Source: Beijerinckiaceae bacterium (GTDB lineage: Bacteria > Pseudomonadota > Alphaproteobacteria > Rhizobiales > Beijerinckiaceae). Taken from it: a DNA stretch of 64,000 nucleotides. How positions within the stretch are numbered: the stretch's first letter is position 1; each line of letters opens with the position of its first letter. The notes beneath the pieces were generated by a model. That model worked only from the letters and a program-made list of their open reading frames with translations. It was not told where the DNA came from and made no database searches. This document shows, one piece after another, positions 1 to 64,000 of the stretch. Location: assembly GCA_947452455.1 (NCBI GenBank), contig CANGBX010000001.1:434001-498000 (forward strand), given 5' to 3'. The translations under genes and the position numbers were made by a program.

Positions 1-1232
1 ATGAACCATGGTTCGCGCGAGTCGGGCTCCAGCATGATGCCGTAGTCGATCAGCTTCCAGGCGAATTTCGCATAGAGCTCGGAATCGGTGATGCGCCAAT
101 CGCGGTAATTGGTCGGCACTTTATTCAAGAAATGAATACCAAACATGGCCGGCGGTCCGGCAAAGCAATGCTCGATACCAGCGGCCGTAAAGACGCGGCC
201 TAAGCAATCGCGGATATTGGCGCCAGCACGGTTGATCGTGTCATAGGCGTTTGTGTTGGCGAGAATGTCGAGTGTTGCGGATGCACCCGACAAGGCGATC
301 AGATTGGCGGTGTAAGTGCCGCCATGCACAACACCGCCTTTGAAAGCGCCCACGCAATCCATGACCTCGGCGCGCCCGCCAAAGGCCGCGACCGGATAGC
401 CATTGCCCATGGCTTTGGCATAGGACGTCAGATCGGCGTGAATACCATAGAGCTGCTGCGCGCCACCGGGTGCGACACGAAAGCCGGTCTTCACTTCATC
501 GAGAATGAGCATGGTGCCATTTTGCGTGCAGCGATCACGCAGGAATTGTAGCCAGTCTTGTGTGGCCGCAATCGAGCCTGCATTGCCGATGATGGGCTCC
601 AGCAGAATGGCGGCGAGATCATCGCCATGGTCACGCAACAGCGCTTCCACCATGTCATAATCATTGAGGCGGATGAGCGAAACGAGATCGCGCGTCTTGT
701 CGGGAATGCCAGCACCGAACGGAATGATGCGCGGCTCGGCTTTGCCTTTCGGATCCCAGTTTTCGAGATCGGACTTCCACATCATCTCGTCATAGAGACC
801 GTGGAAGGAGCCTTCGACAATGGCGACATGTTTGCGCTTGGTGAAACCGCGCGCTGTGCGCACCGCGCCCATCACCGCTTCTGTGCCGGAATTGGCGAAG
901 CGCATTTTTTCGATATTGGGGCAAAGCGCTTTGACTTGCTGCACGACTTGAATGTCGAGCGGGGTGGAAAAGCCCGACAGCGTTCCACCCTCGGTGATTT
1001 GACGGATGACGGCGCCATCAACGCGCTTGTCGCGATAGCCCAGAATGATCGGGCCATAGCCAAGGCGGAAATCGACAAAGCTTTTGCCATCGCAATCGGT
1101 GAGGCGGCAGCCTTCAGCACTTTCAATGAAGAGCGTGCGGTCTTCGCCCCAATAGCGGTAATTTTCCGCCACACCTTGGGGCATGTGGCGATGGGCTTCG
1201 GCCAAGAGACGGGATTGTTTTTCGCGGCTCAT
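1..1232 (-). CDS. Class III PLP aminotransferase (glutamate-1-semialdehyde aminomutase-like), 3' end outside the window
   Basis: The reading frame starts with ATG at 1232 and stays open to the left edge, giving about 410 residues without a stop, so the C-terminus is missing. It is a class III (HemL-like) PLP enzyme: an N-terminal segment with RYWGEDR and DCDGK, the phosphate-binding NSGTEAVMGAVRTAR, the LILDEVKTGFR strand with the PLP-contacting Asp, and the SYAKAMGNGYP segment with the Schiff-base lysine. The start codon overlaps the stop of the upstream dehydrogenase gene (ATGA, 1229-1232), so translation is probably coupled. Pairing with a beta-hydroxyacid dehydrogenase and a methyltransferase suggests catabolism of a small amino or hydroxy acid rather than tetrapyrrole synthesis. 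That is inference; the substrate cannot be read from the sequence. Confidence 0.85.
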   Translation of the reverse strand, partial: MSREKQSRLLAEAHRHMPQGVAENYRYWGEDRTLFIESAEGCRLTDCDGKSFVDFRLGYGPIILGYRDKRVDGAVIRQITEGGTLSGFSTPLDIQVVQQVKALCPNIEKMRFANSGTEAVMGAVRTARGFTKRKHVAIVEGSFHGLYDEMMWKSDLENWDPKGKAEPRIIPFGAGIPDKTRDLVSLIRLNDYDMVEALLRDHGDDLAAILLEPIIGNAGSIAATQDWLQFLRDRCTQNGTMLILDEVKTGFRVAPGGAQQLYGIHADLTSYAKAMGNGYPVAAFGGRAEVMDCVGAFKGGVVHGGTYTANLIALSGASATLDILANTNAYDTINRAGANIRDCLGRVFTAAGIEHCFAGPPAMFGIHFLNKVPTNYRDWRITDSELYAKFAWKLIDYGIMLEPDSREPWF

Positions 1233-2137
1233 AGTTTTTCACCATGGGGTGGGCGCAAAAGTAGGCCCGCTTGTTCTTCGACAAGGCGTGCAACATGCAA
1301 TTCGGCTGCATCGCCGCCATAGGTTTTGCGCGCCGTCTCGAAGAGTTCGCGGGCGAGTTTGCCCATTTTCAATTCTACGCCTTGCTCGTCGGCAATCTCA
1401 TGGGCGAGACGCAAATCTTTGCAGCAGAGATCAAGCGAGAAGCTCGGATCATAATGGCCTGCAAAAATCGACGGGATGTCATGGTCGGCCACCCATGAGG
1501 CACCCGCACTGGATTGAATGGCAGCGGCGACCACATCGAGCGGCACACCGGCTTTGGCACCCAGCATCAGGCCTTCGCCAATGGCGGCGGCATGCACGAA
1601 CCAGAGCAGATTGGTGATGAGTTTCACCGTCGCGCCATTGCCATGCTGGCCGACATGGAAAATCTTTTCACCGATCACTTGGAAGAGTGGCAGATATTTT
1701 TCGTAAGCCTCTTTCGAGCCTGCCGCGAAAATACCAAGCTTGCCTGCGCGCGCACCATCAATCGCATTGGTGACTGGGGATTCGAGATAGTGCAGCCCGT
1801 GCGTTTGCGCTTCTTGGCCGATGCGGCGTGCGAGTTCGACGGAGCTGGTTGTCGTGTCGATGAGGCCTGCGCCTTGCTTCATCGCGGCCAAGACGCCTTG
1901 ACCGAAGAGGAGGGCTTCTACTTGAGCGGGGCCGGGGAGCGAGAGAAAGACGAGATCGGCTTTGGCGGCTTCATCACGCAGATCGCCTGCGGCGCGTGCG
2001 CCCAGCTTGACGAGATCAGCGAATTTTTCGGGGTTCAGATCAGCGAGCGTAAGCGCATAGCCTGCGCGCAACAGATTAGCGGCAATGGGATGGCCCATAT
2101 TGCCGGTGCCGACAAACAGAATCTTGTCTTTGCTCAT
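1229..2137 (-). CDS. NAD(P)-dependent beta-hydroxyacid dehydrogenase (3-hydroxyisobutyrate dehydrogenase family)
   Basis: The product is 302 residues, the usual size for the family. The N-terminus carries the dinucleotide-binding fingerprint GTGNMGHPIAANLL. The substrate loop is SPVTNAIDGARAGKLGIFAAG, where other members have a Gly-Gly-rich version. The catalytic lysine lies in GATVKLITNLL, followed by the all-alpha C-terminal domain. Such enzymes oxidise 3-hydroxyacids or reduce the matching semialdehydes in the cytoplasm. The gene lies 6 bases after the methyltransferase gene and overlaps the aminotransferase start by 4 bases, so the three probably form one leftward operon. The exact substrate is unknown. 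A second, divergent family member is at 58232-59098. Confidence 0.85.
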   Translation of the reverse strand: MSKDKILFVGTGNMGHPIAANLLRAGYALTLADLNPEKFADLVKLGARAAGDLRDEAAKADLVFLSLPGPAQVEALLFGQGVLAAMKQGAGLIDTTTSSVELARRIGQEAQTHGLHYLESPVTNAIDGARAGKLGIFAAGSKEAYEKYLPLFQVIGEKIFHVGQHGNGATVKLITNLLWFVHAAAIGEGLMLGAKAGVPLDVVAAAIQSSAGASWVADHDIPSIFAGHYDPSFSLDLCCKDLRLAHEIADEQGVELKMGKLARELFETARKTYGGDAAELHVARLVEEQAGLLLRPPHGEKL

Positions 2138-2143
2138 GCGGGC

Positions 2144-2851
2144 TCAGGCTGCCTTGCGGAAGGCCAGAAATTTATCGCCCTTGCGTGGCACCGGCGTGAA
2201 GCCGAGTTTGCCGAGCATGTCGAGCGTCTGGCTCCATGAATAGGTGCGGTAATCAATCGTCTGCTCCATGACGCGGCGTCCGTCATCCAGCAGATAATAA
2301 TGTTTGACGAAGCCATGATCATGCGGCTCGATTTTTTGCGCATAGATCATGCCGTTGGAAATCTCTTTTTCGTAATCGAAGTGCGGGCCCTGAATCCCCA
2401 AGAGCAACATGCCGCCCGGTGCAATATGGGCAGCGAGCTTTTCCAGCCCCGCGCGATTGTCAGCGTCACCCGGAATATGGCTCACCATGAAGGGCTCTTT
2501 GTCGCCATCAATAACGAAATACCAGACGCCGCCATAAGAGAAGGCAGCTTCGTATTTTTTGTTGAGGGCGAGCGAGCAGACATTTTGCTGGCGCAGATCA
2601 ATCGCGGGATAGGGCGCGAGACGCTCGCGCGCCTGTTTCAGCATGGCTTCGGTGAGATCAATGCCGGTGATCTGCGCGCTGCCGTGGCGGCGTCCGAATT
2701 CTTCGAGGATGAGGCCCGTACCGCAGCCGACCTCCAGAATATTGGCAAAGGGTCCGTGCTGCTCCAGATCATTCACGATCTGTGCATAGTCGTAATAGCC
2801 CGATGTCATGATGACATCGTAATATGACGACATGTTCGTATAATCGCCCAT
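2144..2851 (-). CDS. Class I SAM-dependent methyltransferase
   Basis: The product has 235 residues. Motif I of the Rossmann methyltransferase fold is LEVGCGTGLILEEF (about residues 39-52). The acidic loop after beta-2 is GIDLTEAML, and the post-motif region contains GGMLLLGIQGP. No membrane segment or signal peptide is visible. It is the first gene of the presumed leftward operon with the dehydrogenase and aminotransferase. The small-molecule acceptor cannot be predicted. It shares only the fold with the second methyltransferase at 5200-5928. Confidence 0.8.
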   Translation of the reverse strand: MGDYTNMSSYYDVIMTSGYYDYAQIVNDLEQHGPFANILEVGCGTGLILEEFGRRHGSAQITGIDLTEAMLKQARERLAPYPAIDLRQQNVCSLALNKKYEAAFSYGGVWYFVIDGDKEPFMVSHIPGDADNRAGLEKLAAHIAPGGMLLLGIQGPHFDYEKEISNGMIYAQKIEPHDHGFVKHYYLLDDGRRVMEQTIDYRTYSWSQTLDMLGKLGFTPVPRKGDKFLAFRKAA

Positions 2852-3077
2852 CGCCCCAGACCCTTTGTCTCAAAGCCTGCTACTTCTGTAGCATGTCATT
2901 GTCATACCGAAGTTTATAGAGACGTTTCGGCTCTTGGAACTGTCGATTTTCTGACGATCCCGACCATCCCCTTTTTCATCAGCCGTCCCGAATTTTGAAT
3001 TTGCCGGATGGGCCTCGTCCGGTCCATTTTGTTCACCGGGCCCATAAGAGGCAAGCAAGAAGAGGGACGGGACGATC
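2852..3077. promoter_or_regulatory. Divergent intergenic region between two metabolic operons
   Basis: These 226 bases separate the leftward methyltransferase operon from the rightward gene at 3078 and must hold promoters for both. The rightward gene has a purine-rich ribosome-binding stretch (agaggga) about 12 bases before its ATG. I could not pick a convincing -35/-10 pair or operator by eye and see no hidden gene. Confidence 0.4.
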
Positions 3078-3977
3078 ATGACATTTCCATCGACGGGCAA
3101 GGTGGTGCTGCGGACCAATCTGGCCGATCATCCCGTGACCATGGCGCTGAAGGATGGTTCCATCCGCTCAGACCTCGTCGAATTCGATTTTGCCGGCCCG
3201 AAAGTCGCCAATCAGGGGTTCAAGCCCATGGTGCGCGAGGGGGCTTTCACAGCGGGTGAACTGGCCATTGCGACCTATATTCAGGCCAAGGCCTGGGGCA
3301 AGAAGCTGATCGCGCTGCCAGCGCCCATCGTCAGCCGCACCCAGCACCATACGATTGCCTACAATGCCAATCGCGGACCGATGACGCCCAAAGATCTGGA
3401 GGGCAAGAAAGTCGGCATTCGCGCCTATTCGGTGACGACCGTCATGTGGGTGCGTGGCATTCTGCAGCATGAATATGGCGTCGATCTTTCCAAGATTCAC
3501 TGGATCACGGTGGAAGATCCGCATGTGGCGGAATTCATTGATCCGGCGAGCTGCACACGCGTGAAGCCGGGCCAGACGCTGGAGCAATTATTGGCGGATG
3601 GCGAAGTGGCGGCTGCCGTGCTCGGCGACAAGTTTCCGGATGTGCCGGGCTTCACCCATCTCTTTGCCGAGCCCGATGTGTTGGCGAAGGCATGGATGGC
3701 GAAGAACGCTATTCAGGTGCCGATCAATCATATTTTCTGTGTCCATGCTGATCTGCCCAAAGAGCGCCCCGATGTGGTGGCGGAAGCCTATCGCATGTTG
3801 GCAGAGGCCAATGCCGCCGCGCCCGAGGCGGCGGCGAAAATGGCGCCCTTCGGTCTCGCGCGGAATGTGAAGAGCCTGCAAATGGCGCTCGATTTTTCTT
3901 TCGAGCAGGGGCTTGTGCCGCAAAAAATGGCGGTCGATGATTTGTTCGACAATGTGACACGCAAACTCGGCGCGTAA
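3078..3977 (+). CDS. 4,5-dihydroxyphthalate decarboxylase-like / periplasmic-binding-protein-fold protein
   Basis: The product is 299 residues with no signal peptide. It resembles the family grouping 4,5-dihydroxyphthalate decarboxylase with NMT1/THI5-like binding-protein folds. Typical features are the early R-T-N-L strand, the EL-A-IATYI segment, LIALPAPIVSRTQHH (about residues 77-91), DLEGKKVGIRAYSVTT (about 108-123), and the VEDPHVAEF and LGDKFPD loops. In characterised members this fold binds an aromatic dihydroxy acid. Whether this one decarboxylates or only binds a ligand is unknown. The next gene encodes a Bug-type solute-binding protein 68 bases downstream on the same strand, so transport and degradation of an aromatic acid is a reasonable but unproven reading. 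Confidence 0.7.
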   Translation: MTFPSTGKVVLRTNLADHPVTMALKDGSIRSDLVEFDFAGPKVANQGFKPMVREGAFTAGELAIATYIQAKAWGKKLIALPAPIVSRTQHHTIAYNANRGPMTPKDLEGKKVGIRAYSVTTVMWVRGILQHEYGVDLSKIHWITVEDPHVAEFIDPASCTRVKPGQTLEQLLADGEVAAAVLGDKFPDVPGFTHLFAEPDVLAKAWMAKNAIQVPINHIFCVHADLPKERPDVVAEAYRMLAEANAAAPEAAAKMAPFGLARNVKSLQMALDFSFEQGLVPQKMAVDDLFDNVTRKLGA

Positions 3978-4045
3978 AGCGCGCCGGGCAGAGACCAACA
4001 AAAACAAGAAAAAGAAAACGGAGACGCCATCGGGAGGAGTTTATC

Positions 4046-5014
4046 ATGCGCCTTGCAGGGATGTGGGCTGGCTTATTGTCAGTCGGACTGTCGTGTTGGA
4101 CCGGAGCAGCGCAAGCGCAAAGTGAAAGCGCTTGGCCCGCAAGGCGTGTGAATGTGATTGTCGGCTTTGCAGCCGGCGGTTTTGCCGATGGTGTGGCACG
4201 CGCTCTTGCGCGCCAGCTCAGCGAAGACTGGAAACAAACAGTTGTTGTGCAGAATATGGCGGGCGCGGGCGGCAATATTGCCGCCCGTTCTGTTTCAGTC
4301 GCCGCAGCTGATGGCTATACGTGGCTTGGCACCACGACATCTCTCGCGATCAATGAAACGCTCTACAAGGGGCAAGGTTTTTCTGCCGCACAATTGACGG
4401 CAGCGGTAATCCCCGTCGACGCGCCAGAACTGCTTGTCACCAATCCCAAGACCGGCATGAAAGATTTTGCTGATCTGGTTGCGGCCGGCAAAAAGGGCAC
4501 GATTTATCTGGGTTCGTCGGGCATTGGTTCGGGTTCGCATATTTCGGCAGAATATGCTTTGCGCATCCTCTCCGGCCTCAATGTGAAACATATTCCTTTT
4601 GCCGGCGGCAATCCGGCCATGCTTGCTTTGATGACGGGTGACGTGAATGTGGTGGCGAGCACATCGACCGCTATTCCTTCCATCCTCAATGGCGAAGCAA
4701 TTGGTCTGGCGCTGGGAGGCGCAAAGCGCTCAACGCTTTTGCCGCAAGTGCCGACCTATGAAGAAGGCGGCTTGAAAGATTTTCGTGCGTCATCCTGGTC
4801 GGGATTTTTCGTACCCAAGGGCACACCGCCCGATGTGATTGCCAAGATCAATGCCGATGTGAACCGCGCGATGAATGAGGCAGATGTGCAGCGGCAGATG
4901 AAAGCGCTCGGCGTTGCAACCAGTCTGCGCAACCCGTCGCAGACGGAGATGTATTTCCGCGACGAAATCAAACGCTGGGAGAAAATGGTCGAAGCCATTG
5001 GCTTGCAGGGGTAA
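4046..5014 (+). CDS. Bug/TctC-family periplasmic solute-binding protein
   Basis: The product is 322 residues with a clear signal peptide (hydrophobic stretch to residue ~25, AQA cleavage). The mature protein opens with the Bug-family signature: WPARRVNVIVGFAAGG, then QNMAGAGGNIAAR and ADGYTW. Bug proteins bind carboxylic acids (tricarboxylates, aromatic acids) in the periplasm and may feed a TctAB permease. No tctA or tctB is adjacent, as is common for orphan Bug proteins. A strong ribosome-binding site (gggaggag) lies 7 bases before ATG 4046. It probably shares an operon with the preceding dihydroxyphthalate decarboxylase-like gene. Confidence 0.88.
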   Translation: MRLAGMWAGLLSVGLSCWTGAAQAQSESAWPARRVNVIVGFAAGGFADGVARALARQLSEDWKQTVVVQNMAGAGGNIAARSVSVAAADGYTWLGTTTSLAINETLYKGQGFSAAQLTAAVIPVDAPELLVTNPKTGMKDFADLVAAGKKGTIYLGSSGIGSGSHISAEYALRILSGLNVKHIPFAGGNPAMLALMTGDVNVVASTSTAIPSILNGEAIGLALGGAKRSTLLPQVPTYEEGGLKDFRASSWSGFFVPKGTPPDVIAKINADVNRAMNEADVQRQMKALGVATSLRNPSQTEMYFRDEIKRWEKMVEAIGLQG

Positions 5015-5037
5015 GCGCTCATCGCTCCAAGATGCGC

Positions 5038-5166
5038 AGACCCCTACGCCAACCCTCGCCTCAAGGGGGAGAGCGTTTTATGCATATCGATGTCGACGAG
5101 CAATCTGCGTTGCAAGCTGCATGGAATCCCCCTCCGCCTTGAGGGGAGGGGTTAGGGGTGGGGGTC
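5038..5166. repeat. Imperfect long inverted repeat between convergent genes
   Basis: The left arm (5038-5070, beginning agacccctacgccaaccctc) is an imperfect reverse complement of the right arm (about 5134-5166, ending gggttaggggtgggggtct). The spacer is about 60 bases. It fills most of the gap between the convergent Bug gene (stop 5014) and methyltransferase gene (stop 5200). It resembles the G/C-block palindromic repeats dispersed between genes in many Hyphomicrobiales genomes. There is no adjacent U-run, so any terminator role is uncertain. Confidence 0.65.
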
Positions 5167-5199
5167 TAGGATTCTCTCACGCATAAGCGCGATGCAGAC

Positions 5200-5928
5200 T
5201 TAGCCCTTGCGCCAGATGTTGACGCGGAACACTTGGTCGAAGACGAGCTTGCCGTCTGCGTGTTCCGCATTGCCTTCAAAGTTGGCGCGAACTTTCGTTG
5301 GGTCTTGATCGAAAAAGGCCTGACGCTTCGGGTCGCGATCAATCTGATCATCGCGCCATTCTTCGAAATTGGCGAAGCGTCGCGGTGCGCGGTAGAGAAT
5401 TTCCTTTTCCTCAAGCGCGCCCTTCATAGCAAGCATATCTTCATAGGCTTGCGTGCGCACCTGTGTCTCGTCATTCACGAGGCAAGTGGCATCATGATAA
5501 TTGCCGGACGGCACAGGCTCCATGACATAGAGCAGGCCGCCTGTGCGCAAGGTGCGCAGGCCTTCCTGCAAAGCACTTGCGGGATTTGGCATGTGATGCA
5601 GGCTGTTTGAGAAAATCACCGCATCGAAATGCCCATCGCCAAAGGGAATGGCTTCGGCACTGCCAGCGACGAATTTGGCATTGACGCCTTCTTCACGGGC
5701 TTTCTCATTGGCATATTCAATCTTGCGTTCTTTGACGTCGAGGCCGGTGACTTCGCCAAACAAAGAGCAAAGCCCGCGAGTGAATTTGCCTTCGCCGCAA
5801 CCAAGATCAATCACGCGAGCGCCGAGGCCCAGCAATTCTGATGTGGCGATTTTGACATTGGTCGAAATCGGCAGCGCAGCAATGTCTGCGCGTGATGGAT
5901 GAATGGCAGTAGCAATCCGCTTGTTCAT
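5200..5928 (-). CDS. Class I SAM-dependent methyltransferase (UbiE/type 11-like)
   Basis: The product is 242 residues. Motif I is VIDLGCGEGKFTRGL (about residues 39-53), followed by the acidic GLDVKERKIEYA. Motif II/post-I is FDAVIFSNSLHHMPNP, typical of methyltransferase type 11 proteins, and motif III is LRTGGLLYVMEP. The gene begins 15 bases after the stop of the extradiol dioxygenase-like gene and is probably co-transcribed with it. A purine-rich agaagaga precedes ATG 5928. Methylation of a phenolic or carboxylic intermediate is conceivable from the context, but the substrate is unknown. Confidence 0.82.
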   Translation of the reverse strand: MNKRIATAIHPSRADIAALPISTNVKIATSELLGLGARVIDLGCGEGKFTRGLCSLFGEVTGLDVKERKIEYANEKAREEGVNAKFVAGSAEAIPFGDGHFDAVIFSNSLHHMPNPASALQEGLRTLRTGGLLYVMEPVPSGNYHDATCLVNDETQVRTQAYEDMLAMKGALEEKEILYRAPRRFANFEEWRDDQIDRDPKRQAFFDQDPTKVRANFEGNAEHADGKLVFDQVFRVNIWRKG

Positions 5929-5943
5929 TTATCTGGTCTCTTC

Positions 5944-6891
5944 TTAAGCGGAGGCGAGTTTCTTCGAGATGATCTCTTCGCAAGCCTTGTTGCGTTCTTC
6001 CAGAATCTTGCCTGCCATCGCATCGCGCAATTCGGGTGACGGATCGGCCAAGCCGAAGCGGTCGGGGCCATTCATGATCTTGGCCCAATAATCCGGCGTG
6101 CCGACAATATGTTTGGCTTCGTCAATATAATCGACCTCCGCCGTATATTCGGTGACGAAACCATTCGGCTCGATGAAGTATGAGAAGAGATTATTGCCCG
6201 GCCCATGGCGGCCAACACCCCAGCCGATTTTAAAGCCGTGCTTTTTCATGCGGCCCGCACCGCGCATCAGGCCGTCGAAGTTTTCGACTTCATAGGCCAT
6301 GTGGTTGAGGCCAGCGCCCTGCGCACGGGCAAGCGCAATGGAGTGGTGGTAGGACGAGCAGCGCACAAAATCCATGCGTGCTGTTGAATCTGTCAGGCGG
6401 AAGCCGAGCACATCGATAAAGAAGTTCCGCTGCTTGTCGACGTCAGCGACATTGAGCACCGCATGCGACAGTTTGGTCGGGCGCGAATGATCATGGAAAT
6501 TGCCTGCACCATGCTGGACGACGTCGGCAGAAATATTCAGCGTCTGGCCTTCGGGCGTTTTGACCGAGAAGCCATAGCCGCCACCTGCAATCGCTGCGAG
6601 CTCGGCTGGGCCTGAGACAATCTCGCAGCCCATGGCTTTGGCTTTCGCATGCAGGCCATCAACTGCGATGCGCGAGGGGGCTGAGAAATTGATTGCAATA
6701 AGTCCGGCGCGCGGGGCCTCATGAAGGCTCAGCACATGATGTTCATTGCCGGCAGCGCGCATGTAAGCCGTGCCATTGGCGGAGGCGACTTCCGACAAGC
6801 CCCAAGCTTGCGCGTAGAAATCGGCTGTTTCCTTGAGATTGAAGACGGCGAGTTCGACCCCGCGCAGGCCGTTGACACGGATCTCGGTCAT
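5944..6891 (-). CDS. Type I extradiol dioxygenase-like protein with two VOC modules
   Basis: I place the start at ATG 6891 because it is preceded by gggaggac and homology begins at TEIRVNGLRGVELAVFN; the frame is open further upstream but without a site. The product is 315 residues with two vicinal-oxygen-chelate modules, the architecture of catechol 2,3-dioxygenases. Candidate iron ligands in the C-terminal module are His in LSHAVLN, His in LNHMAYE and Glu in VTEYTAE, so the triad appears intact. A His/Arg-containing stretch RHGPGNNLFSYF lies just before the third ligand. Such enzymes cleave catecholic rings next to the hydroxyls. It is the first gene of a leftward pair with a methyltransferase; the substrate is unknown. 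Confidence 0.8.
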   Translation of the reverse strand: MTEIRVNGLRGVELAVFNLKETADFYAQAWGLSEVASANGTAYMRAAGNEHHVLSLHEAPRAGLIAINFSAPSRIAVDGLHAKAKAMGCEIVSGPAELAAIAGGGYGFSVKTPEGQTLNISADVVQHGAGNFHDHSRPTKLSHAVLNVADVDKQRNFFIDVLGFRLTDSTARMDFVRCSSYHHSIALARAQGAGLNHMAYEVENFDGLMRGAGRMKKHGFKIGWGVGRHGPGNNLFSYFIEPNGFVTEYTAEVDYIDEAKHIVGTPDYWAKIMNGPDRFGLADPSPELRDAMAGKILEERNKACEEIISKKLASA

Positions 6892-6980
6892 GATGTCCTC
6901 CCAAAAGTCCCTGAAATTATAGTCCTTGGGCGAGAGATTAAGCCGGTGCGGGACAAAAAGCGAGAATAGGATTTTTATCC

Positions 6981-7009
6981 TTGACAGAGTGACGCTGTTC
7001 CTATATGTT
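6981..7009 (+). promoter_or_regulatory. Candidate sigma-70-type promoter of the GTA-like cluster
   Basis: A perfect TTGACA (6981-6986) is followed after 17 bases by TATGTT (7004-7009), about 50 bases before the chosen start of the small terminase gene. The -10 is imperfect; an alternative TATATG begins at 7002 with a 15-base spacer. It is the only promoter-like element recognised at the head of the cluster. No CtrA- or GafA-type binding site was recognised. Confidence 0.4.
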
Positions 7010-7058
7010 GGTGTCATTCTCCACACATGCGCCCGATGGGGCGGACGGGGCGAGCCCG

Positions 7059-7529
7059 ATGAACAAGCCCGGCAAGACTGCCTTGGCGCGTGCGCGCGCG
7101 CTTTATGAAGCCAATGAGGTTTCCCTCGCAGACATTGCCAAAGGTTTGAAACTCACGCCCGCCGCTTTCCGTGCTTTGCGCCAACGCGAGCAATGGCCTG
7201 CGCGCGGTGAAATGCCAATGGCTGATGCGGATGAGGCCTCGCTCGACACATTGGCGCTGGAGCGCCGCTTGGTGCGCGCATTGCGCCGCGAGATTGCACG
7301 CGCCGAAAGCGAGATTGAGCAAACGGCACCCCCGGGTGCGGAGCGCAAGGCGCGTATTCTGGGGCTGTTGGTGAAGACGCTGGGGGATTTGCGCAAGCTC
7401 AATCACGATGAACGCGCGCAGGCGCAGAAGACGACAAGCGATGACACAGACACTCGCGATCTGGCCACATTGCGGCAGGCCCTTGCTCGACGACTTGGCG
7501 AATTGCGCCACAGAAGCGGAGATGGATGA
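7059..7529 (+). CDS. Small terminase subunit-like protein (GTA gp1 position)
   Basis: The product is 156 residues from ATG 7059. An upstream in-frame ATG (7005) lies inside the putative -10 box and is unlikely. The N-terminal third holds a helix-turn-helix-like segment (LADIAKGLKLTPAAFRALRQ), as in terminase small subunits that recognise DNA. The middle is a charged helical region rich in Arg and Glu, probably the oligomerisation domain. The gene overlaps the start region of the large terminase gene. In the GTA of Rhodobacter capsulatus the equivalent gene, g1, encodes TerS. Assignment rests on position and the HTH rather than on strong sequence identity. Confidence 0.6.
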   Translation: MNKPGKTALARARALYEANEVSLADIAKGLKLTPAAFRALRQREQWPARGEMPMADADEASLDTLALERRLVRALRREIARAESEIEQTAPPGAERKARILGLLVKTLGDLRKLNHDERAQAQKTTSDDTDTRDLATLRQALARRLGELRHRSGDG

Positions 7530-8814
7530 TCTGCTGCATGATTTTTCGGCTGCAGATTTGAAGCGAATTTTAGAGGCCTGGGAATTTTCAGCGCGCGATG
7601 ACCAATGGCCACCGCGTGAAGCGCAAGCGGGTGGGCCATGGACCGTGTGGCTGATCATGGGTGGGCGCGGTGCTGGCAAAACGCGCGCTGGTGCCGAATG
7701 GGTGCGCGGCATGGCGCTCGGCCTGCCCGGATTTTCTCAAGGGCCGGTTGGACGCATGGCGCTTGTCGGTGAGACTGCGGCAGATGTGCGCGATGTGATG
7801 ATTGAAGGTGTGTCGGGGATTCTCGCCATTCATGGGCGTGATGAGCGTCCACTCTGGGAGCCTTCGCGCAAAAGATTGATCTGGCCCAATGGCGCTATCG
7901 CGCAGGCTTTTTCGGCAGAAGATCCGGAGAGTTTGCGAGGGCCTCAATTTGCTGCCGCATGGCTCGATGAATTGGCGAAATGGCGTTATGCGGAGGAGAC
8001 ATTCGACATGTTGCAATTTGGTTTGCGGCTGGGCGCGCATCCGCGACAGGTGGTGACGACGACCCCGCGCCCTGTGCCGATTTTAAAGCGCCTTCTTGGG
8101 GATTCCAAAACCGCTGTTTCGCGTGCAGCGACGCAGGCCAATGCGCAAAATCTGGCGCATGAATTTCTGGAGCGCATTGTCGCGCGCTATCATGGCACAC
8201 GATTGGGCCGACAGGAATTGCTTGGCGAAATGATTGAAGAGCGTACTGACGCTTTGTGGACACGTGACATGCTGGAGGCGGCGCGCGAGGCGCAGGCACC
8301 CGCGATGCTCCGCATTGTTGTCGCGCTTGATCCGCCTGCTTCATCGCATAAGCGGGCTGATTCATGCGGGCTTGTGGTGGCAGGCATTGATGAGGCCGGC
8401 CATGTGCATGTGTTGGAAGATGGAACTGTATCAGCCGCACGACCCGCCAAATGGGCGCGTGCTGCGGTGGCGCTTTATCACAAGCATGAGGCCGATGCTT
8501 TGATTGCCGAAGTCAATCAGGGTGGCGAGATGGTGGAGGCCGTGATCTCTGAGGCTGACCCGCATGTGCCGGTGAAACAAGTGCGCGCGACGCGTGGCAA
8601 ATATTTGCGCGCAGCACCTGTGGCGCAACTCTACGAGCAGGGCCGCGTGCATCATGTGGGTGCGCTTGCCGCACTTGAAGATGAAATGTGTGCTTTTGGC
8701 CCCGACGGATTGGACAATGGCCGCAGTCCTGACCGGCTTGATGCTTTGGTCTGGGCGGTGACAGCGCTTGCTTTGCAGCCACAAGCGCCGCAGCCGAGCG
8801 TGCGGCGGATTTAA
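7441..8814 (+). CDS. GTA/phage large terminase subunit (ATPase-nuclease)
   Basis: The product is 457 residues from ATG 7441; 7408 and 7522 are other possible starts. Family-like sequence (LLDDLANCATEAEMDDLL) begins before 7522, which argues for an upstream start. Walker A is GGRGAGKT, and Walker B is AAAWLDE followed by LAKW. The coupling segment VVTTTPRPVPILKRLL is typical of GTA terminases. The C-terminal RNase H-like nuclease shows acidic residues at VVALDPPAS and DRLDALVWAV. The enzyme pumps DNA into the prohead. It is the best-conserved gene of the cluster and looks intact. Confidence 0.93.
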   Translation: MTQTLAIWPHCGRPLLDDLANCATEAEMDDLLHDFSAADLKRILEAWEFSARDDQWPPREAQAGGPWTVWLIMGGRGAGKTRAGAEWVRGMALGLPGFSQGPVGRMALVGETAADVRDVMIEGVSGILAIHGRDERPLWEPSRKRLIWPNGAIAQAFSAEDPESLRGPQFAAAWLDELAKWRYAEETFDMLQFGLRLGAHPRQVVTTTPRPVPILKRLLGDSKTAVSRAATQANAQNLAHEFLERIVARYHGTRLGRQELLGEMIEERTDALWTRDMLEAAREAQAPAMLRIVVALDPPASSHKRADSCGLVVAGIDEAGHVHVLEDGTVSAARPAKWARAAVALYHKHEADALIAEVNQGGEMVEAVISEADPHVPVKQVRATRGKYLRAAPVAQLYEQGRVHHVGALAALEDEMCAFGPDGLDNGRSPDRLDALVWAVTALALQPQAPQPSVRRI

Positions 8815-8838
8815 ATTTTTCTGACAAATGAGGTTTTC

Positions 8839-9999
8839 ATGCCCGGTCTTTTTGCAAGACTTTCGGGGCGCTCCACACGCGCGCCTGCCGAAGCCAAACA
8901 ATCGCGCACGGCGGCGATTTTCAGCATGGGATTTTCCTATGCGCGCGCGCAGCCGCGCGAGGCCACCGAATTGGTGCGCCAAGGTTATGAGCGAAACCCG
9001 ATTGTTTTTCGCTCGGTGCGCATGATTGCCGAGAGTGTCGCCTCGGTGCCGTGGCTTCTCTATGTGCAGGGGCAGGAGCGTGCGGACCATCCGCTGGCGC
9101 AAGTGTTGCGTGCACCCGGTGGCTCGCGCTCTGGCGTCGAATTGATTGAAATTCTCGTCACCAATTTACTGCTCTTCGGCAATGCCTATGTCGAAGCGGT
9201 GACGATTGATGGCGCGCATCGCGAATGGCACGCTTTGCGCCCGGACCGCATGAGCATTGTGCCGGGTGGCAATGGATGGCCGCTGGCCTATGAATATACA
9301 GTGGGTGCCGAGCGTGTGCGATTTGGCGTCGCTGACCAGTCCATTTTGCATCTCAAATTCTTTTCGCCACTCGATGATCATTATGGCTTGCCGCCCCTCG
9401 CGGCCGCTGAAACGGCGCTGGACACGCATAATGCAGCAGGCCAATGGAACCGTGCCTTGCTAGAAAATGCTGCGCGGCCCTCGGGTGCGCTGGTTTATGC
9501 GGGGCCGGATGGGGCGAGTTTGTCGGATGAGCAATTCGACCGATTGAAACATGAATTGGATGAAAGTTTTTCAGGACTTCGCAATGCGGGGCGCCCGCTT
9601 TTGCTGGAAGGCGGGCTTGACTGGAAAGCCTTGTCACTCACGCCGAAAGAATTGGATTTCATTGAAGCCAAGGCTGGTTCCGCGCGCGAGATTGCGCTCG
9701 CCTTGGGTGTGCCGCCGCTGGTTCTGGGGCTGCCAGGCGACAATACTTTTTCCAATTATCAGGAAGCCAATCGCGCCTTTTGGCGGCAAAACATTTTGCC
9801 ATTTGTGCATCGCCTGCAGGCTTCTTTCAACACATGGCTGCAGCCGACTTATGGCGATGTGGAATGGCGCGCCAATCTTGATGCGATTGATGCACTGGCC
9901 TCTGAGCGCGCAGCCGAATGGGCGCGTGTGGGGGCTGCTGATTTTCTGACCCGCGATGAAAAGCGTGAAGCGGTTGGCTATGGGGCAGGGCCCGTATGA
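8839..9999 (+). CDS. Phage portal protein, HK97 type (GTA gp3)
   Basis: The product is 386 residues, the usual size for GTA portals. The N-terminus carries the conserved FRSVRMIAESVASVPW motif, then HPLAQVLRAPG and the LLLFGNAYVEAV strand. The clip/stem region is followed by GLDWKALSLTPKELDFIEA and NYQEANRAFWR, hallmarks of HK97-like portals. It forms the dodecameric DNA gate at one capsid vertex. A gagg ribosome-binding site precedes ATG 8839. Its stop overlaps the start of the next small gene by 4 bases (ATGA). No frame damage is seen. Confidence 0.92.
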   Translation: MPGLFARLSGRSTRAPAEAKQSRTAAIFSMGFSYARAQPREATELVRQGYERNPIVFRSVRMIAESVASVPWLLYVQGQERADHPLAQVLRAPGGSRSGVELIEILVTNLLLFGNAYVEAVTIDGAHREWHALRPDRMSIVPGGNGWPLAYEYTVGAERVRFGVADQSILHLKFFSPLDDHYGLPPLAAAETALDTHNAAGQWNRALLENAARPSGALVYAGPDGASLSDEQFDRLKHELDESFSGLRNAGRPLLLEGGLDWKALSLTPKELDFIEAKAGSAREIALALGVPPLVLGLPGDNTFSNYQEANRAFWRQNILPFVHRLQASFNTWLQPTYGDVEWRANLDAIDALASERAAEWARVGAADFLTRDEKREAVGYGAGPV

Positions 10000-10184
10000 A
10001 CGACATTACCCAAAGCATTATTGCGCGCGGCGACCTTGCCCATCTTGCGCTTTTTTTATGGGCGAGCGGAGCCTCGGGACTTTTGGTGTTTGCGCTTCGC
10101 GAAAGTGCAGAAGCCAATCGCCGCTTTGATGAATTTGTCCGTGAATTATCCAATTTCAATCGTCGATTTGGGGAGCGCAAATGA
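9996..10184 (+). CDS. Small membrane-associated GTA protein (gp3.5 position)
   Basis: The product is 62 residues, starting at ATG 9996 inside the portal stop (ATGA overlap). It has one hydrophobic segment (about residues 14-33, LAHLALFLWASGASGLLVFA) followed by a charged amphipathic tail. It sits where R. capsulatus GTA has g3.5, between portal and protease. I do not recognise a characterised family. Its stop in turn overlaps the start of the next micro-ORF, which supports it being translated. Confidence 0.65.
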   Translation: MNDITQSIIARGDLAHLALFLWASGASGLLVFALRESAEANRRFDEFVRELSNFNRRFGERK

Positions 10185-10276
10185 GCCTGTCTTTTTTTGT
10201 TAAACCGCGGCGCACGCCGGACCCGCGCCGGATCTTTCGTCGTTTTTTACGCATTATTTTTGTGGAGCGCGGCTGA
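10181..10276 (+). CDS. 31-residue basic micro-protein locked between gp3.5 and prohead protease genes
   Basis: ATG 10181 overlaps the stop of the preceding gene (ATGA), and its own stop at 10274-10276 shares one base with the ATG of the protease gene (TGATG). The peptide begins MSLSFFVKPRRTPDPRRIF and is rich in Arg with a hydrophobic FLRIIFV end; 9 of its 31 residues are Arg or Lys. The overlaps at both ends mirror those of neighbouring genes and suggest a translated, coupled gene, or at least a translational relay to the protease. No known family is recognised. Length alone makes this uncertain. Confidence 0.5.
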   Translation: MSLSFFVKPRRTPDPRRIFRRFLRIIFVERG

Positions 10277-10779
10277 TGCTGGAGCGCAAGATTATTTCAA
10301 GCCCCGCGCTTGATGTGCGCGATGCGCGCCATGGGTTTCAGGTCGAGCCTGATGGGACATTTGAAGGTTATGCGAGCCTGTTCGGCATTGTGGATATGGG
10401 TGGCGACGAAGTGGCACCCGGCGCTTTTGCGCGCTCTCTGCAACAACGTGGCGCGAAAGCTGTACGCATGTTGTGGCAGCATGATCCATCGCTGCCGATT
10501 GGCTCCTGGGTGTCGATCAAAGAAGACCAGAGGGGCTTGCGTGTGAAGGGCCGGCTCAATCTCGCTGTCTCGCGAGCGCGTGAAACTTTGGCTTTGTTGA
10601 AAGAGGGTGCGGTTGACGGGCTCTCGATCGGGTTTCGCGTGAAGAATGCGCGGAAATCGGCAGGGGGCGGCATTCGTCGCCTGCTGGAAGTTGATCTTTG
10701 GGAAATCTCCATCGTGACTTTTCCCATGTTGCCGCAGGCGCGCATCACATCGGTAAAGCAGCGCGCCGCTTTTCATTGA
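10276..10779 (+). CDS. Prohead maturation protease, S78/HK97 type (GTA gp4)
   Basis: The product is 167 residues. Sequence features match caudovirus prohead proteases: GTFEGYASLFGIVDMGGDEV near the N-terminus, the catalytic His in MLWQHDPS, the catalytic Ser in DGLSIGF, and the acidic partner region LWEISIVTFPM. It would cleave capsid and scaffold peptides during head maturation. It is followed 11 bases later by the capsid gene, as in HK97-like phages and GTAs. All presumed catalytic residues are present. Confidence 0.92.
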   Translation: MLERKIISSPALDVRDARHGFQVEPDGTFEGYASLFGIVDMGGDEVAPGAFARSLQQRGAKAVRMLWQHDPSLPIGSWVSIKEDQRGLRVKGRLNLAVSRARETLALLKEGAVDGLSIGFRVKNARKSAGGGIRRLLEVDLWEISIVTFPMLPQARITSVKQRAAFH

Positions 10780-10790
10780 AAGGAATTTTT

Positions 10791-12032
10791 ATGAGTGAGA
10801 TTGAGACCAAATCTTTGGGCGGACAGGATGCCCAGACCGTATTTGACGACATGCATCGTATTTTTCATGCCTATCAGGAGGCAAATAATGAACGCCTTGC
10901 GGAGCTGGAGGCCAAACTCTCCGGTGATGTGCTGGTGGAAGAAAAAGTGGCGCGCATTGATGCGGCACTCGATGACCAGCGCCGCAAAATGGATCGTCTT
11001 TTGATTGAAAAATCGCGACCGCATTTGGCATCCGTTGAACGCGTGCCTGATGTTACCTCGCGCGAACATAAATCGGCCTTCCGGAATTATATGCGCACAG
11101 GCGAAGTGGCAGGTCTGAAAGCCATTGAAGAAAAGGCTTTGTCAGCGGGTTCGGGGCCTGATGGGGGTTACCTTGTGCCTGTTCCGGCAGAGCGTGAGAT
11201 CTTGCGGCGCATGGCCAATATATCGCCCATTCGCGCCATTGCTTCTGTGCGCGAGATTTCAACTTCGACTTACAAGAAAGCTTTTTGTCCGACAGGGCCT
11301 GCAGCCGGATGGGTCGCTGAAACCGATGCGCGAACGCAAACGGCTAGTCAGCAGATTGCCGATCTGACTTTTCCGGCCATGGAACTCTATGCCATGCCCG
11401 CCGCCACGCAGACTTTGCTCGATGATGCAGCGGTGGATATTGAGCAATGGATTTCGGAGGAAGTGAATACGGTCTTTGCCGAACAAGAAGGTGCGGCCTT
11501 TATCAATGGCAATGGTGTGGGCAAGCCAACCGGGCTGCTCTCTTACACCAAGTCGAATGTTGCTGGTTGGGGCTGGGGCAAGACGGCCTATCTGCCAACG
11601 GGCGTAGCTGCTGGTTTTGCGGCGACCAACCCGTCCGACACTCTTGTTGATCTCATCTATACATTGCGCTCCGGCTATCGCCGGAACGGGCGCTTTTTGA
11701 TGAACCGCAAGACGCAGGCGCAAATCCGCAAGTTCAAAGCCTCGACAGGCGAATATTTGTGGCAGCCGCCGGCGCAATTGGGTGCGACCGCAACCTTGAT
11801 GAATTTCCCCATCATCGAGGCGGAAGATATGCCCGATATTGCAGCCGGATCTTTCTCGCTGGCCTTTGCCGATTTCAATCGCTGTTATCTGATTGTCGAT
11901 CGTGTTGGCATTCGGGTGTTGCGTGATCCTTATTCCACCAAACCCTATGTGCTGTTCTACACAACGAAGCGTGTGGGTGGTGGAATCCAGGATTTCGATG
12001 CGATCAAACTGTTGAAGTTTGATGTGTCCTAA
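10791..12032 (+). CDS. Major capsid protein, HK97 fold (GTA gp5)
   Basis: I set the start at ATG 10791, after aaagga; the open frame extends upstream into the protease gene without a better site. The product is 413 residues. An N-terminal coiled-coil delta domain (about 1-95) is followed by the mature capsid domain, with the conserved GSGPDGGYLVP segment, IASVREIST, AAGWVAETDART and NGNGVGKPTGLL. The C-terminal half carries RRNGRFLMNRKTQAQIRKFK and LWQPPAQLG, typical of GTA/HK97 capsids. It ends 6 bases before the convergent trypsin-like gene. Confidence 0.93.
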   Translation: MSEIETKSLGGQDAQTVFDDMHRIFHAYQEANNERLAELEAKLSGDVLVEEKVARIDAALDDQRRKMDRLLIEKSRPHLASVERVPDVTSREHKSAFRNYMRTGEVAGLKAIEEKALSAGSGPDGGYLVPVPAEREILRRMANISPIRAIASVREISTSTYKKAFCPTGPAAGWVAETDARTQTASQQIADLTFPAMELYAMPAATQTLLDDAAVDIEQWISEEVNTVFAEQEGAAFINGNGVGKPTGLLSYTKSNVAGWGWGKTAYLPTGVAAGFAATNPSDTLVDLIYTLRSGYRRNGRFLMNRKTQAQIRKFKASTGEYLWQPPAQLGATATLMNFPIIEAEDMPDIAAGSFSLAFADFNRCYLIVDRVGIRVLRDPYSTKPYVLFYTTKRVGGGIQDFDAIKLLKFDVS

Positions 12033-12038
12033 GCCCGA

Positions 12039-12761
12039 CTAACGCGACCAGTTGGCGAGCGCTTTTTCAATGAAAGCACGCTCGGGGCCAAGGCGCAGAG
12101 CTTGAGTGAGATCACCGCAAGCTTTGTCGCCCACGCCCGCTGACCAGACGGTGATGGCGACGAGCTTTGACTCTTGCGAGAGAAAAGGACCGCCAGAATC
12201 ACCCGTGCAACCACCACGCCCGCGCGCTTGCGGGTCTTTCGCCCAGATCAGCAATTTGGACAGAGGCTCACGCGTGACAAGGGTTGCGGACATGAGTGTA
12301 CCGGCGGTTTTGCCGTCTTTCTCTTGCCGCAAACCAAAGCCTGAAATGATGAAGGGCGTGCCGAGTTCGACACGCGCGTCATAGTCGATGGTGAGCGGCG
12401 TAAAATTGGCAGGCAAGGCGCGGTCTAAACGCACGAGTGCCAGATCAATGCTGCGCTCGCGCGTCTTGGGCGCATCCGGTCTGTAGCCGGGATGGATGAG
12501 AATGTCTTTGGCCGGGACGAAAGCCTCGGGCTTTAAGCCCGGCCAATAGGCAACGGCACCTTTGATCTTGTGCACGCAATGGGCGGCTGTGAGCAGCACG
12601 TCTTGGGCAATGACATTGGCCGTGCAGAAGCCGCGCTCATTGAGCAGCATGAGCAGAGATGATTGCGCTGGACTGCCTTCTTGTGCAGGTCCGGTGATGG
12701 CGTGAGCGGGCGCGCAGCCCAAGCTCAACGCAAATGCGAAAGCAGTGAATTTTTGGCGCAT
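12039..12761 (-). CDS. Secreted trypsin-like serine protease, antisense inside the GTA cluster
   Basis: From ATG 12761 the product is 240 residues with a signal peptide ending at AHA (residue ~21); an in-frame ATG 9 bases upstream is equally possible. The chymotrypsin triad is complete: His61 in LTAAHC, Asp106 in DLALVRL, Ser189 in GDSGGP. It is probably periplasmic or secreted. The gene runs opposite to the GTA genes, converging on the capsid gene (6-base gap) and diverging from the adaptor gene (46 bases). Phage heads do not normally encode exported trypsin-like proteases, so it is probably a host gene placed in the cluster. Its function is unknown. Confidence 0.88.
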   Translation of the reverse strand: MRQKFTAFAFALSLGCAPAHAITGPAQEGSPAQSSLLMLLNERGFCTANVIAQDVLLTAAHCVHKIKGAVAYWPGLKPEAFVPAKDILIHPGYRPDAPKTRERSIDLALVRLDRALPANFTPLTIDYDARVELGTPFIISGFGLRQEKDGKTAGTLMSATLVTREPLSKLLIWAKDPQARGRGGCTGDSGGPFLSQESKLVAITVWSAGVGDKACGDLTQALRLGPERAFIEKALANWSR

Positions 12762-12807
12762 GTCGATCATGTCGCTGCTTTTACAGCACATGGCGGAGAT
12801 TTTCAAA

Positions 12808-13371
12808 ATGACACCGATCCTGCTTGCGGGCCCGGCGCTCGAGCCTTTGTCGCTCGACGAGATGCGGGTCTATTTGCGACTGGAAACCAGCGAAGAGGAC
12901 GGACTTGTTCTCTCGCTGATCAAAGCGGCCCGCAATGCGGTGGAGCAGGGGGCACGCCGCGCTTTGATTGCGCAAAAGTGGCGTCTGCGGCTTCCGCGTC
13001 TACCGCGTGAGGCGACATTGCGTCTGCCTATTTCGCCGATCCTCTCGCTTGATGCAGTGCGCAGCTTTGACGCGCTGGGCAATCCAGTTTTGTTGGACCT
13101 TGCTTTGTTTCAGCTCGACGGTTCGACTTTGTGCCTCTCGCCGTCCCTGTTATCGGCGAATGGATCGGGTGGTCCTGTCGAGATCGATCTCACCGCAGGT
13201 TTTGGAACACAGGCGACCGATGTGCCCGACGCTCTGCGGCAAGCCATGCGCATGTTGGTGGCTCATTATTATGAGCATCGGGCCGATGCTTTGCATGAAG
13301 AGCATGTTGCGCATTTTCCAGCAGCCATTGCAGCAGCTGTCGCGCCCTGGCGGCGCATGCGCATTGCGTGA
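12808..13371 (+). CDS. Head-tail connector/adaptor protein (GTA gp6)
   Basis: I place the start at ATG 12808 (ggag nine bases before); the frame is open further upstream. The product is 187 residues. The N-terminus (PLSLDEMRVYLRLETSEEDGLV) is characteristic of gp6-like head-tail connectors, followed by a beta-rich domain (LRLPISPILSLDAVRSFDALG) and PDALRQAMRMLVAHYYEHRADA near the C-terminus. In R. capsulatus GTA this adaptor docks to the portal. The next gene, 9 bases on, is gp12-like, so genes equivalent to g7-g11 are missing here. Confidence 0.87.
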   Translation: MTPILLAGPALEPLSLDEMRVYLRLETSEEDGLVLSLIKAARNAVEQGARRALIAQKWRLRLPRLPREATLRLPISPILSLDAVRSFDALGNPVLLDLALFQLDGSTLCLSPSLLSANGSGGPVEIDLTAGFGTQATDVPDALRQAMRMLVAHYYEHRADALHEEHVAHFPAAIAAAVAPWRRMRIA

Positions 13372-13380
13372 GGGGCGGCC

Positions 13381-14019
13381 ATGACCAGTTTTCACGAGGT
13401 GCGCTTTCCTCTGGATATTTCAACACAAGCGCGTGGCGGGCCGGAGCGTGTCACCGAAATTGTGGTGACAAGCTCGGGGCGCGAGCAGCGCAATGCGCGC
13501 CGCGCCCATGCACGGCGTCGTTATGAAGCCGGCTATGGTGTGAAAAGCGCCAATGCCTTGTCGCAGGTTCTGGCTTTTTTTGAAGAGAGGCGCGGGCGGC
13601 TTTACGGGTTTCGCTGGCGTGACCGCAGTGATTATAAATCCTGCGCTCCAACGCAGGATGTTACCCCGCTCGATCAGATTATTGGCACGGGCGATGGTGT
13701 GACGCGATGCTTCCAGCTTATCAAAACCTACGGGCAGGAATTTGCACCCTATCAACGCGCCATTGTGAAACCTGTTGCGGGGAGTATCAGGCTTGCGGTT
13801 GCGGGTGTCGAATTCAATAAAAGTTTTTTCGATGTTGATGGCACCAATGGTCTTGTGACTTTTCATGTCGGTCATGTACCGCCACAAGATGCGCAAGTGA
13901 CGGCTGGTTTTCTTTTCGATGTGCCAGTGCGTTTCGATACGGATTATCTCGAAATTGATTATGCCGCTTTCGGCACGGGTGGAATCCCGAAAATTCCATT
14001 GATTGAAATTTTGCAGTGA
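13381..14019 (+). CDS. Distal tail/baseplate protein, DUF2460 (GTA gp12)
   Basis: The product is 212 residues. It opens with FHEVRFPLDISTQARGGP, then RERR-like positions (SSGREQRNARRAHARRRYEAGYG) and FFEERRGRLYGFRWRDRSDYKS, the signature of the DUF2460/TIGR02217 family. The C-terminus has VPVRFDTDYLEIDYAAFGTG. In the RcGTA particle this protein forms the distal tail ring joining tube to baseplate. Here it follows the adaptor gene directly, although its natural partner, the tail tube, is absent. Ribosome-binding site gagggg lies before ATG 13381. Confidence 0.92.
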   Translation: MTSFHEVRFPLDISTQARGGPERVTEIVVTSSGREQRNARRAHARRRYEAGYGVKSANALSQVLAFFEERRGRLYGFRWRDRSDYKSCAPTQDVTPLDQIIGTGDGVTRCFQLIKTYGQEFAPYQRAIVKPVAGSIRLAVAGVEFNKSFFDVDGTNGLVTFHVGHVPPQDAQVTAGFLFDVPVRFDTDYLEIDYAAFGTGGIPKIPLIEILQ

Positions 14020-14028
14020 GGTTGACCC

Positions 14029-14916
14029 ATGCGCGAGATGAATGAGGCGCTTCGGGCGCGACTTCATGCCGAGGTTACGCATCTGTGCACGTGTTGGAAA
14101 ATATTGCGACGTGACGGAGCGTTACAAGGATTCACGGATCATGATGAAGCCATCATTTTTGATGGTGTGACTTTTGAAACCGATGGCGGATTGCATCTGC
14201 GTGGTCAGGAAGAGCTGCTTGGCTTTCATGGCAGCAAGAGTGATGTCGGTGGCGCTCTTTTGCAATTTTCATTCGATGAAGGGGCGCTGGCGAGTGGCGC
14301 TTATGATGGTGCAAGTGTTGAAACCTGGCTGGTTGATTGGTGTGACCCTGATCTTCGTCTGTTGATGAATGTGGAAGTGATGGGCGAGGTGCGCCGTGCC
14401 GATCATGTGTTTTCAGCAGAGCTGCGCTCACTCGCTCAGGTGTTCGAGCAGGAGACAGGTCGGCGCTTCATGAAAACATGCAGTGCTGATCTCGGAGATG
14501 CACATTGCGGGGTTGATCTCACCCAGGTGCGTTATCTGACGCACGCCCCTGTGCAATCTGTTCAAGATGCGTCGCATGTCACGCTGATGCTTTCTGGATT
14601 TTCAGATCGGTGGTTTACCAATGGTCAGATACACGTGATCTCGGGTGCGCAGAAAGGCACCATCTGCGCGATCAAGGCTCATCGGCAAGACAATGATCGT
14701 GCACAGATTGTACTCTGGACACCACTCTCGCCTGCGCTTGATGTGGGCGATCAAATTGAATTGCGTGCGGGATGTGACAAAAGCTTTGCGACATGCGGGG
14801 CGAAATTTGCCAATCGCGTCAATTTTCGTGGCTTCCCGCATATTCCCGGCAATGATCTTTTAATGTCGCTGGCATCGAAAGAAATCGTGATGGATGGCGG
14901 GAGCCTTTTTTCATGA
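14029..14916 (+). CDS. Baseplate hub protein, DUF2163/BR0599 family (GTA gp13)
   Basis: The product is 295 residues. Diagnostic stretches are VTHLCTCWKILRRDG and GFTDHDEAIIF near the N-terminus, AYDGASVETWLVDW in the middle, and a C-terminal cysteine-bearing domain with CSADLGDAHCGVDLT, AGCDKSFATCGAKF and NFRGFPHIPGND. In RcGTA the C-terminal domain of gp13 binds an iron-sulfur cluster through Cys residues; four or more suitable Cys are present here. A gagg site precedes ATG 14029. The stop overlaps the next start by 4 bases. Confidence 0.92.
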   Translation: MREMNEALRARLHAEVTHLCTCWKILRRDGALQGFTDHDEAIIFDGVTFETDGGLHLRGQEELLGFHGSKSDVGGALLQFSFDEGALASGAYDGASVETWLVDWCDPDLRLLMNVEVMGEVRRADHVFSAELRSLAQVFEQETGRRFMKTCSADLGDAHCGVDLTQVRYLTHAPVQSVQDASHVTLMLSGFSDRWFTNGQIHVISGAQKGTICAIKAHRQDNDRAQIVLWTPLSPALDVGDQIELRAGCDKSFATCGAKFANRVNFRGFPHIPGNDLLMSLASKEIVMDGGSLFS

Positions 14917-15347
14917 GTGTGCTGTCGCGACAGATCATTGTCGAGGCTGCGCGCGGGTGGATAGGCACGCCCTATTTGCATCAAGCGTCTTTGCAGCATG
15001 TTGGCTGCGACTGTCTTGGGCTGTTGCGCGGTGTTTGGCGCGATTGCGTGGGGCCCGAGCCTGAGGTTGCGCCACCCTATACGCCCGATTGGGCGGAAGC
15101 ATCGGGTGAAGAGGCGCTGCTTGCTGCAGCTTTGCGCTGTTTTTCACCGGTGACGGGCTCGTTTCAAGCAGGTGATGTGTTGTTGTTTCGCTGGCGCGAT
15201 GGATTGCCCGCAAAACATATCGGCCTTGCGACCTCTACGACCACAATGATCCACGCACATGATGGGGCTTGCGTGTGTGAAGTGAGTCTTGGTTCAGCCT
15301 GGCGACGACGTTTGGTGCAGGCTTTTTCTTTTCCTGATGTGAAGTGA
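14913..15347 (+). CDS. NlpC/P60-type tail peptidase (GTA gp14)
   Basis: The product is 144 residues and starts inside the gp13-like stop codon. The NlpC/P60 active site is visible: GTPYLHQAS then VGCDCLGLLRG with the catalytic Cys, and AKHIGLATS with the catalytic His, followed by MIHAHDGACV. It would cut peptidoglycan cross-links as the particle crosses the cell wall. Size and position match RcGTA g14. Confidence 0.93.
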   Translation: MSVLSRQIIVEAARGWIGTPYLHQASLQHVGCDCLGLLRGVWRDCVGPEPEVAPPYTPDWAEASGEEALLAAALRCFSPVTGSFQAGDVLLFRWRDGLPAKHIGLATSTTTMIHAHDGACVCEVSLGSAWRRRLVQAFSFPDVK

Positions 15348-15354
15348 GATCCAG

Positions 15355-18300
15355 ATGGCAACCTTGCTGCTGCAAAGTGCGATTGGCTCTGTTTCCCATG
15401 CTTTGGGCGGGCCTGTTGGCGCGCTGGTAGGAAAAGTTCTGCCAAGTCTTCTGACGAATTCTTTGGGTAGCCTGCTGGGCGAGCATAAAGTTGTTGAGGG
15501 GCCACGCCTTACCAATCTGGCATCCATGGCGTCGACAGAAGGTGCACCGATCCCGCGTCTTTATGGGCGCGCGCGCATTGGTGGACAAGTGATCTGGGCA
15601 ACGCGCTTTGTTGAAACGCAGTCGCGCACGCGCACTGGCGGATCGGGTGGCAAGAGCCAGCTCGTGGGTGCGGGCTCCACCACCGATCAAGTGACTTATG
15701 CTTATGCGGCCAATTTTGCTGTCGGCCTGTGCGAGGGCGAGATTGCTTTTGTGCGCCGTATCTGGGCGGATGGTCAGGAGATTGATCGTACTCGTTTCAC
15801 GCATCGTCTTTACACTGGTACACAGGACCAGATGCCTGATCCTCTGATCGTGGCAAAAGAAGGAGCGGATGAGGCGCCTGCCTATCGCGGTCTTGCTTAT
15901 CTTGTTTTCGAGAGTTTTCCGCTTGCCGATTATGGCAACCGGATTCCGCAATTGTCCTTCGAGATTGTGAAGCCTGTTTGCGGACTTGCAAAGATGATCC
16001 GTGCGGTCAATCTCATTCCAGGCTCTTCCGAATATGCTTATTCGATTGCACCTTTGATGGCGGGGGCTGCCGGTGTCAGCCAATCTGAAAATCGTCATCA
16101 GCTGTGTGGGGACAGTGATTGGTCTCTCTCGCTGGATGCTTTGCAGGCGCTATGCCCCAACCTGACGAATGTTTCTCTTGTCGTCTCGTGGTTTGGTACA
16201 GATATGCAGGCCGGTGCGTGCCGCATCGTTCCTGCAGTCGAATCCCGCAACAAAGAAGTCACGGCTGCGCCTTGGTCGGTGGCAGGGCTGACGCGTGGCA
16301 ATGCGCGTTTGGTGACACAGATTGATGGCAAGCCTGCTTATGGCGGCACACCGTCAGATATGATTGTGCGCGCCGCCATTGCGGACCTTAAACATCGCGG
16401 GCTGAATGTTTGTTTCTATCCATTTGTCATGATGGATGTGCCGGGCTTTGGTTGGCGCGGTGATATCAAACCGCAGGCAGCCGAACAGACGGCGGCTTTG
16501 GATGCAGAGATCGCGGCCTTCTTTGGTGAAGACGGATCAACGGAGCGTTACCGCGCTTTCATTTTGCATTATGCGCGATTGTGTGCGGATGCAGGCGGTG
16601 TTGAAGCCTTTCTGCTGGGCTCTGAACTGCGCGGCGTCACACGGGCTTTGGGTGCCAGTGGTTATGCTGCGCCCTTGGCTTTCAGGCGATTGGCGCAAGA
16701 TGCGCGTGCAATTTTGGGATCGAAGACGAAGCTCTCCTATAGTGCGGATTGGAGTGAATTTGGCGCGCTGTCGCGTGATGGCGGCAAGACTTTGCATTTT
16801 CCACTGGATGTTTTGTGGTCAGCGCCCGAAATCGATTTTATCGGTATTGATGCTTACTTTCCGCTCTCAGATTGGCGGGACGGAACAGACCATCTTGATC
16901 AAGGTCTGACCACATCCATTTATGATCGCAACTATTTGCGTGATGGTTTGGGATCGGGTGAAAATTTCGATTGGTTTTATGCAGATGATGCGGAGCGGCG
17001 TGAACAAATGCGCACGCCCATCAGGGACGGGCTGGGAAAGCCCTGGGTCCATCGCGCCAAAGATTTGGTGAATTTCTGGACGCAGCCGCATGTGCAGCGT
17101 GCGCAAGGTGTCGAGACTGTCTCAACAGATTGGGTTCCATGTTCAAAGCCGATCTGGCTTGTGGAGATTGGTTGCCCGGCGATTTCATGCGGCAGCAATG
17201 CGCCCAATATCTTTCCGGATGCCAAAGTAGCGCAGCAAAATCTGCCACCTTTTTCAGATGGAGCGCGTGATGATTTGATGCAAATCCGTGCTTTGGAAGC
17301 AATCATTGCGCGTTTTGATCCGCGCAGTCCGTTTCACCATGCGGGTGATAATCCGCTCTCGGCAACGGGTTTGCGCATGGTGGATCCGGATCGGCTTTAT
17401 GTGTGGGCCTGGGATGCAAGACCTTTTCCGGCATTTCCCATGTTGAGCCAATTATGGAGCGATGCGGAAAATTGGCACACGGGACATTGGCTGAACGGGC
17501 GGCTTGAATCTGCTCCGGTAGATGATCTCGTGCGTGCGCTTGTGCATGACATGACGGGGCTCAATATTGATCTGCCCGCGATTGATGCTTTGGCCGAGGG
17601 CTATGTGATTGATCGGCCTTTGACGGCGCGGGGTGTGATTGATCCGCTGTCTGCGTTCTTCGGATTTGATGCTCTGAATTCAGCGGGGAAGATTCGCTTT
17701 CAGCAGCGCAATCGCGGGACGATTGTTGATCTCAGCGCAGATGATCTTGTGCTGGATGATCACGGCGCGCCGTTCACATTGTTGCGCGCGCAAGATAGCG
17801 ATCTGCCCCATGAGGTGCATCTGGCTTTTATCAGTTCGGAATGGGACTACCGCCCTGCCAGTGCCCTCTCGCGCCGGTTGGAGGGGGCCACACGCCGATT
17901 GGCCGAAGGCGAAGTTGCGCTTGTGACGGATGCGGCGGCCGCGCAACATGCAGCGGATGTTTGGTTGCAGGATTTATGGGTGGCGCGTGATCGTATTAGT
18001 TTCCTGCTGAGGCCGGGCTTTGTGGGGTTGGAAGCTGGTGATGTGATCCGCCTGCCGATTGCAGGCACTCCGCGGCTTTTTCGTATTTTGCGCATCGTCG
18101 AGCAGGGCGCGCGCAAGGTTGAGGCGCGGGCGGTGGATTTGTCGATCTTTGATCATCGCGTTCAGCGATCACGAGAAGCGGCTTTATCTGCGCCAGTTTT
18201 GCCGGGTCCGCCACATGTCGAGATTTTGGACCTTGCTTGGGCGCGAGAGGATGTGCCGGCATTGCAATATGTGGCGGCATTTGCTGATCCATGGCCGGGC

Positions 18301-19137
18301 GCTTTGTCGCTTTATTTGCGAAGTGGTGGCGGGTTTGATTTTTTTAGTTCTGTGACGCGCTGCGCCATCATGGGTGAAACGCTGGATGTCTTGGCGCCTG
18401 GCCCAGTGGGACGCTTTGATCTTGCCAATTCTTTCCGTGTGGCTTTGCGCGGCGGCGCGCCGTCTTCAGTCTCTGATGTCGATCTGTTGGCTGGGCGCAA
18501 TTTACTGGCGCTGCGTGGAGAAGATGGGCGTTGGGAGCTAATCGGGTTCGGTCGCGCTGATCTTGTTGATGCAGATGTGTGGAAGATTTCGCGTCTGTTA
18601 CGCGGCTTTGGTGGTGAAGAGGATTTGGCCGCACGGCTTTTGCCAGTTGGCGCCACATTGGTGATGGTGGATGAGGCTTTGGTGCCGCTGGCGCAGGGGT
18701 TGGACCGTTTAGGGGTCGCGCAACATTTTCGTATCGGGCCCCAGAAGCGTGATTATGCCGATGCCACTTATTTGCCGTTTGAGGCAACCCCGAGCGCGCT
18801 CAGTCTGCGGCCCTATGCGCCTGTGCGGGCCAAAGCGCAGCGCGGGGCTGATGGTATGCGTATTTCTTTCCTGCGTCGCACGCGTCGCCACGGCGATAAT
18901 TGGGAAGGTCTTGAAGTTCCGCTTGGTGAAGACAGCGAGGCTTATGTGGTGGATGTGCTCTCAGGCACACAAGTGAAGCGCAGCTTATCTTCAAACGCAC
19001 CATTGGTATTCTATTCGAGCCAACAAGAGCTGGCTGATTTTGGCGCTGTGCAGAACGTTTTATCACTGCGTATTGCGCAGGTGAGTGCTGCTGTCGGGCG
19101 TGGTTTTGATTTGATTGTGACTCTTCCTGTTCTTTGA
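15355..19137 (+). CDS. GTA megatron / tail tip host-specificity protein (GTA gp15)
   Basis: The product is 1260 residues, close to the usual ~1300 of GTA gp15, and appears full length. The N-terminus has the small-residue-rich helix ATLLLQSAIGSVSHALGGPV, then NLASMASTEGAPIPRLYGRARI and the hub-like VTYAYAANFAVGLCEGEI, FVRRIWADGQEI. A TIM-barrel/glycosidase-like domain follows (about 350-700: FLLGSELRGVTRA, LDVLWSAPEIDFIGIDAYFPLSDW). After that comes the conserved C-terminal tail module (RLLRGFGGEEDLA, VRAKAQRGADGMRISFLRRTR). It forms the central spike of the baseplate in RcGTA. Confidence 0.93.
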   Translation: MATLLLQSAIGSVSHALGGPVGALVGKVLPSLLTNSLGSLLGEHKVVEGPRLTNLASMASTEGAPIPRLYGRARIGGQVIWATRFVETQSRTRTGGSGGKSQLVGAGSTTDQVTYAYAANFAVGLCEGEIAFVRRIWADGQEIDRTRFTHRLYTGTQDQMPDPLIVAKEGADEAPAYRGLAYLVFESFPLADYGNRIPQLSFEIVKPVCGLAKMIRAVNLIPGSSEYAYSIAPLMAGAAGVSQSENRHQLCGDSDWSLSLDALQALCPNLTNVSLVVSWFGTDMQAGACRIVPAVESRNKEVTAAPWSVAGLTRGNARLVTQIDGKPAYGGTPSDMIVRAAIADLKHRGLNVCFYPFVMMDVPGFGWRGDIKPQAAEQTAALDAEIAAFFGEDGSTERYRAFILHYARLCADAGGVEAFLLGSELRGVTRALGASGYAAPLAFRRLAQDARAILGSKTKLSYSADWSEFGALSRDGGKTLHFPLDVLWSAPEIDFIGIDAYFPLSDWRDGTDHLDQGLTTSIYDRNYLRDGLGSGENFDWFYADDAERREQMRTPIRDGLGKPWVHRAKDLVNFWTQPHVQRAQGVETVSTDWVPCSKPIWLVEIGCPAISCGSNAPNIFPDAKVAQQNLPPFSDGARDDLMQIRALEAIIARFDPRSPFHHAGDNPLSATGLRMVDPDRLYVWAWDARPFPAFPMLSQLWSDAENWHTGHWLNGRLESAPVDDLVRALVHDMTGLNIDLPAIDALAEGYVIDRPLTARGVIDPLSAFFGFDALNSAGKIRFQQRNRGTIVDLSADDLVLDDHGAPFTLLRAQDSDLPHEVHLAFISSEWDYRPASALSRRLEGATRRLAEGEVALVTDAAAAQHAADVWLQDLWVARDRISFLLRPGFVGLEAGDVIRLPIAGTPRLFRILRIVEQGARKVEARAVDLSIFDHRVQRSREAALSAPVLPGPPHVEILDLAWAREDVPALQYVAAFADPWPGALSLYLRSGGGFDFFSSVTRCAIMGETLDVLAPGPVGRFDLANSFRVALRGGAPSSVSDVDLLAGRNLLALRGEDGRWELIGFGRADLVDADVWKISRLLRGFGGEEDLAARLLPVGATLVMVDEALVPLAQGLDRLGVAQHFRIGPQKRDYADATYLPFEATPSALSLRPYAPVRAKAQRGADGMRISFLRRTRRHGDNWEGLEVPLGEDSEAYVVDVLSGTQVKRSLSSNAPLVFYSSQQELADFGAVQNVLSLRIAQVSAAVGRGFDLIVTLPVL

Positions 19138-19151
19138 CGAAAGTTTTTCTC

Positions 19152-21065
19152 ATGTCTGATACGACACGGCTGAAACTGCCGCGGATTGATGCCGCGCAGT
19201 CGCAAAAGCACGTCACGCATAATGAGGCGTTGGAAAATTTGGATGCGCTTGTGCATCTTTCTGTCACCGCCCGCAATGTGTCGTCACCTCCTGCCAACCC
19301 TGTGGAGGGAATGGCCGTGATAGTGAATACGGCTGCACAGGGTGCCTTCGCTGGTCAGGCTTTGAATGTTGCGGCTTTTGGCGACAATGCCTGGCGGTTT
19401 TATGCGCCGCGTCCGGGCTGGCGTGCTTATGTGCAAAGCGAAGGCTTATTTTATGTCTTTGATGGCGCGGATTGGGTGAAGCAACGCATCGATCTGCAGG
19501 ATGTTCAAAATCTGCGCTATGCAGGTTTCGGCACGAGTGCGGATGCGCAAAATCCATTTTCTGCCAAGCTCAATGGTGTTTTGTTTGCAGCTCGTTCGGC
19601 GGCTGAGGGCGGCACGGGTGATTTGAGGTTCACACTCAATCGTTCGCAGGGCACGAATGTTGTCTCACAGCTTTATCAGTCCAATTGGTCCGGGCGTGTA
19701 GAAACCGGACTGATGGGGGACGATAAATATCGCATCAAAGTCTCTGCCGATGGAGCCAGTTGGAAAGAAGCACTGTCGATTGATCCGAGCACAGGTCGTG
19801 TCAATTTTCCCAACGGCATTTCTGACCAACCCGCTGTCGATCCCAAAGCGCAGGTGACGGCCAAGAGCAATTCGTTTCTCTTTGCACCTTATTCTGTGGG
19901 GGAAGGTGGCACGGGTGATTTGCGGTTTACGCTCAATCGTTCGCAGGCAACGAATGTTGTCTCACAGCTTTATCAATCCAATTGGTCTGGGCGTCCTGAA
20001 ACCGGTTTGATGGCGGATGATCGGTTCCGCATCAAGGTTTCGGCTGATGGGTCAAGCTGGAAAGATGCGCTTTATGCCGATCCGAATACGGGTCGTGTGT
20101 TCTTTCCCAATGGCGCCAGCGATCTTGCCGCTTCTGTTGCTGTGACGAGTGGCACGCCGGCGGCATATTTTCTGAGTGCGCCGCTGCGCGGGGCATTGCC
20201 GGATGGGGCATTGTTCTGGATGGTGCCGCATGTACCCAATGCGACGGCATTGAATGTCGATCCGACTTTGCAGCTTGACCAGATTGATGCGACGCCGCTT
20301 CCTTTAAAAGCTTTTGATGGCTCCACTTTGCCGCAAGGATGTCTGGAAACCGGCAAGGCGATTGCTGTGCGCAAAAGTGGCGCGGCTTACTTTGCGCAGG
20401 TTCAGCGCTCGGTCCCTGCTTTGCTCAATCTGGTGGAAGATGGCGGGCGCTTTGCGGGCAATCCAGAACCCGTCTCCTGGGCGGTTGCGACTTATACCGA
20501 TGTGACGTGGATCACCAATCTCAATGGGTCCGTGCGCGCCAATTATGGCGTGGCGCGGCCGGGCACGACGCTCAATGCGAATATTGCCGATCTGTTGAAT
20601 AAAATTCGTCCTGCGGCTGCGCAGACTTCGGGATCCGAGTTTTTTGTACAGCAGATCACGGCTGGCACAGGTGTGACTTTGCCTGTGACGGTGCAATCGA
20701 CATTGCACTATCCGTTTTTGTCGAGCGTGCGCAATGTCGGGCGAGGCATCACAGCTGGCGCTTATTTTCGCGTTCTGTCCGGTAGTGTTGTGCTGGCCAG
20801 CAGCGAGACCATCCCGCGTCTGCTGGTCGATGGTGTGGCGCATAATATTGCAGCCGATACGCCGGCGCGCATTTTCAATGCGGCCTCTGGCTGGAAGCAT
20901 TTGCAAATGTGGCTGACGCCCGCCAACGGATCGACGACATCACTTTGGCCGATCCGCGCAACACCGGGCACGATCTTGCTTTTTGCGCTGCCCAGCATTG
21001 TGCAAGGACTCGAGACAATCCCGTGGGACATCGGGCCCATGCCATCCTATCGCGTGTGGAGGTGA
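19152..21065 (+). CDS. DUF2793 fibre-like protein with a duplicated 82-residue module
   Basis: I place the start at ATG 19152, 15 bases after the gp15-like gene; a TTG six codons upstream would overlap that gene. The product is 637 residues. The N-terminal DUF2793 domain starts LKLPRIDAAQSQKHVTHNEAL and continues to FDGADWVKQRIDLQ. Two tandem 82-residue modules then follow (GGTGDLRFTLNRSQ, VSQLYQSNWSGR). The remaining ~310 residues are a beta-rich, Thr/Ser-rich region without a recognised fold. DUF2793 genes often end GTA and prophage tail operons, and the product is probably a host-contacting fibre or spike. Confidence 0.82.
   Translation: MSDTTRLKLPRIDAAQSQKHVTHNEALENLDALVHLSVTARNVSSPPANPVEGMAVIVNTAAQGAFAGQALNVAAFGDNAWRFYAPRPGWRAYVQSEGLFYVFDGADWVKQRIDLQDVQNLRYAGFGTSADAQNPFSAKLNGVLFAARSAAEGGTGDLRFTLNRSQGTNVVSQLYQSNWSGRVETGLMGDDKYRIKVSADGASWKEALSIDPSTGRVNFPNGISDQPAVDPKAQVTAKSNSFLFAPYSVGEGGTGDLRFTLNRSQATNVVSQLYQSNWSGRPETGLMADDRFRIKVSADGSSWKDALYADPNTGRVFFPNGASDLAASVAVTSGTPAAYFLSAPLRGALPDGALFWMVPHVPNATALNVDPTLQLDQIDATPLPLKAFDGSTLPQGCLETGKAIAVRKSGAAYFAQVQRSVPALLNLVEDGGRFAGNPEPVSWAVATYTDVTWITNLNGSVRANYGVARPGTTLNANIADLLNKIRPAAAQTSGSEFFVQQITAGTGVTLPVTVQSTLHYPFLSSVRNVGRGITAGAYFRVLSGSVVLASSETIPRLLVDGVAHNIAADTPARIFNAASGWKHLQMWLTPANGSTTSLWPIRATPGTILLFALPSIVQGLETIPWDIGPMPSYRVWR
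19581..20123 (+). repeat. Two tandem 246-bp in-frame repeats in the fibre-like gene
   Basis: Copies at 19581-19826 and 19878-20123 are each exactly 246 bases (82 codons), with a period of 297 bases. DNA identity is high over the core; both contain caatcgttcgcagg and tgttgtctcacagctttatc, with mostly synonymous or conservative differences elsewhere. The two copies encode nearly the same GGTGDLRF...FPNG module, indicating a fairly recent duplication. Confidence 0.85.
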
Positions 21066-21068
21066 GCC

Positions 21069-21857
21069 ATGGCGCAGCGTCATTGGCAGGCCTGCCTGAC
21101 GGCTATTCTCAATGAAGAAGGTGGTTTTGCGGATAATCCGGGTGATCCGGGTGGCGCGACCAATATGGGCATTACGCGCAAGACTTTGTCGGCTTGGCGC
21201 GGCGAGCCTGTCTCGCGTGAAGATGTGATGATGCTTGAGCGTGATGAAGCAGCGCGCATCTATCGTGAAAAATTCTGGATGGCGATCGGCGGCGATGATC
21301 TGCCTGACGGGCTTGATCTCGTGCTGTTTGATGATGGTGTGCTGTCAGGCCCGCGCACGGCAATCCGCGATTTGCAAAATGCTTTGCAGGTGACGCCTGA
21401 CGGTCTGATGGGTCCGGCGACGCGCGCGGCCGTTGCAGCGCTGCCCGTGGCTGAGGTCATCTCTTTGTTGCAGGCCGTGCGGCTCGCGCGGCTCAAATCA
21501 CTTCCCCATTTTGCGTTGTTTGGTCGCGGCTGGTCGCGGCGCTTGCAGCGTATTGAGCGGCAAGCCAAAGCGCTTGCCAAAATCGCGCGGGCGCAAAGCC
21601 CCGCACCATCTGCGGCGCAAGACAAGGCCGCACAGAAAGGAGAGAGTTCCATGGCTGAGACGAAACTAGACACCAAGCCTTTTTGGGCTTCACAGACCAT
21701 CTGGTCATCCATCGCGGTGATCGGCTCGTCGCTGACGGGCGCTTTGCTGGCCTGGAAGGGCAATGACATTGCCGGCTTCGGGGCGGCGCTGACCGCGCTT
21801 CTGGGCGGGGTCAATGCCATTGTGGGCCGCGTGCGTGCCGCAACCCCCATCGCCTAA
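21069..21857 (+). CDS. GH108 endolysin with peptidoglycan-binding domain and C-terminal membrane segments
   Basis: The product is 262 residues. The N-terminal GH108 (secretion-activating/lysozyme) domain shows the catalytic Glu in LNEEGGFADNPGDPGG and TNMGITRKTL. A PG-binding type 3 domain (about 97-165) contains LQNALQVTPDGLMGPATRAAV. A low-complexity Ala/Gln/Lys linker leads to a holin-like hydrophobic region (about 205-250: IWSSIAVIGSSLTGALLAW, FGAALTALLGGVNAIVG). It would lyse the host to release particles, a job done by genes outside the main cluster in R. capsulatus. An internal in-frame start at 21651 may also yield the membrane part alone. Confidence 0.87.
   Translation: MAQRHWQACLTAILNEEGGFADNPGDPGGATNMGITRKTLSAWRGEPVSREDVMMLERDEAARIYREKFWMAIGGDDLPDGLDLVLFDDGVLSGPRTAIRDLQNALQVTPDGLMGPATRAAVAALPVAEVISLLQAVRLARLKSLPHFALFGRGWSRRLQRIERQAKALAKIARAQSPAPSAAQDKAAQKGESSMAETKLDTKPFWASQTIWSSIAVIGSSLTGALLAWKGNDIAGFGAALTALLGGVNAIVGRVRAATPIA
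21651..21857 (+). CDS. Possible separately translated holin-like protein (in-frame internal start)
   Basis: ATG 21651 (Met195 of the endolysin) is preceded by aaaggagag, a better ribosome-binding site than that of the full-length gene, at about 6 bases spacing. The product would be 68 residues: a short polar N-terminus (AETKLDTKPFWASQ), two hydrophobic segments separated by AWKGNDIAG, and a basic end. That is the layout of a class II holin. Dual-start endolysin/holin use is inferred from the site only. The alternative is that an ancestral separate holin gene became fused and kept its site. Confidence 0.45.
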   Translation: MAETKLDTKPFWASQTIWSSIAVIGSSLTGALLAWKGNDIAGFGAALTALLGGVNAIVGRVRAATPIA

Positions 21858-21935
21858 GGGCGATTTGCGGGCAGGGCGGGCTTGGGAGTAGACCTGTTCA
21901 TCTATGGTTCACCGGAGCTGTGGCAGTTTTTCTTC

Positions 21936-22265
21936 ATGGGAACGATGCTGACAATGGTGGCGATGACAGCCACGCTCGCCACACCCGCTGCCGCGCAGGC
22001 GGAGCGGGTGCGCGCCTGCTTGTCTGCGCAAGAAACACGCGACAGTGTTGCTGCACATCAATTGCGCGAGCCGCTGGCCCTGTTGCGAGATGCTGCACGC
22101 GAGACCCGCGCCGAGCCGCTCAATTCGCGCCTCTGCCGCTGGAACGAACAATTCGTCTATGAAATGTCATTGCTGCGGCGTGACGGGCGCGTGTTGCGCG
22201 TCTTTGTCGATGCAGCGTCGGGAAACAAAATTCCTGCGCGCGAGACATCAGGACAGGGACGCTAG
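21936..22265 (+). CDS. Small exported PepSY-like protein upstream of a FeuPQ-type system (FeuN position)
   Basis: From ATG 21936 the product is 109 residues with a signal peptide cleaved around AAAQA (residue ~22); the true start could be ATG 21945. The mature part has two Cys (ACLSAQ and SRLCRWN) and a PepSY-like end (YEMSLLRRDGRVLRVFVDAASG). It ends 4 bases before the response regulator ATG. In Sinorhizobium meliloti the small periplasmic inhibitor FeuN lies upstream of feuPQ, so a sensor-modulating role is plausible. Similarity to FeuN itself cannot be checked here. Confidence 0.6.
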   Translation: MGTMLTMVAMTATLATPAAAQAERVRACLSAQETRDSVAAHQLREPLALLRDAARETRAEPLNSRLCRWNEQFVYEMSLLRRDGRVLRVFVDAASGNKIPARETSGQGR

Positions 22266-22269
22266 AAAC

Positions 22270-22938
22270 ATGCGCCTGCTTGTGGTGGAAGACGACAAGG
22301 ATATCAATCGCCAGCTGGTCAGCGCGCTGGAACAAGCGGGCTATGCCGTTGATAGCGCGCTTGATGGCGAGCAGGGTTGGTTCCTCGGTGATACCGAGCC
22401 TTATGATGCTGTCGTGCTCGACATCGGCTTGCCGAAAAAAGACGGGCTCTCGGTGCTCGAAGAATGGCGAAGCGCGGGGCGCACCATGCCAGTGCTCATT
22501 CTGACCGCACGTGATCGCTGGAGCGACAAGGTGCAGGGCTTTGATGCGGGCGCGGATGATTATGTCGCCAAGCCTTTTCATATGGAAGAAGTGCTGGCGC
22601 GATTGCGCGCTTTGCTGCGCCGGGCCACAGGCCATTCCACCAATGAATTGACCTGCGGCTCCGTGCGGCTCGATACCAAATCAGGCCGCGTGGTGGTTGC
22701 GGGCCAAGCGGTGAAACTCACCTCGCATGAATATCGCCTGCTCGCTTATTTGATGCACCATATGGGACGGATCGTCTCACGCACCGAATTGGTCGAGCAT
22801 ATTTATGATCAGGATTTCGACCGTGACTCGAATACGGTTGAAGTCTTCATCGGTCGGCTGCGCAAGAAGCTCGGCGTCGATATTATCGAAACGGTGCGCG
22901 GGCTTGGCTATCGGCTTGATCCGGATGCGGCGCCATGA
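22270..22938 (+). CDS. feuP: OmpR/PhoP-family response regulator (FeuP-like)
   Basis: The product is 222 residues. The receiver domain has the acidic pair VVEDD (7-9 region), phosphoacceptor Asp51 in VVLDIGLP, the LTARD switch Thr and Lys in VAKPFH. A winged-helix DNA-binding domain follows (LTSHEYRLLAYLMHHMGRIVSRTELVEHIY, DRDSNTVEVFIGRLRKKLG). The stop overlaps the kinase start (ATGA). The name rests on linkage: feuPQ next to cycHJKL is the arrangement known from Rhizobium leguminosarum, where it was linked to iron uptake. The response here could differ. Confidence 0.8.
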   Translation: MRLLVVEDDKDINRQLVSALEQAGYAVDSALDGEQGWFLGDTEPYDAVVLDIGLPKKDGLSVLEEWRSAGRTMPVLILTARDRWSDKVQGFDAGADDYVAKPFHMEEVLARLRALLRRATGHSTNELTCGSVRLDTKSGRVVVAGQAVKLTSHEYRLLAYLMHHMGRIVSRTELVEHIYDQDFDRDSNTVEVFIGRLRKKLGVDIIETVRGLGYRLDPDAAP

Positions 22939-24317
22939 GCGAGCGCCCGCCGCGCTCTCTGGCGCAACGGCTTTTTACATCGGCCGTTTTGTGGAGCGTG
23001 TTGATCCTGCTGATTGCGGGTCTTATTCTCTCAAGCCTTTATCGGCGCTCGGCTGAGACTGCTTTCGATGAGCGTTTGGGTGTTTATCTGCGCGCTATTG
23101 TGGCGGATGTGGCCACGCCGGGTGATGATACGCGCACCGAGCCCGGCCAATTGGGCGATCCGCAATTCGAATTGTCTTTGTCGGGTTGGTATTGGCAGAT
23201 CACGCCCTTGTCGCAACAATCGGCAAAAGTGAAAGCCTCGCGCTCACTCTTTGCGAGCCGTCTACCGCATTTGGCTGATCTGGGTGTGAAGGCTGAGCTT
23301 GGCGAATATCGGCGCGGATATGCGCCCGGACCAGATGGGCGTTTGATCCGCTTGATTGAGCGGGTCATCGAGACGGATGAGGAAGGTAAATTCCTCATCC
23401 AAGTCGCCGCGGCCACCGAGCAGCTGGAAACCGATATTCGCCGTTTTGAATATTCGCTGGCAGCGACATTTATTTTGCTGGCTTTGGCGCTCGGCGCCTC
23501 GACCATGGCGCAGGTGCGCTTTGGCCTGTCCCCGCTGCGCCGCCTGCAAAGCGAAGTGACGGCCATCCGGCGTGGTGAAGGTGAGCGTATTGAAGGCGCT
23601 TTCCCGCCCGATCTCGCCCCGCTTGCAGGCGAACTCAATCTCCTCATTTCGTCCAATCGTGAAATCGTCGAGCGTGCGCGCACACAAGTGGGCAATCTCG
23701 CCCATGCGTTGAAAACGCCGCTCAGCGTGATCACCAATGAAGCGGAAGCTGATCCCTCGCCACTATCAGGCAAAGTGCGCGAGCAGGCGCAAGTGATGCG
23801 CGATCAGGTGAATTATTATCTCGACAAGGCGCGGGCCGCCGCGCGCTCCAATGTGGTGGGCAGCACGACGGATGTTGTGCCGGCTATCGAGCAACTTGTG
23901 CGGACGTTCCAGAAAATCCATCGCGATGGCGTGCCCGCCTTTGAAATGGCCTTTGATGACGCGCCGCGCTTTCGGGGTGAAGAGCAGGATTTTCAGGAAA
24001 TGCTCGGCAATCTCCTCGACAATGCGGGCAAATGGGCCAGCGCAAAAGTGCTGGTGAGCCTGTCGCTGGAGGCGGGGCCCGCCGGCAGCGGACAGGACTT
24101 TCTGATTCTCTGTGTGGATGATGACGGGCCGGGATTGCCCCCCGAAGACCGGGAGCAGGCCCTCAAAAGGGGCCGCAGGCTCGATGAAACCAAGCCCGGC
24201 TCCGGCCTTGGCCTGTCCATTGTGGGCGACCTTGCCGCCGTCTATGCGGGGGATTTTACGCTTGAAGATGGTGTTTTGGGCGGGTTGCGGGCCCGTTTGC
24301 GGCTACCTGCTGCTTGA
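22935..24317 (+). CDS. feuQ: Membrane sensor histidine kinase (FeuQ-like)
   Basis: The product is 460 residues. Membrane segments are at about 12-35 and 173-192, enclosing a ~135-residue periplasmic sensor. A HAMP-like segment (LSPLRRLQSEVTAIRRGE) follows, then His257 in NLAHALKTPLSVI, the N box GNLLDNAGKWA, G1 DDDGPGLPP and G2 GSGLGLSIVG. The HALKTPL form of the H box is typical of PhoQ/FeuQ-type kinases. It would phosphorylate the adjacent FeuP-like regulator, possibly under control of the small periplasmic protein upstream. Confidence 0.8.
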   Translation: MSERPPRSLAQRLFTSAVLWSVLILLIAGLILSSLYRRSAETAFDERLGVYLRAIVADVATPGDDTRTEPGQLGDPQFELSLSGWYWQITPLSQQSAKVKASRSLFASRLPHLADLGVKAELGEYRRGYAPGPDGRLIRLIERVIETDEEGKFLIQVAAATEQLETDIRRFEYSLAATFILLALALGASTMAQVRFGLSPLRRLQSEVTAIRRGEGERIEGAFPPDLAPLAGELNLLISSNREIVERARTQVGNLAHALKTPLSVITNEAEADPSPLSGKVREQAQVMRDQVNYYLDKARAAARSNVVGSTTDVVPAIEQLVRTFQKIHRDGVPAFEMAFDDAPRFRGEEQDFQEMLGNLLDNAGKWASAKVLVSLSLEAGPAGSGQDFLILCVDDDGPGLPPEDREQALKRGRRLDETKPGSGLGLSIVGDLAAVYAGDFTLEDGVLGGLRARLRLPAA

Positions 24318-24381
24318 AAATGCCGTGAGCGCGACTTTATTCGCCTTTGCCCGCAAGCCTCTGAAGCGTTAAGACCAGAGC

Positions 24382-25458
24382 ATGATTTGGGCTGCTTTTG
24401 CTGTGATGACTGGGGCCGTTGTATTGGGCGTGCTCTGGCCCCTAAGCCGGGCGCGGGCGACCTCTGCGCGCGCGCCCGATATTGCTTTCTATCATTCGCA
24501 GGTCGAAGAGATTGAGCGCGATCTCTCTCTGGGCCTTCTCACCCGCGAAGATGCTGATGCCGCCAAAGCGGAAGCGGGTCGCCGCTTGCTGCACAATGCG
24601 GGCGCGCCCGACGTGCAGGGTTCCTCGCGCATGGCTGTGCGTGCGGCCGCTGTCTTTGCGCTGGTTGCCATCCCTGCGCTTTCGCTCTCGCTTTATTCTT
24701 GGCTTGGCAATCCGGATACGCCGGACCTGCCGCTTCAAGCGCGCGTAGAAGAACGCGAAGGCAATGCCGAACTCATGTCGGCCATCGCCAAGATTGAACA
24801 GCATCTGGCTGCCAATCCCGAGGATGGGCGCGGCTGGGAGATTATCGGCCCCGTCTATATGAAGCTTGGCCGCTATGAAGAAGCTGCGCGCGCCTTTGGC
24901 AATGCGGGGCGTATTCTGGGTGACACGCCGGACCGTTTGGTCGCGCAGGGCGAGTCACTTGTTTATGCCGCGCAAGAGCGTGTAACGCCGGAAGCAGCCG
25001 AGATTTTCGAGAAAGCGCTCAATCTGCGCGAAGGCCACCCCGTTGCTTATTTCTATTTGGCGCTGGCACGCGAGCAGGTGGGCGACAAGGATGGCGCGCT
25101 GGAAGCCTATACCAATCTCGCGCGGGGCACGCCCCCCGATGCGCCCTGGCAATCAGCGGTGCGTGCGCGCATTGTGGCACTCGGTGGCCGGATTGAGGCG
25201 ATTGAAGCCGTGCAAAATGCGATGCCGGCTGAACAGCAGGCGATGATCCGCGCTATGGTGGACCAGCTCGCTGGCCGTCTGGAACATGATGGCAGTGATG
25301 CGGAAGGCTGGCTGCGTCTCATCCGCTCTTATTCTGTTTTGCGCGAAACGGATCTGGCGAAATCGGCACTCACCAAAGCGCGCGCGGCTTTGGCGCAAAA
25401 TGCGGATGGTTTGAAGCGCGTGAATGCTTTGGCTGACGAACTTGGATTGAAAGGCTGA
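24382..25458 (+). CDS. ccmI: Cytochrome c biogenesis protein CcmI (CycH)
   Basis: The product is 358 residues. A first membrane helix is at the extreme N-terminus (WAAFAVMTGAVVLGVLWPL), followed by the CcmI helix YHSQVEEIERDLSLGLLTREDADAAKAEAGRRLL. A second helix is at about 92-112 and a TPR-containing periplasmic region follows (NPEDGRGWEIIGPVYMKLGRYEEAARAF, PVAYFYLALAREQVGDKDGALEAY). CcmI holds apocytochrome c for haem attachment. It is first in a ccmI-ccmE-ccmF-ccmH operon (cycHJKL), with a 2-base gap to ccmE. Confidence 0.92.
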   Translation: MIWAAFAVMTGAVVLGVLWPLSRARATSARAPDIAFYHSQVEEIERDLSLGLLTREDADAAKAEAGRRLLHNAGAPDVQGSSRMAVRAAAVFALVAIPALSLSLYSWLGNPDTPDLPLQARVEEREGNAELMSAIAKIEQHLAANPEDGRGWEIIGPVYMKLGRYEEAARAFGNAGRILGDTPDRLVAQGESLVYAAQERVTPEAAEIFEKALNLREGHPVAYFYLALAREQVGDKDGALEAYTNLARGTPPDAPWQSAVRARIVALGGRIEAIEAVQNAMPAEQQAMIRAMVDQLAGRLEHDGSDAEGWLRLIRSYSVLRETDLAKSALTKARAALAQNADGLKRVNALADELGLKG

Positions 25459-25460
25459 CC

Positions 25461-25919
25461 ATGACCCGCAAGGGCCGCCGCCTCACCCTGATTGCCGCCG
25501 CCCTTGCCGTGATCGGCGTGGCGATCGGCTTGGCATTGTTTGCATTCCGCGACGGCGTTGTGTTTTTCGTCACGCCCAGCGAATTGGCGGCCAAGACGGC
25601 AGAGATGCGCCCCAACGCGCGTATGCGCATTGGCGGGCTTGTGTTGCCGGGCTCCGTGCAAAAGGCCGACGAGCGGCATGTGAGCTTTGCCATCACCGAC
25701 AACCAGACAGAGGTAAAAGTCACTTATACGGGGCTTTTACCGGATCTCTTCCGCGAAGGCCAAGGTGTTGTCGCGGAAGGCCAGCTGATCAATGGCGTGT
25801 TTCGCGCTGATAGCGTGCTCGCCAAACATGATGAAAAATATATGCCGCGCGAAGTGGCTGATTCCCTGAAACAGCAAGGTGTCTGGAACGACGGTTCCGG
25901 CAAACAAGAGAAGAAGTGA
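25461..25919 (+). CDS. ccmE: Cytochrome c maturation haem chaperone CcmE (CycJ)
   Basis: The product is 152 residues. An N-terminal signal anchor (LIAAALAVIGVAIGLALFAF) is followed by the OB-fold periplasmic domain (RIGGLVLPGSV, FAITDNQTEVKVTYTG, LLPDLFREGQGVVAEG). The covalent haem-binding His is present in LAKHDEKYMP, and the tail is short and polar. CcmE receives haem from the CcmABCD complex and passes it to CcmF/H. Those upstream genes are not in this window. Confidence 0.95.
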   Translation: MTRKGRRLTLIAAALAVIGVAIGLALFAFRDGVVFFVTPSELAAKTAEMRPNARMRIGGLVLPGSVQKADERHVSFAITDNQTEVKVTYTGLLPDLFREGQGVVAEGQLINGVFRADSVLAKHDEKYMPREVADSLKQQGVWNDGSGKQEKK

Positions 25920-25929
25920 GGGGACGCGC

Positions 25930-27903
25930 ATGATCGTCGAGATTGGACATTATGCGCTTGTTCTGGCTCTGGCTCTGGCCATTGTGCAGGGCTTGGCGCC
26001 GCTGGTCGGCGCAATCCGCCATGATGGAGCGCTCATGGCGATGGCGCAGCCCGCCGCTGTGATGCAATTCCTGCTCATCGGCATGTCTTTTGCCGCATTG
26101 GCCTATGCCTATGTCACGTCCGATTTCTCGGTTGTGAATGTGTTTGAAAATTCCCATTCGCTGAAGCCGATGATTTATAAAATCTCGGGTGTGTGGGGAA
26201 ACCATGAAGGCTCGATGCTTTTGTGGGTTCTGATTCTGGCTTTGTTTGGCGCAACGGTTGCTTTGTTTTCGCGCGGCATGCCCGATGATTTGCGCGCCCT
26301 TGTGCTCTCCGTACAAAGCTGGATTGCAGCAGCCTTTCTGCTCTTCGTTCTGCTGACCTCCAATCCATTTGCGCGATTGAATCCGGCGCCGCTTGATGGG
26401 CGTGATCTCAACCCGCTGTTGCAAGATCCGGGTCTCGCCATTCATCCCCCGCTCCTCTACATCGGCTATGTCGGCTTATCGATCACCTTCTCTTTTGCGG
26501 CTGCTGCACTGATCTCGGGTCGGATTGATGCGGCTTGGGCGCGCTATATTCGCCCTTGGACTTTGGGGGCTTGGGTCTTTCTGACGCTTGGCATCGCGAT
26601 GGGCTCTTACTGGGCCTATTACACTTTGGGGTGGGGCGGCTTCTGGTTCTGGGATCCGGTGGAAAATGCGTCCCTCATGCCATGGCTTGCTGCCACGGCT
26701 TTGCTGCATAGTGCGGCGGTGATGGAAAAGCGCGATGCGCTGAAAATCTGGACAATCTTTCTGGCAATCCTGGCTTTCTCGCTCTCGCTGTTGGGAACAT
26801 TCCTTGTGCGCTCGGGCGTGCTGACATCTGTCCACTCTTTTGCGACTGATCCGCAGCGTGGTGTTTTCATTCTCGCCATTCTCGTTTTCTTCATTGGCGG
26901 CTCACTTGCGCTGTTTGCTTTGCGTGCGTCTGCGCTGAAGCCCGGCGGTATTTTTGCACCTGTCTCGCGCGAGGGCGCGCTGGTGCTCAACAATCTGCTG
27001 CTGACGACAAGCTGCGCCACCGTTTTTATCGGCACGCTTTATCCGCTGGCGCTGGAAGCTGTGACGGGTGAGAAAATCTCGGTCGGCGCGCCGTTTTTCA
27101 ATCTAACTTTCGGCCCGCTGTTCATCCCGATCATTCTGGCCATGCCGTTTGGGCAAATGCTCGCATGGAAGCGCGGCGACTTGTTGGGTGCTGCGCAGCG
27201 CCTTGTCTTGGCCTGTGCGCTCGGCCTAGCTGGCATGGTGGTGCTTTATGCTTTGCGTGGCGGCTCGGTTGTGCCTGCCATTCTGGCGGGACTTGCGGTC
27301 TATCTGACTGTCGGTTCTTTCGTTGAAGTCTATGGCCGCCTGCGCAATGCGCAAAATGCGTCGTCATTTTTTGCCCGCGCAAAAGGCCTGCCGCGTTCGG
27401 CTTGGGGTACGGCCATTGCTCATGCGGGTGTTGGGCTCACGTTGTTCGGGCTCGCTGCGACCGGCTGGGGTGTTGAGCGCATTGTCTCAGCCAAGATCAA
27501 TGAGCCTGTGCTTGTTGGCCCCTATGAAGTGGTCGTGACCGATATCGCGCCGCGCGATGGTTCGAATTACAAAGATCTCGTTGCCCATACGCAAATCCGC
27601 GAAGGTGGCCGTGTGGTAGCGGAAATGGATCCCTCACGTCGCTCTTTCACCACACGCACCATGGTGCGCACGGAGGCCGGCATTGTGACGCTGGGCTTAG
27701 GCCAAGTTTACATGAACATTGCCGATGTGCGCATTGATGGCGCGATTGATCTGCGCCTGTACTGGAAACCCTATGTGGCGCTGATCTGGCTTGGTGCTTT
27801 GGTCATGTCGCTGGGCGGGCTTTTGTCCATGTCGGATCGGCGGTTGCGCATTGGTATTGCCAAACGCGCGGCGGCGCGCATGCAGCCAGCAGCCGCGGAG
27901 TGA
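25930..27903 (+). CDS. ccmF: Cytochrome c haem lyase subunit CcmF (CycK)
   Basis: Start ATG 25930 follows gaggggac; the product is 657 residues, the normal length. It is a polytopic membrane protein with about 15 helices. The WWD-type haem-handling domain is intact: WGGFWFWDPVENASLMPWL. Conserved His appear in WGNHEGSMLLWV and HPPLLYIGYVG. Near the C-terminus, the periplasmic domain (PYEVVVTDIAPRDGSNY) precedes the last helix. It ligates haem to the CxxCH motifs of c-type cytochromes such as CcoO and CcoP encoded later in the window. Confidence 0.95.
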   Translation: MIVEIGHYALVLALALAIVQGLAPLVGAIRHDGALMAMAQPAAVMQFLLIGMSFAALAYAYVTSDFSVVNVFENSHSLKPMIYKISGVWGNHEGSMLLWVLILALFGATVALFSRGMPDDLRALVLSVQSWIAAAFLLFVLLTSNPFARLNPAPLDGRDLNPLLQDPGLAIHPPLLYIGYVGLSITFSFAAAALISGRIDAAWARYIRPWTLGAWVFLTLGIAMGSYWAYYTLGWGGFWFWDPVENASLMPWLAATALLHSAAVMEKRDALKIWTIFLAILAFSLSLLGTFLVRSGVLTSVHSFATDPQRGVFILAILVFFIGGSLALFALRASALKPGGIFAPVSREGALVLNNLLLTTSCATVFIGTLYPLALEAVTGEKISVGAPFFNLTFGPLFIPIILAMPFGQMLAWKRGDLLGAAQRLVLACALGLAGMVVLYALRGGSVVPAILAGLAVYLTVGSFVEVYGRLRNAQNASSFFARAKGLPRSAWGTAIAHAGVGLTLFGLAATGWGVERIVSAKINEPVLVGPYEVVVTDIAPRDGSNYKDLVAHTQIREGGRVVAEMDPSRRSFTTRTMVRTEAGIVTLGLGQVYMNIADVRIDGAIDLRLYWKPYVALIWLGALVMSLGGLLSMSDRRLRIGIAKRAAARMQPAAAE

Positions 27904-27908
27904 GGCCG

Positions 27909-28376
27909 ATGCGTTTCGTCCTCGCGCTTTGTCTCGCCCTTTTGCCCTCGCTCGCGCTTGCAGTGCAGCCGGGTGAAATTCTGGCCGATCCCAAGCTTGA
28001 ATCCCGTGCGCGCGATATTTCCGCGGAGCTGCGCTGCCTCGTCTGCCAGAACCAATCCATTGATGATTCCGATGCGGCGCTTGCACGCGATTTGCGCATG
28101 CTGGTGCGCGAGCGACTGAAAGCGGGGGATAGCGACATAGAGGTGCGTGATTATCTGGTCGCGCGTTATGGCGATTTCATTCTCTTGAAGCCGCCGTTCA
28201 AGATGGAAACGCTTCTTTTGTGGTTGACGCCTTTCGCAGTTTTGCTGGCCGGTGCCGCAGCCTTGATCGCATTTTCCCGCCGTCGTCGCAGTGAGCCTGT
28301 GGCAGCGCAGGCTTTGTCGGAGGCAGAGAAACATCGCCTTCAAACTTTGCTCGGCCCGGACGGCGACAAGCCCTAA
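27909..28376 (+). CDS. ccmH: Cytochrome c maturation thiol-disulfide protein CcmH (CycL)
   Basis: From ATG 27909 the product is 155 residues; a GTG at 27900 overlapping the ccmF stop is the alternative. A signal peptide (LALCLALLPSLALA) precedes the redox motif LRCLVCQNQSIDDSDA with both Cys. A C-terminal membrane helix (LWLTPFAVLLAGAAALIAF) anchors it. It reduces apocytochrome Cys pairs with CcmG, which is not encoded here. It is the last gene of the cycHJKL set. Confidence 0.94.
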   Translation: MRFVLALCLALLPSLALAVQPGEILADPKLESRARDISAELRCLVCQNQSIDDSDAALARDLRMLVRERLKAGDSDIEVRDYLVARYGDFILLKPPFKMETLLLWLTPFAVLLAGAAALIAFSRRRRSEPVAAQALSEAEKHRLQTLLGPDGDKP

Positions 28377-28481
28377 AGCTGACTTTACGTTTTTATTTTC
28401 CCGACTGTTGCGCCGTTTTCCAAGCCCAAGCTGGAAAGAAAATCGATATGATTGGGTCTATGCGCATCCTGATGCTGGAAG

Positions 28482-31412
28482 ATGTTCTGGTGCCCCATGG
28501 CTGAGCCGCTTTGGACGCTCATAAAGACCGCGCCGCGCCTGTCTGATGCAAAGACGGCGCGCAGAAAATTGACGGATGTGTCAGCAGAAAAGCTGCTCGC
28601 GCCCATGCTGGCCGACAAACAATTCCGCGCCTTGATCGAAGCCATAGCGGATCATTCTCCTTATCTTTGGCAATTGGTTGCGGCCGATCCGCAGCGTCTC
28701 GTGCGTCTGGTCGAGAGCGCGCCCGATGTGGCGCTTGAGAGCATCTTGCGCAATGCTCGTGAGCGCACTCTTGCAGCGAGTGATGACGCGCGCATGATGG
28801 AAGTGTTGCGCCATGCCAAGCAAGAGGCGGCTCTTCTTATTGCTCTTGCTGATATCGGCGGCCTTTGGGATGTGATTGCTGTCACCAAAACTCTGTCGGA
28901 TTTTGCCGATTGCATGGTCTCTTGCGCTTTATCCTTCTTGCTGCGCGAGGCGGCGGGGGCGGGCAAGCTTGTTTTGCCCAATCCGCATGATCCGGAAGAG
29001 GGCTGCGGGGTTGTTGTTCTGGCGCTGGGCAAGCATGGCGCGCGCGAATTGAATTATTCGAGCGATATTGATCTCGTCATCTTCTTTGATCCGGATTCGT
29101 CCGCGCTCAACAAAGATGTCGAGCCCGGCCCGTTCTTTGTGCGCATGACCAAAAGTCTGTCGCGCCTATTGCAGGAGCGCACGGGGGATGGCTATGTTTT
29201 GCGCGTTGATTTGCGTTTGCGCCCTGACCCCGGCTCTACGGCTGTGGCTATTTCTCTGCCGGCGGCATTTTCCTATTATGAAAATCTCGGACAGAATTGG
29301 GAGCGTGCAGCGCTGATCAAGGCGCGGCCTGTGGCGGGTGACAAGCCGCTGGGGACACAATTTCTGGCAGATCTTGCACCTTTTATCTGGCGCAAATATT
29401 TCGATTATGGAGCTATTGCCGATATTCACGCGATGAAGCGCCAGATTCATGCGGTGCGCGGTCATGCCGAAGTGAAGGTCGAGGGGCATGATGTGAAACT
29501 CGGTCGCGGCGGAATTCGTGAAGTCGAGTTTTTTGTCCAGACACAGCAATTGATTTTTGGTGGTCGCCGCCTGCAATTGCGTGGTGCACGAACGCTCGAC
29601 ATGTTGAGGGAATTGTCGGTCGATGGCTGGGTGACCAAAGAAGCGGTCAAAGATCTTTCTGGGGCTTATGCATTTCTGCGGATGGTTGAGCACCGTTTGC
29701 AAATGGTTGCTGATGAACAGACACAGCGCCTGCCCTCTGACACTGCACAACTGGAGCGCTTTGCGCGTTTTTGTGGCTTTGCCAATCTTGCCAAATTCTC
29801 TGACGCTTTGATCAAAGACATGCGCAAGGTCGAGAAACATTATGCGCGTTTGTTCGAACATGCGCAGGGGCTCGACACGCAATCGGGCTCTCTGGTGTTT
29901 ACAGGCGTGACGGATGATCCCGATACGCTTGAGACATTGCGCGCCATGGGGTTCACAGATCCCGCTTCGGTAGCAGAAACCATTCGTGGCTGGCATTTTG
30001 GTCGCCGCTCAGCCGTGCAATCACCGCGCGCGCGAGAAGTGCTGACCGAGCTTGTGCCGGCACTTTTGGAATCTTTTGCAGGAAGTGGCGACCCTGATTC
30101 AGCGCTGGCTGCTTTTGACACAGCGATGGGCCATATGCCGGCTGCAATCGAGCTTTTCTCGATTTTGAAAAGCCATGCTTCTGTGCGTGATCTTTTTGGC
30201 GATATTTTGGGTGGTGCGCCGCGTTTGGCTCAAGTGGTAGCACAGCGCCCGCATGTGCTTGATGCAGCCATTGACCCCGCCTTGCTGACCTCAGCATCAG
30301 ATGAAAGCAGCTATGCGCGCCGCGCCACAAATATCATGCGCCCGCCCGAGCGGATGGAAGAGTTTTTGGACAATGCGCGCGATATGCTGCTGGAAGAGAG
30401 TTTCCTGATCGGCGTGCGCACACTCTCCGGCATGATTGCGCCCGAAGCTGCGGGCCCGGCTTATACTGCGCTCGCGGCCAGCCTCATCCGTGCATCGCTT
30501 TCGCAAGTGGAGGCGGTCTTTGCCGCCGAATATGGTCGCGTACCGGACGGGCGCTGCATTGTTGTCGGCATGGGCAAACTCGGCTCGCGCGAAATGACGG
30601 CGACCTCCGATCTTGATCTAGTGCTCATCTATGATTTCGATGCGCAGCGCCCCGAGTCGGATGGGCCAAAGCCTTTGCATGCCGTGCAATATTATACGCG
30701 CCTCACGCAGCGCCTTGTTTCCGCACTCACCGTCGCGACACGGCGCGGGCGTCTTTATGACGTTGACTTGCGTTTGCGCCCGTCGGGCGGCAAAGGCCCT
30801 CTGGCAACACAATGGGAGAGTTTTGTCGATTACCAGCTCACCGAAGCGGAGACTTGGGAGCATATGGCGCTGACCCGCGCGCGGCCTGTGGCGGGTGATG
30901 ACAGTTTATGCGCCGAATTTGAAAAGGGTGTGGCCTCTATAATCGGGAACAGACGCTCATCGGTTGAATTGCGGAACGCAGTTACAGATATGCGCGCACT
31001 CATTGCGAAGGAAAAAGGTGACAACCAGATCTGGGATTTGAAACTCGTGCGCGGTGGCATGATGGATATTGAATTCATCGCGCAATATCTGGCTTTAAAT
31101 CATGCGCATCAAATACCGGATATGATCCATGTCGGGACGGCTGACATTTTGCGGTCTGCCACGCGCGAAGGTGTGCTTGATCCCGAGCAGGGTGAGCAGC
31201 TGATTTCAGCGCATCGGCTTTATACGATTTTGATGCAAATGTTCCGTCTGGCGACAGAGGGTAGTTTTGATCCGGCGCGGATGGCAGAGGGCGTTTTGCG
31301 CCGCATTGCCGCGGCTGCCGATTTGCCGGATTTTCGTTTGCTCGAGAGCAATCTGGCCGAGATGCGTGCGGCCGTGCGTATTCATTTCGAAAAGATTCTC
31401 GGGAAAGTGTGA
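28482..31412 (+). CDS. glnE: Bifunctional glutamine synthetase adenylyltransferase/adenylyl-removing enzyme
   Basis: The product is 976 residues from ATG 28482; Met at 28497 is a possible alternative. Two nucleotidyltransferase domains are visible, each with a G-S/E-x-D-x-D core: GARELNYSSDIDLVIFF around residue 190 and KLGSREMTATSDLDLVLIY around 700. Each is followed by a helical domain with RLRPDPGSTA or RLRPSGGKGPLAT. A regulatory linker lies between. The enzyme adds and removes AMP on glutamine synthetase in response to PII and glutamine. Both active sites look intact. Confidence 0.95.
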   Translation: MFWCPMAEPLWTLIKTAPRLSDAKTARRKLTDVSAEKLLAPMLADKQFRALIEAIADHSPYLWQLVAADPQRLVRLVESAPDVALESILRNARERTLAASDDARMMEVLRHAKQEAALLIALADIGGLWDVIAVTKTLSDFADCMVSCALSFLLREAAGAGKLVLPNPHDPEEGCGVVVLALGKHGARELNYSSDIDLVIFFDPDSSALNKDVEPGPFFVRMTKSLSRLLQERTGDGYVLRVDLRLRPDPGSTAVAISLPAAFSYYENLGQNWERAALIKARPVAGDKPLGTQFLADLAPFIWRKYFDYGAIADIHAMKRQIHAVRGHAEVKVEGHDVKLGRGGIREVEFFVQTQQLIFGGRRLQLRGARTLDMLRELSVDGWVTKEAVKDLSGAYAFLRMVEHRLQMVADEQTQRLPSDTAQLERFARFCGFANLAKFSDALIKDMRKVEKHYARLFEHAQGLDTQSGSLVFTGVTDDPDTLETLRAMGFTDPASVAETIRGWHFGRRSAVQSPRAREVLTELVPALLESFAGSGDPDSALAAFDTAMGHMPAAIELFSILKSHASVRDLFGDILGGAPRLAQVVAQRPHVLDAAIDPALLTSASDESSYARRATNIMRPPERMEEFLDNARDMLLEESFLIGVRTLSGMIAPEAAGPAYTALAASLIRASLSQVEAVFAAEYGRVPDGRCIVVGMGKLGSREMTATSDLDLVLIYDFDAQRPESDGPKPLHAVQYYTRLTQRLVSALTVATRRGRLYDVDLRLRPSGGKGPLATQWESFVDYQLTEAETWEHMALTRARPVAGDDSLCAEFEKGVASIIGNRRSSVELRNAVTDMRALIAKEKGDNQIWDLKLVRGGMMDIEFIAQYLALNHAHQIPDMIHVGTADILRSATREGVLDPEQGEQLISAHRLYTILMQMFRLATEGSFDPARMAEGVLRRIAAAADLPDFRLLESNLAEMRAAVRIHFEKILGKV

Positions 31413-33701
31413 TCAGCTGGCGACGCGCAAATCACTTTGTGCGGGGCGTGCCATATTGATCGGCAGGCGGATGCGCACAATCGTACCAGCACCCAGACTC
31501 GAGCGCAGCGTCAAAGCACCGCCATGCAGTTCGATCAGCGAGCGCGCAATGGCAAGGCCAAGGCCCGAGCCCTTATTGCCATTTTCAAGCGGTGAGTCGA
31601 CTTGTGCGAAGGGGCGGCCGAGTTTTGGCAGAATGTCTGGTGCAATGCCCACGCCTGTATCTTCCACATAGAGCACCAATTCATCTTCATCGACGCGTGA
31701 GCGCAGCGAGATGCGCCCCCCATCCGGCGTGAATTTCACTGAATTGCGCAAGAGTGAGACGAGGACTTTTTCAATCGCGTTGCGATCGGCAAAGACTTTT
31801 GTATTGGGCAGGCTCTCGGCTTCGAGCTTGATGTTTTTTTCTTCTGCCGCCAGCCGCAGCGCCTCGATGGCGCGTGAGACGGCAGCATCGATCTCGAACC
31901 GTTCCGGATGCAGCGTGACTTTGCCAGATTCCAGTCGTGACATATCGAGCACGTCGGAGATCACGCCAAGCAAATGCTGGCCGCTTTCGCGAATATGGCT
32001 CGAATAATCGACATATTTGGCGCAGCCCAGCGCACCAAACGTTTCGTGCTCCATCATTTCCGCAAAGCCGATGATGGCATTGAGCGGTGTGCGCAATTCA
32101 TGGCTCATATTGGCCAGGAATTCGCTCTTTGCACGGTTGGCTGTTTCAGCTTCAGCTTTTTGCTCGAGATATTTTTCAGCCAGGTCGGCAAGCTGCTGGG
32201 CTTGCGTTTCGAGCGTTTGGCGGGATTTGCGCAAATCGGCAATGGTTGCCATCAAGCGGCGTTCGGAATCGAGCAGGCGCTCTTCATGAATCTTGAGCTT
32301 GCTAATGTCGGTGCCGACCGAGACATAGCCGCCATCTTTGGTGCGGCGCTCGTTAATCTGCAACCAGCGACCATCTGTGAGGCGTGCTTCATAAGTGCGT
32401 GCCCCCGAGATCGGACGGGCACCTAGCGGAATCTGCGCTTGAATATTGGGTGAAGAGCCAGCCGCCATCAGATCGGCATAGGGCGTGCCGGAAATGGCAG
32501 CATCAGCAGGCAGATTGTGCAGGCTTTGGAATTTCGAATTGCACATGACGAGGCGATTGTCGGCATCCCACAGCACGAAAGCCTCGGAGATGGTTTCAAT
32601 CGCATCACGCAGGCGCATGTCTGCTGTTGCTGTGCGTTCGATCAGCGTCTTCTGGTCCGAAATATCCACCGCAATGCCGACGAGATGCGGATTAGCCTGC
32701 GCACCTTGGCGCATGATTTCAGCGCGCGCACGAATCCACAGCCATTCACCCTTGGCATTGCGCATGCGGAAAGCATGATCGAGCGCATTTGTTTGCGAGC
32801 TTGCCAGCATTTCCGCCATGGCATTCAAATCGCCATCGTCGGGATGCATCAAAGCGTTGACATCACCGAAGGACAAAAATTCTTCACTCTGTTCGAGGCC
32901 GAGAATGTCATACATGGAGCTCGACCAATAAATGCGGCCGCGCGCAATATCCCAATCCCACAGGCCGCAACGGCCGCGTGCGAGGGCTGCATCAAAGCGT
33001 TGGCGCAGGCCCGCACGCGCTTCTTCAGCTTCGGACCTTTGCGAGAATTCGCGCAAATAGGCCCGCGCACCGAATGCGATCAGGCTTAAGAAACCGATGA
33101 TGAGCAATGCGCTGTGCAAAACATCCATGCGCCAGGCGGAATAAACATCGCGCATCGGCTGGATGAGAGCGAGCTGGCCATAGGGCGCCTCCAGCGTGCG
33201 TACAGCAGCCAGCGCTTCGCGCCCGTCTGCCATGGTAATTTGCATGGCGCCAGCGGTGTCAGCAAAGAAGGTGAGCGGCTGCGTGCTGCCCATCACATCT
33301 TGCAGGTTAGCACCCGAGATTTGGCGTTGCGGCATTTGGTTGATCACCATGCCGCTTTCATTGGTGAGATAGATTTCGCGTCCATGAGCAAAGACGCGCG
33401 GCGCGAAAGCCGGTAGGGCCGTTTCGCTCTTGCGCGCAAGGAGATTCATTTCCGCCTTGAGGCCCGTTGCGACCATGTCGATTTCATCGACGGCTGCATC
33501 GTAAACCGCTTTGCGGCCTTCCATCGCATCATGCACGCCAAAAACGGAGAGGCAGATGGCTGCGAGAACGACAGTCAGAGGCAGGATGAATTGGCGCTGG
33601 AAATGCGTTGCAGACAGGCCAGCCATCGGTGAACTGCGTGTCGCAGTTTCCGTCTCAAATTCTGCGCGAGCAGAAAAAGTGGCTGCGTTTGCACGCGCCA
33701 T
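31413..33701 (-). CDS. pleC: PAS-domain membrane histidine kinase of the PleC/PdhS family
   Basis: The product is 762 residues. Two membrane segments (about 36-55 and 195-215) enclose a periplasmic domain. Then come two PAS domains (about 235-365, with DIARGRIYWSSSMYDILGLE, and 370-480). His ~533 lies in MSHELRTPLNAIIGFAEMM, followed by the PdhS-type YSSHIRESGQHLLGVISDVLDMSRLESG. The N box is SLLRNSVKF, G1 is EDTGVGI and G2 is GSGLGLAIA. No receiver domain is present. PleC acts on DivK in asymmetric cell division. As I recall, glnE and pleC are neighbours in rhizobia, which supports the name, but other PdhS kinases are possible. Confidence 0.72.
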   Translation of the reverse strand: MARANAATFSARAEFETETATRSSPMAGLSATHFQRQFILPLTVVLAAICLSVFGVHDAMEGRKAVYDAAVDEIDMVATGLKAEMNLLARKSETALPAFAPRVFAHGREIYLTNESGMVINQMPQRQISGANLQDVMGSTQPLTFFADTAGAMQITMADGREALAAVRTLEAPYGQLALIQPMRDVYSAWRMDVLHSALLIIGFLSLIAFGARAYLREFSQRSEAEEARAGLRQRFDAALARGRCGLWDWDIARGRIYWSSSMYDILGLEQSEEFLSFGDVNALMHPDDGDLNAMAEMLASSQTNALDHAFRMRNAKGEWLWIRARAEIMRQGAQANPHLVGIAVDISDQKTLIERTATADMRLRDAIETISEAFVLWDADNRLVMCNSKFQSLHNLPADAAISGTPYADLMAAGSSPNIQAQIPLGARPISGARTYEARLTDGRWLQINERRTKDGGYVSVGTDISKLKIHEERLLDSERRLMATIADLRKSRQTLETQAQQLADLAEKYLEQKAEAETANRAKSEFLANMSHELRTPLNAIIGFAEMMEHETFGALGCAKYVDYSSHIRESGQHLLGVISDVLDMSRLESGKVTLHPERFEIDAAVSRAIEALRLAAEEKNIKLEAESLPNTKVFADRNAIEKVLVSLLRNSVKFTPDGGRISLRSRVDEDELVLYVEDTGVGIAPDILPKLGRPFAQVDSPLENGNKGSGLGLAIARSLIELHGGALTLRSSLGAGTIVRIRLPINMARPAQSDLRVAS

Positions 33702-33804
33702 GCGTTGGCCCCCTCAAAGTCCGCTTCGGAGGAGCCAATGTGCCGCATCGCCACACCCCGAATCACTTCCCATCTGAATCGTTGCGAATCACTTTGTCCA
33801 CAAC

Positions 33805-33819
33805 TTAATGAATGGTTTA
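33805..33819. promoter_or_regulatory. CtrA-like box upstream of the pleC-like gene
   Basis: The 15-mer fits TTAA-N7-TTTA and matches the CtrA consensus TTAA-N7-TTAA at 7 of 8 positions. It lies 104-118 bases before the ATG of the PleC-like kinase in the 188-base gap after pepN. PleC belongs to the CtrA regulatory pathway, so a site here would make sense. A single imperfect match can easily occur by chance. Confidence 0.3.
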
Positions 33820-33852
33820 TGGAAATTTTTATCGGGTGAGCTTGTGCGGGGG

Positions 33853-33870
33853 CGGGATTTCAGAATCCCG
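33853..33870. other. Short hairpin downstream of pepN
   Basis: A perfect 7-base stem (cgggatt / aatcccg) with a 4-base loop lies 20 bases past the pepN stop in the direction of pepN transcription. No U-run follows, so it is not a classical intrinsic terminator. It may simply stabilise the mRNA end. Confidence 0.35.
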
Positions 33871-33889
33871 TTGGGACTCAGGCGACTCT

Positions 33890-36556
33890 TCAGACTCCCA
33901 AAGAGCGCTGGGCGATGTCGCGGACGTCTGCCGACAGGTCTTTCACGGCCGCGACCCGTTGCAGGGCGGCTTCCGCAAGGCCCCGGCGCCCGCTTTCCAA
34001 CGAGCGCCAGCTGCGGAAGGCAGCGAGCAGGCGGGCGGCGACCTGCGGATTTTTGGGGTCTACCGCCATGACCGTCTCGACCAGCAAATCATAGCCCGAT
34101 CCATCAGCCGCGTTGAAGCGGGTGAGGTTGCCCGTCGCAAAGGCGCCAATCAGCGAGCGCAGGCGATTGGGGTTTGTGATCGAGAAGGCATGATGGTTCA
34201 TGAGCCGCTTGATGCGCGCCAAAGTCGCTTCTTCCGGGATCATGGCTTGCAGGGCGAACCATTTGTCGATGACCAGCGGATCGCTGGCATGGGTGCGGAA
34301 GAAGGAATCGAGTGCCGCTTCGCGTGCATCACCTGGAATGAGAGCAAGCACATTCAGCGCGCCAATCTGGTCGGTCATATTATTGGCGGCACGGAATTGC
34401 GCGCTGGCCAATTGCGAGCCCTTGTTGGGCGCACCTGCTGCAAGCAGATCGAGCGCGGCATTGCGCAAGGCACGCCGGCCCGCACTTGCCGCATCGGGCG
34501 AATAGGCGTCAGTTGTTGTGAGCGCATGATAGACGCGCTCCAGATCATCAGCCAAAGCGCGGCCGATTTGTGCACGCAAAATCTTGCGCGCATAATGCAC
34601 CGCATCGGGATCGACATCTTGTCCGATTTCGCGGGCAAGATCGCTTTCGCTGGGCAAGATTATGGCTTGCGCGGTGAAGGCAGGATCTTTTTCATAAGAG
34701 GCGAGGACGGCGGCAAGCGCCTTGCCGATCTTATTCGCATCATCGGGCGTGCCGCCATGGCGCACGGCATCAACTGCGCGGATCATCCAGCGTGTGGCGC
34801 AAGTTTGCGCGGCCTGCCAGCGATTGAACATATCGCTGTCATGAGCGAGCAGGGTGAGAAGATCATCATCCGACAAGGGGCTGTCGAGATTGACGGGGGC
34901 CGAGAAGCCGCGCAGCAGGCTTGGCACCGGAGGCTGTGCAACCTTTTCAAAAATAATGCGGCGCGTGCTTTGCGTGATTTCAAAAACGCCGCGCTGTGTT
35001 TCGTCTGCGCGTGCACCGCCTTGCGCACCATCTGGTGGCGTGATCAAGGCAATGTCTGCACCGCTCTCATCCATCAAGCCGAGCGCGACGGGAATGACGA
35101 GAGGGTATTTCTCGCTCTGTCCATTGGTGGGCGCTGTTGATTGTTCAAAGTCGAGCGTTAGGCGCTGTACTGCAGCGTCATAATGGGAGGTGACTTTCAA
35201 GCGTGGTGTGCCGGCCTGCGTGTACCAGCGTTTGAATTGTGTCAGGTCGCGCTTGGAGGCGTCTTCAAAGCAAGCGAGGAAATCTTCCACCACAGCGGCC
35301 GTGCCGTCGCAGCGCTGGAAATAAAGATCCATGCCTTTGCGGAAAGCCTCTTTGCCAATGATGAGTTTCAGCATGCGGATGATTTCCGCGCCTTTCTCAT
35401 AGACAGTCGGCGTGTAGAAATTATTGATCTCGAGATAGGTCTCGGGCCGCACATTATGCGAGAGCGGGCCGGCATCTTCGGGGAATTGCGCAGCGCGCAA
35501 GGTGCGCACATCCATAATGCGTTTGACGGGGCGCGAGCGCTCATCTGAAGAAAATTCCTGATCACGGAAAACAGTCAGGCCTTCTTTGAGGCAGAGCTGG
35601 AACCAATCGCGGCAGGTGATACGATTGCCGGTCCAATTGTGGAAATATTCATGCGCAATCACGCCTTCAATATGGGCGTAATCTGTGTCGGTGGCTGTCT
35701 GGGGTAGAGCCAGCACATATTTGTCGTTGAAAATATTGAGGCCCTTGTTCTCCATCGCGCCCATGTTGAAATCGGACACGGCAACAATGTTGAACACATC
35801 AAGATCATATTCGCGCCCAAACGCTTTTTCATCCCAACGCATCGAGCGCTTGAGCGCATCCATCGCATAATCTGCGCGCATGTCTTTGCCATGCTCGACA
35901 TAAATGCCAAGCGTGACTTTGCGGCCTGATTGCGTGGTGAAGACATCTTCCACCAGCGCGAGATTGCCGCCAACGAGTGCGAAGAGATAGGCGGGCTTGG
36001 GCCAGGGATCATGCCAGATTGCATAGTGACGGTTGGTACCATCGACCGCGCCCGTCTCAGTGCAATTGCCATTGCCGAGCAGAATGGGGGCTTCATCGCG
36101 ATCAGCTTCGATGCGTGTTGTATAGATGGACAGCACATCGGGGCGATCAAGAAAGTAAGTGATGCGGCGGAAGCCCTCTGCTTCGCATTGCGTGCAATAG
36201 GCCGAGCCCGAGCGATAGAGGCCCATGAGTTTTGTATTGCTGGCCGGATCAAGTTCCGTGACCGTTACAAGCGTGAAAGCATCCGGCACGTGATCAATCT
36301 GTAAACGCTGCGGCGTGGCCATGCCGTCAAGCGCCAAGGCTTTGTCATTCAGCGTCACCGAGATGACATTCAACTCATCGCCATCGAGCACTAGTGGGGC
36401 GTCTTTGCGGCCTTGCGGATTGCGCCGAATGGCGAGTGTGGCAGTGACGCGTGTCTGTGCTCCGGCGAGCTGCACATCGAGTTGCACAGTGTCGATCAAA
36501 AAGTCCGGTGCGCGGTAATCGGCAAGGCGAACGGGCTGGGCAATATCGGTGCGCAT
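33890..36556 (-). CDS. pepN: Aminopeptidase N (M1 zinc metallopeptidase)
   Basis: The product is 888 residues, the usual length for bacterial PepN. The exopeptidase motif is GAMENKGLNIFN, and zinc ligands sit in HEYFHNWTGNRITCRDWFQL (about residue 300) with the downstream KEGLTVFRDQEF Glu. The N-terminal beta domain (ADYRAPDFLIDTVQLDVQL) and the C-terminal helical domain with TRFNAADGSGYDLLVE and NPQVAARLLAAF are complete. It is a cytoplasmic enzyme that removes N-terminal residues from peptides. There is no signal peptide. Confidence 0.96.
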   Translation of the reverse strand: MRTDIAQPVRLADYRAPDFLIDTVQLDVQLAGAQTRVTATLAIRRNPQGRKDAPLVLDGDELNVISVTLNDKALALDGMATPQRLQIDHVPDAFTLVTVTELDPASNTKLMGLYRSGSAYCTQCEAEGFRRITYFLDRPDVLSIYTTRIEADRDEAPILLGNGNCTETGAVDGTNRHYAIWHDPWPKPAYLFALVGGNLALVEDVFTTQSGRKVTLGIYVEHGKDMRADYAMDALKRSMRWDEKAFGREYDLDVFNIVAVSDFNMGAMENKGLNIFNDKYVLALPQTATDTDYAHIEGVIAHEYFHNWTGNRITCRDWFQLCLKEGLTVFRDQEFSSDERSRPVKRIMDVRTLRAAQFPEDAGPLSHNVRPETYLEINNFYTPTVYEKGAEIIRMLKLIIGKEAFRKGMDLYFQRCDGTAAVVEDFLACFEDASKRDLTQFKRWYTQAGTPRLKVTSHYDAAVQRLTLDFEQSTAPTNGQSEKYPLVIPVALGLMDESGADIALITPPDGAQGGARADETQRGVFEITQSTRRIIFEKVAQPPVPSLLRGFSAPVNLDSPLSDDDLLTLLAHDSDMFNRWQAAQTCATRWMIRAVDAVRHGGTPDDANKIGKALAAVLASYEKDPAFTAQAIILPSESDLAREIGQDVDPDAVHYARKILRAQIGRALADDLERVYHALTTTDAYSPDAASAGRRALRNAALDLLAAGAPNKGSQLASAQFRAANNMTDQIGALNVLALIPGDAREAALDSFFRTHASDPLVIDKWFALQAMIPEEATLARIKRLMNHHAFSITNPNRLRSLIGAFATGNLTRFNAADGSGYDLLVETVMAVDPKNPQVAARLLAAFRSWRSLESGRRGLAEAALQRVAAVKDLSADVRDIAQRSLGV

Positions 36557-36634
36557 AGGGCTTTTGTTCCGGGGTCTGTTATGGACGCGGAGAATAGCCT
36601 TCAGCGGGCCTCAGGTCAGCTCTTTTTGTACCAG

Positions 36635-38038
36635 TCAGATTGGCAGGGGGTCTGCATGGCCTACCACACGCACAATGCCGGGCACGCGGGCGCGCAAATG
36701 GCGGTCCAGGCTGTCTACAGCCTCGTGAACGGCATGGACGGTGAGTGCCGCATCGACACGGCAATGATAATTGACGACCGTGCCCGAGGCTGTGCGGCGC
36801 GCGCGCACGAAATGCACATCTTCCAGAACACCATCTTTGGCTGCACCCGTGACCAGCACGCGTTTGATCTCGGCGGTGGCTTCGGCCGCGAGATCTTCGC
36901 CTGCGAGTTCTTGCGATTCCAGCGGTTCAATATGAGTTTCGATTTCCACTTCCGCGCCGATTTCATTTGAAATGGCGGTCTCAAATTCGCTGGCTATGTC
37001 ATGGGCTGCGCCATGTGACATTTGCGCGTCGAGTTCGAGATCGAGGCTGATGGCAATCTGGCCGCCGACACGCTGGATGGTGATGTGGTGCACGGCAAGG
37101 CGGCGGCGCGCGGCAATGAGCAGAACACGCTCCAGCAAGCTCTCGTCATCCAGAGCGCGAGGATTGGCGGCAATGGTGAGTTCTACTTCAGGCATATCCT
37201 TCGCAACAGCTTCCAGAATGGCCTGTTTCACTTGCGCGACTTTTTCGAGCGGCATGGTGCGCGCCACGGCGACAGATATTTCGCCAATCACTTGCGGGCC
37301 TGCGGGGCGCAGGCGCAGCACTTCAATGTCCACCACACCCGGAATGGCTTCTACCGTCTGGCGCAGGCGCTCGGAGAGGCCCGCGGGGGCCGCATCAACA
37401 AGAGTATCAATTGTGCGGCGCCCGAGTTTCCAGCCAGCAATCGCAATGAAGAGTGACACGCCCATAGCGGCCAGCGTGTCACCTTGTTTGAACCCATATT
37501 CGGTTGCCACAAGGCCGATCAGCACCAAGGTCGAGGCCACAAGATCTGAAGAGAAGTGCAAAGCATCGGCTGCCAGAGCATCACTCTTGGTGCGTTTGGC
37601 AATGGCGCTCAACGAACGCCAGCGGACAAAATCCACGACGATAGAAATAACCAGCACGCCGAAGGTCAGCCAATTGGCATCAACTGCGCCGGGGTCTTTG
37701 GTGGCGAGGCGGTGGATGGCTTCATAAAGCACGCCAGCGGCCAGAACCATGAGCAGGCCGGTCTCGGCAAGCGCCGCAACGGCTTCAATCTTGCCATGAC
37801 CATATTGATGTTCATCGTCGGCTGGTTTGTCGGCCGCGCGCACGGCGAAATAAGTGAGGATGGTGGCGCCCGTATCGAGCAAGCCGTGGGCTGCTTCCGA
37901 CATCAAGGCGAGCGAACCCGACAGAAGCCCCGCCACTAGCTTGCCAATCGTCAGCAAGCCGCTCGCAAAAATCGACGCGAGTGCGGCGGTGCGTTTGAGC
38001 TCTGAGTCTTCAGCTTTGGTGTGGGCGGCGCTCATCAT
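36635..38038 (-). CDS. Cation diffusion facilitator with three tandem cytoplasmic domains (zinc-type)
   Basis: From ATG 38038 the product is 467 residues; an ATG at 38098 would add 20 polar residues. Six membrane helices occupy about residues 15-200. Metal-site ligands are HxxxD in SEAAHGLLDTG and HxxxD in LHFSSDLVAS, the pattern of zinc exporters. The standard dimerisation domain (about 205-290, RLRPAGPQVIGEISVAVART) is followed by two more similar-looking ferredoxin-like segments: VHHITIQRVGGQIAISLDLE with HGAAHDIASEFE, then VHFVRARRTASGTVVNYHC with TVHAVHEAVDSLDRHL. Typical CDF proteins have ~300 residues and one such domain, so the C-terminal extension is unusual. Confidence 0.85.
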   Translation of the reverse strand: MMSAAHTKAEDSELKRTAALASIFASGLLTIGKLVAGLLSGSLALMSEAAHGLLDTGATILTYFAVRAADKPADDEHQYGHGKIEAVAALAETGLLMVLAAGVLYEAIHRLATKDPGAVDANWLTFGVLVISIVVDFVRWRSLSAIAKRTKSDALAADALHFSSDLVASTLVLIGLVATEYGFKQGDTLAAMGVSLFIAIAGWKLGRRTIDTLVDAAPAGLSERLRQTVEAIPGVVDIEVLRLRPAGPQVIGEISVAVARTMPLEKVAQVKQAILEAVAKDMPEVELTIAANPRALDDESLLERVLLIAARRRLAVHHITIQRVGGQIAISLDLELDAQMSHGAAHDIASEFETAISNEIGAEVEIETHIEPLESQELAGEDLAAEATAEIKRVLVTGAAKDGVLEDVHFVRARRTASGTVVNYHCRVDAALTVHAVHEAVDSLDRHLRARVPGIVRVVGHADPLPI

Positions 38039-38176
38039 GTGTCTCGATTCGGGGCGCTGGTCCTTAATGCTATTGTGTCCTAGCGGATCGTGCGCCATTT
38101 GGCCAGAAAGGTGCTGGAAAGAAGCTTTGGAAGGCCTATATGTCAGTCTAGTGACTTAAGGTGGAGCTTTCTTCCG

Positions 38177-38620
38177 ATGATGGAATATCTGCACACAATG
38201 GTTCGCGTGACCGATCTTGAGGCCTCGCTGGATTTTTATTGCAAGACATTCGGCCTGAAAGAAATGCGCCGTGTGGAGAATGAGAAAGGCCGCTTCACGC
38301 TGGTCTTTCTGGCGGCACCCGGTGATGAAGAGCGTGCGCGTGACAGCAAAGCGCCGCTGGTGGAGCTCACTTACAATTGGGATCCGGAGGACTATACGGG
38401 CGGGCGCAATTTCGGCCATCTCGCCTATCGCGTCGACAATATTTACGAGACGTGCCAGCGCTTGATGGATGCAGGTGTGACGATCAACCGCCCGCCGCGC
38501 GATGGCTATATGGCTTTCATCCGCTCACCCGACAATATTTCCATCGAGTTGTTGCAGCGTGGTGAACCGCTCGCACCAGCCGAGCCTTGGGCTTCAATGC
38601 CAAATACGGGCGTTTGGTAA
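38177..38620 (+). CDS. gloA: Lactoylglutathione lyase (glyoxalase I)
   Basis: The product is 147 residues from ATG 38177, with ggtggag upstream. All four metal ligands expected from GloA structures are present: His6 (YLHTMVRV), Glu63 (LVELTYNWD), His81 (FGHLAYRVD) and Glu124 (ISIELLQR). The enzyme isomerises the methylglyoxal-glutathione adduct to S-lactoylglutathione in the cytoplasm. It is divergent from the cation exporter gene and convergent with the GlcG/HbpS-like gene, with a hairpin between. Confidence 0.93.
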
Positions 38621-38635
38621 TTCTAGAGAAGATCA

Positions 38636-38661
38636 GCGCCGCCCCGATGAAGGGGCGGCGC
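38636..38661. terminator. Bidirectional hairpin terminator candidate between gloA and the GlcG-like gene
   Basis: A perfect 10-base GC stem (gcgccgcccc / ggggcggcgc) with a 6-base loop fills the 49-base gap between the convergent stops. On the plus side it is followed by agaaagtttt, a weak U-tract. Position and stability suit a terminator for both genes. Confidence 0.65.
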
Positions 38662-38669
38662 AGAAAGTT

Positions 38670-39101
38670 TTAGCCAGCGTCGGCGACAAGGCCTGCCGCT
38701 TCAATGCCGGCGATGCCGGCCAGTTCATCATTGTCGGATGTGTCACCCGACACGCCGACGGCGCCCAGAACTTCGCCATCCTTATTGCGGATCAGCACAC
38801 CGCCGGGCACGGGCATCAGGCCCATTTCGGCGAGTGGTGTTGCACCAGCCACGAAAGCAGGACGGTCGGCTGCAAGGCCCATCAATTTGCGGGTGCCCAT
38901 GCCCATGTTGATAGCGCCGCTGGCTTTTGCGAAAGCCACTTTCCAGCGCATGAGCGTGGACTTGTCTTCAATGGCCGAGGCCTTCAGCGCGCCGCGCGCA
39001 TCGACAATGATAATGCCGAGCGGCGAGAATTTCTTGGAATGGGCGAAAGCCAGCGCCGCTGTGATGATCTTCTGGGCGGCTTCGAGCGTGAGCGTATTCA
39101 T
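38670..39101 (-). CDS. GlcG/HbpS-like small protein (DUF336)
   Basis: The product is 143 residues and complete for the family. Typical sequence: LTLEAAQKIITAALAFAH at the N-terminus, IIIVDARGALKASAIED, KVAFAKASGAINMG, and PVPGGVLIRNKDGEVLGAVGVSGDTSDNDE with the AGIAGIEAAGL C-terminus. Members include haem-binding HbpS and GlcG of the glycolate cluster. Function here is not known. It lies next to, and divergent from, a class II aldolase gene. Confidence 0.85.
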   Translation of the reverse strand: MNTLTLEAAQKIITAALAFAHSKKFSPLGIIIVDARGALKASAIEDKSTLMRWKVAFAKASGAINMGMGTRKLMGLAADRPAFVAGATPLAEMGLMPVPGGVLIRNKDGEVLGAVGVSGDTSDNDELAGIAGIEAAGLVADAG

Positions 39102-39167
39102 GCTATCCTCCGGTCAAGTTTATGGCCCTGTCTGACAAGAGTGAGCGGGCAGGTCAAGGAAGGTCTG

Positions 39168-39839
39168 ATGCAAATCCTGAAACAAGTCTCGCAACAAGTC
39201 CACGTTATCCGCGCTGCGATGGTGGCCGCCTGTCAGGAGATGAACCGGACGGGGCTCAATCAGGGCACATCGGGCAATCTTTCGGTGCGTGTGGATGGGT
39301 CCATGCTGATCACGCCGACCGCCACGGCTTATGACCAGCTTGCGCCTGACATGATGGCCACTGTTCGGATCGGCGATGAGGAGGGGCGTTTTGCGGGCCC
39401 CCGTGCGCCGTCGAGTGAATGGCGTTTTCACCGCGATATTTATCGCGCGCGGGCCGATGTGGGGGCGATTGTTCATGCGCATGCGCCTTATGCGACGGCG
39501 CTATCCATGTTGCGCAAAAATCTGCCTGCCGCTCATTATATGATCGCGGCATTCAACACGCATGACATCATGTGCACGGATTATGCGCCTTATGGCACAG
39601 CGGAATTATCAGCGCTGGCTGTTGCCGGTTTGGGGGATGCGCATGGCGTGCTCTTGGGCTCGCATGGCATGATTGTCGTGGGCGAGACGCTGGAGCGCGC
39701 GATGTGGCGCGCGCATGAGCTCGAAACTCTGATACGCCAATATATGCTCGCCTGTCAGATCGGCGAGCCGGTGATTTTGCCCAAGCAAGAGATCGACGCG
39801 CTGATCCCGCGCTTTGCGGCTTATGGGGTGACGACTTAA
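39168..39839 (+). CDS. Class II aldolase/adducin family protein (fuculose-phosphate aldolase-like)
   Basis: The start is ATG 39168, preceded by aaggaagg; the product is 223 residues. The zinc site is intact: HAH at residues 103-105 (VHAHAPYAT) with a third His later (AMWRAHELETL). The catalytic Glu is in SSEWRFHRDIY (residue ~84). The phosphate-binding start is GTSGNLSVRV and GSHGMIVVGETLE is conserved. Such enzymes cleave or epimerise sugar phosphates or decarboxylate related acids. The substrate is not determined by sequence or neighbours. Confidence 0.88.
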   Translation: MQILKQVSQQVHVIRAAMVAACQEMNRTGLNQGTSGNLSVRVDGSMLITPTATAYDQLAPDMMATVRIGDEEGRFAGPRAPSSEWRFHRDIYRARADVGAIVHAHAPYATALSMLRKNLPAAHYMIAAFNTHDIMCTDYAPYGTAELSALAVAGLGDAHGVLLGSHGMIVVGETLERAMWRAHELETLIRQYMLACQIGEPVILPKQEIDALIPRFAAYGVTT

Positions 39840-39840
39840 G

Positions 39841-39946
39841 CCGTCATTGCGAGGAGGCCGTAGGCCGACGTGGCAATCCAGTGCGCCTATCTTCGCAGCT
39901 ATTGCGCTATGGATTGCCGCGTCGCTTCGCTCCTCGCAATGACGGG
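39841..39946. repeat. Dispersed-type palindromic repeat filling a convergent intergenic gap
   Basis: The outer arms are perfect: ccgtcattgcgagga (39841-39855) pairs with tcctcgcaatgacgg (39931-39945). Inner arms tggcaatcca (39871-39880) and tggattgcc (39910-39918) also pair. It occupies nearly all of the space between the aldolase stop (39839) and the pcaB stop (39948). The gtcattgcgaggag / tggcaatcca words are the hallmark of a repeat family common between genes in Hyphomicrobiales such as Bradyrhizobium. Confidence 0.8.
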
Positions 39947-39947
39947 C

Positions 39948-41333
39948 TTACTTTTTCCAACTCGCCAGCGCGCTCTCGATAAAGTCTTGCGTGGCGCCGA
40001 GCTGGTTGAGGGGGTCGAGAATTTTGTCGATCTCACTCGCGCTCAGGGCTTTTGCAGATGGATCGGCTTTCACCACCTCTGCCAGACTCCTGCCAGATGC
40101 ACTCACCTCGCGCGCAGCTTTTTCAACCAGTGCGAAAGCTTCTGCACGGCCCAGATGCGGGGCCAGTGCGAGGGAGAGCATTTCTGTCATCGGCAGGCCA
40201 TGCAGCGCGTCGAAGTTTTCGCGCATCCGCTGCGCATCGACATTCAATCCCTCGAGTGTGTCAGCCATATTGGCCAGCGCACCCGCGCAGCATTTGACGA
40301 GTTCTGGAAGCGCGCCCCATTCGCTTTGCCAGCCGCCCAGCGCGCGCTCATGTTCTTGCACCATGCCTGACAAAAGCGTGGCCATCAGGCCCGGTGTGCG
40401 CAGAGACGCAGAGACGGTGAGCATGCAACGCACAGGATTGCGCTTGTGCGGCATGGCTGACGAGCCACCGCGTCCCGCTTCTGCGGGCTCGAATGTTTCG
40501 CCGATTTCAAATTGCATCATCAGCGCGATATCGCGCGCGATTTTTCCAGCCAGACCCGTGGCAATGGCACATTCGCTGGCAAGCGCAATCAGTGCCCCGC
40601 GGCGCGTGTGCCATGGCAGGGGCGTTCCCTCAACGCGCGCATGGCGTGCGGGCTCATAAGCATTCAGTGCCGCAAGCCGTTTGAAGAGATGGCGCGTGGT
40701 GGCCGCACCATGAGTTCCGAGCGAGCCGAGCGTGCCAGCCGCGCCGCCCAATTGCGCGACCAAGGCTTCCTGCGCGCGGGCGCGCAAACGGGCGCGTGAT
40801 TCCGATGCGGCCAAAAGCCATTGCGCGGCTTTCAAGCCGAAAGTGATGGGCGTGGCAGGCTGCATCAAAGTGCGGCCCAGCATGGCGCTCTTGGCGTGGG
40901 TGCGGGCAAGCTTGGCTGCGGCCTCCGCAAGGCGCGTCAGATCCTTGTCGATCAGAACAAGCGCTTCGCCCAGTTGCAGGACAAGCGCGCTGTCGATGAC
41001 ATCCTGGCTGGTGGCACCAAAATGGACGCTTGTGGCCGCCGCACCATCCTTGGCCCGCACCTCGGCTGTGAGCTGCTTCACAAAGGGAATGGCCAGAGTG
41101 CCGCCCAAAAGGGCCTCGGCGAAAAGGGCGGGCTCATCAAAGGAGAGGCCTGCGGCGACCGTTGAAATGGTCTCGGCCACTTTCTTGTCGATCAGGCCGG
41201 CATCGGCCTGCGCCTGTGCCAACGCGCCCTCGAAAGTCGCCATATGGCGCAAGAGCCTGCCATCAGACAGGATTTCGGCCATTTCCGGAGTGGTGGAATA
41301 AGTGTCGTTCAAGGTTCCCATAAAATCAGCCAT
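39948..41333 (-). CDS. pcaB: 3-carboxy-cis,cis-muconate cycloisomerase
   Basis: The product is 461 residues of the fumarase/aspartase superfamily. The signature GSSAMPHKRNPVRC, the FGATSQDVIDSA segment and the LMQPATPITFG region match the PcaB branch. The GAAGTLGSLGTHG stretch and EWGALPELVKCCAGAL near the C-terminus also fit. It converts carboxymuconate to a lactone in the protocatechuate branch of the beta-ketoadipate pathway. No other pca gene is adjacent. It could supply aromatic degradation together with the dioxygenase-like genes at the start of the window, but that link is inference. Confidence 0.85.
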   Translation of the reverse strand: MADFMGTLNDTYSTTPEMAEILSDGRLLRHMATFEGALAQAQADAGLIDKKVAETISTVAAGLSFDEPALFAEALLGGTLAIPFVKQLTAEVRAKDGAAATSVHFGATSQDVIDSALVLQLGEALVLIDKDLTRLAEAAAKLARTHAKSAMLGRTLMQPATPITFGLKAAQWLLAASESRARLRARAQEALVAQLGGAAGTLGSLGTHGAATTRHLFKRLAALNAYEPARHARVEGTPLPWHTRRGALIALASECAIATGLAGKIARDIALMMQFEIGETFEPAEAGRGGSSAMPHKRNPVRCMLTVSASLRTPGLMATLLSGMVQEHERALGGWQSEWGALPELVKCCAGALANMADTLEGLNVDAQRMRENFDALHGLPMTEMLSLALAPHLGRAEAFALVEKAAREVSASGRSLAEVVKADPSAKALSASEIDKILDPLNQLGATQDFIESALASWKK

Positions 41334-41452
41334 AGCAATATTTTTCCCCGACGTAATCGACTATTCTTATGTCCATAAATCAAGGAACCCGATGGGTGCC
41401 CCGTGGATTGGGCTAGATCCCCCGAAAGGGTCGCCGCAGGGAGAGAGCCAAT

Positions 41453-41782
41453 ATGGACCGTCGTTTTTTCCTCAAATCCGTCCTCAGCCTTGCAGGCGCA
41501 GGTGCCGCCGCCGCCCTTTTGATCCCCGAGGCTCAGGCGCTCCCTTTGTTGGAGGAGTTCCAGACCCTGGATGCCACAGGCGCCAATCCGCTGATGGTCA
41601 GCGAATCTGATCTGCCTGCGCAAGGTTCTTCCGAGGCGCAATATTACTACAGCCAGCAGCCCCGATACTATCGCCGTCGTCGTCGGCGCGTTTACAGACC
41701 TCTGCCGCCGCCTCGCGTGCGGCGCTGCTGGACATTCTATGATCGTTGGGGTCGTTTGATGCGCCGCTGCCGGTGGGTCTGA
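41453..41782 (+). CDS. Small Tat-exported Arg/Tyr/Pro-rich protein of unknown function
   Basis: The product is 109 residues. The N-terminus DRRFFLKS plus a hydrophobic Ala-rich stretch is a twin-arginine signal peptide, likely cleaved near AQA (residue ~29). The mature protein is short: an acidic/neutral half (PLLEEFQTLDATGANPL) followed by a very basic Tyr/Arg-rich half with YYRRRRRRVYRPLPPP and RRCWTFYDRWGRLMRRC. Two Cys remain. I do not recognise a family of known function; similar small basic exported proteins occur in Hyphomicrobiales. Export by Tat suggests folding before transport. Confidence 0.7.
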   Translation: MDRRFFLKSVLSLAGAGAAAALLIPEAQALPLLEEFQTLDATGANPLMVSESDLPAQGSSEAQYYYSQQPRYYRRRRRRVYRPLPPPRVRRCWTFYDRWGRLMRRCRWV

Positions 41783-42014
41783 GGCAGGTTGACGCAAGAC
41801 CTTTGTCGTATACGGGCGCTGATGGCGAAATCAGCGCCTTTTTCATGAGCTTTTCTTGGGTTTTTGCACATCTTCGACTTTCGTCGGCAAACCATAATCG
41901 GGTCATCGGTTGACTTATATCAATGCTCTTCATGTCTCGAAGCTTGAGTGTCGCGCTGTGACGTAAAGCGCGCGGCCAGAACGAGTCGCGCCAAATCCAT
42001 CCGGGGCACTCAAG
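41783..42014 (+). promoter_or_regulatory. Upstream regulatory region of the ccoNOQP operon
   Basis: This 232-base gap precedes ccoN and contains the FNR/FixK box at 41910-41923. A short inverted-repeat-like stretch (tcagcgcc / ggcgctga) near 41806-41840 may end transcription of the preceding small gene. If the FNR box sits at the usual -41.5, transcription would start near 41958. I saw no gene in it. Confidence 0.5.
41910..41923. promoter_or_regulatory. FNR/FixK anaerobox upstream of ccoN
   Basis: The sequence TTGAC-TTAT-ATCAA matches the FNR/FixK consensus TTGAT-N4-ATCAA at 9 of 10 positions. Its centre lies about 98 bases before the chosen ccoN start. cbb3 operons are classically activated by FixK/FnrL under low oxygen, so this site very likely controls the operon. 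Confidence 0.8.
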
Positions 42015-43688
42015 ATGGCACATTCAGGATCGGCAGGGCTTTTGCCCGGTCAAAAGAGCATGACACTCGGAGAAATGGGTCTTGCAGTCATCGCAGCTCT
42101 CTCTGCGGTTCTGTGGATCATTATCACCGCCCATGCATGGACGCCCGAATATGCATTCCACGCAGGGCTCTTTGCCATTGCGAGTGTGGCGAGCGTTTTT
42201 CTGATCGTGAACCGCTATCAGGCGCGTCCCGCGCAACTCCCACCGCAGGAGATCAATGGCAAGCCCAATTATAATTTCGAGCCTGTTAAATTCTCGACCA
42301 TCGCTGCCATGTTCTGGGGCATTGCCGGTTTTCTTGTCGGCCTCATCATTGCTCTGCAGCTGGCTTATCCGGAATTGAACCTCGGTCTGCCGTGGACATC
42401 CTTTGGCCGCTTGCGCCCGCTGCATACATCTGCGGTGATCTTTGCCTTTGGCGGCAATGTGCTGTTGGCTTGTTCCTTCTATGTCGTGCAGCGCACCTGT
42501 CATGCGCGGTTGGCGGGTGATCTCGCGCCGTGGTTTGTTGTGCTGGGCTATAATTTCTTCATTGTCATTGCCGGCACGGGCTATTTGCTCGGCATCACAC
42601 AGGGCAAAGAATATGCCGAGCCCGAATGGTATTCGGATTTGTGGCTGACGATTGTCTGGGTGACTTATTTCATCGTCTTTCTTGCCACCGTCATCAAGCG
42701 CAAGGAACCCCATATTTATGTGGCCAATTGGTTCTTCCTCGCCTTCATCCTGACGATTGCTGTTTTGCATCTGGGCAATAATACGACCATTCCCGTTTCG
42801 ATCTTCTCATCGAAATCCTACATCGTCTGGTCGGGTGTGCAGGATGCGATGATCCAATGGTGGTATGGCCATAATGCGGTGGGTTTCTTCCTGACCGCGG
42901 GCTTTCTCGCCATTATGTATTATTTCATCCCGAAGCGCGCGGAGCGCCCGGTCTATTCTTATCGCCTGTCGATCATCCACTTCTGGGCTCTGATCTTCAT
43001 GTATATCTGGGCGGGCCCGCACCATCTCCATTACACCGCGCTGCCCGATTGGGCGCAGACGCTCGGCATGACCTTCTCGATCATGCTGTGGATGCCCTCA
43101 TGGGGCGGCATGATCAATGGTCTGATGACGCTGTCTGGCGCATGGGACAAGCTGCGCACCGACCCGGTGCTGCGCATGCTGGTTGTGTCTGTGGCGTTCT
43201 ACGGCATGTCGACGTTTGAAGGCCCGCTGATGTCGGTGAAAGCGGTCAACTCGCTCTCGCATTACACCGACTGGACTGTTGGTCACGTGCATTCGGGTGC
43301 GCTGGGTTGGGTTGGTTATGTCTCCTTCGGCGCGATTTATTGTCTCGTGCCATGGCTGTGGAACAAGCCGAAGCTTTACTCGCTGAAGCTCGTCAATTGG
43401 CACTTCTGGATCTCGACGCTGGGCATCGTGTGCTACATTTCTGCGATGTGGGTGGCGGGCATCATGCAAGGCTTGATGTGGCGCGCTTATACGGCCCTCG
43501 GCTTTCTGGAATATTCCTTCCTCGAAACGGTTGAGGCCTTGCATCCCTTCTACATCATTCGCGCCTTTGGCGGCGGGCTCTTCCTCGCGGGTGCGCTGAT
43601 CATGGTGTGGAACCTCTATAAGACCATTGTTACCCCGGCCGAAGAAATCGAAGCCGGTGTGAACCCCGCTCTCGTGCCAGCTGAATAA
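42015..43688 (+). CDS. ccoN: cbb3-type cytochrome c oxidase subunit I
   Basis: The product is 557 residues with 12 or more membrane helices. Haem and copper ligands are visible: His in [15 protein letters not shown] (about 136), His and the nearby Tyr in [22 protein letters not shown] (about 285), the His pair in PHHLHYT (about 336), and His in [10 protein letters not shown] (about 424-426). It is the catalytic subunit of the high-affinity proton-pumping oxidase. It is the first gene of ccoNOQP, downstream of an anaerobox. ATG 42060 is a possible later start. Confidence 0.97.
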
Positions 43689-43698
43689 GGGGGGACCC

Positions 43699-44433
43699 AT
43701 GTCACTCTGGAACAAGCACGCGATTTTTGAAAAAAACTCGATCCTGCTGCTCATCGGTGTGCTGATCGTCATTTCGATTGGCGGCCTCGTTGAAATCGCG
43801 CCGCTCTTCTATCTGAAGAGCACGATTGAAAAAGTGGAGGGCGTTCGTCCCTACACACCGCTGGAGCTTGCTGGGCGCAATATTTACGTGCGCGAAGGTT
43901 GCTACAATTGCCACTCGCAGATGATCCGCGCTTTGCGTGACGAAGTGGAACGCTATGGCCATTATTCGCTTGCAGCCGAGAGCATGTATGACCACCCGTT
44001 CCAATGGGGCTCCAAGCGCAATGGCCCTGATCTGGCGCGCGTTGGTAATAAATATTCGGATGATTGGCACCGTCGTCATCTGGCCAATCCGCGAGCAGTT
44101 GTCGCGGGCTCGATCATGCCGGCCTATCCGTGGCTTGCCAAAAATGATGTCGATCTGGCGCATATCGATCAGCATATGAAAGTGCTGGCGATGGAAGGCG
44201 TGCCTTACACCCCTGAGATGATCGAGAAAGCGTCTGCCGATGCGAAAGCGCAGGGGACGGATGATGATCCGGGCGCCGCTGATTTTGTGAAACGCTATCC
44301 TAAGGCCCAGGCCCGCGCTTATGGCGAGGACAAGGGCCGGCTGACCGAGGCGGATGCACTGATCGCCTATCTGCAACAGCTCGGCACGCAGGTTGATTTC
44401 AAACTTTACGATGGCAAGGCCAATCTGAGGTAA
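43699..44433 (+). CDS. ccoO: cbb3-type oxidase mono-haem c subunit II
   Basis: The product is 244 residues. One N-terminal membrane anchor ([19 protein letters not shown]) is followed by a periplasmic cytochrome c domain. The haem motif is [10 protein letters not shown] (residues ~67-71) and an axial Met is expected in [11 protein letters not shown]. The C-terminal [18 protein letters not shown] is typical. The gene is 10 bases after ccoN. It passes electrons to CcoN. Confidence 0.97.
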
Positions 44434-44440
44434 TCCCGAG

Positions 44441-44590
44441 ATGAACATCGCTTCGCTTCTTCAAGATGCACAGATCATCAGCCTGATTGCCGTGTGCATC
44501 ACATTCACAGGGATCGTCGCTTATGCGCTGTGGCCCTCCATGCAGTCGTCTTTCGACCGCGCTTCCCGTCTCCCCTTGAACGAGGACTGA
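44441..44590 (+). CDS. ccoQ: cbb3-type oxidase small subunit IV
   Basis: The gene encodes 49 residues with one membrane helix (IISLIAVCITFTGIVAYALWP) and a short polar cytoplasmic tail ending LPLNED. Its position between ccoO (8 bases upstream) and ccoP (3 bases downstream) and its size match CcoQ/FixQ, which stabilises the complex and helps CcoP association. No strong ribosome-binding site is visible, so it may be translationally coupled. Confidence 0.9.
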   Translation: MNIASLLQDAQIISLIAVCITFTGIVAYALWPSMQSSFDRASRLPLNED

Positions 44591-44593
44591 GCC

Positions 44594-45475
44594 ATGAGCG
44601 TCACCTCGCATGAACATGAAGTTGATGCCGCCACCGGCACGGCCACGACCGGCCATGAATGGGATGGCATTCGCGAACTCAATACACCGCTGCCCAAATG
44701 GTGGCTGTATATTTTCTATGCCACGATTGTCTGGGCGCTCGGCTATTGGGTCGTCTATCCGGCGATCCCTTTGGCCTCGAGCTTTACCAAAGGGGTGATC
44801 AATTATTCGTCGCGTGCCGAAGTCACAGCTGAGGTGGCGCAGCTGACGAGTGCGCGTGCACCCATGGTCGCGCAGCTTGCCAAGGCGAGTTTTGATGAGA
44901 TTCAAAAAGACACAAAACTGCTGACCTTCGCACGCGCGCAGGGCAAGGCTGCTTTTGGTGACAATTGCGCGCCCTGTCATGGAGCGGGCGGTGGCGGCTC
45001 GAAAGCTTTCCCCAATCTCGCCGATGATGATTGGCTCTGGGGCACGGGCACGCTGGATGATATCCAGACGACGCTGACCCATGGCATTCGCTCCACCGAT
45101 CCGCAGACGCGACAAGGCAATATGCCTGCCTTTGGTGATGGCGTTTTGAAGCCCGCAGAAATTTCAGCCGTAGCTGATTACGTGCGCTCACTGTCTGTTC
45201 TGGATGTCGACAAGACTGCTGACCTGAAGCTTGGGCAAAAGGTCTTTGCTGAAAATTGTGCTGCCTGCCATGGCGAAGATGCGCGCGGCAATCACGATCT
45301 TGGCTCGCCCAATTTGACCGATCAGATCTGGCTCTACGGCTCTGACAAAGCGACCATTGTTGAGGGCATTACCAAAGGGCGCGGCGGCATGATGCCCAAT
45401 TGGGGCGAGCGCCTTGATGCGGGCACGATTAAAGCGCTGGCTGTTTATGTCCGCACCTTGGGTGGTGCCCGCTAA
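44594..45475 (+). CDS. ccoP: cbb3-type oxidase di-haem c subunit III
   Basis: The product is 293 residues. The N-terminal GHEWDGIRELNTPLPKWW motif and membrane helix (IFYATIVWALGYWVVYPA) are typical of CcoP. Two haem c sites follow: CAPCHG (about 125-129) and CAACHG (about 222-226), with Met ligands in RQGNMPAFGD and RGGMMPNWG. It accepts electrons from cytochrome c. It is the last gene of ccoNOQP and is followed by a hairpin before ccoG. Confidence 0.97.
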   Translation: MSVTSHEHEVDAATGTATTGHEWDGIRELNTPLPKWWLYIFYATIVWALGYWVVYPAIPLASSFTKGVINYSSRAEVTAEVAQLTSARAPMVAQLAKASFDEIQKDTKLLTFARAQGKAAFGDNCAPCHGAGGGGSKAFPNLADDDWLWGTGTLDDIQTTLTHGIRSTDPQTRQGNMPAFGDGVLKPAEISAVADYVRSLSVLDVDKTADLKLGQKVFAENCAACHGEDARGNHDLGSPNLTDQIWLYGSDKATIVEGITKGRGGMMPNWGERLDAGTIKALAVYVRTLGGAR

Positions 45476-45486
45476 AGACGCAGACA

Positions 45487-45509
45487 TGCCGCCTGATCAA
45501 GAGGCGGCA
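45487..45509. terminator. Hairpin between ccoNOQP and ccoGHIS
   Basis: An 8-base stem (tgccgcct / aggcggca) with a 7-base loop begins 12 bases after the ccoP stop. No U-run follows, so it more likely attenuates read-through or protects the ccoNOQP mRNA end than fully terminates transcription. ccoG begins 56 bases further on without an obvious promoter. Confidence 0.5.
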
Positions 45510-45564
45510 CGTCACCTTTCATCCAGCCCGAACCTTGAACTCGGCGCGCGGAGTGGCAAACAAA

Positions 45565-47070
45565 ATGAGTGTCAAGCAAGAGCAGGCGCGTGAGATGGAA
45601 CTGGAGGCGGCAGGTGTCGATGCGCCCCTCTATGCCTCACGCCAGCAAATTTATCCCGCAGCAGTGAGTGGGCGGTTTCGCAAGATCAAATGGATCATTC
45701 TGGTCTGCACGCTGGGCGTTTATTATTTTCTGCCCTTCATTCGCTGGGATCGGGGGCCCAATGCTCCTTCGCAAGCGGTGCTGATCGATATGGATCATCA
45801 TCGCTTCTATTTCTTCTTCATCGAAATCTGGCCGCAGGAAGTTTATTACATCACGGGTCTCTTGATCTTGGCCGCGGTGACGCTGTTTTTGATGAATGCC
45901 ATCGCCGGTCGCGTATGGTGTGGCTATCTTTGCCCGCAGACGGTTTGGACCGATCTGTTTTTTGCCGTCGAGCGCTTGATTGAGGGGGATCGGCGCGAAC
46001 GCATGCTCAAGGCCGGGCAGAAATGGACTCTCGAAACTATCGCGCAAGCCGTTCTCAAACATTGGGCCTGGCTGATGATTGCTTGGTGGACGGGCGGCGC
46101 TTGGGTTTTGTATTTTTCGGATGCGCCCACGCTGGTCTATCAACTCGCCACATTCCAAGGCCCGGTTGTCGCCTATACGTGGATTGCAATCCTTACTTTC
46201 ACGACCTATTTCTTCGCCGGTTTCATGCGCGAGCAAGTGTGCACTTACATGTGCCCGTGGCCGCGCATTCAGGCTGCACTCACCGATGAATGGGCGCTCA
46301 ATGTCACCTATCGCTATGATCGGGGCGAGCCGCGCGGCTCTTTGAAGAAAAATGATGCCCTGCGCGAGGCAGGTGCGCCGGCGGGTGATTGCGTGGATTG
46401 CCATCAATGCGTCTATGTCTGCCCGACAGGCGTTGATATTCGCCAAGGTCTGCAAATTGATTGTATCCAATGCGGCCTATGCATTGATGCCTGCGACACA
46501 GTGATGGACAAGCTCGGCCGCCCCACGGGGCTGATTGGGTATGACACGGACATCAATGTGAAGCGTCGCGAAATTGGTCAGGCTGCGCTGAAGCCGCGGC
46601 TGATCCGCGCGCGCACACTCCTTTATGCAGCCGTGATTGCCATTGTGGGTGGCATTATGATCGGCGTTCTGGCGACGCGTCATGATTCCGGCTTGGCCGT
46701 GATTCATGATCGCAATCCTTTGTTTGTGCGCCTGAGCGATGGCGGCATTCGCAATGCCTATACATTGCGTCTGTCTAATAAATTGCCCGAAGACCGCGCC
46801 TTTGAAATTCGCGTCGATGGTTTTGCACCTGACGATGTGGCATCGGCATCAGGCAAACGTGCCGATACCGGCTGGCCGCTCTTCACCGTTGGCCCTGACC
46901 AAACTCTGGAAGATCGTCTCTTCATCACTCTGTCCCGCAAGGCGCTTGGCAGGGGCCATGATCATGATGAAGATAAACGCGATATTTCCTTCCGCCTGAT
47001 TGATCTGCGCTCGGGTGCGCAGGTGAAGGTGAAGGACCATTTCATTCAGCCTGAGGGAGAGAAGAGATGA
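45565..47070 (+). CDS. ccoG: Cytochrome c oxidase accessory protein CcoG (RdxA/FixG)
   Basis: Start ATG 45565 gives 501 residues; a TTG ten codons earlier is less likely. Membrane helices near the N-terminus (IILVCTLGVYYFLPFIRW) and VWCGYLCPQTVWTDLFF are typical. The ferredoxin-like part has CVDCHQCVYVCPTGVD (about 276) and CIQCGLCIDACD (about 300), binding two [4Fe-4S] clusters. The C-terminal periplasmic immunoglobulin-like domain follows the last helix. CcoG reduces Cu(II) to Cu(I) for oxidase assembly. It overlaps ccoH by 4 bases. Confidence 0.95.
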   Translation: MSVKQEQAREMELEAAGVDAPLYASRQQIYPAAVSGRFRKIKWIILVCTLGVYYFLPFIRWDRGPNAPSQAVLIDMDHHRFYFFFIEIWPQEVYYITGLLILAAVTLFLMNAIAGRVWCGYLCPQTVWTDLFFAVERLIEGDRRERMLKAGQKWTLETIAQAVLKHWAWLMIAWWTGGAWVLYFSDAPTLVYQLATFQGPVVAYTWIAILTFTTYFFAGFMREQVCTYMCPWPRIQAALTDEWALNVTYRYDRGEPRGSLKKNDALREAGAPAGDCVDCHQCVYVCPTGVDIRQGLQIDCIQCGLCIDACDTVMDKLGRPTGLIGYDTDINVKRREIGQAALKPRLIRARTLLYAAVIAIVGGIMIGVLATRHDSGLAVIHDRNPLFVRLSDGGIRNAYTLRLSNKLPEDRAFEIRVDGFAPDDVASASGKRADTGWPLFTVGPDQTLEDRLFITLSRKALGRGHDHDEDKRDISFRLIDLRSGAQVKVKDHFIQPEGEKR

Positions 47071-47570
47071 CATCACTTTCTGTGCAAGGCTTCACTCTCA
47101 AGGGGCGACATGTGCTCGCCATGTTGCTGTTGTTTTTCGGCACCGTGTTTTCGGTGAATTTCTATATGGCACGCGTTGCCATTCAGACCTTCTCCGGGTT
47201 GGAGGCTGAAAAGCCCTATCAGGAGGGCTTGAAATATAATGATGAGATCGCCTTTGCGCGTGAGCAGGCTGAGCGCGGATGGAAGGTGGAGGCAACAGTC
47301 GAGCCGCAAGGCCAAGGCGTGATGGTTGATATTGTCCAGCGCGACAAGACGGGTGTGGCAACGCCGGGTCTCTCCCTTCGCGCGACTTTCATCCACCCTG
47401 CGGATCGGCGCCGTGATGTGAAGCTCGACGTGGCGCTGGTGGAGGCTGGCCATTATCGCGCGGCCGCGCCGGTGGCAGCTGGGCGTTGGGATGTGCAGAT
47501 CGAAGCGTCGCAGAATGGCGTGCTGATGTTTCGCTCGCTCAATCGCATTGATGTTGCCGCGGTGAAGTGA
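47067..47570 (+). CDS. ccoH: cbb3 assembly protein CcoH (FixH)
   Basis: The product is 167 residues with one N-terminal membrane helix (HVLAMLLLFFGTVFSVNFYMARVAI). A periplasmic FixH domain follows, with KPYQEGLKYNDEIAFAREQAERGWK and the beta-rich end GRWDVQIEASQNGVLMFRS. Start overlaps ccoG stop; stop directly abuts the ccoI ATG. It stabilises assembly intermediates of the oxidase. Confidence 0.93.
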   Translation: MTSLSVQGFTLKGRHVLAMLLLFFGTVFSVNFYMARVAIQTFSGLEAEKPYQEGLKYNDEIAFAREQAERGWKVEATVEPQGQGVMVDIVQRDKTGVATPGLSLRATFIHPADRRRDVKLDVALVEAGHYRAAAPVAAGRWDVQIEASQNGVLMFRSLNRIDVAAVK

Positions 47571-49820
47571 ATGCACGACGGGCTCGAGACCATCGACTTT
47601 TCCTCTTTCGTTCGCCCAGCAGAGCAGGGTCGGGCGTCGATGGATCTTGCGCTGGATGGTGTCGATTGCGCGGCTTGTATGGATGATATTGAGCGCACCA
47701 TGGCGGCTGTAGCGGGTGTTGTCTCCGCACGCCTCAATCTCACAACTTACCGTCTGCGCTTGATTTGGGAGGCGGATAAGACAGATGCATCGGCGCTCAT
47801 CAATGCTTTGGCTAAGGGGGGCTATCGCGCCTATCCTTTTGAGCAAAGCCGTGTTGAGCAAGAAGAGACGCGGCGCACGCAATGGCTTTTGAAATGCCTG
47901 GCGGTCGCTGGCTTTGCGTCGATGAATATTATGTTGCTGTCGGTCTCGGTCTGGTCGGGCAATGCAACGGACATCACGCCTGAGACGCGCGATTTCTTTC
48001 ATTGGCTGTCAGCCTTGATTGCGCTTCCCGCAGCTGCTTATGCGGGCCAGCCGTTTTTCCGCTCAGCCTTGGCCAGCATGCGGGCTGGCAAACTCAATAT
48101 GGATTTTCCGATCTCGCTGGGCATTTTGCTCGCCCTCACCATGTCGGTGGTGGAAACCGCGCTGCATGGACAAGAGGCCTATTTTGATTCCGCTGTCATG
48201 CTGCTGCTTTTTCTGTTGGCAGGGCGTTATCTCGATCAGGCCATGCGCAAGCGCACGCGCGCGGCGGCGGGCAATCTGGCAGCCCTCAAGGGTGAGATGG
48301 CGCAGCGTGTGGGGGCGGATGGCGCGCTGGTGGCCGTGCCTGTTGGCGTGCTCAAAGCAGGTGATCAGATTTTTGTGCGCCCCGGTGATCGTATCCCAGC
48401 CGATGGCGTGATCCTGTCGGGATCTTCTGAAATCGACACAAGCCTTGTGACAGGCGAGACCCTGCGCGCGCGTGTGGGCAGTGGTGCGCAGGTCTATGCG
48501 GGTTCCATGAATTTTGATGGCGCTCTCAGCGTGCAAGTGACGGCTGCGGGCGAGGGCACGATGCTTGATGAGGTGGCGCGCCTTGTTGAAAAAGCGGGCG
48601 AAGCGCGCTCACGCTATATGCGGCTGGCGGATCGTGCTGCACGCGTCTATGCGCCGATTGTGCATGTGACAGCGGCCTCGACACTGGTCTTTTGGTTGTT
48701 GATGGGTGCGGGCGCGCATCATGCGATCATCATCGCCATTTCAGTTCTCATCATCACATGTCCTTGCGCGCTAGCTTTGGCGGTTCCCGCTGTGCAGGTG
48801 GTGGCAGCGGGTCATTTGTTTCGTGCGGGCATTTTCCTGAACAATGCGGATGCGCTGGAGCGTTTGGCGGAAATCGACACGATTGTTTTTGATAAAACCG
48901 GCACGCTCACTCTGCCTGATCCCAATGTTGTCAATGCTTCGGCGCTTGAGCCCGATCTCTTGCACCGTGCTGCGCGTCTGGCTTTGTCGAGCCGTCATCC
49001 TTTGGCTTTGGCCGTGTCGCGGCTGGCTGTTGATGTGGCTCCCTTCGATCAAGTGGAAGAAGTAACAGGCGCGGGTGTGCGGGCGCTGGTGGATGGGGTT
49101 GATCTGCGTTTGGGCAATGCTGAATTTTGTCAGGCGCAAATACATCAGCCTTCAAGCCCCGATGTGTCTCTCATCTATTTGCGTTTTGGCGCGCGGCAGG
49201 CGGCGATTGAAATTCGCCAGAGTCTGCGCCCTGATGCTGTCGCAACCGTGGCTGGTTTGCGCCAGCGCGGTTTTGATTTGCATATTCTCTCGGGTGACCG
49301 GCCGGAGGCCGTGGCGCCGCTGGCCCGCCAACTTGGCATTGCGCAGGCTGATGGCGGGATGACTCCTGCACAGAAGATCGCGGCCATCGAGGCGCTGCGC
49401 GCACAGGGCCGCAAAGTTCTCATGGTGGGTGATGGCATCAATGATGCGCCAGCTTTGGCGGCAGCTTACGCTTCGCTCTCGCCCATCACGGCGGCTGATT
49501 TGGCGCAAGCGCAGGCCGATGCAGTTTTTCTGTCGGATCGGCTGGCGCCTGTGGCCCATGCGCTCGATCTTGCACGCCAAGCGCGCGCTTTGATGCGGCA
49601 GAATTTATGGATCGCCGTCATCTATAATGCCTTCGCCGTGCCGCTTGCCATTGCAGGCTATGTGACGCCCTTGATTGCGGCGGCTGCCATGTCGGGCTCG
49701 TCGATCATTGTCACGCTCAATGCGTTGCGCATGCGCGGTGTTGCGCGCGAGGCTTTGCCCGAGCGCGCTGCGAATGCAGCCTCGCCTTTCTCTCTTTCAG
49801 CTCGGGAGCATCGCGCATGA
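47571..49820 (+). CDS. ccoI: Copper-exporting P1B-type ATPase CcoI (FixI)
   Basis: The product is 749 residues. An N-terminal metal-binding domain carries CxxC in DCAACMDDIE (33/36). The membrane copper site is CPC in TCPCALALAVPA (about 397-399). Phosphorylation Asp ~440 is in DKTGTL, the actuator TGE is in TSLVTGETL, and the hinge is GDGINDAPALAAA. It moves copper to the periplasm for the CuB site of CcoN. It is coupled to ccoH and ccoS by abutting or overlapping codons. Confidence 0.96.
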   Translation: MHDGLETIDFSSFVRPAEQGRASMDLALDGVDCAACMDDIERTMAAVAGVVSARLNLTTYRLRLIWEADKTDASALINALAKGGYRAYPFEQSRVEQEETRRTQWLLKCLAVAGFASMNIMLLSVSVWSGNATDITPETRDFFHWLSALIALPAAAYAGQPFFRSALASMRAGKLNMDFPISLGILLALTMSVVETALHGQEAYFDSAVMLLLFLLAGRYLDQAMRKRTRAAAGNLAALKGEMAQRVGADGALVAVPVGVLKAGDQIFVRPGDRIPADGVILSGSSEIDTSLVTGETLRARVGSGAQVYAGSMNFDGALSVQVTAAGEGTMLDEVARLVEKAGEARSRYMRLADRAARVYAPIVHVTAASTLVFWLLMGAGAHHAIIIAISVLIITCPCALALAVPAVQVVAAGHLFRAGIFLNNADALERLAEIDTIVFDKTGTLTLPDPNVVNASALEPDLLHRAARLALSSRHPLALAVSRLAVDVAPFDQVEEVTGAGVRALVDGVDLRLGNAEFCQAQIHQPSSPDVSLIYLRFGARQAAIEIRQSLRPDAVATVAGLRQRGFDLHILSGDRPEAVAPLARQLGIAQADGGMTPAQKIAAIEALRAQGRKVLMVGDGINDAPALAAAYASLSPITAADLAQAQADAVFLSDRLAPVAHALDLARQARALMRQNLWIAVIYNAFAVPLAIAGYVTPLIAAAAMSGSSIIVTLNALRMRGVAREALPERAANAASPFSLSAREHRA

Positions 49821-49966
49821 ATGTGCTGATCTATCTCGTGCCCATTGCGTTGGCATTAGGCATCACCGCGCTCTTTGCCTTCATGTGGTCTTTGAAGAAC
49901 GGCCAATATGAAGATTCCGAAGGACCGGCCCATCGCATTTTGTCGGATGAGGATGTGAAGAAGTGA
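49817..49966 (+). CDS. ccoS: cbb3 assembly protein CcoS (FixS)
   Basis: The product is 49 residues starting inside the ccoI stop (ATGA). One membrane helix (VLIYLVPIALALGITALFAFMW) precedes the conserved NGQYEDSEGPAHRIL region that defines CcoS. It is needed to insert cofactors into CcoN. Its stop overlaps the GTG start of the next gene (GTGA). Confidence 0.93.
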   Translation: MNVLIYLVPIALALGITALFAFMWSLKNGQYEDSEGPAHRILSDEDVKK

Positions 49967-51087
49967 AAGGCCTCCTGCCAGAAATTGCGGCGCGTGCGGG
50001 CAGACTCGTCTGTTTCTGCCCGCCCGGCATGCCGGTGGAAGGGGCGCAAGCGCGCGGGCCTCTATTGCTCTCTGCGGGTTTTGCGCTTTCCGTTCTCGCG
50101 CAAACTTTGACGCTTGGCATTTTGCCTCTCACAGGTCTCTTGATGGCACCGCGCGCGGAGCTGGCCGGTCTGCCTTATATGGCGATGCTGATCGGCGCTG
50201 CGGTTGCGACATTTCCGGCGTCTTTTCTTCTTGATGCTTTTGGTCGGCGCGCGTCATTCGCGCTGGGGGCCTCGCATGGCATTGCGGGCGGGCTTGTGCT
50301 CGCATGGGCATTGATGGCGCATGCTTTCATTCCGTTCTGTCTGGGCGCTTTCTGGCTCGGTGTCGCGCAGGGTTTCGGGCTTTTCTATCGTCATGAAGCC
50401 GCAATGGGCGGCGGCGTGATGGGCCGCGCCATGTTGCTGGGTGTTGTCTTCGGTTCCGGTGCTTTGGCAGGGCTCGTGGGGCCGGGCTTATTGCTGGCGG
50501 GCGAACAGCTCATGCCGCTCACGCCTTTCGTGCCGGCGGCACTGGCTGCGGCCTGTGTGCAAGTTTTGGTGCTGGCGCTTGCCATGGTTTGGGGCCCGCA
50601 CGAGGCTGCAGCCTTGCCTGTGCAAGAGACGCATGCATTTCATGTGCGTGATGTATTGGCACCCACTGTCATTGCCGCGGCAGCTTGGTTCGGCATGACG
50701 GCGCTAATGCTGGCATCGCCATCCGCGATGATGTCTTGCGGCATATCTGCGGCGGGTGTGACGGGGCTTCTGGCCTGGCATGTGGTCGCTATGTATGCGC
50801 CGGGCTTTGGCATGGGCGTGCTGACAAAGTTTTTGGGTGCAGCCGGAACCGCACTCGCCGGGCTTGCGCTTGTCATCATCGCACGGCTTCTTCTGGTTCA
50901 TGCGGGAGATGCTGCGGCTTTCGGGTTTGGCTTAATGGTGTTGGCTGTGGGCTGGTGTCTCTCCACCGCAGCAGCAACTGTCTGGCTGCAAAAAACAGCG
51001 CCGCCACGCTGGGCGTTGGCGGCGCATGATGCTTGTCTTTTGCTGGCAGCGCTTGCCGGAGCATGGCTTGCTCCGGCACTTGCCTGA
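49963..51087 (+). CDS. ccoA: CcoA-like MFS copper importer
   Basis: The product is 374 residues from GTG 49963, overlapping the ccoS stop, with about 11-12 membrane helices and the MFS loop DAFGRRASF. Two copper motifs known from Rhodobacter capsulatus CcoA occur: MxxxM at 245-249 (GMTALML) and HxxxM at 273-277 (WHVVAMY). The distance from the first Met to the His (28 residues) equals that recalled for CcoA (M233, H261). CcoA imports copper for cbb3 oxidase assembly, which fits its place behind ccoGHIS. The remaining sequence is MFS-like but not otherwise diagnostic. Confidence 0.78.
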   Translation: MKGLLPEIAARAGRLVCFCPPGMPVEGAQARGPLLLSAGFALSVLAQTLTLGILPLTGLLMAPRAELAGLPYMAMLIGAAVATFPASFLLDAFGRRASFALGASHGIAGGLVLAWALMAHAFIPFCLGAFWLGVAQGFGLFYRHEAAMGGGVMGRAMLLGVVFGSGALAGLVGPGLLLAGEQLMPLTPFVPAALAAACVQVLVLALAMVWGPHEAAALPVQETHAFHVRDVLAPTVIAAAAWFGMTALMLASPSAMMSCGISAAGVTGLLAWHVVAMYAPGFGMGVLTKFLGAAGTALAGLALVIIARLLLVHAGDAAAFGFGLMVLAVGWCLSTAAATVWLQKTAPPRWALAAHDACLLLAALAGAWLAPALA

Positions 51088-51088
51088 T

Positions 51089-51913
51089 TTAATGCGACAT
51101 GAAAATCGGCACCGTCATGGATTGCATGATCGTGCGCGTCGTCCCGCCCAGTACAATTTCGCGCAGGCGCGAATGTCCATAGCCACCCATGATGAGAAGA
51201 TCAGCATCCGCATCAGCAGCATAAGAGAGCAGCGTCTCGCCCACATCGCCCGACATGGGCAGGCGCTTCAATTCCGCATTGAGCCCGTGGCGTGAAAGAT
51301 GGCGGGTGATGTTGAAGCCCGGCAGCTCTTTATAGCCAAGGCGGGGATCTGAAATGCTGACCACATCAATGACACCGGCTTTTTCGAGCACGGGCTGCGC
51401 ATCGGCCAATGCGCGTGCGGCGGTGCGGCTGCCATCCCAAGCCACCACGACGCGGCTCATTTTCGGTGCACGTGTATGGATGCGCGGCACAAAGAGCACA
51501 GGCCGCCCGCTTTCAAACAAAGCAGATTCTGCCATCAAAGCATCATCGCCATTGCGCTCGCGGGATTGGCCGATGATGGTCAGATCGAAATGGCGGGCGA
51601 GGCGGGCCAGTTCATAGCGCGCTTCGCCGGGGATGGCATCAATCTCGACGAGCTCTGTGCGCAGGCTTGCGGGGGCAGCTTTGCATAAATGCGCATAGGC
51701 GGCTGCATTTCGCTCGCGCGATTGGTCGGTCAGTGCGGCCGTAATTTCGGCGGGATAATCCCCCGTAAAGCCGGAGGGAATGAGCATTTCATAGATCACA
51801 CCGGCGGCGGTGAAATGTGCGCCCAAGCTCTCCGCTAAGGCCGTTGCATACGGGGCGGCTGTCTGGGCCTCGGCCTCCGGATTGAGCAGGAAAAGAATGT
51901 CCTTGATCGCCAT
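51089..51913 (-). CDS. Tandem-domain universal stress protein
   Basis: The start at ATG 51913 has gaggaga upstream; the product is 274 residues. Two UspA folds are present. The first (1-145) contains DLTIIGQSRERNGDD but lacks a clear nucleotide loop. The second contains the ATP-binding pattern G-x2-G-x9-G-T/S in MGGYGHSRLREIVLGGTTRT. USP genes are frequent next to fixGHIS/ccoGHIS operons, and expression under low oxygen is a common theme, though no FNR site was seen here. It is convergent with ccoA (2-base gap). Confidence 0.9.
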   Translation of the reverse strand: MAIKDILFLLNPEAEAQTAAPYATALAESLGAHFTAAGVIYEMLIPSGFTGDYPAEITAALTDQSRERNAAAYAHLCKAAPASLRTELVEIDAIPGEARYELARLARHFDLTIIGQSRERNGDDALMAESALFESGRPVLFVPRIHTRAPKMSRVVVAWDGSRTAARALADAQPVLEKAGVIDVVSISDPRLGYKELPGFNITRHLSRHGLNAELKRLPMSGDVGETLLSYAADADADLLIMGGYGHSRLREIVLGGTTRTIMQSMTVPIFMSH

Positions 51914-52085
51914 CTTTCGTCTCCTCGATACCCGCCCAGCGCGGTGTCTCGCGTGACTTCGGGTATTGTTCGTTCTATGTGAGGCAAGACGCCTCGGCCT
52001 TGACCTCGGACAAAGAGGGCTGGCCTTTGACAATTCTTTTGCCCCGCTCATGGTTCATTTGGTTGCGTGGGCTTTGGAGGAAAAT

Positions 52086-52349
52086 ATGTCGGACGATGCC
52101 GCCCGTATTGCTGCGCTCGAACAGCGTGTCGAAGCCTTGAGCCATACGATCAAGACCGTCATGACGACGTTCATGCTGCGTGGCCTGCTCACCCGCGAGA
52201 CGGTGAATGCCGTTCTGGCTGAAGCCGAGCGGGGCATGGCCGGCCAATCGCAGGCCATTGCAGAAATCGCCCATATCAAAGAAGACATGCCGGCCTATCT
52301 GCGCCATGCCATGGGCCCGACTTCCGAAGATGATGATCACGGACATTGA
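52086..52349 (+). CDS. Small helical protein of unknown function
   Basis: The product is 87 residues from ATG 52086, preceded by a strong ggagg. An N-terminal coiled-coil-like heptad stretch (RIAALEQRVEALSHTIKTV) is followed by helices and an acidic His-rich end (SEDDDHGH). Its 3' end overlaps the start region of dusA, so the two are likely co-transcribed. I recognise no functional family. Confidence 0.6.
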   Translation: MSDDAARIAALEQRVEALSHTIKTVMTTFMLRGLLTRETVNAVLAEAERGMAGQSQAIAEIAHIKEDMPAYLRHAMGPTSEDDDHGH

Positions 52350-53370
52350 GCGCGTGACCAAGCTTTCCTACAGCATGCGCTTTTCTGTGGCGCCCATGAT
52401 GGACTGGACGGACCGGCATTGCCGTGTTCTCCACCGCCTCATGTCGCGCCATGCGCTGCTCTATACGGAAATGGTGACGACAGGTGCGATCCTTCATGGC
52501 GACCGCAACCGCTTGCTTGGTTATTCGGATGTCGAGCATCCGGTGGCAGTGCAGCTCGGCGGTTCCGATCCGCAAGCACTCGCGACATCTGCGCGCATTT
52601 GCGAAGACTTCGGTTATGACGAGATCAATCTCAATTGCGGTTGCCCGTCTGACCGCGTGCAGAATGGATCCTTCGGCGCTTGTCTGATGCGCGAGCCGCA
52701 ATTGGTGGCCGATTGTGTGGCCGCGATGAAAGCGGCGGTAAAAATTCCTGTCACTGTCAAATGTCGTATCGGCGTGGATGATCAGGAGCCGCGCGACGCT
52801 TTGTGGGCGATGACGCATGCTTTGACGCAAGCCGGTGTCGATGCGCTGATCGTGCATGCGCGCAAAGCCTGGTTGCAGGGGCTTTCGCCCAAAGAGAATC
52901 GCGACATTCCCCCGCTTGATTATGATCTTGTGCATCAGCTGAAAGCGGCGTTTCCGCAATTGCCGGTGGCGATCAATGGTGGCATTGCGACAATCGAAGA
53001 GGGGTTGCCGCATCTCGACACACTTGATGGCATCATGCTCGGGCGTGCGGCCTATCAGACGCCTGATCTTCTGTTGAAGGTTGATCCTTTTCTCTTTGGT
53101 CAGCCCGCGCCTTTTGCGGATAGTTTCGAAGTGGTGGACGCCTATCTTCCCTATGTCGAAGCGCGGTTGAAAGATGGCTATCGCTTGCATGATATGACGC
53201 GCCATATGCTGGGCCTGTTCACAGGGATTCCCGGCGCGCGTCTGTGGCGGCGCACGATTGCAACCAAAGCGCCGTTGCGCGGAGCCGGTGTCGAGGTTTT
53301 GCGCGAAGCCATGAACCATGTCGCGCGTACGACAGATGCGCTTTACGGCTCCACTTTGGTGAGCGAATAA
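52333..53370 (+). CDS. dusA: tRNA-dihydrouridine(20/20a) synthase
   Basis: From ATG 52333 the product is 345 residues; GTG 52354 and ATG 52375 are other possible starts. The FMN-binding barrel begins RFSVAPMMDWTDRHCR. The Dus signature with the catalytic Cys is INLNCGCPSDRVQNGSFGACLM. LIVHARKAWLQGLSPKENRDIPPL and the VAINGGI phosphate-binding strand are DusA-specific. It reduces uridines in the tRNA D-loop. It overlaps the preceding small gene. Confidence 0.93.
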   Translation: MITDIERVTKLSYSMRFSVAPMMDWTDRHCRVLHRLMSRHALLYTEMVTTGAILHGDRNRLLGYSDVEHPVAVQLGGSDPQALATSARICEDFGYDEINLNCGCPSDRVQNGSFGACLMREPQLVADCVAAMKAAVKIPVTVKCRIGVDDQEPRDALWAMTHALTQAGVDALIVHARKAWLQGLSPKENRDIPPLDYDLVHQLKAAFPQLPVAINGGIATIEEGLPHLDTLDGIMLGRAAYQTPDLLLKVDPFLFGQPAPFADSFEVVDAYLPYVEARLKDGYRLHDMTRHMLGLFTGIPGARLWRRTIATKAPLRGAGVEVLREAMNHVARTTDALYGSTLVSE

Positions 53371-53483
53371 ACAGCTTTTTCGATGACTTTTCGTCTTCGC
53401 CCTGTTCTTGCGTGGCAAGGGCTTGCGGCGGCTTGGCTTATGCCCCATGAAGCAGCATCAATGTCACATCCCGCAGGGGCGCC

Positions 53484-54314
53484 ATGCTTGCCGGTCACGA
53501 TCTCAATGAAATTCTCTTCCTTGTCGCCTCGCTAGCGGCGGCTGGCGCTGTGACGGGTGTTCTGGCGGGCGTCTTTGGCGTGGGTGGCGGCGCGCTCATC
53601 GTGCCGGTTTTGTATGAACTCTTCCGCGTACTGAATGTGCCTGAAGAAATCCGCATGCCATTGTCGGTCGGCACGTCACTTGCGATTATCATTCCAACAT
53701 CCATTCGCTCTTTCCGCGGGCATCGTGAACGCGGTTCAGTGGATATGGATGTGTTGAAGGCGTGGGCGATCCCGACGGTTGTTGGTGTGCTGATCGGCAG
53801 TGTGATTGCGCGTTATGCGCCGCCTTATATTTTCAAATTTGTTTTTGTCGGCATTGTCGGCGTGAGCTCTGTGCGTCTGCTGTTCAATCTTAGATGGAAT
53901 CTGGGAGATGACGTGCCCAAGGGAAATGCCTTGCGCGCCTTTGGTTTGATCAATGCGATGCTATCAGCTCTGATGGGCATTGGTGGCGGGCAACTCGCCA
54001 CCATGTTTCTGACCTTTTATGGTCGCACCATTCATCAGGCGGCTGCGACATCATCGGGTGTTGGTGTGCTGATTTCTATTCCCGGCGCCATTGGCTATAT
54101 GCTGGCAGGCTGGGACAAAACGGATCTGCCGCCTTTGTCTTTGGGCTTTGTTTCGCTGATTGGCATAGCCGCCTTTGCGCCTGTGAGTGTTCTCACGGCG
54201 CCCCTCGGGGTGAAACTTGCCTATGCGCTCTCCAAGCGGCAATTGGAATTGGCCTTCGGCACATTCCTGCTGCTCGTCTCGCTGCGTTTTATCGCGTCTA
54301 TTTTGGGTTATTGA
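53484..54314 (+). CDS. TauE/SafE-family sulfite/organosulfonate exporter-like membrane protein
   Basis: The product is 276 residues with about eight membrane helices. The two inverted half motifs are present: GVLAGVFGVGGGALIVPVLYELF near the N-terminus and GINAML-like NAMLSALMGIGGGQLATMFLTFYG in the middle. PLSVGTSLAIIIPTSIRSFRGH is also typical. Such permeases move sulfur-containing anions, but specificity is not predictable. The 3' end overlaps the convergent DUF1289 gene by 17 bases. Confidence 0.88.
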   Translation: MLAGHDLNEILFLVASLAAAGAVTGVLAGVFGVGGGALIVPVLYELFRVLNVPEEIRMPLSVGTSLAIIIPTSIRSFRGHRERGSVDMDVLKAWAIPTVVGVLIGSVIARYAPPYIFKFVFVGIVGVSSVRLLFNLRWNLGDDVPKGNALRAFGLINAMLSALMGIGGGQLATMFLTFYGRTIHQAAATSSGVGVLISIPGAIGYMLAGWDKTDLPPLSLGFVSLIGIAAFAPVSVLTAPLGVKLAYALSKRQLELAFGTFLLLVSLRFIASILGY

Positions 54315-54480
54315 GCATAACTTTGCGCGCGGCGAGCTGATCCATCACAGCGGCGCGTTCATCATCAGACAGGCTCATCCAATCGCCGACCTCTTGGCGC
54401 GTGCGATAGCAGCCCATGCAATATTGCCCTTGCAAATCCAGCATGCAGATATTTTTGCAGGGTGTTTCGATCTCGCTCAT
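54298..54480 (-). CDS. DUF1289 small cysteine-motif protein
   Basis: The product is 60 residues. The DUF1289 pattern is complete: SPC-like TPCKNICMLDLQGQYCMGCYRTRQE with four Cys, then GDWMSLSDDERAAVM. The Cys spacing suggests metal or cluster binding, but no function is established. It lies 6 bases downstream of cobS, so it may be co-transcribed with it. Confidence 0.85.
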   Translation of the reverse strand: MSEIETPCKNICMLDLQGQYCMGCYRTRQEVGDWMSLSDDERAAVMDQLAARKVMLNNPK

Positions 54481-54486
54481 GGATCG

Positions 54487-55293
54487 TCATATAGAGCCGA
54501 AATGGCTGGCAAGCACGGCAAAAAACAGGATTTCCGCAACCTGTTGTGTGGCGCCCGCAATATCACCCGTCATGCCCTTGATCTGACGCTGGGCAATGGC
54601 CGCCATGGCAATGGCCGCGAGGGCCATCAGGGCGAGGCCGAGTGAGAGGCGCTCCGGTGGCAGGCCTAATGCCATGGGTGACAGGCCCACACCCACCGCC
54701 AGAATGATGGACAGAACGAGGGTCGAGGGCAGGGGCTTGGCCGCGGCCCAAGCCGCGCCATCAGTGCGGGCCGATGGCAGCAGGGCGTGCAACATGAGGG
54801 CTGCGACCCGCGAGGCCCCGCCGGAGGCCGCCATGGCTAGGGCTGCGGCGGGTGCGCCAAAGCGCTGCGTGATCTCGGCGATCAGGAGCGTGCGTAAAAG
54901 CAGCGACATGATGAGGGCGGCCCCGCCGAATGTGCCGATGCGGCTGTCCTTCATGATTTCGAGCTTGCGCTCGACGCTCATGCCGCCGCCCAGACCATCG
55001 GCCGTATCGGCCAGCCCGTCTTCATGAAAGGCGCCTGTGGCGAGCAGGAGAAAAGCCAGCGCAAATGCCGCCGCAATCAGTGGCGACAGGCCCAGCAGCG
55101 AGACGCCCCAGAGAACGAGCCCGCCAAGCCCGCCGATGAAAAAGCCCGCAAAAGGCAGCACCCGCACCGATGTGGCGAAATCCAGCATGGCATAGGGCTC
55201 GGCCTCGTAAGGCAGAACGGGAACCGGAAGCCGCGAGTAAAAGCGCAGGCAGGCGAGGAAATCGGCCAGAAGCCGCAAGGGGAGCGAGATCAT
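54487..55293 (-). CDS. cobS: Adenosylcobinamide-GDP ribazoletransferase (cobalamin synthase)
   Basis: The product is 268 residues and polytopic. The conserved acidic motif FHEDGLADTADGLGGG and MKDSRIGTFGGAAL are definitive for the CobS (CobV) family. FYSRLPVP lies near the N-terminus. It joins adenosylcobinamide-GDP to alpha-ribazole in the membrane. cobT, which makes the ribazole phosphate, is divergent 97 bases away. Confidence 0.95.
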   Translation of the reverse strand: MISLPLRLLADFLACLRFYSRLPVPVLPYEAEPYAMLDFATSVRVLPFAGFFIGGLGGLVLWGVSLLGLSPLIAAAFALAFLLLATGAFHEDGLADTADGLGGGMSVERKLEIMKDSRIGTFGGAALIMSLLLRTLLIAEITQRFGAPAAALAMAASGGASRVAALMLHALLPSARTDGAAWAAAKPLPSTLVLSIILAVGVGLSPMALGLPPERLSLGLALMALAAIAMAAIAQRQIKGMTGDIAGATQQVAEILFFAVLASHFGSI

Positions 55294-55390
55294 GGTTTGA
55301 GTGATGACATGAGTCGGGGGCTCAAGGGGAGTTTGAGTTCTCGGGCCAAAGCCCCTAAACAGCGGCCATCCTTTTCAAAACGGGTTTCTC
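55294..55390. promoter_or_regulatory. Divergent promoter region of cobS and cobT
   Basis: These 97 bases separate the two start codons and must hold both promoters. The space is too short for a cobalamin riboswitch (about 200 bases) plus two promoters, and no B12-box-like sequence was recognised. A tgagttctcgggcc stretch may contribute to the cobT leader, but no clear -35/-10 pair was chosen. Confidence 0.4.
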
Positions 55391-56410
55391 ATGTCCGCCA
55401 CTGGCCTGCCTTTCGACGACATCCGCAATCTCTTCGCCCAAATGCCGCAAGCCGCGACCCCCATGGTCGAGGATGTGCGCGCGCGCGATGCGCAATTGAC
55501 CAAGCCCGCAGGCGCGCTTGGTCGCTTGGAAGAAATGGTCGAGTTTTTGGCCGCCTGGCAGGGCAAATCGAAACCGACAATTCTGCGCCCTATGGTGGCG
55601 GTGTTTGCGGCCAATCATGGTGTGGTCGCACAAGGTGTCTCGGCATTCCCGCCGGAAGTCACGCGCGCCATGATGGAAAATTTTGCGGCTGGCGGGGCTG
55701 CGATCAACCAGATCTGCGCGACCTATGACATTGGACTGAAAGTGTTCGAACTGGCGCTGGATTATCCCACGCCCGACATCACGCAAGAGCCCGCTTTTGA
55801 TGAAGCCGGTTGCGCGGCGACTTTCGCTTTCGGCATGGAGGCCATTGCGGGCGGCACAGATCTTTTGTGTCTGGGTGAAATGGGCATTGGCAACACGACG
55901 ATTGCCGCGGCCATTTATCACGCGCTTTATGGTGGCGATGCGAAGGACTGGGTTGGTCGTGGCACGGGCATTGATGAGGCGGGCTACCAGCGCAAAGTCG
56001 ATGCGGTGGCGCGTGCTGTGAAACTCAACGCCGGACATTTGTCTGATCCGCTGGAAGTCTTGCGCCGCTTGGGCGGGCGCGAGATTGCCGCTATGGCGGG
56101 CGCCATTATGGCGGCGCGGTTGGAGCGGATTCCGGTTGTGCTCGACGGTTATGTTGTCACTGCGGCTGCCGCCATTTTGCATGCACTCAATCCGTCTTCG
56201 ATTGATCATTGCATCGCGGGGCATCTGTCAGCAGAAGGCGCACATGCGCGCGTGCTGGAGCGCATGGACAAAAAGCCCTTGCTCGATTTGGGCCTGCGTC
56301 TGGGTGAAGGCACAGGTGCCGCACTTGCTGTTGGTGTGATGAAAGCCGCGCTCACCTGCCATCGCGATATGGCAACATTCGATCAGGCGAAAGTGCCGTC
56401 AAAGGCTTAA
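55391..56410 (+). CDS. cobT: Nicotinate-nucleotide-dimethylbenzimidazole phosphoribosyltransferase
   Basis: The product is 339 residues. Family motifs are visible: DAQLTKPAGALGRLEEMVEFLAAWQG, FAANHGVVAQGVSAFPPEVTRAM, CLGEMGIGNTTIAAAI, and the C-terminal LGLRLGEGTGAAL with the catalytic Glu. The enzyme makes alpha-ribazole 5'-phosphate for the lower ligand of cobalamin. In the Pseudomonas denitrificans scheme the same enzyme is named CobU. Confidence 0.95.
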   Translation: MSATGLPFDDIRNLFAQMPQAATPMVEDVRARDAQLTKPAGALGRLEEMVEFLAAWQGKSKPTILRPMVAVFAANHGVVAQGVSAFPPEVTRAMMENFAAGGAAINQICATYDIGLKVFELALDYPTPDITQEPAFDEAGCAATFAFGMEAIAGGTDLLCLGEMGIGNTTIAAAIYHALYGGDAKDWVGRGTGIDEAGYQRKVDAVARAVKLNAGHLSDPLEVLRRLGGREIAAMAGAIMAARLERIPVVLDGYVVTAAAAILHALNPSSIDHCIAGHLSAEGAHARVLERMDKKPLLDLGLRLGEGTGAALAVGVMKAALTCHRDMATFDQAKVPSKA

Positions 56411-56413
56411 AGA

Positions 56414-57955
56414 TCAGGCGGCTTTGCGCGCCTGTGTGCGGGCGTCACGCGGGCGCGCGGGTTTGGCCTGCGCTGCGGCTTCAATAACGCGTTCTGTGGG
56501 CAGGATCACGGTAACTTCCGTGCCCTGGCGCAATTCCGATTGAATGTGGAATGTGCCGCCATGCAGATCGACAAGGCCTTTCACAATGGGCAGACCGAGG
56601 CCCGAGCCTTCTTCGGCATTTTTCTGTGCCAGCGAACCGCGCCCGAAAGACGACAGGACAACCGGAATTTCATCTTCGGGAATGCCCGGCCCCGTGTCGC
56701 GGATTGAAATATATTGACCACCCGACTGCGTCCAGCCGCATTTCAGCGTCACGTGACCGCCAGAGGGCGTGAATTTGATCGCATTGGTGAGCAAGTTCAA
56801 CGTGATCTGGCGCAAAGCGCGCTCATCACCCCAAATGCGCGGCAATTGCGTTTCAATCGCGCGTGTGATGGTGATCTCGCGTTGCTCGGCACGCAGCGAG
56901 AGTAGATGCAGACATTCCTCGACCACATGGGCGAGTGACACAGGCTCTTCGCGCAATTCATAGCGGCCGGCTTCGACGCGCGAGAGATCGAGAATTTCAT
57001 TGATGAGCATCAACAGATGCTGGCCGCTCGAATGAATGTCGCTCGAATAATCCTTGTAAGCGCTAACGCCATGTTTGCCGAATAATTCGTTCTTCATGAC
57101 TTCGGAGAAGCCGAGAATGGCATTGAGCGGCGTGCGCAATTCATGGCTCATCGTGGCCAAGAAGCTCGACTTGGCGACATTGGCTTCTTCGGCACGACGG
57201 CGTGCTTCATCCGAATTGGCTTTGGCTTGTTCGAGCTCGGCAATCAGCATGTCTTTCTCCAGCCGGAAAGAGAGAGACGAGAGGCTCGTTGCATAAAGGC
57301 GCTGCGCCAGAACAAGAAAGAAGAATTGCGCGCCGCAAGCCATGAGGGCCACGGGCCAAGCCTGCTCTTGCCATACGGGGTGCATGTAGAAAACGACCGC
57401 GATGGTGGTGGGCATCAGACCCGCATAGACGGCCATGGGCACAGTGGCGGAAATCAGCGAGGTCAGAGCCGAGATCAGCAGCAAGACAAACAGCACGAAA
57501 ATGCGCGCTGTGGCATCGGGCTCATTGAGAAACAGCACAGTGAGCATGGCCCAAGCGAGACCATGGCAAAGTTCGGTCGCCACAAAGCGGCGGCGCCAAG
57601 CTTGCACTTGCAGCCCGACTTCTGGCTGCTCCAACAAGCTGCGCGCTGTTTTGTAAGAGACGAGATGGCACGACCAGACGATGCCAAGCCAGACAACGAC
57701 ATCAACCTCGGGCGTCCACATGAAGGACATGACCGCAGCCGAGAGCGCTATAAAGGCGAGGGCGGGAACGGAGGTCATGCGGCTTTGCGCAAAAAGGCGC
57801 AAAAGCTCGACATCGAAAGAGCGGTTGCCCGTACCAGAGGCGATGAATTTCTCGCGCACATGCCGCCAGCTGGCGGACAGAGCAGAGCGACGCGCGAAAG
57901 CAGCAGGGTTTTTCCCGCTGTTCGGCTCGATCATATCTTTGAACGCTTCACTCAT
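56414..57955 (-). CDS. Membrane histidine kinase of the PdhS/DivJ type
   Basis: The product is 513 residues. The N-terminal ~230 residues hold about five to six membrane helices, with no large periplasmic loop and no PAS domain. A short coiled linker leads to His ~269 in MSHELRTPLNAILGFSEVM, then YSSDIHSSGQHLLMLINEILDLSRVEAG. The N box is LLTNAIKF, G1 is DTGPGIP and G2 is GSGLGLPIV. The helix after the H box matches the PleC/DivJ/PdhS group that signals to DivK. DivJ itself has a polytopic N-terminus, so a DivJ-like role is possible but unproven. Confidence 0.8.
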   Translation of the reverse strand: MSEAFKDMIEPNSGKNPAAFARRSALSASWRHVREKFIASGTGNRSFDVELLRLFAQSRMTSVPALAFIALSAAVMSFMWTPEVDVVVWLGIVWSCHLVSYKTARSLLEQPEVGLQVQAWRRRFVATELCHGLAWAMLTVLFLNEPDATARIFVLFVLLLISALTSLISATVPMAVYAGLMPTTIAVVFYMHPVWQEQAWPVALMACGAQFFFLVLAQRLYATSLSSLSFRLEKDMLIAELEQAKANSDEARRRAEEANVAKSSFLATMSHELRTPLNAILGFSEVMKNELFGKHGVSAYKDYSSDIHSSGQHLLMLINEILDLSRVEAGRYELREEPVSLAHVVEECLHLLSLRAEQREITITRAIETQLPRIWGDERALRQITLNLLTNAIKFTPSGGHVTLKCGWTQSGGQYISIRDTGPGIPEDEIPVVLSSFGRGSLAQKNAEEGSGLGLPIVKGLVDLHGGTFHIQSELRQGTEVTVILPTERVIEAAAQAKPARPRDARTQARKAA

Positions 57956-58231
57956 GAGGCACGCTTTTGGCCGGAAACTCGACTCGATCCGTTCCTCAGA
58001 ATGACGGGTAAAGCTTAACGTGCTTTTGGCTTGAAAATGGGCCTTTTAACTTTTGGATTTTCCCTCTCGCAGGGCAGGCGCGAGAGGGGTGCTGGCGAAA
58101 AGCCCCAGAAAGGTGGGTTTTCTCAACCACTTTGGAGGCTTAAGGGCGCGTCTTTTCAGGGTTGGGCATGCTCTGGCCAGGCCATGCGCGTTAACCCTCA
58201 CCTGTAAAAACTTTTGCCTCAGCCCCCAAAG
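57956..58231. other. Intergenic stretch with one hairpin, no gene seen
   Basis: This 276-base gap precedes the PdhS-type kinase (leftward) and follows the stop of the dehydrogenase gene. It contains one clear hairpin at 58062-58088 (ccctctcgc / gcgagaggg, 9-base stem), whose word resembles half of a dispersed palindromic repeat. It must also carry the kinase promoter. No open frame with a plausible start and site was seen. Confidence 0.5.
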
Positions 58232-59098
58232 TTACTTGTTGAGCCGCTTGATCAGGCTTGACGTATCGTAGCGGCTGCCGCCCATTTTCTGCACTTCGGA
58301 ATAGAATTGATCGACCAGAGCGGTCACCGGCAGATGGGCGCCGTTGCGGCGCGCTTCGCTCAGGCAAATGCCGAGATCCTTGCGCATCCAGTCGACCGCA
58401 AAGCCGAAATCGAATTTGTCGGCAACCATTGTGGCAGAGCGGTTTTCCATCTGCCAGCTTTGCGCGGCACCTTTTGAAATCACGTCGACAACGGCGAGCG
58501 GATCGAGCCCGGCTTTCTGCGCAAAGTGCAAGCCTTCGGCCAGCCCCTCGACGAGGCCTGCAATGCAGATCTGGTTGACCATTTTGGTGAGCTGACCAGC
58601 CCCCGAGCCGCCCATCAAACGGCAGGCGCGGGCGAAAGCGGCAATCACGGGTTCTGCCTTTGCGTAAGGGGCGCTGTCGCCGCCACACATGACGGTGAGC
58701 ACGCCGTTTTCAGCGCCCGCTTGTCCGCCAGACACAGGCGCATCGATGAAGGAAATGCCGAGTGCTGCCGCCTTGGCGTGCAATTCGCGTGCGACATCGG
58801 CCGACGCCGTGGTGTGATCAACGAAGATCGCGCCATTGGACATGGTGGCGAAAGCCCCGTCCGGCCCGATGGTGATAGCGCGCAAATCATCATCATTGCC
58901 GACACAGGCGAAAACAATCTCGGCGCCTTGAGTCGCCAGCGCCGGGGTGGGCGCGGCGCGGTGCCCATGTTTCTTGACCCAATCCTGCGCCTTGGCCGGC
59001 GTGCGGTTATAGACGGTCAGGTCATGGCCCTTGGCAGCGAGGTGGCCTGCCATGGGGAAGCCCATGACACCGAGGCCGATGAAGGCAATTTTCGCCAT
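58232..59098 (-). CDS. NAD(P)-dependent beta-hydroxyacid dehydrogenase (3-hydroxyisobutyrate/tartronate semialdehyde reductase type)
   Basis: The product is 288 residues. The nucleotide-binding fingerprint is FIGLGVMGFPMAGHLAAKGH, the substrate loop is DAPVSGGQAGAENGVLTVMCGG, the catalytic Lys is in GQLTKMVNQICIAG, and the conserved KDLGICLSEA is present. All canonical residues are intact, unlike the more divergent copy at 1229-2137. It may be MmsB- or GarR-like; the substrate is open. It stands alone on its strand. Confidence 0.9.
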   Translation of the reverse strand: MAKIAFIGLGVMGFPMAGHLAAKGHDLTVYNRTPAKAQDWVKKHGHRAAPTPALATQGAEIVFACVGNDDDLRAITIGPDGAFATMSNGAIFVDHTTASADVARELHAKAAALGISFIDAPVSGGQAGAENGVLTVMCGGDSAPYAKAEPVIAAFARACRLMGGSGAGQLTKMVNQICIAGLVEGLAEGLHFAQKAGLDPLAVVDVISKGAAQSWQMENRSATMVADKFDFGFAVDWMRKDLGICLSEARRNGAHLPVTALVDQFYSEVQKMGGSRYDTSSLIKRLNK

Positions 59099-59372
59099 AT
59101 GTCGCGCTCCTGTCTCGATTTTTGCTCATTTTGCCCATCCCATGACGGCTGCCGGCTGGCAAGGCCTTCGATCTTCACCGCAGCGTGATGGGTTTCGCCC
59201 AATTTACGTTTTAACGGGGCTAGCAGTTTGGCCTCTCAAATCCATATGACTAAAGGGGCATTGATTAGCGCTGAGTCTATGTTCTTTTGCGTTGCAAGGA
59301 CCCGAGCCTCTGGTGCTTGATGCTCCCCAATCGACGGTGCGACGCGCCGGCGAAGATTTTTGGAGGAAACTA
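59099..59372. promoter_or_regulatory. Divergent regulatory region before the TRAP binding-protein gene
   Basis: This 274-base region lies between the divergent dehydrogenase and TRAP binding-protein genes. The last part holds a strong ribosome-binding site (tggagga) seven bases before ATG 59373. An open frame runs from 59292 into the TRAP gene but lacks a site and is not favoured. No operator was identified. Confidence 0.4.
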
Positions 59373-60464
59373 ATGAAACGTCGTCAGTTTTTGAAGACAG
59401 CGAGTCTCGCCGCTGCTGGCACCGCCGCTGTTGCGGCTCCCGCCATTGCCCAGTCTGCGCCGGAAGTGAAATGGCGCGTCACGACCAGCTTCCCGCGTTC
59501 GCTCGACACGATCCATGGCGCGGCTGAAACAGTTGCGAAATATGTGTCGGATGCAACCGACGGCAAGTTCCAGATGCAGGTCTTTGCGGGCGGCGAAATC
59601 GTTCCCCCGTTGCAGGCGCTTGATGCTGTTTCCAACGGTACGGTCGAAGCTTGCCACACCTGCCTCTATTACTATTGGGGCAAGGATCCGACTTTTGCTT
59701 TCGGCACGGCGGTTCCTTTCGGTCTGAACTCGCGCCAGCAGAATGCGTGGATGTTGTTTGGCGGCGGCGAGCAGCTGATCAATGAATTCCTCGAGCCCTA
59801 TAAGGTGAATAATTTCACCGCCGGTAATACGGGCACGCAGATGGGCGGCTGGTTCCGTAAGGAAGTCACCAAGCCGTCCGATCTCGAAGGTCTCAAGATG
59901 CGCATCGGCGGCTTCGGCGGCGCGGTGTTGCAGAAGCTCGGCGTTGTGCCCCAGCAAATTGCAGGCGGCGATATTTATCCGTCCCTCGAAAAGGGCACGA
60001 TCGACGCGGCCGAATGGATCGGCCCCTATGATGACGAGAAGCTCGGCTTCAACAAGGTGGCGCCGTTCTACTATTACCCCGGCTGGTGGGAAGGTGGCGC
60101 GATGATCAACTTCTGCTCCAACCTCGACAAGTTCAACGCTCTGCCAAAGACCTATCAGTCGATCCTGCGCGCAGCCACCGCTTACGCCAATGTCGAAATG
60201 CAGGCGAAATATGATGCGGGCAACGTGCCGGCTCTCAAGCGCCTCAATGCGGCTGGCACCAAGTTTCGTCCCTTCTCGCCGGAAATCATGGAAGCTTGCT
60301 GGAAGTCGGCCAATGAAGTTTATGCGGATCTCTCTTCCAAGAACGCCAAGTTCAAGAAGATGCATGATTCCTACATGGGCTTCCGTGGCGATGAATATCT
60401 CTGGTGGAACTTCGCAGAATATAACTACGACACATTCATGATCCGTCAGCGCGCCAAGGGCTGA
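59373..60464 (+). CDS. TRAP transporter periplasmic substrate-binding protein (DctP family, TakP-like)
   Basis: The product is 363 residues. The N-terminus KRRQFLKTASLAAAG is a twin-arginine-type signal with AIAQ cleavage. The mature protein has the DctP core: GKFQMQVFAGGEIVPPLQALDAVSNGTVE, KPSDLEGLKMRIGG with the conserved carboxylate-binding Arg, and EWIGPYDDEKLGFNKVAPFYYYPGWWEGG. The last segment is typical of the 2-oxoacid/lactate (TakP) branch. It ends at a strong terminator that faces the dctM/dctQ genes. Confidence 0.9.
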   Translation: MKRRQFLKTASLAAAGTAAVAAPAIAQSAPEVKWRVTTSFPRSLDTIHGAAETVAKYVSDATDGKFQMQVFAGGEIVPPLQALDAVSNGTVEACHTCLYYYWGKDPTFAFGTAVPFGLNSRQQNAWMLFGGGEQLINEFLEPYKVNNFTAGNTGTQMGGWFRKEVTKPSDLEGLKMRIGGFGGAVLQKLGVVPQQIAGGDIYPSLEKGTIDAAEWIGPYDDEKLGFNKVAPFYYYPGWWEGGAMINFCSNLDKFNALPKTYQSILRAATAYANVEMQAKYDAGNVPALKRLNAAGTKFRPFSPEIMEACWKSANEVYADLSSKNAKFKKMHDSYMGFRGDEYLWWNFAEYNYDTFMIRQRAKG

Positions 60465-60484
60465 TCGGACATCTCCTCAAAAAG

Positions 60485-60516
60485 AAAGCCCCGGAGGAAA
60501 CTCCGGGGCTTTTTTA
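60485..60516. terminator. Strong bidirectional intrinsic terminator between TRAP genes
   Basis: A perfect 10-base stem (agccccggag / ctccggggct, 60487-60496 and 60501-60510) with a GAAA loop is followed by a T-run on the plus strand. On the minus strand the preceding aaaaagaaa gives a U-rich tail as well. It separates the convergent binding-protein and dctM genes. Confidence 0.92.
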
Positions 60517-60533
60517 TTGGTCTGTGTGCCGCC

Positions 60534-61940
60534 TTAGAATTTGATCTCAGGCGGGGGTGCATCGCTGATGGTGGGCATTTCGATCCGCACGGAATTGGGA
60601 TCCACATTGGAGGCTCCATCAAGCCAATAGGTGACGGACTCTGGCCAGCCGATGACAATCGCCACCAGAATAAGCTGCATGACCACCCAAGGAATGGCGC
60701 CCAGATAAATATCGGAGCTTTTCACCTGTGGCGGGGCAATGCCACGCAGATAGAATAGCGCGAAGCCAAAGGGCGGATGCATGAAGCTGGTCTGCATATT
60801 CACGCAGATCAAAACACCAAACCAGATGAGATCAATGCCGAGTTTGGCCGCCACAGGTGCCAGCAGCGGAATGACGATGAAGGCGATCTCGAAGAAGTCG
60901 AGGAAGAAAGCCAGAAAGAACACAAAAATGTTCACGAAGATCAGGAAGCCGACCTTGCCACCCGGCAATTGCGCCATCATGTGCTCGATCCAGCGCCCGC
61001 CATCCATGCCCTGAAAGACGAGACTGAACACAGTCGAACCGACGAGGATGAAGATCACCATGGCAGTGAGCGTCGATGTCGATGCCATGGCCTGTTTGAC
61101 GAGGTCCCATGTCAGGCGCTTGTGCATGGCCGCCAAAACCATCGCACCGACAGCACCAAGCGCGCCGGCTTCTGTTGGCGTGGCAAGGCCGACAAAGATT
61201 GTGCCGAGCACCAGAAAGATCAGGGCAATCGAGGGGATCATGCCCCACAAAATGCGGCTGATCAGTTTCCAGCCCATCGGCTCGCGCGCTTCTTTTGGAA
61301 TCGGCGGCATGAGGTGGGGCTTCCACATTGCGATGAAAGCGATATACCCCAGAAAAATTGCGACCTGCAGGATCGAGGGGCCAATGGCGCCCGCATACAT
61401 ATCGCCCACCGATTTGCCGAGCTGGTCTGCGAGCACGACAAGCACAAGTGACGGCGGGATCAATTGTGTGATCGTGCCCGAGGCTGCAATCACACCGGTC
61501 GCCAGCTTCATGTCATAGCCATAACGCATCATGATCGGCAGCGAGATCACGCCCATGGCGATCACAGAGGCTGCAACAGTGCCGGTGATCGCGCCCAGAA
61601 TGGCGCCCACGATGATGACGGCAACAGCCAAGCCGCCGGGAAGCGGGCCAAACAATTGGCCTGTGCCTTCCAGAATATCTTCCGCCAATCCGCAGCGCTC
61701 CAGAATAGCGCCCATCAAAGTGAAGAAGGGAATGGCCAGCAGCAGATCATTCGAGATGATGCCGAATGTGCGCAAAGGCAGAGCTTGCAAAAAGCTCACA
61801 TCGAAATGGCCTGTGAGAATACCCAAGAAGCCGAAGAACAGACCGACCGCTGCGAGTGAAAAGGCCACCGGAAAACCGATCAGCATGAACAAGATCATGC
61901 CGCCGAACATCAGGGGTGGCATTACGCCATGTGAAAACAT
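60534..61940 (-). CDS. dctM: TRAP transporter large permease subunit
   Basis: The product is 468 residues with about 12-13 membrane helices. DctM signatures include GFPVAFSLAAVGLFFGFLG, LLAIPFFTLMGAILERCG, GAILGAITGTVAASVIAMG and the ASGTITQLIPPSLVLVV segment. The C-terminal half has GLATPTEAGALGAVGA and NMQTSFMHPPFGFALFYLRG. It works with the small subunit encoded 24 bases upstream, and probably with the binding protein encoded in the opposite direction. Confidence 0.93.
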   Translation of the reverse strand: MFSHGVMPPLMFGGMILFMLIGFPVAFSLAAVGLFFGFLGILTGHFDVSFLQALPLRTFGIISNDLLLAIPFFTLMGAILERCGLAEDILEGTGQLFGPLPGGLAVAVIIVGAILGAITGTVAASVIAMGVISLPIMMRYGYDMKLATGVIAASGTITQLIPPSLVLVVLADQLGKSVGDMYAGAIGPSILQVAIFLGYIAFIAMWKPHLMPPIPKEAREPMGWKLISRILWGMIPSIALIFLVLGTIFVGLATPTEAGALGAVGAMVLAAMHKRLTWDLVKQAMASTSTLTAMVIFILVGSTVFSLVFQGMDGGRWIEHMMAQLPGGKVGFLIFVNIFVFFLAFFLDFFEIAFIVIPLLAPVAAKLGIDLIWFGVLICVNMQTSFMHPPFGFALFYLRGIAPPQVKSSDIYLGAIPWVVMQLILVAIVIGWPESVTYWLDGASNVDPNSVRIEMPTISDAPPPEIKF

Positions 61941-61964
61941 CGAACCTGTCTCCCTGAGCGCAGC

Positions 61965-62504
61965 TTATTGCAGCGGCTTTTCATATTTGGTGTCGAGCGT
62001 GATCGCGCCTTGCAGAGCTGCAATGCGCTTGACCAGTTCCGAAAAGGCTTGAAACAGCAAAAGCGTGAAGCCGACGGGCAGCAAGAGTTTGGCTGGCCAG
62101 AGAATGAGGCCGCCCGCATTCATCGACACTTCACCACTGCGAAACGATGTGAAGAAAAAGGGCCAAGACATCCAGGACAGAATGGCAGCGGCGGGCATCA
62201 AGAACACAATGATGCCGAACAGATCGACAAAGAGGCGTCCGCGATCCGACAGATGCGAATAGATCACGTCAACGCGCACATGTTCGTTGCGCAGGAAGGT
62301 GAAAGCACCACCCAGCAGCACGATGCCGCCGAACATGTACCATTGAATCTCGAGATAGGCGTTGGAGCTGTAATTGAAGAGATAGCGCATGAGCGCATTG
62401 CCTGCGCTGATGAAGCAGACAAACAGCACCAGATATTCGCAAATACGGCCAAAGACCGAATTCACTGCATCAATCGCGCGACTGATCGCCAACAAGGCGT
62501 TCAT
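61965..62504 (-). CDS. dctQ: TRAP transporter small permease subunit
   Basis: The product is 179 residues with four membrane helices. DctQ-type features are NALMRYLFNYSSNAYLEIQWYMFGGIVLLGGAFTFLRNEHVRVDVIY. The C-terminal LLLFQAFSELVKRIAALQG closes the domain. It precedes dctM by 24 bases and probably forms an operon with it. Confidence 0.92.
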   Translation of the reverse strand: MNALLAISRAIDAVNSVFGRICEYLVLFVCFISAGNALMRYLFNYSSNAYLEIQWYMFGGIVLLGGAFTFLRNEHVRVDVIYSHLSDRGRLFVDLFGIIVFLMPAAAILSWMSWPFFFTSFRSGEVSMNAGGLILWPAKLLLPVGFTLLLFQAFSELVKRIAALQGAITLDTKYEKPLQ

Positions 62505-62626
62505 GGGATTTTCCTCCTCAGAGCTGCGCCATCTCTGGGCGCAGAGCCTGCATGGTTCTCAAAACAGCACTAGCATTGCGGCCAAGGCACGGCCAGCCAT
62601 GCCCCCTTAGACTTTAGGAAAAGCAT

Positions 62627-63526
62627 TTATGGAGCGGTGCCAGGGGATTGGGCTTTGGCGCGGCGTGCTTCATCGCGCATCGCGAAAATTCCGGCGCCAA
62701 TCACCAGAATGATCCCAATGGTGGCAAGGAGATCGGGTGCCTCTCCCCAGATGATGACCCCGATGATCAGAGCGACGGGCACGCCTACATAGCGGAAGGG
62801 CGAAATGGCCGAGACCTCGGTGCCGCGGAAAGACATGGTGATCAGGTAGGTGGCTGCGAGAACAAAAAGGGCTGCGCCCACAATGAGCCCCACCTCAAAC
62901 AGGGAGGGCATGCGCCAAATGTCCCCCGCGACCAATCCAAAGAGGCCGCAACCGACAATATTGGCGATCGAGGCGGCGAGCACGATCAGAAAAGTCGGGA
63001 CATGACGCGGCACAAGGCGATTGGAGAGATCGCGAACCGCCACGAAAAAAGCGGTGAGGATGGCAAGCCCCATGGCCCATGAAATGCCCGAGGAATCGGG
63101 CTGCACGATCAGCAGCACACCGACAAAGCCGACGAGAACCGCCATCCAGCGCGCAAAGCCGACGGTCTCCTTGCCGGAGAGGGCAGCAAAGGCCGTGATC
63201 ATCAGCGGTGTTGCTTGCAAAATGGCGGTGGCAAGGCCGAGCGGCATCAAGCGCAAGGCCTGCATGTATGTGACGACGACTGCGGCTTCAAACAAAGCGC
63301 GGATGAGAACCGGGCGGCTCCACATGGCAGGCAGAAAAGACAATTGTCGCGCCTGCCAAAGAATGACGAGGGCTGCCACGACCGCGATCACGCCGCGCAA
63401 GATGACGGCTTCCGACACGGCCATATCTTCGACGAGATATTTCATTGCCGCATCATTAATGGCAAAGGCGGAGGTCGCGCCGGTCATGGCGGCCATGCCG
63501 CGGCGATTGATGCGGGTTTGTTCCAT
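62627..63526 (-). CDS. EamA/DMT-family transporter
   Basis: The product is 299 residues with ten predicted helices in two EamA repeats. Repeat 1 has FAINDAAMKYLVED and MPLGLATAILQATPLMITAFAALSGKE. Repeat 2 has TYLITMSFRGTEVSAISPFRYVGVPVALIIG and WGEAPDLLATIGIILVIGAGI. Such proteins usually export amino acids or metabolites; the substrate is unknown. It starts 8 bases after the moaA stop. Confidence 0.9.
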   Translation of the reverse strand: MEQTRINRRGMAAMTGATSAFAINDAAMKYLVEDMAVSEAVILRGVIAVVAALVILWQARQLSFLPAMWSRPVLIRALFEAAVVVTYMQALRLMPLGLATAILQATPLMITAFAALSGKETVGFARWMAVLVGFVGVLLIVQPDSSGISWAMGLAILTAFFVAVRDLSNRLVPRHVPTFLIVLAASIANIVGCGLFGLVAGDIWRMPSLFEVGLIVGAALFVLAATYLITMSFRGTEVSAISPFRYVGVPVALIIGVIIWGEAPDLLATIGIILVIGAGIFAMRDEARRAKAQSPGTAP

Positions 63527-63534
63527 GAAAAAGA

Positions 63535-64000
63535 TCAGCCGCCGGTGACGCTCATATGGCGGCCCACTGCCGGCATGCTTGTTGTGCGGTCGATGATGAA
63601 ATCATGGCCCTTGGGTTTGCGGGCAATGGCGTCTTCCATCGCGGCCATCAGCGGGCCGTTGGATTCAGAGGCGCGCAAAGGTGCCCGTAAATCAGCCGCA
63701 TCTTCTTGCCCCAAGCACATATAAAGCGTGCCCGTGCAGGTGATGCGCACGCGATTGCACCCTTCGCAGAAATTATGGGTGAGCGGTGTGATGAAGCCCA
63801 GCCGCCCGCCTGTCTCTTTCACATTCACATAGCGGGCGGGGCCGCCTGTCTTGTAGCTTGAGTCTTCCAGCGTGAAGTGATCGAGCAGCGAAGCGCGCAA
63901 TTGCGTGAGCGGCAGATATTGGTCGACACGTGCGCTTTCAATCTCGCCGAGCGGCATGACTTCGATGAAGGTCATATCCATGCCGCGCCCATGCGCCCAG
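63535..64000 (-). CDS. moaA: GTP 3',8-cyclase MoaA, C-terminal part (5' end outside the window)
   Basis: The frame is open to the right edge, so only the last ~155 residues are seen. They include [17 protein letters not shown], the [20 protein letters not shown] motif binding the second [4Fe-4S] cluster with its third Cys in LYMCLG, and the terminal MSVTGG with the double-Gly tail. The enzyme starts molybdopterin synthesis from GTP. Confidence 0.95.

Follow-up and report, generated by a model that had tools for sequence, protein, structure and literature searches.

The window, a 64,000-nucleotide stretch of DNA, carries an RcGTA-like head-tail gene cluster at positions 7059-21857, as recognized from the ORF listing, Pfam and NCBIfam. 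The cluster has no stopper (g7), terminator (g8), tail tube (g9), chaperones (g10/g10.1) or tape measure (g11); all its other frames are present and open. Its features are as follows.

7059-7529, plus strand: g1, small terminase, from position and similarity to relatives (tblastn); no Pfam match
7408-8814, plus strand: g2, large terminase TerL (PF03237, PF17289; no NCBIfam match); the true start is possibly 7444
8839-9999, plus strand: g3, HK97-type portal (PF04860, TIGR01537)
9996-10184, plus strand: candidate g3.5, 62 aa, from the ORF listing; no Pfam match
10276-10779, plus strand: g4, prohead protease, S78 (PF04586)
10788-12032, plus strand: g5, HK97-fold major capsid protein (PF05065, TIGR01554)
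12039-12758, minus strand: gene for a trypsin-family protease, antisense to its neighbours g5 and g6 (PF00089, E 8.5e-21)
12772-13371, plus strand: g6, adaptor (PF05135; RcGTA adaptor 6tba, E 1.7e-16)
13372-13380, no strand: 9-base junction in place of g7-g11 of tail-bearing relatives
13381-14019, plus strand: g12, distal tail protein (PF09343, TIGR02217; RcGTA 6tba, E 6.7e-65)
14029-14916, plus strand: g13, baseplate hub (PF09931, PF09356, TIGR02218)
14913-15347, plus strand: g14, NlpC/P60 peptidase (PF00877, TIGR02219)
15355-19137, plus strand: g15, megatron baseplate protein (NF048004, 1480 bits; PF13547/PF13550/PF23666)
19134-21065, plus strand: tail-fibre-like DUF2793 protein that contains an internal repeat (PF10983; no NCBIfam match)
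21069-21857, plus strand: GH108 endolysin (PF05838)

The gene order given in a first-pass annotation of this DNA agrees with the same three sources, except that it had left out the antisense trypsin-family gene. Its statement that the retained frames run without frameshift or stop holds, and the 9 bases it placed between g6 and g12 are exactly what lies between the g6 stop (13371) and the g12 start (13381). By alignment with relatives, g6 probably has its conserved start at the ATG at 12808 and not at 12772. g15 is full length, its 1260 aa spanning positions 1-1296 of the 1299 in model NF048004, and the fibre protein has 643 aa in the window and 538 aa in the related genome G071. Five cysteines of g13 are invariant in an alignment of 32 rows, and H23, C32, D33 and C34 of g14 in one of 31 rows; D33-C34 is presumably the catalytic Cys motif of the peptidase. 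An antisense trypsin match lies between capsid and g6 in 43 of the 64 named loci that have both genes, and no such gene is known among those of RcGTA. No integrase, replication or regulatory gene was identified among the ORFs inside 7059-21857. A glyoxalase-family gene adjoins the cluster upstream.

The head module (TerL, portal, protease, HK97 capsid, adaptor) is present in RcGTA-like order, and the baseplate module g12-g15 with its megatron exceeds the cut-offs of TIGR02217, TIGR02218, TIGR02219 and NF048004. The cluster has its order in common with the RcGTA head-tail cluster, and the terminase, portal, protease, HK97-fold capsid, adaptor, distal tail protein, hub, NlpC/P60 peptidase and megatron of the two are homologous. 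It differs in that the stopper, terminator, five tube rings and tape-measure trimer, which PMC7296036 describes for RcGTA, are not encoded in it. Since stopper, terminator, tube and tape measure (g7-g9, g11) were not found, we do not file the cluster as a typical RcGTA-like GTA; it descends from the RcGTA-like type I family, and may work as a member of it. Its nearest relatives in the GTA-gene tree, the tail-bearing genomes G063, G026 and G008 of the same genus, have the same antisense trypsin gene and g12-g15 (the G008 contig ends in g14), but in them g6 and g12 are about 2.3 kb apart, a stretch occupied by g7, g8, g9, g10, g10.1 and g11.

Genome-wide profile searches covered g7, g8, g9 and g11; the absence of g10/g10.1 refers to the cluster only. 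In the window genome, the search that the first-pass annotation suggested for g8-g11, run here for g7, g8, g9 and g11, gave no convincing copy outside the cluster. Seven species of the genus, the window genome included, have this reduced cluster, and g8 and g9 are missing from all seven genomes (0/7), g7 from exactly four. All three tail-bearing positive controls (G063, G026, G008) matched, with E ≤1e-60 for g8, g9 and g11 and ≤1e-41 for g7. For g11, the reduced genomes gave at most weak matches of a kind that the controls also show. The match in the window genome (G000:C3:52842, a 576-aa frame, E 0.0014) was taken as not being the tape measure. This match and similar ones in G071, G017 and G025 cover profile positions 73/74-126, and G063 and G026 have the same weak region as a second match (the second weak match of G008 falls elsewhere on the profile). 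Because tail-bearing genomes carry this second match too, we do not regard the weak matches as g11. That the missing genes lie elsewhere in the genome, one of two options left by the first-pass annotation, is unlikely given these searches of the seven reduced genomes and their controls.

The junction of the window recurs within the genus. Three further species have a g6-g12 junction like it, three more (G025, G014 and G002) have the form g6-g7-g12, and g11 stands beside g12 in 25 of the 33 g12-bearing genomes; the missing tail module is therefore not a matter of chance. In a GTA-gene tree (quick search, no bootstrap), the seven species without g8-g11 form one clade (SH-aLRT 99) that is sister to tail-bearing species, with g7-less and g7-bearing subclades supported at SH-aLRT 100 each. 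Same-genus genomes group together in this tree, with Methylosinus among them on an unresolved fork. As read from the tree, the loss of g8-g11 is old and predates the split of the seven species. Outside this clade, the three MAGs of a second clade (L155/L157/L162; G449/G450/G451) and G099, from another family, have clusters without g9, g10, g10.1 and g11 that keep the head and baseplate genes. These are separate lineages and, unlike the window, retain g7 and g8. A small antisense ORF before g12 in L157, considered as DUF465, has no Pfam match. In G017 no g8, g9 or real g11 was found, but its contigs end within g6 and shortly before g12, and it was not counted as a further reduced species.

The genes that remain have been conserved. 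Between the window and G071, dN/dS is 0.13 for g1, 0.047 for TerL, 0.056 for the portal, 0.048 for the protease, 0.070 for the capsid and 0.12 for g6; it is 0.11 for g12, 0.087 for g13, 0.089 for g14, 0.078 for g15, 0.089 for the fibre and 0.19 for the lysin. For the 10 genes that were bootstrapped, the upper bound does not exceed 0.285. Most genes have similar or higher values in tail-bearing pairs, and the more distant reduced pairs (window vs G066 or G019) give higher ones of 0.11-0.25, with up to 0.38 for the trypsin gene. A background gene at 22045-22938 was left out of account, a wrong start having misaligned it. The genes for head, neck and baseplate, like those for fibre and lysin, are under strong purifying selection, and this selection postdates the tail loss because the tree places the window-G071 split after it. 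The doubt of the first-pass annotation about simple decay is supported, dN/dS being far below 1, the opposite of the value near 1 expected of neutral decay.

The reading we favor, and hold to be somewhat better than evenly probable, is that this is an RcGTA-like GTA that lost its tail one ring at a time and which its hosts still maintain as a short-tailed particle with the baseplate docked on the neck. Tree and searches support the course of the loss: g8 (terminator), g9 (tube) and g11 (tape measure), and within the cluster the chaperones g10/g10.1, disappeared in the common ancestor of the seven species; the stopper g7 was then lost in the lineage of four species that includes the window genome, and purifying selection has since kept the genes for head, neck and baseplate and those for fibre and lysin. 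The producer would still package host DNA into heads. The distal tail ring of g12 would dock straight on the adaptor ring (alternatively on a stopper of reduced length) and carry the hub, peptidase, megatron and fibres; the megatron iris would hold the DNA unaided, and delivery would be through the baseplate. We infer, in line with the second option of the first-pass annotation, that capsid and baseplate may work together as such a particle, and the continued selection suggests a stubbier functional particle, not a dying relic. In the three species that keep g7, its b2-b3 loop is no longer long: the L033 model has 17 residues there, the L042 model a turn of 2. In RcGTA, the long loop and the insertion loop of the stopper bind the terminator, according to PMC7296036. 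The shortening of the g7 loop in species without g8 would be a co-adaptation, going by the models, and was counted for the short-tailed reading. Also counted for it were the fold common to the ring proteins of RcGTA, the parallel loss of the tube module in L155/L157/L162 and in G099, and the invariant residues of g13 and g14; the capsid frameshift of G066, the higher dN/dS of the more distant reduced pairs and the broken or incomplete clusters elsewhere in the genus weigh against it.

It is possible, but unlikely, that the cell makes heads and baseplate parts, and selection keeps them, for something other than DNA injection, for example to lyse the cell and set packaged DNA free or to serve as a lytic complex that binds surfaces, in which case head and baseplate may no longer join. 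None of the genes for capsid, peptidase and endolysin has been lost, as this would require. According to PMC7296036, deletion of g14 in RcGTA leaves empty heads without tails, and tape measure and iris together are proposed to hold the DNA; an RcGTA particle stripped in the same way might therefore well be empty, which also speaks against the short-tailed reading. Against another function, the constraint on the portal, adaptor, hub, megatron and fibre genes is close to that in tail-bearing pairs, wherever both could be computed, as expected if they still form one machine.

Improbable as well is a tube supplied in trans, either non-homologous or diverged beyond recognition, or a resident prophage tail that completes the particle. 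The search was made with profiles of g7, g8, g9 and g11, which pick up nothing but relatives of these genes. But g9, whose profile found all three controls, is the most conserved of the aligned tail genes, with a mean column identity of 80% over 12 rows (51-70% for g7, g8, g11 and g12), and the shortened g7 loop also speaks against a tube. Pfam PF06199 had no match in the window genome (0/1), a family for which 2 of 14 control genomes were positive.

Slow decay, with GTA production fading in the lineage and the remaining genes merely not yet broken, is strongly disfavored. The loss was stepwise, and other members of the genus have broken or incomplete clusters (G004, with a g10-g15 fusion and a TAG in the capsid match, G021 and G020); the reduced G066 has a frameshift in the capsid gene. 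The values of 0.05-0.19 since a split that by the tree postdates the loss nevertheless argue against it, as does persistence in seven species, with all 1260 codons of g15 open in both the window and G071 at 86% identity. An assembly or binning artefact can be dismissed: the named relatives nearest to the window genome are MAGs in draft form and the g7-g12 adjacency of G002 rests on a 127-base contig overlap, but the window junction lies deep within a 651-kb contig and recurs in three other species, and g6-g7-g12 is on one contig in two further species.

GTAs are described as tailed particles. No report of a GTA without a tail tube was recognized in a literature search of open-access PMC papers; at least one GTA survey (PMC10883770) retained a cluster only if it had 14 of the 17 genes and discarded all others, so that tube-less clusters could be overlooked. 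The particle would work like a short-tailed phage (a podovirus such as P22), with the baseplate or tip near the portal and no tube, and the gene content here is compatible with a podovirus-like particle whose short tail has no tube rings. The baseplate of the window is, in contrast, of siphovirus type, and the likeness is no more than a resemblance. The RcGTA tape measure itself resembles the P22 needle, according to PMC7296036. More tentatively, and with a little less than even confidence, we propose that a domesticated particle of the long-tailed type can become short-tailed by deletion alone: rings of one fold would be removed stepwise (tube with tape measure, terminator, then stopper), the distal tail protein taking over the neck junction, at least two times and probably three. 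Since the particle would have stayed useful throughout, GTA tube and tape measure would be dispensable. Seven tube-less species with selected head and baseplate genes make it testable whether DNA transfer needs a tube, how DNA stays in without a tape measure, and whether a siphovirus-like tail can turn podovirus-like by gene loss.

Stopper, terminator, tube and distal tail proteins of RcGTA have one common fold, according to PMC7296036. There is no obvious re-tailoring of g12, as only 1 of 71 columns invariant in 12 tail-bearing rows is changed in all four g7-less species. In the megatron iris, 4 of 14 invariant columns are changed in all four, vs 17 of 295 elsewhere (Fisher p 0.01); in control clades the iris has 0/14 and 1/13 changed. 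This signal is only suggestive, because the iris was chosen after the list of changed columns had been viewed and columns deleted elsewhere do not enter the count. In the alignment, g6 of these species shows a short deletion and an altered loop. This was not counted as evidence that a stopper-facing loop was lost, since by the description of RcGTA the altered region seems to belong to the capsid-facing attachment domain instead of the adaptor loop.

The cluster lies at 7059-21857 of the window, which covers positions 434001-498000 of a contig 651 kb long; the genome measures 3.05 Mb (13 contigs, 95.6% complete). Its order is g1, TerL, portal, g3.5, protease, capsid, an antisense trypsin gene, g6 (adaptor), g12 (distal tail), g13, g14, g15 (megatron), a DUF2793 fibre-like gene and a GH108 endolysin gene, with 9 bases between g6 and g12. 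NCBIfam models for portal, HK97 capsid, Rcc01695-family distal tail protein, GTA hub, NlpC peptidase and GTA megatron each match above cut-off, and none matches TerL or the fibre. Against the solved RcGTA structure 6tba, the window's g6 hits the adaptor (E 1.7e-16) and its g12 the distal tail protein (E 6.7e-65). The GTA-like order and short g6-g12 junction described in the first-pass annotation are borne out by ORFs and by Pfam, NCBIfam and 6tba matches. The fibre-like protein (19134-21065) contains a near-identical tandem segment at about residues 150-330, as read from the ORF, and is 643 aa long versus 538 aa in the same-genus genome G071. The antisense gene is:

12039-12758, minus strand, trypsin-family gene between capsid and g6, matching a PF00089-type trypsin

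An antisense trypsin match at this position occurs in 43 of the 64 named loci having both flanking genes, 18 of the 43 carrying at least two. In Caulobacter, LypA and LypC, which have trypsin-like peptidase domains, are required for host lysis as part of controlling GTA release (PMC13236601); the window's gene, by contrast, has a signal-like N-terminus by eye and looks secreted, and its PADLOC matches are weak only.

In G026, a tail-bearing genome of the same genus (locus L033), six ORFs lie from g6 to g12: stopper g7 (PF05521), terminator g8 (PF11367), tube g9 (PF06199), two TAC chaperones (PF11836 and PF09550) and tape measure g11, the last with no Pfam match. For g7, g8, g9 and g11, profile searches make it unlikely that the window's missing genes lie elsewhere in its genome. 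Eleven genomes were searched with profiles for g8, g9 and g11 constructed from relatives, and 13 with a g7 profile. Those for g8 and g9 matched strongly in all three tail-bearing controls (G063, G026, G008) and gave zero matches in G017 and in seven reduced species, namely the window's genome (G000), G071, G066, G019, G025, G014 and G002 (listed completeness 100% for G066, 95.6% for G000, 93% for G025 and 58-86% for the other four). In those eight genomes, G017 and the seven reduced species, g11 gave no strong match, and weak matches (E 0.001-0.01) in G000, G071, G017 and G025 have counterparts in the controls. The g7 profile found no match in G000, G071, G066 and G019, and a match in the remaining nine of 13 genomes.

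In a TerL scan of named genomes, of which the best 80 of 227 relatives were kept, the closest is the G071 locus (L127, Jr-28aug17-148; 95%), and every one of the closest 14 is a MAG bearing the title Beijerinckiaceae, Hyphomicrobiales, Rhizobiales or Methylocystaceae; the G066 locus, L128, is from MAG Umea2_bin-2525. Within the genus, 33 of 51 genomes carry g12. By tblastn on fetched loci, g11 adjoins it in 25 of the 33, and g8-g11 are all missing beside it in seven; the locus of the remaining genome, G017, is cut by contig ends. In G025 and G014, g6-g7-g12 lie on a single contig, and two contigs of G002 share an exact 127-base overlap at g7-g12. In a tree built from a concatenation of seven genes (34 rows, some partly filled; 2118 columns; LG+G4, quick search, SH-aLRT only), the seven reduced species form one clade (99), sister to the tail-bearing G063/G026/G008; this clade of seven divides into one of four species without g7 and one of three that keep it (100 each). 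The simplest history is that g8-g11 were lost once and g7 once afterwards.

Both g6 and g12 are shown in 50 of the best 80 of 227 named loci: 44 have g9 and g11, six have neither and none is mixed. The six are three loci of the window's clade (L127, L128 and L129, the last from G025) and L155, L157 and L162 (genomes G449, G450 and G451), which retain g7 and g8. In these last three, g9 was not found in the genomes, nor g11 in the loci, where it was checked. They form a separate branch of the tree (100), and their loss is independent of that in the window's clade. All three carry a conserved antisense ORF, about 90-145 aa long, between g8 and g12 (L157 16974-17279, minus strand); the L157 copy has no Pfam match, and weak relatives occur in some other loci. 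In a sample of 397 genomes from the order, all with completeness of 90% or more, 257 carry g12 and 245 of these g9. Judged from fetched loci, of the 12 exceptions five sit on short contigs or have g12 close to a contig end (G223, G329, G416, G327, G060), two have deletions (G246, G270), three have clusters composed differently, which may be prophages (G249, G431, G144), and the last two are the window's own genome and G099, from another family. In G099, g6-g7-g8-g12 are contiguous on a 954-kb contig, with PF05521 and PF11367 matched; this loss is probably independent, as judged by taxonomy rather than by the tree, and g11 is missing from the G099 locus.

Since the tree places the split between the window's genome and G071 later than both losses, dN/dS (Nei-Gojobori) for this pair gauges selection without a tail. 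Values are low in head and neck genes (g1 0.13, TerL 0.047, portal 0.056, protease 0.048, capsid 0.070, g6 0.12) and in baseplate, fibre and lysin genes (g12 0.11, g13 0.087, g14 0.089, g15 0.078, fibre 0.089, lysin 0.19), single values being rough as dS nears saturation in some genes (g13: 1.44). None of the bootstrap intervals made for 10 genes exceeds 0.285. Eight ORFs further downstream, assumed to belong to the host, range from 0.009 to 0.093; a misaligned ninth is excluded. Among other reduced pairs, G066-G019, G025-G002 and G014-G002 lie at 0.06-0.19 for GTA genes and at 0.21-0.28 for trypsin, and G449-G450 lies at 0.05-0.22; comparing the window with G066 or G019 yields 0.11-0.25 (0.23 and 0.38 for trypsin). 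For most genes, five tail-bearing pairs, one including G021, itself without g13-g14, show comparable or higher values (g12 0.10-0.17, g15 0.12-0.16 where computable). Neutral decay predicts dN/dS near 1, and no value comes close; the exception to intact genes is the G066 capsid, split by a frameshift, true or an assembly error.

The g7 of G025, G014 and G002 is about 92 aa and has lost its strand 2-3 loop (by alignment in G025 and G014; the G002 copy is unaligned); in the second reduced clade, where g8 is retained, g7 has 120-121 aa. In predicted models (mean pLDDT 81 for L033, 85 for L042, a short-loop locus), this loop has 17 residues in L033, partly at low confidence, versus a two-residue turn in L042. 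In RcGTA, the stopper contacts the terminator through its long and insertion loops (PMC7296036). By alignment range, the deleted stretch overlaps residues 40-56 of SPP1 gp16, its b2'-b3 loop (PMC9701221), and we infer it to be the RcGTA long loop. If so, the terminator-holding surface vanished exactly where the terminator gene vanished. The megatron iris segment is altered in g7-less species, a post hoc observation. Near residues 364-397 of g15 (15355-19137 in the window), stretches of 15, 7 and 3 alignment columns are missing from the four g7-less species, whereas tail-bearing relatives mostly have them.

The first-pass observation of a GTA-like cluster without a tail tube is confirmed and reinforced, the cluster being maintained by selection; DNA transfer by a particle is putative. 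The evidence supports tube genes lost in order, long ago and repeatedly, with persisting selection and a stopper changed to match. The particle may be short-tailed, its distal tail ring and baseplate being attached at the neck. In RcGTA a single fold is common to stopper, terminator, tube and distal tail proteins (PMC7296036), which makes plausible a direct joint with g12 seated straight on the neck. Against a short-tailed particle, the same source describes empty heads and missing tails in RcGTA without g14, and DNA thought to be retained by tape measure and iris; a short-tailed particle of the kind proposed would have to retain DNA by the iris alone.

Other clusters are broken or partial. 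In L134 (G004, same genus), the g10 start is fused in-frame to the g15 C-terminal part (18724-19884), g10.1-g14 are gone from between, and a TAG lies within the capsid match. L035 (G021) has g7-g12 and lacks g13, g14 and most of g15, which its sister G023 (L039) has; in L046 (G020), the endolysin comes straight after g12 and a partial match to g13, with g14/g15 unmatched in the 6.5-kb contig. L231 (G270) shows the opposite pattern, its portal match broken off and g4-g11 unmatched, with g12-g15, fibre and lysin matches kept. In L047 (G035), a stop codon interrupts the g8 match (10262-10651), although the other tail-module genes are there.
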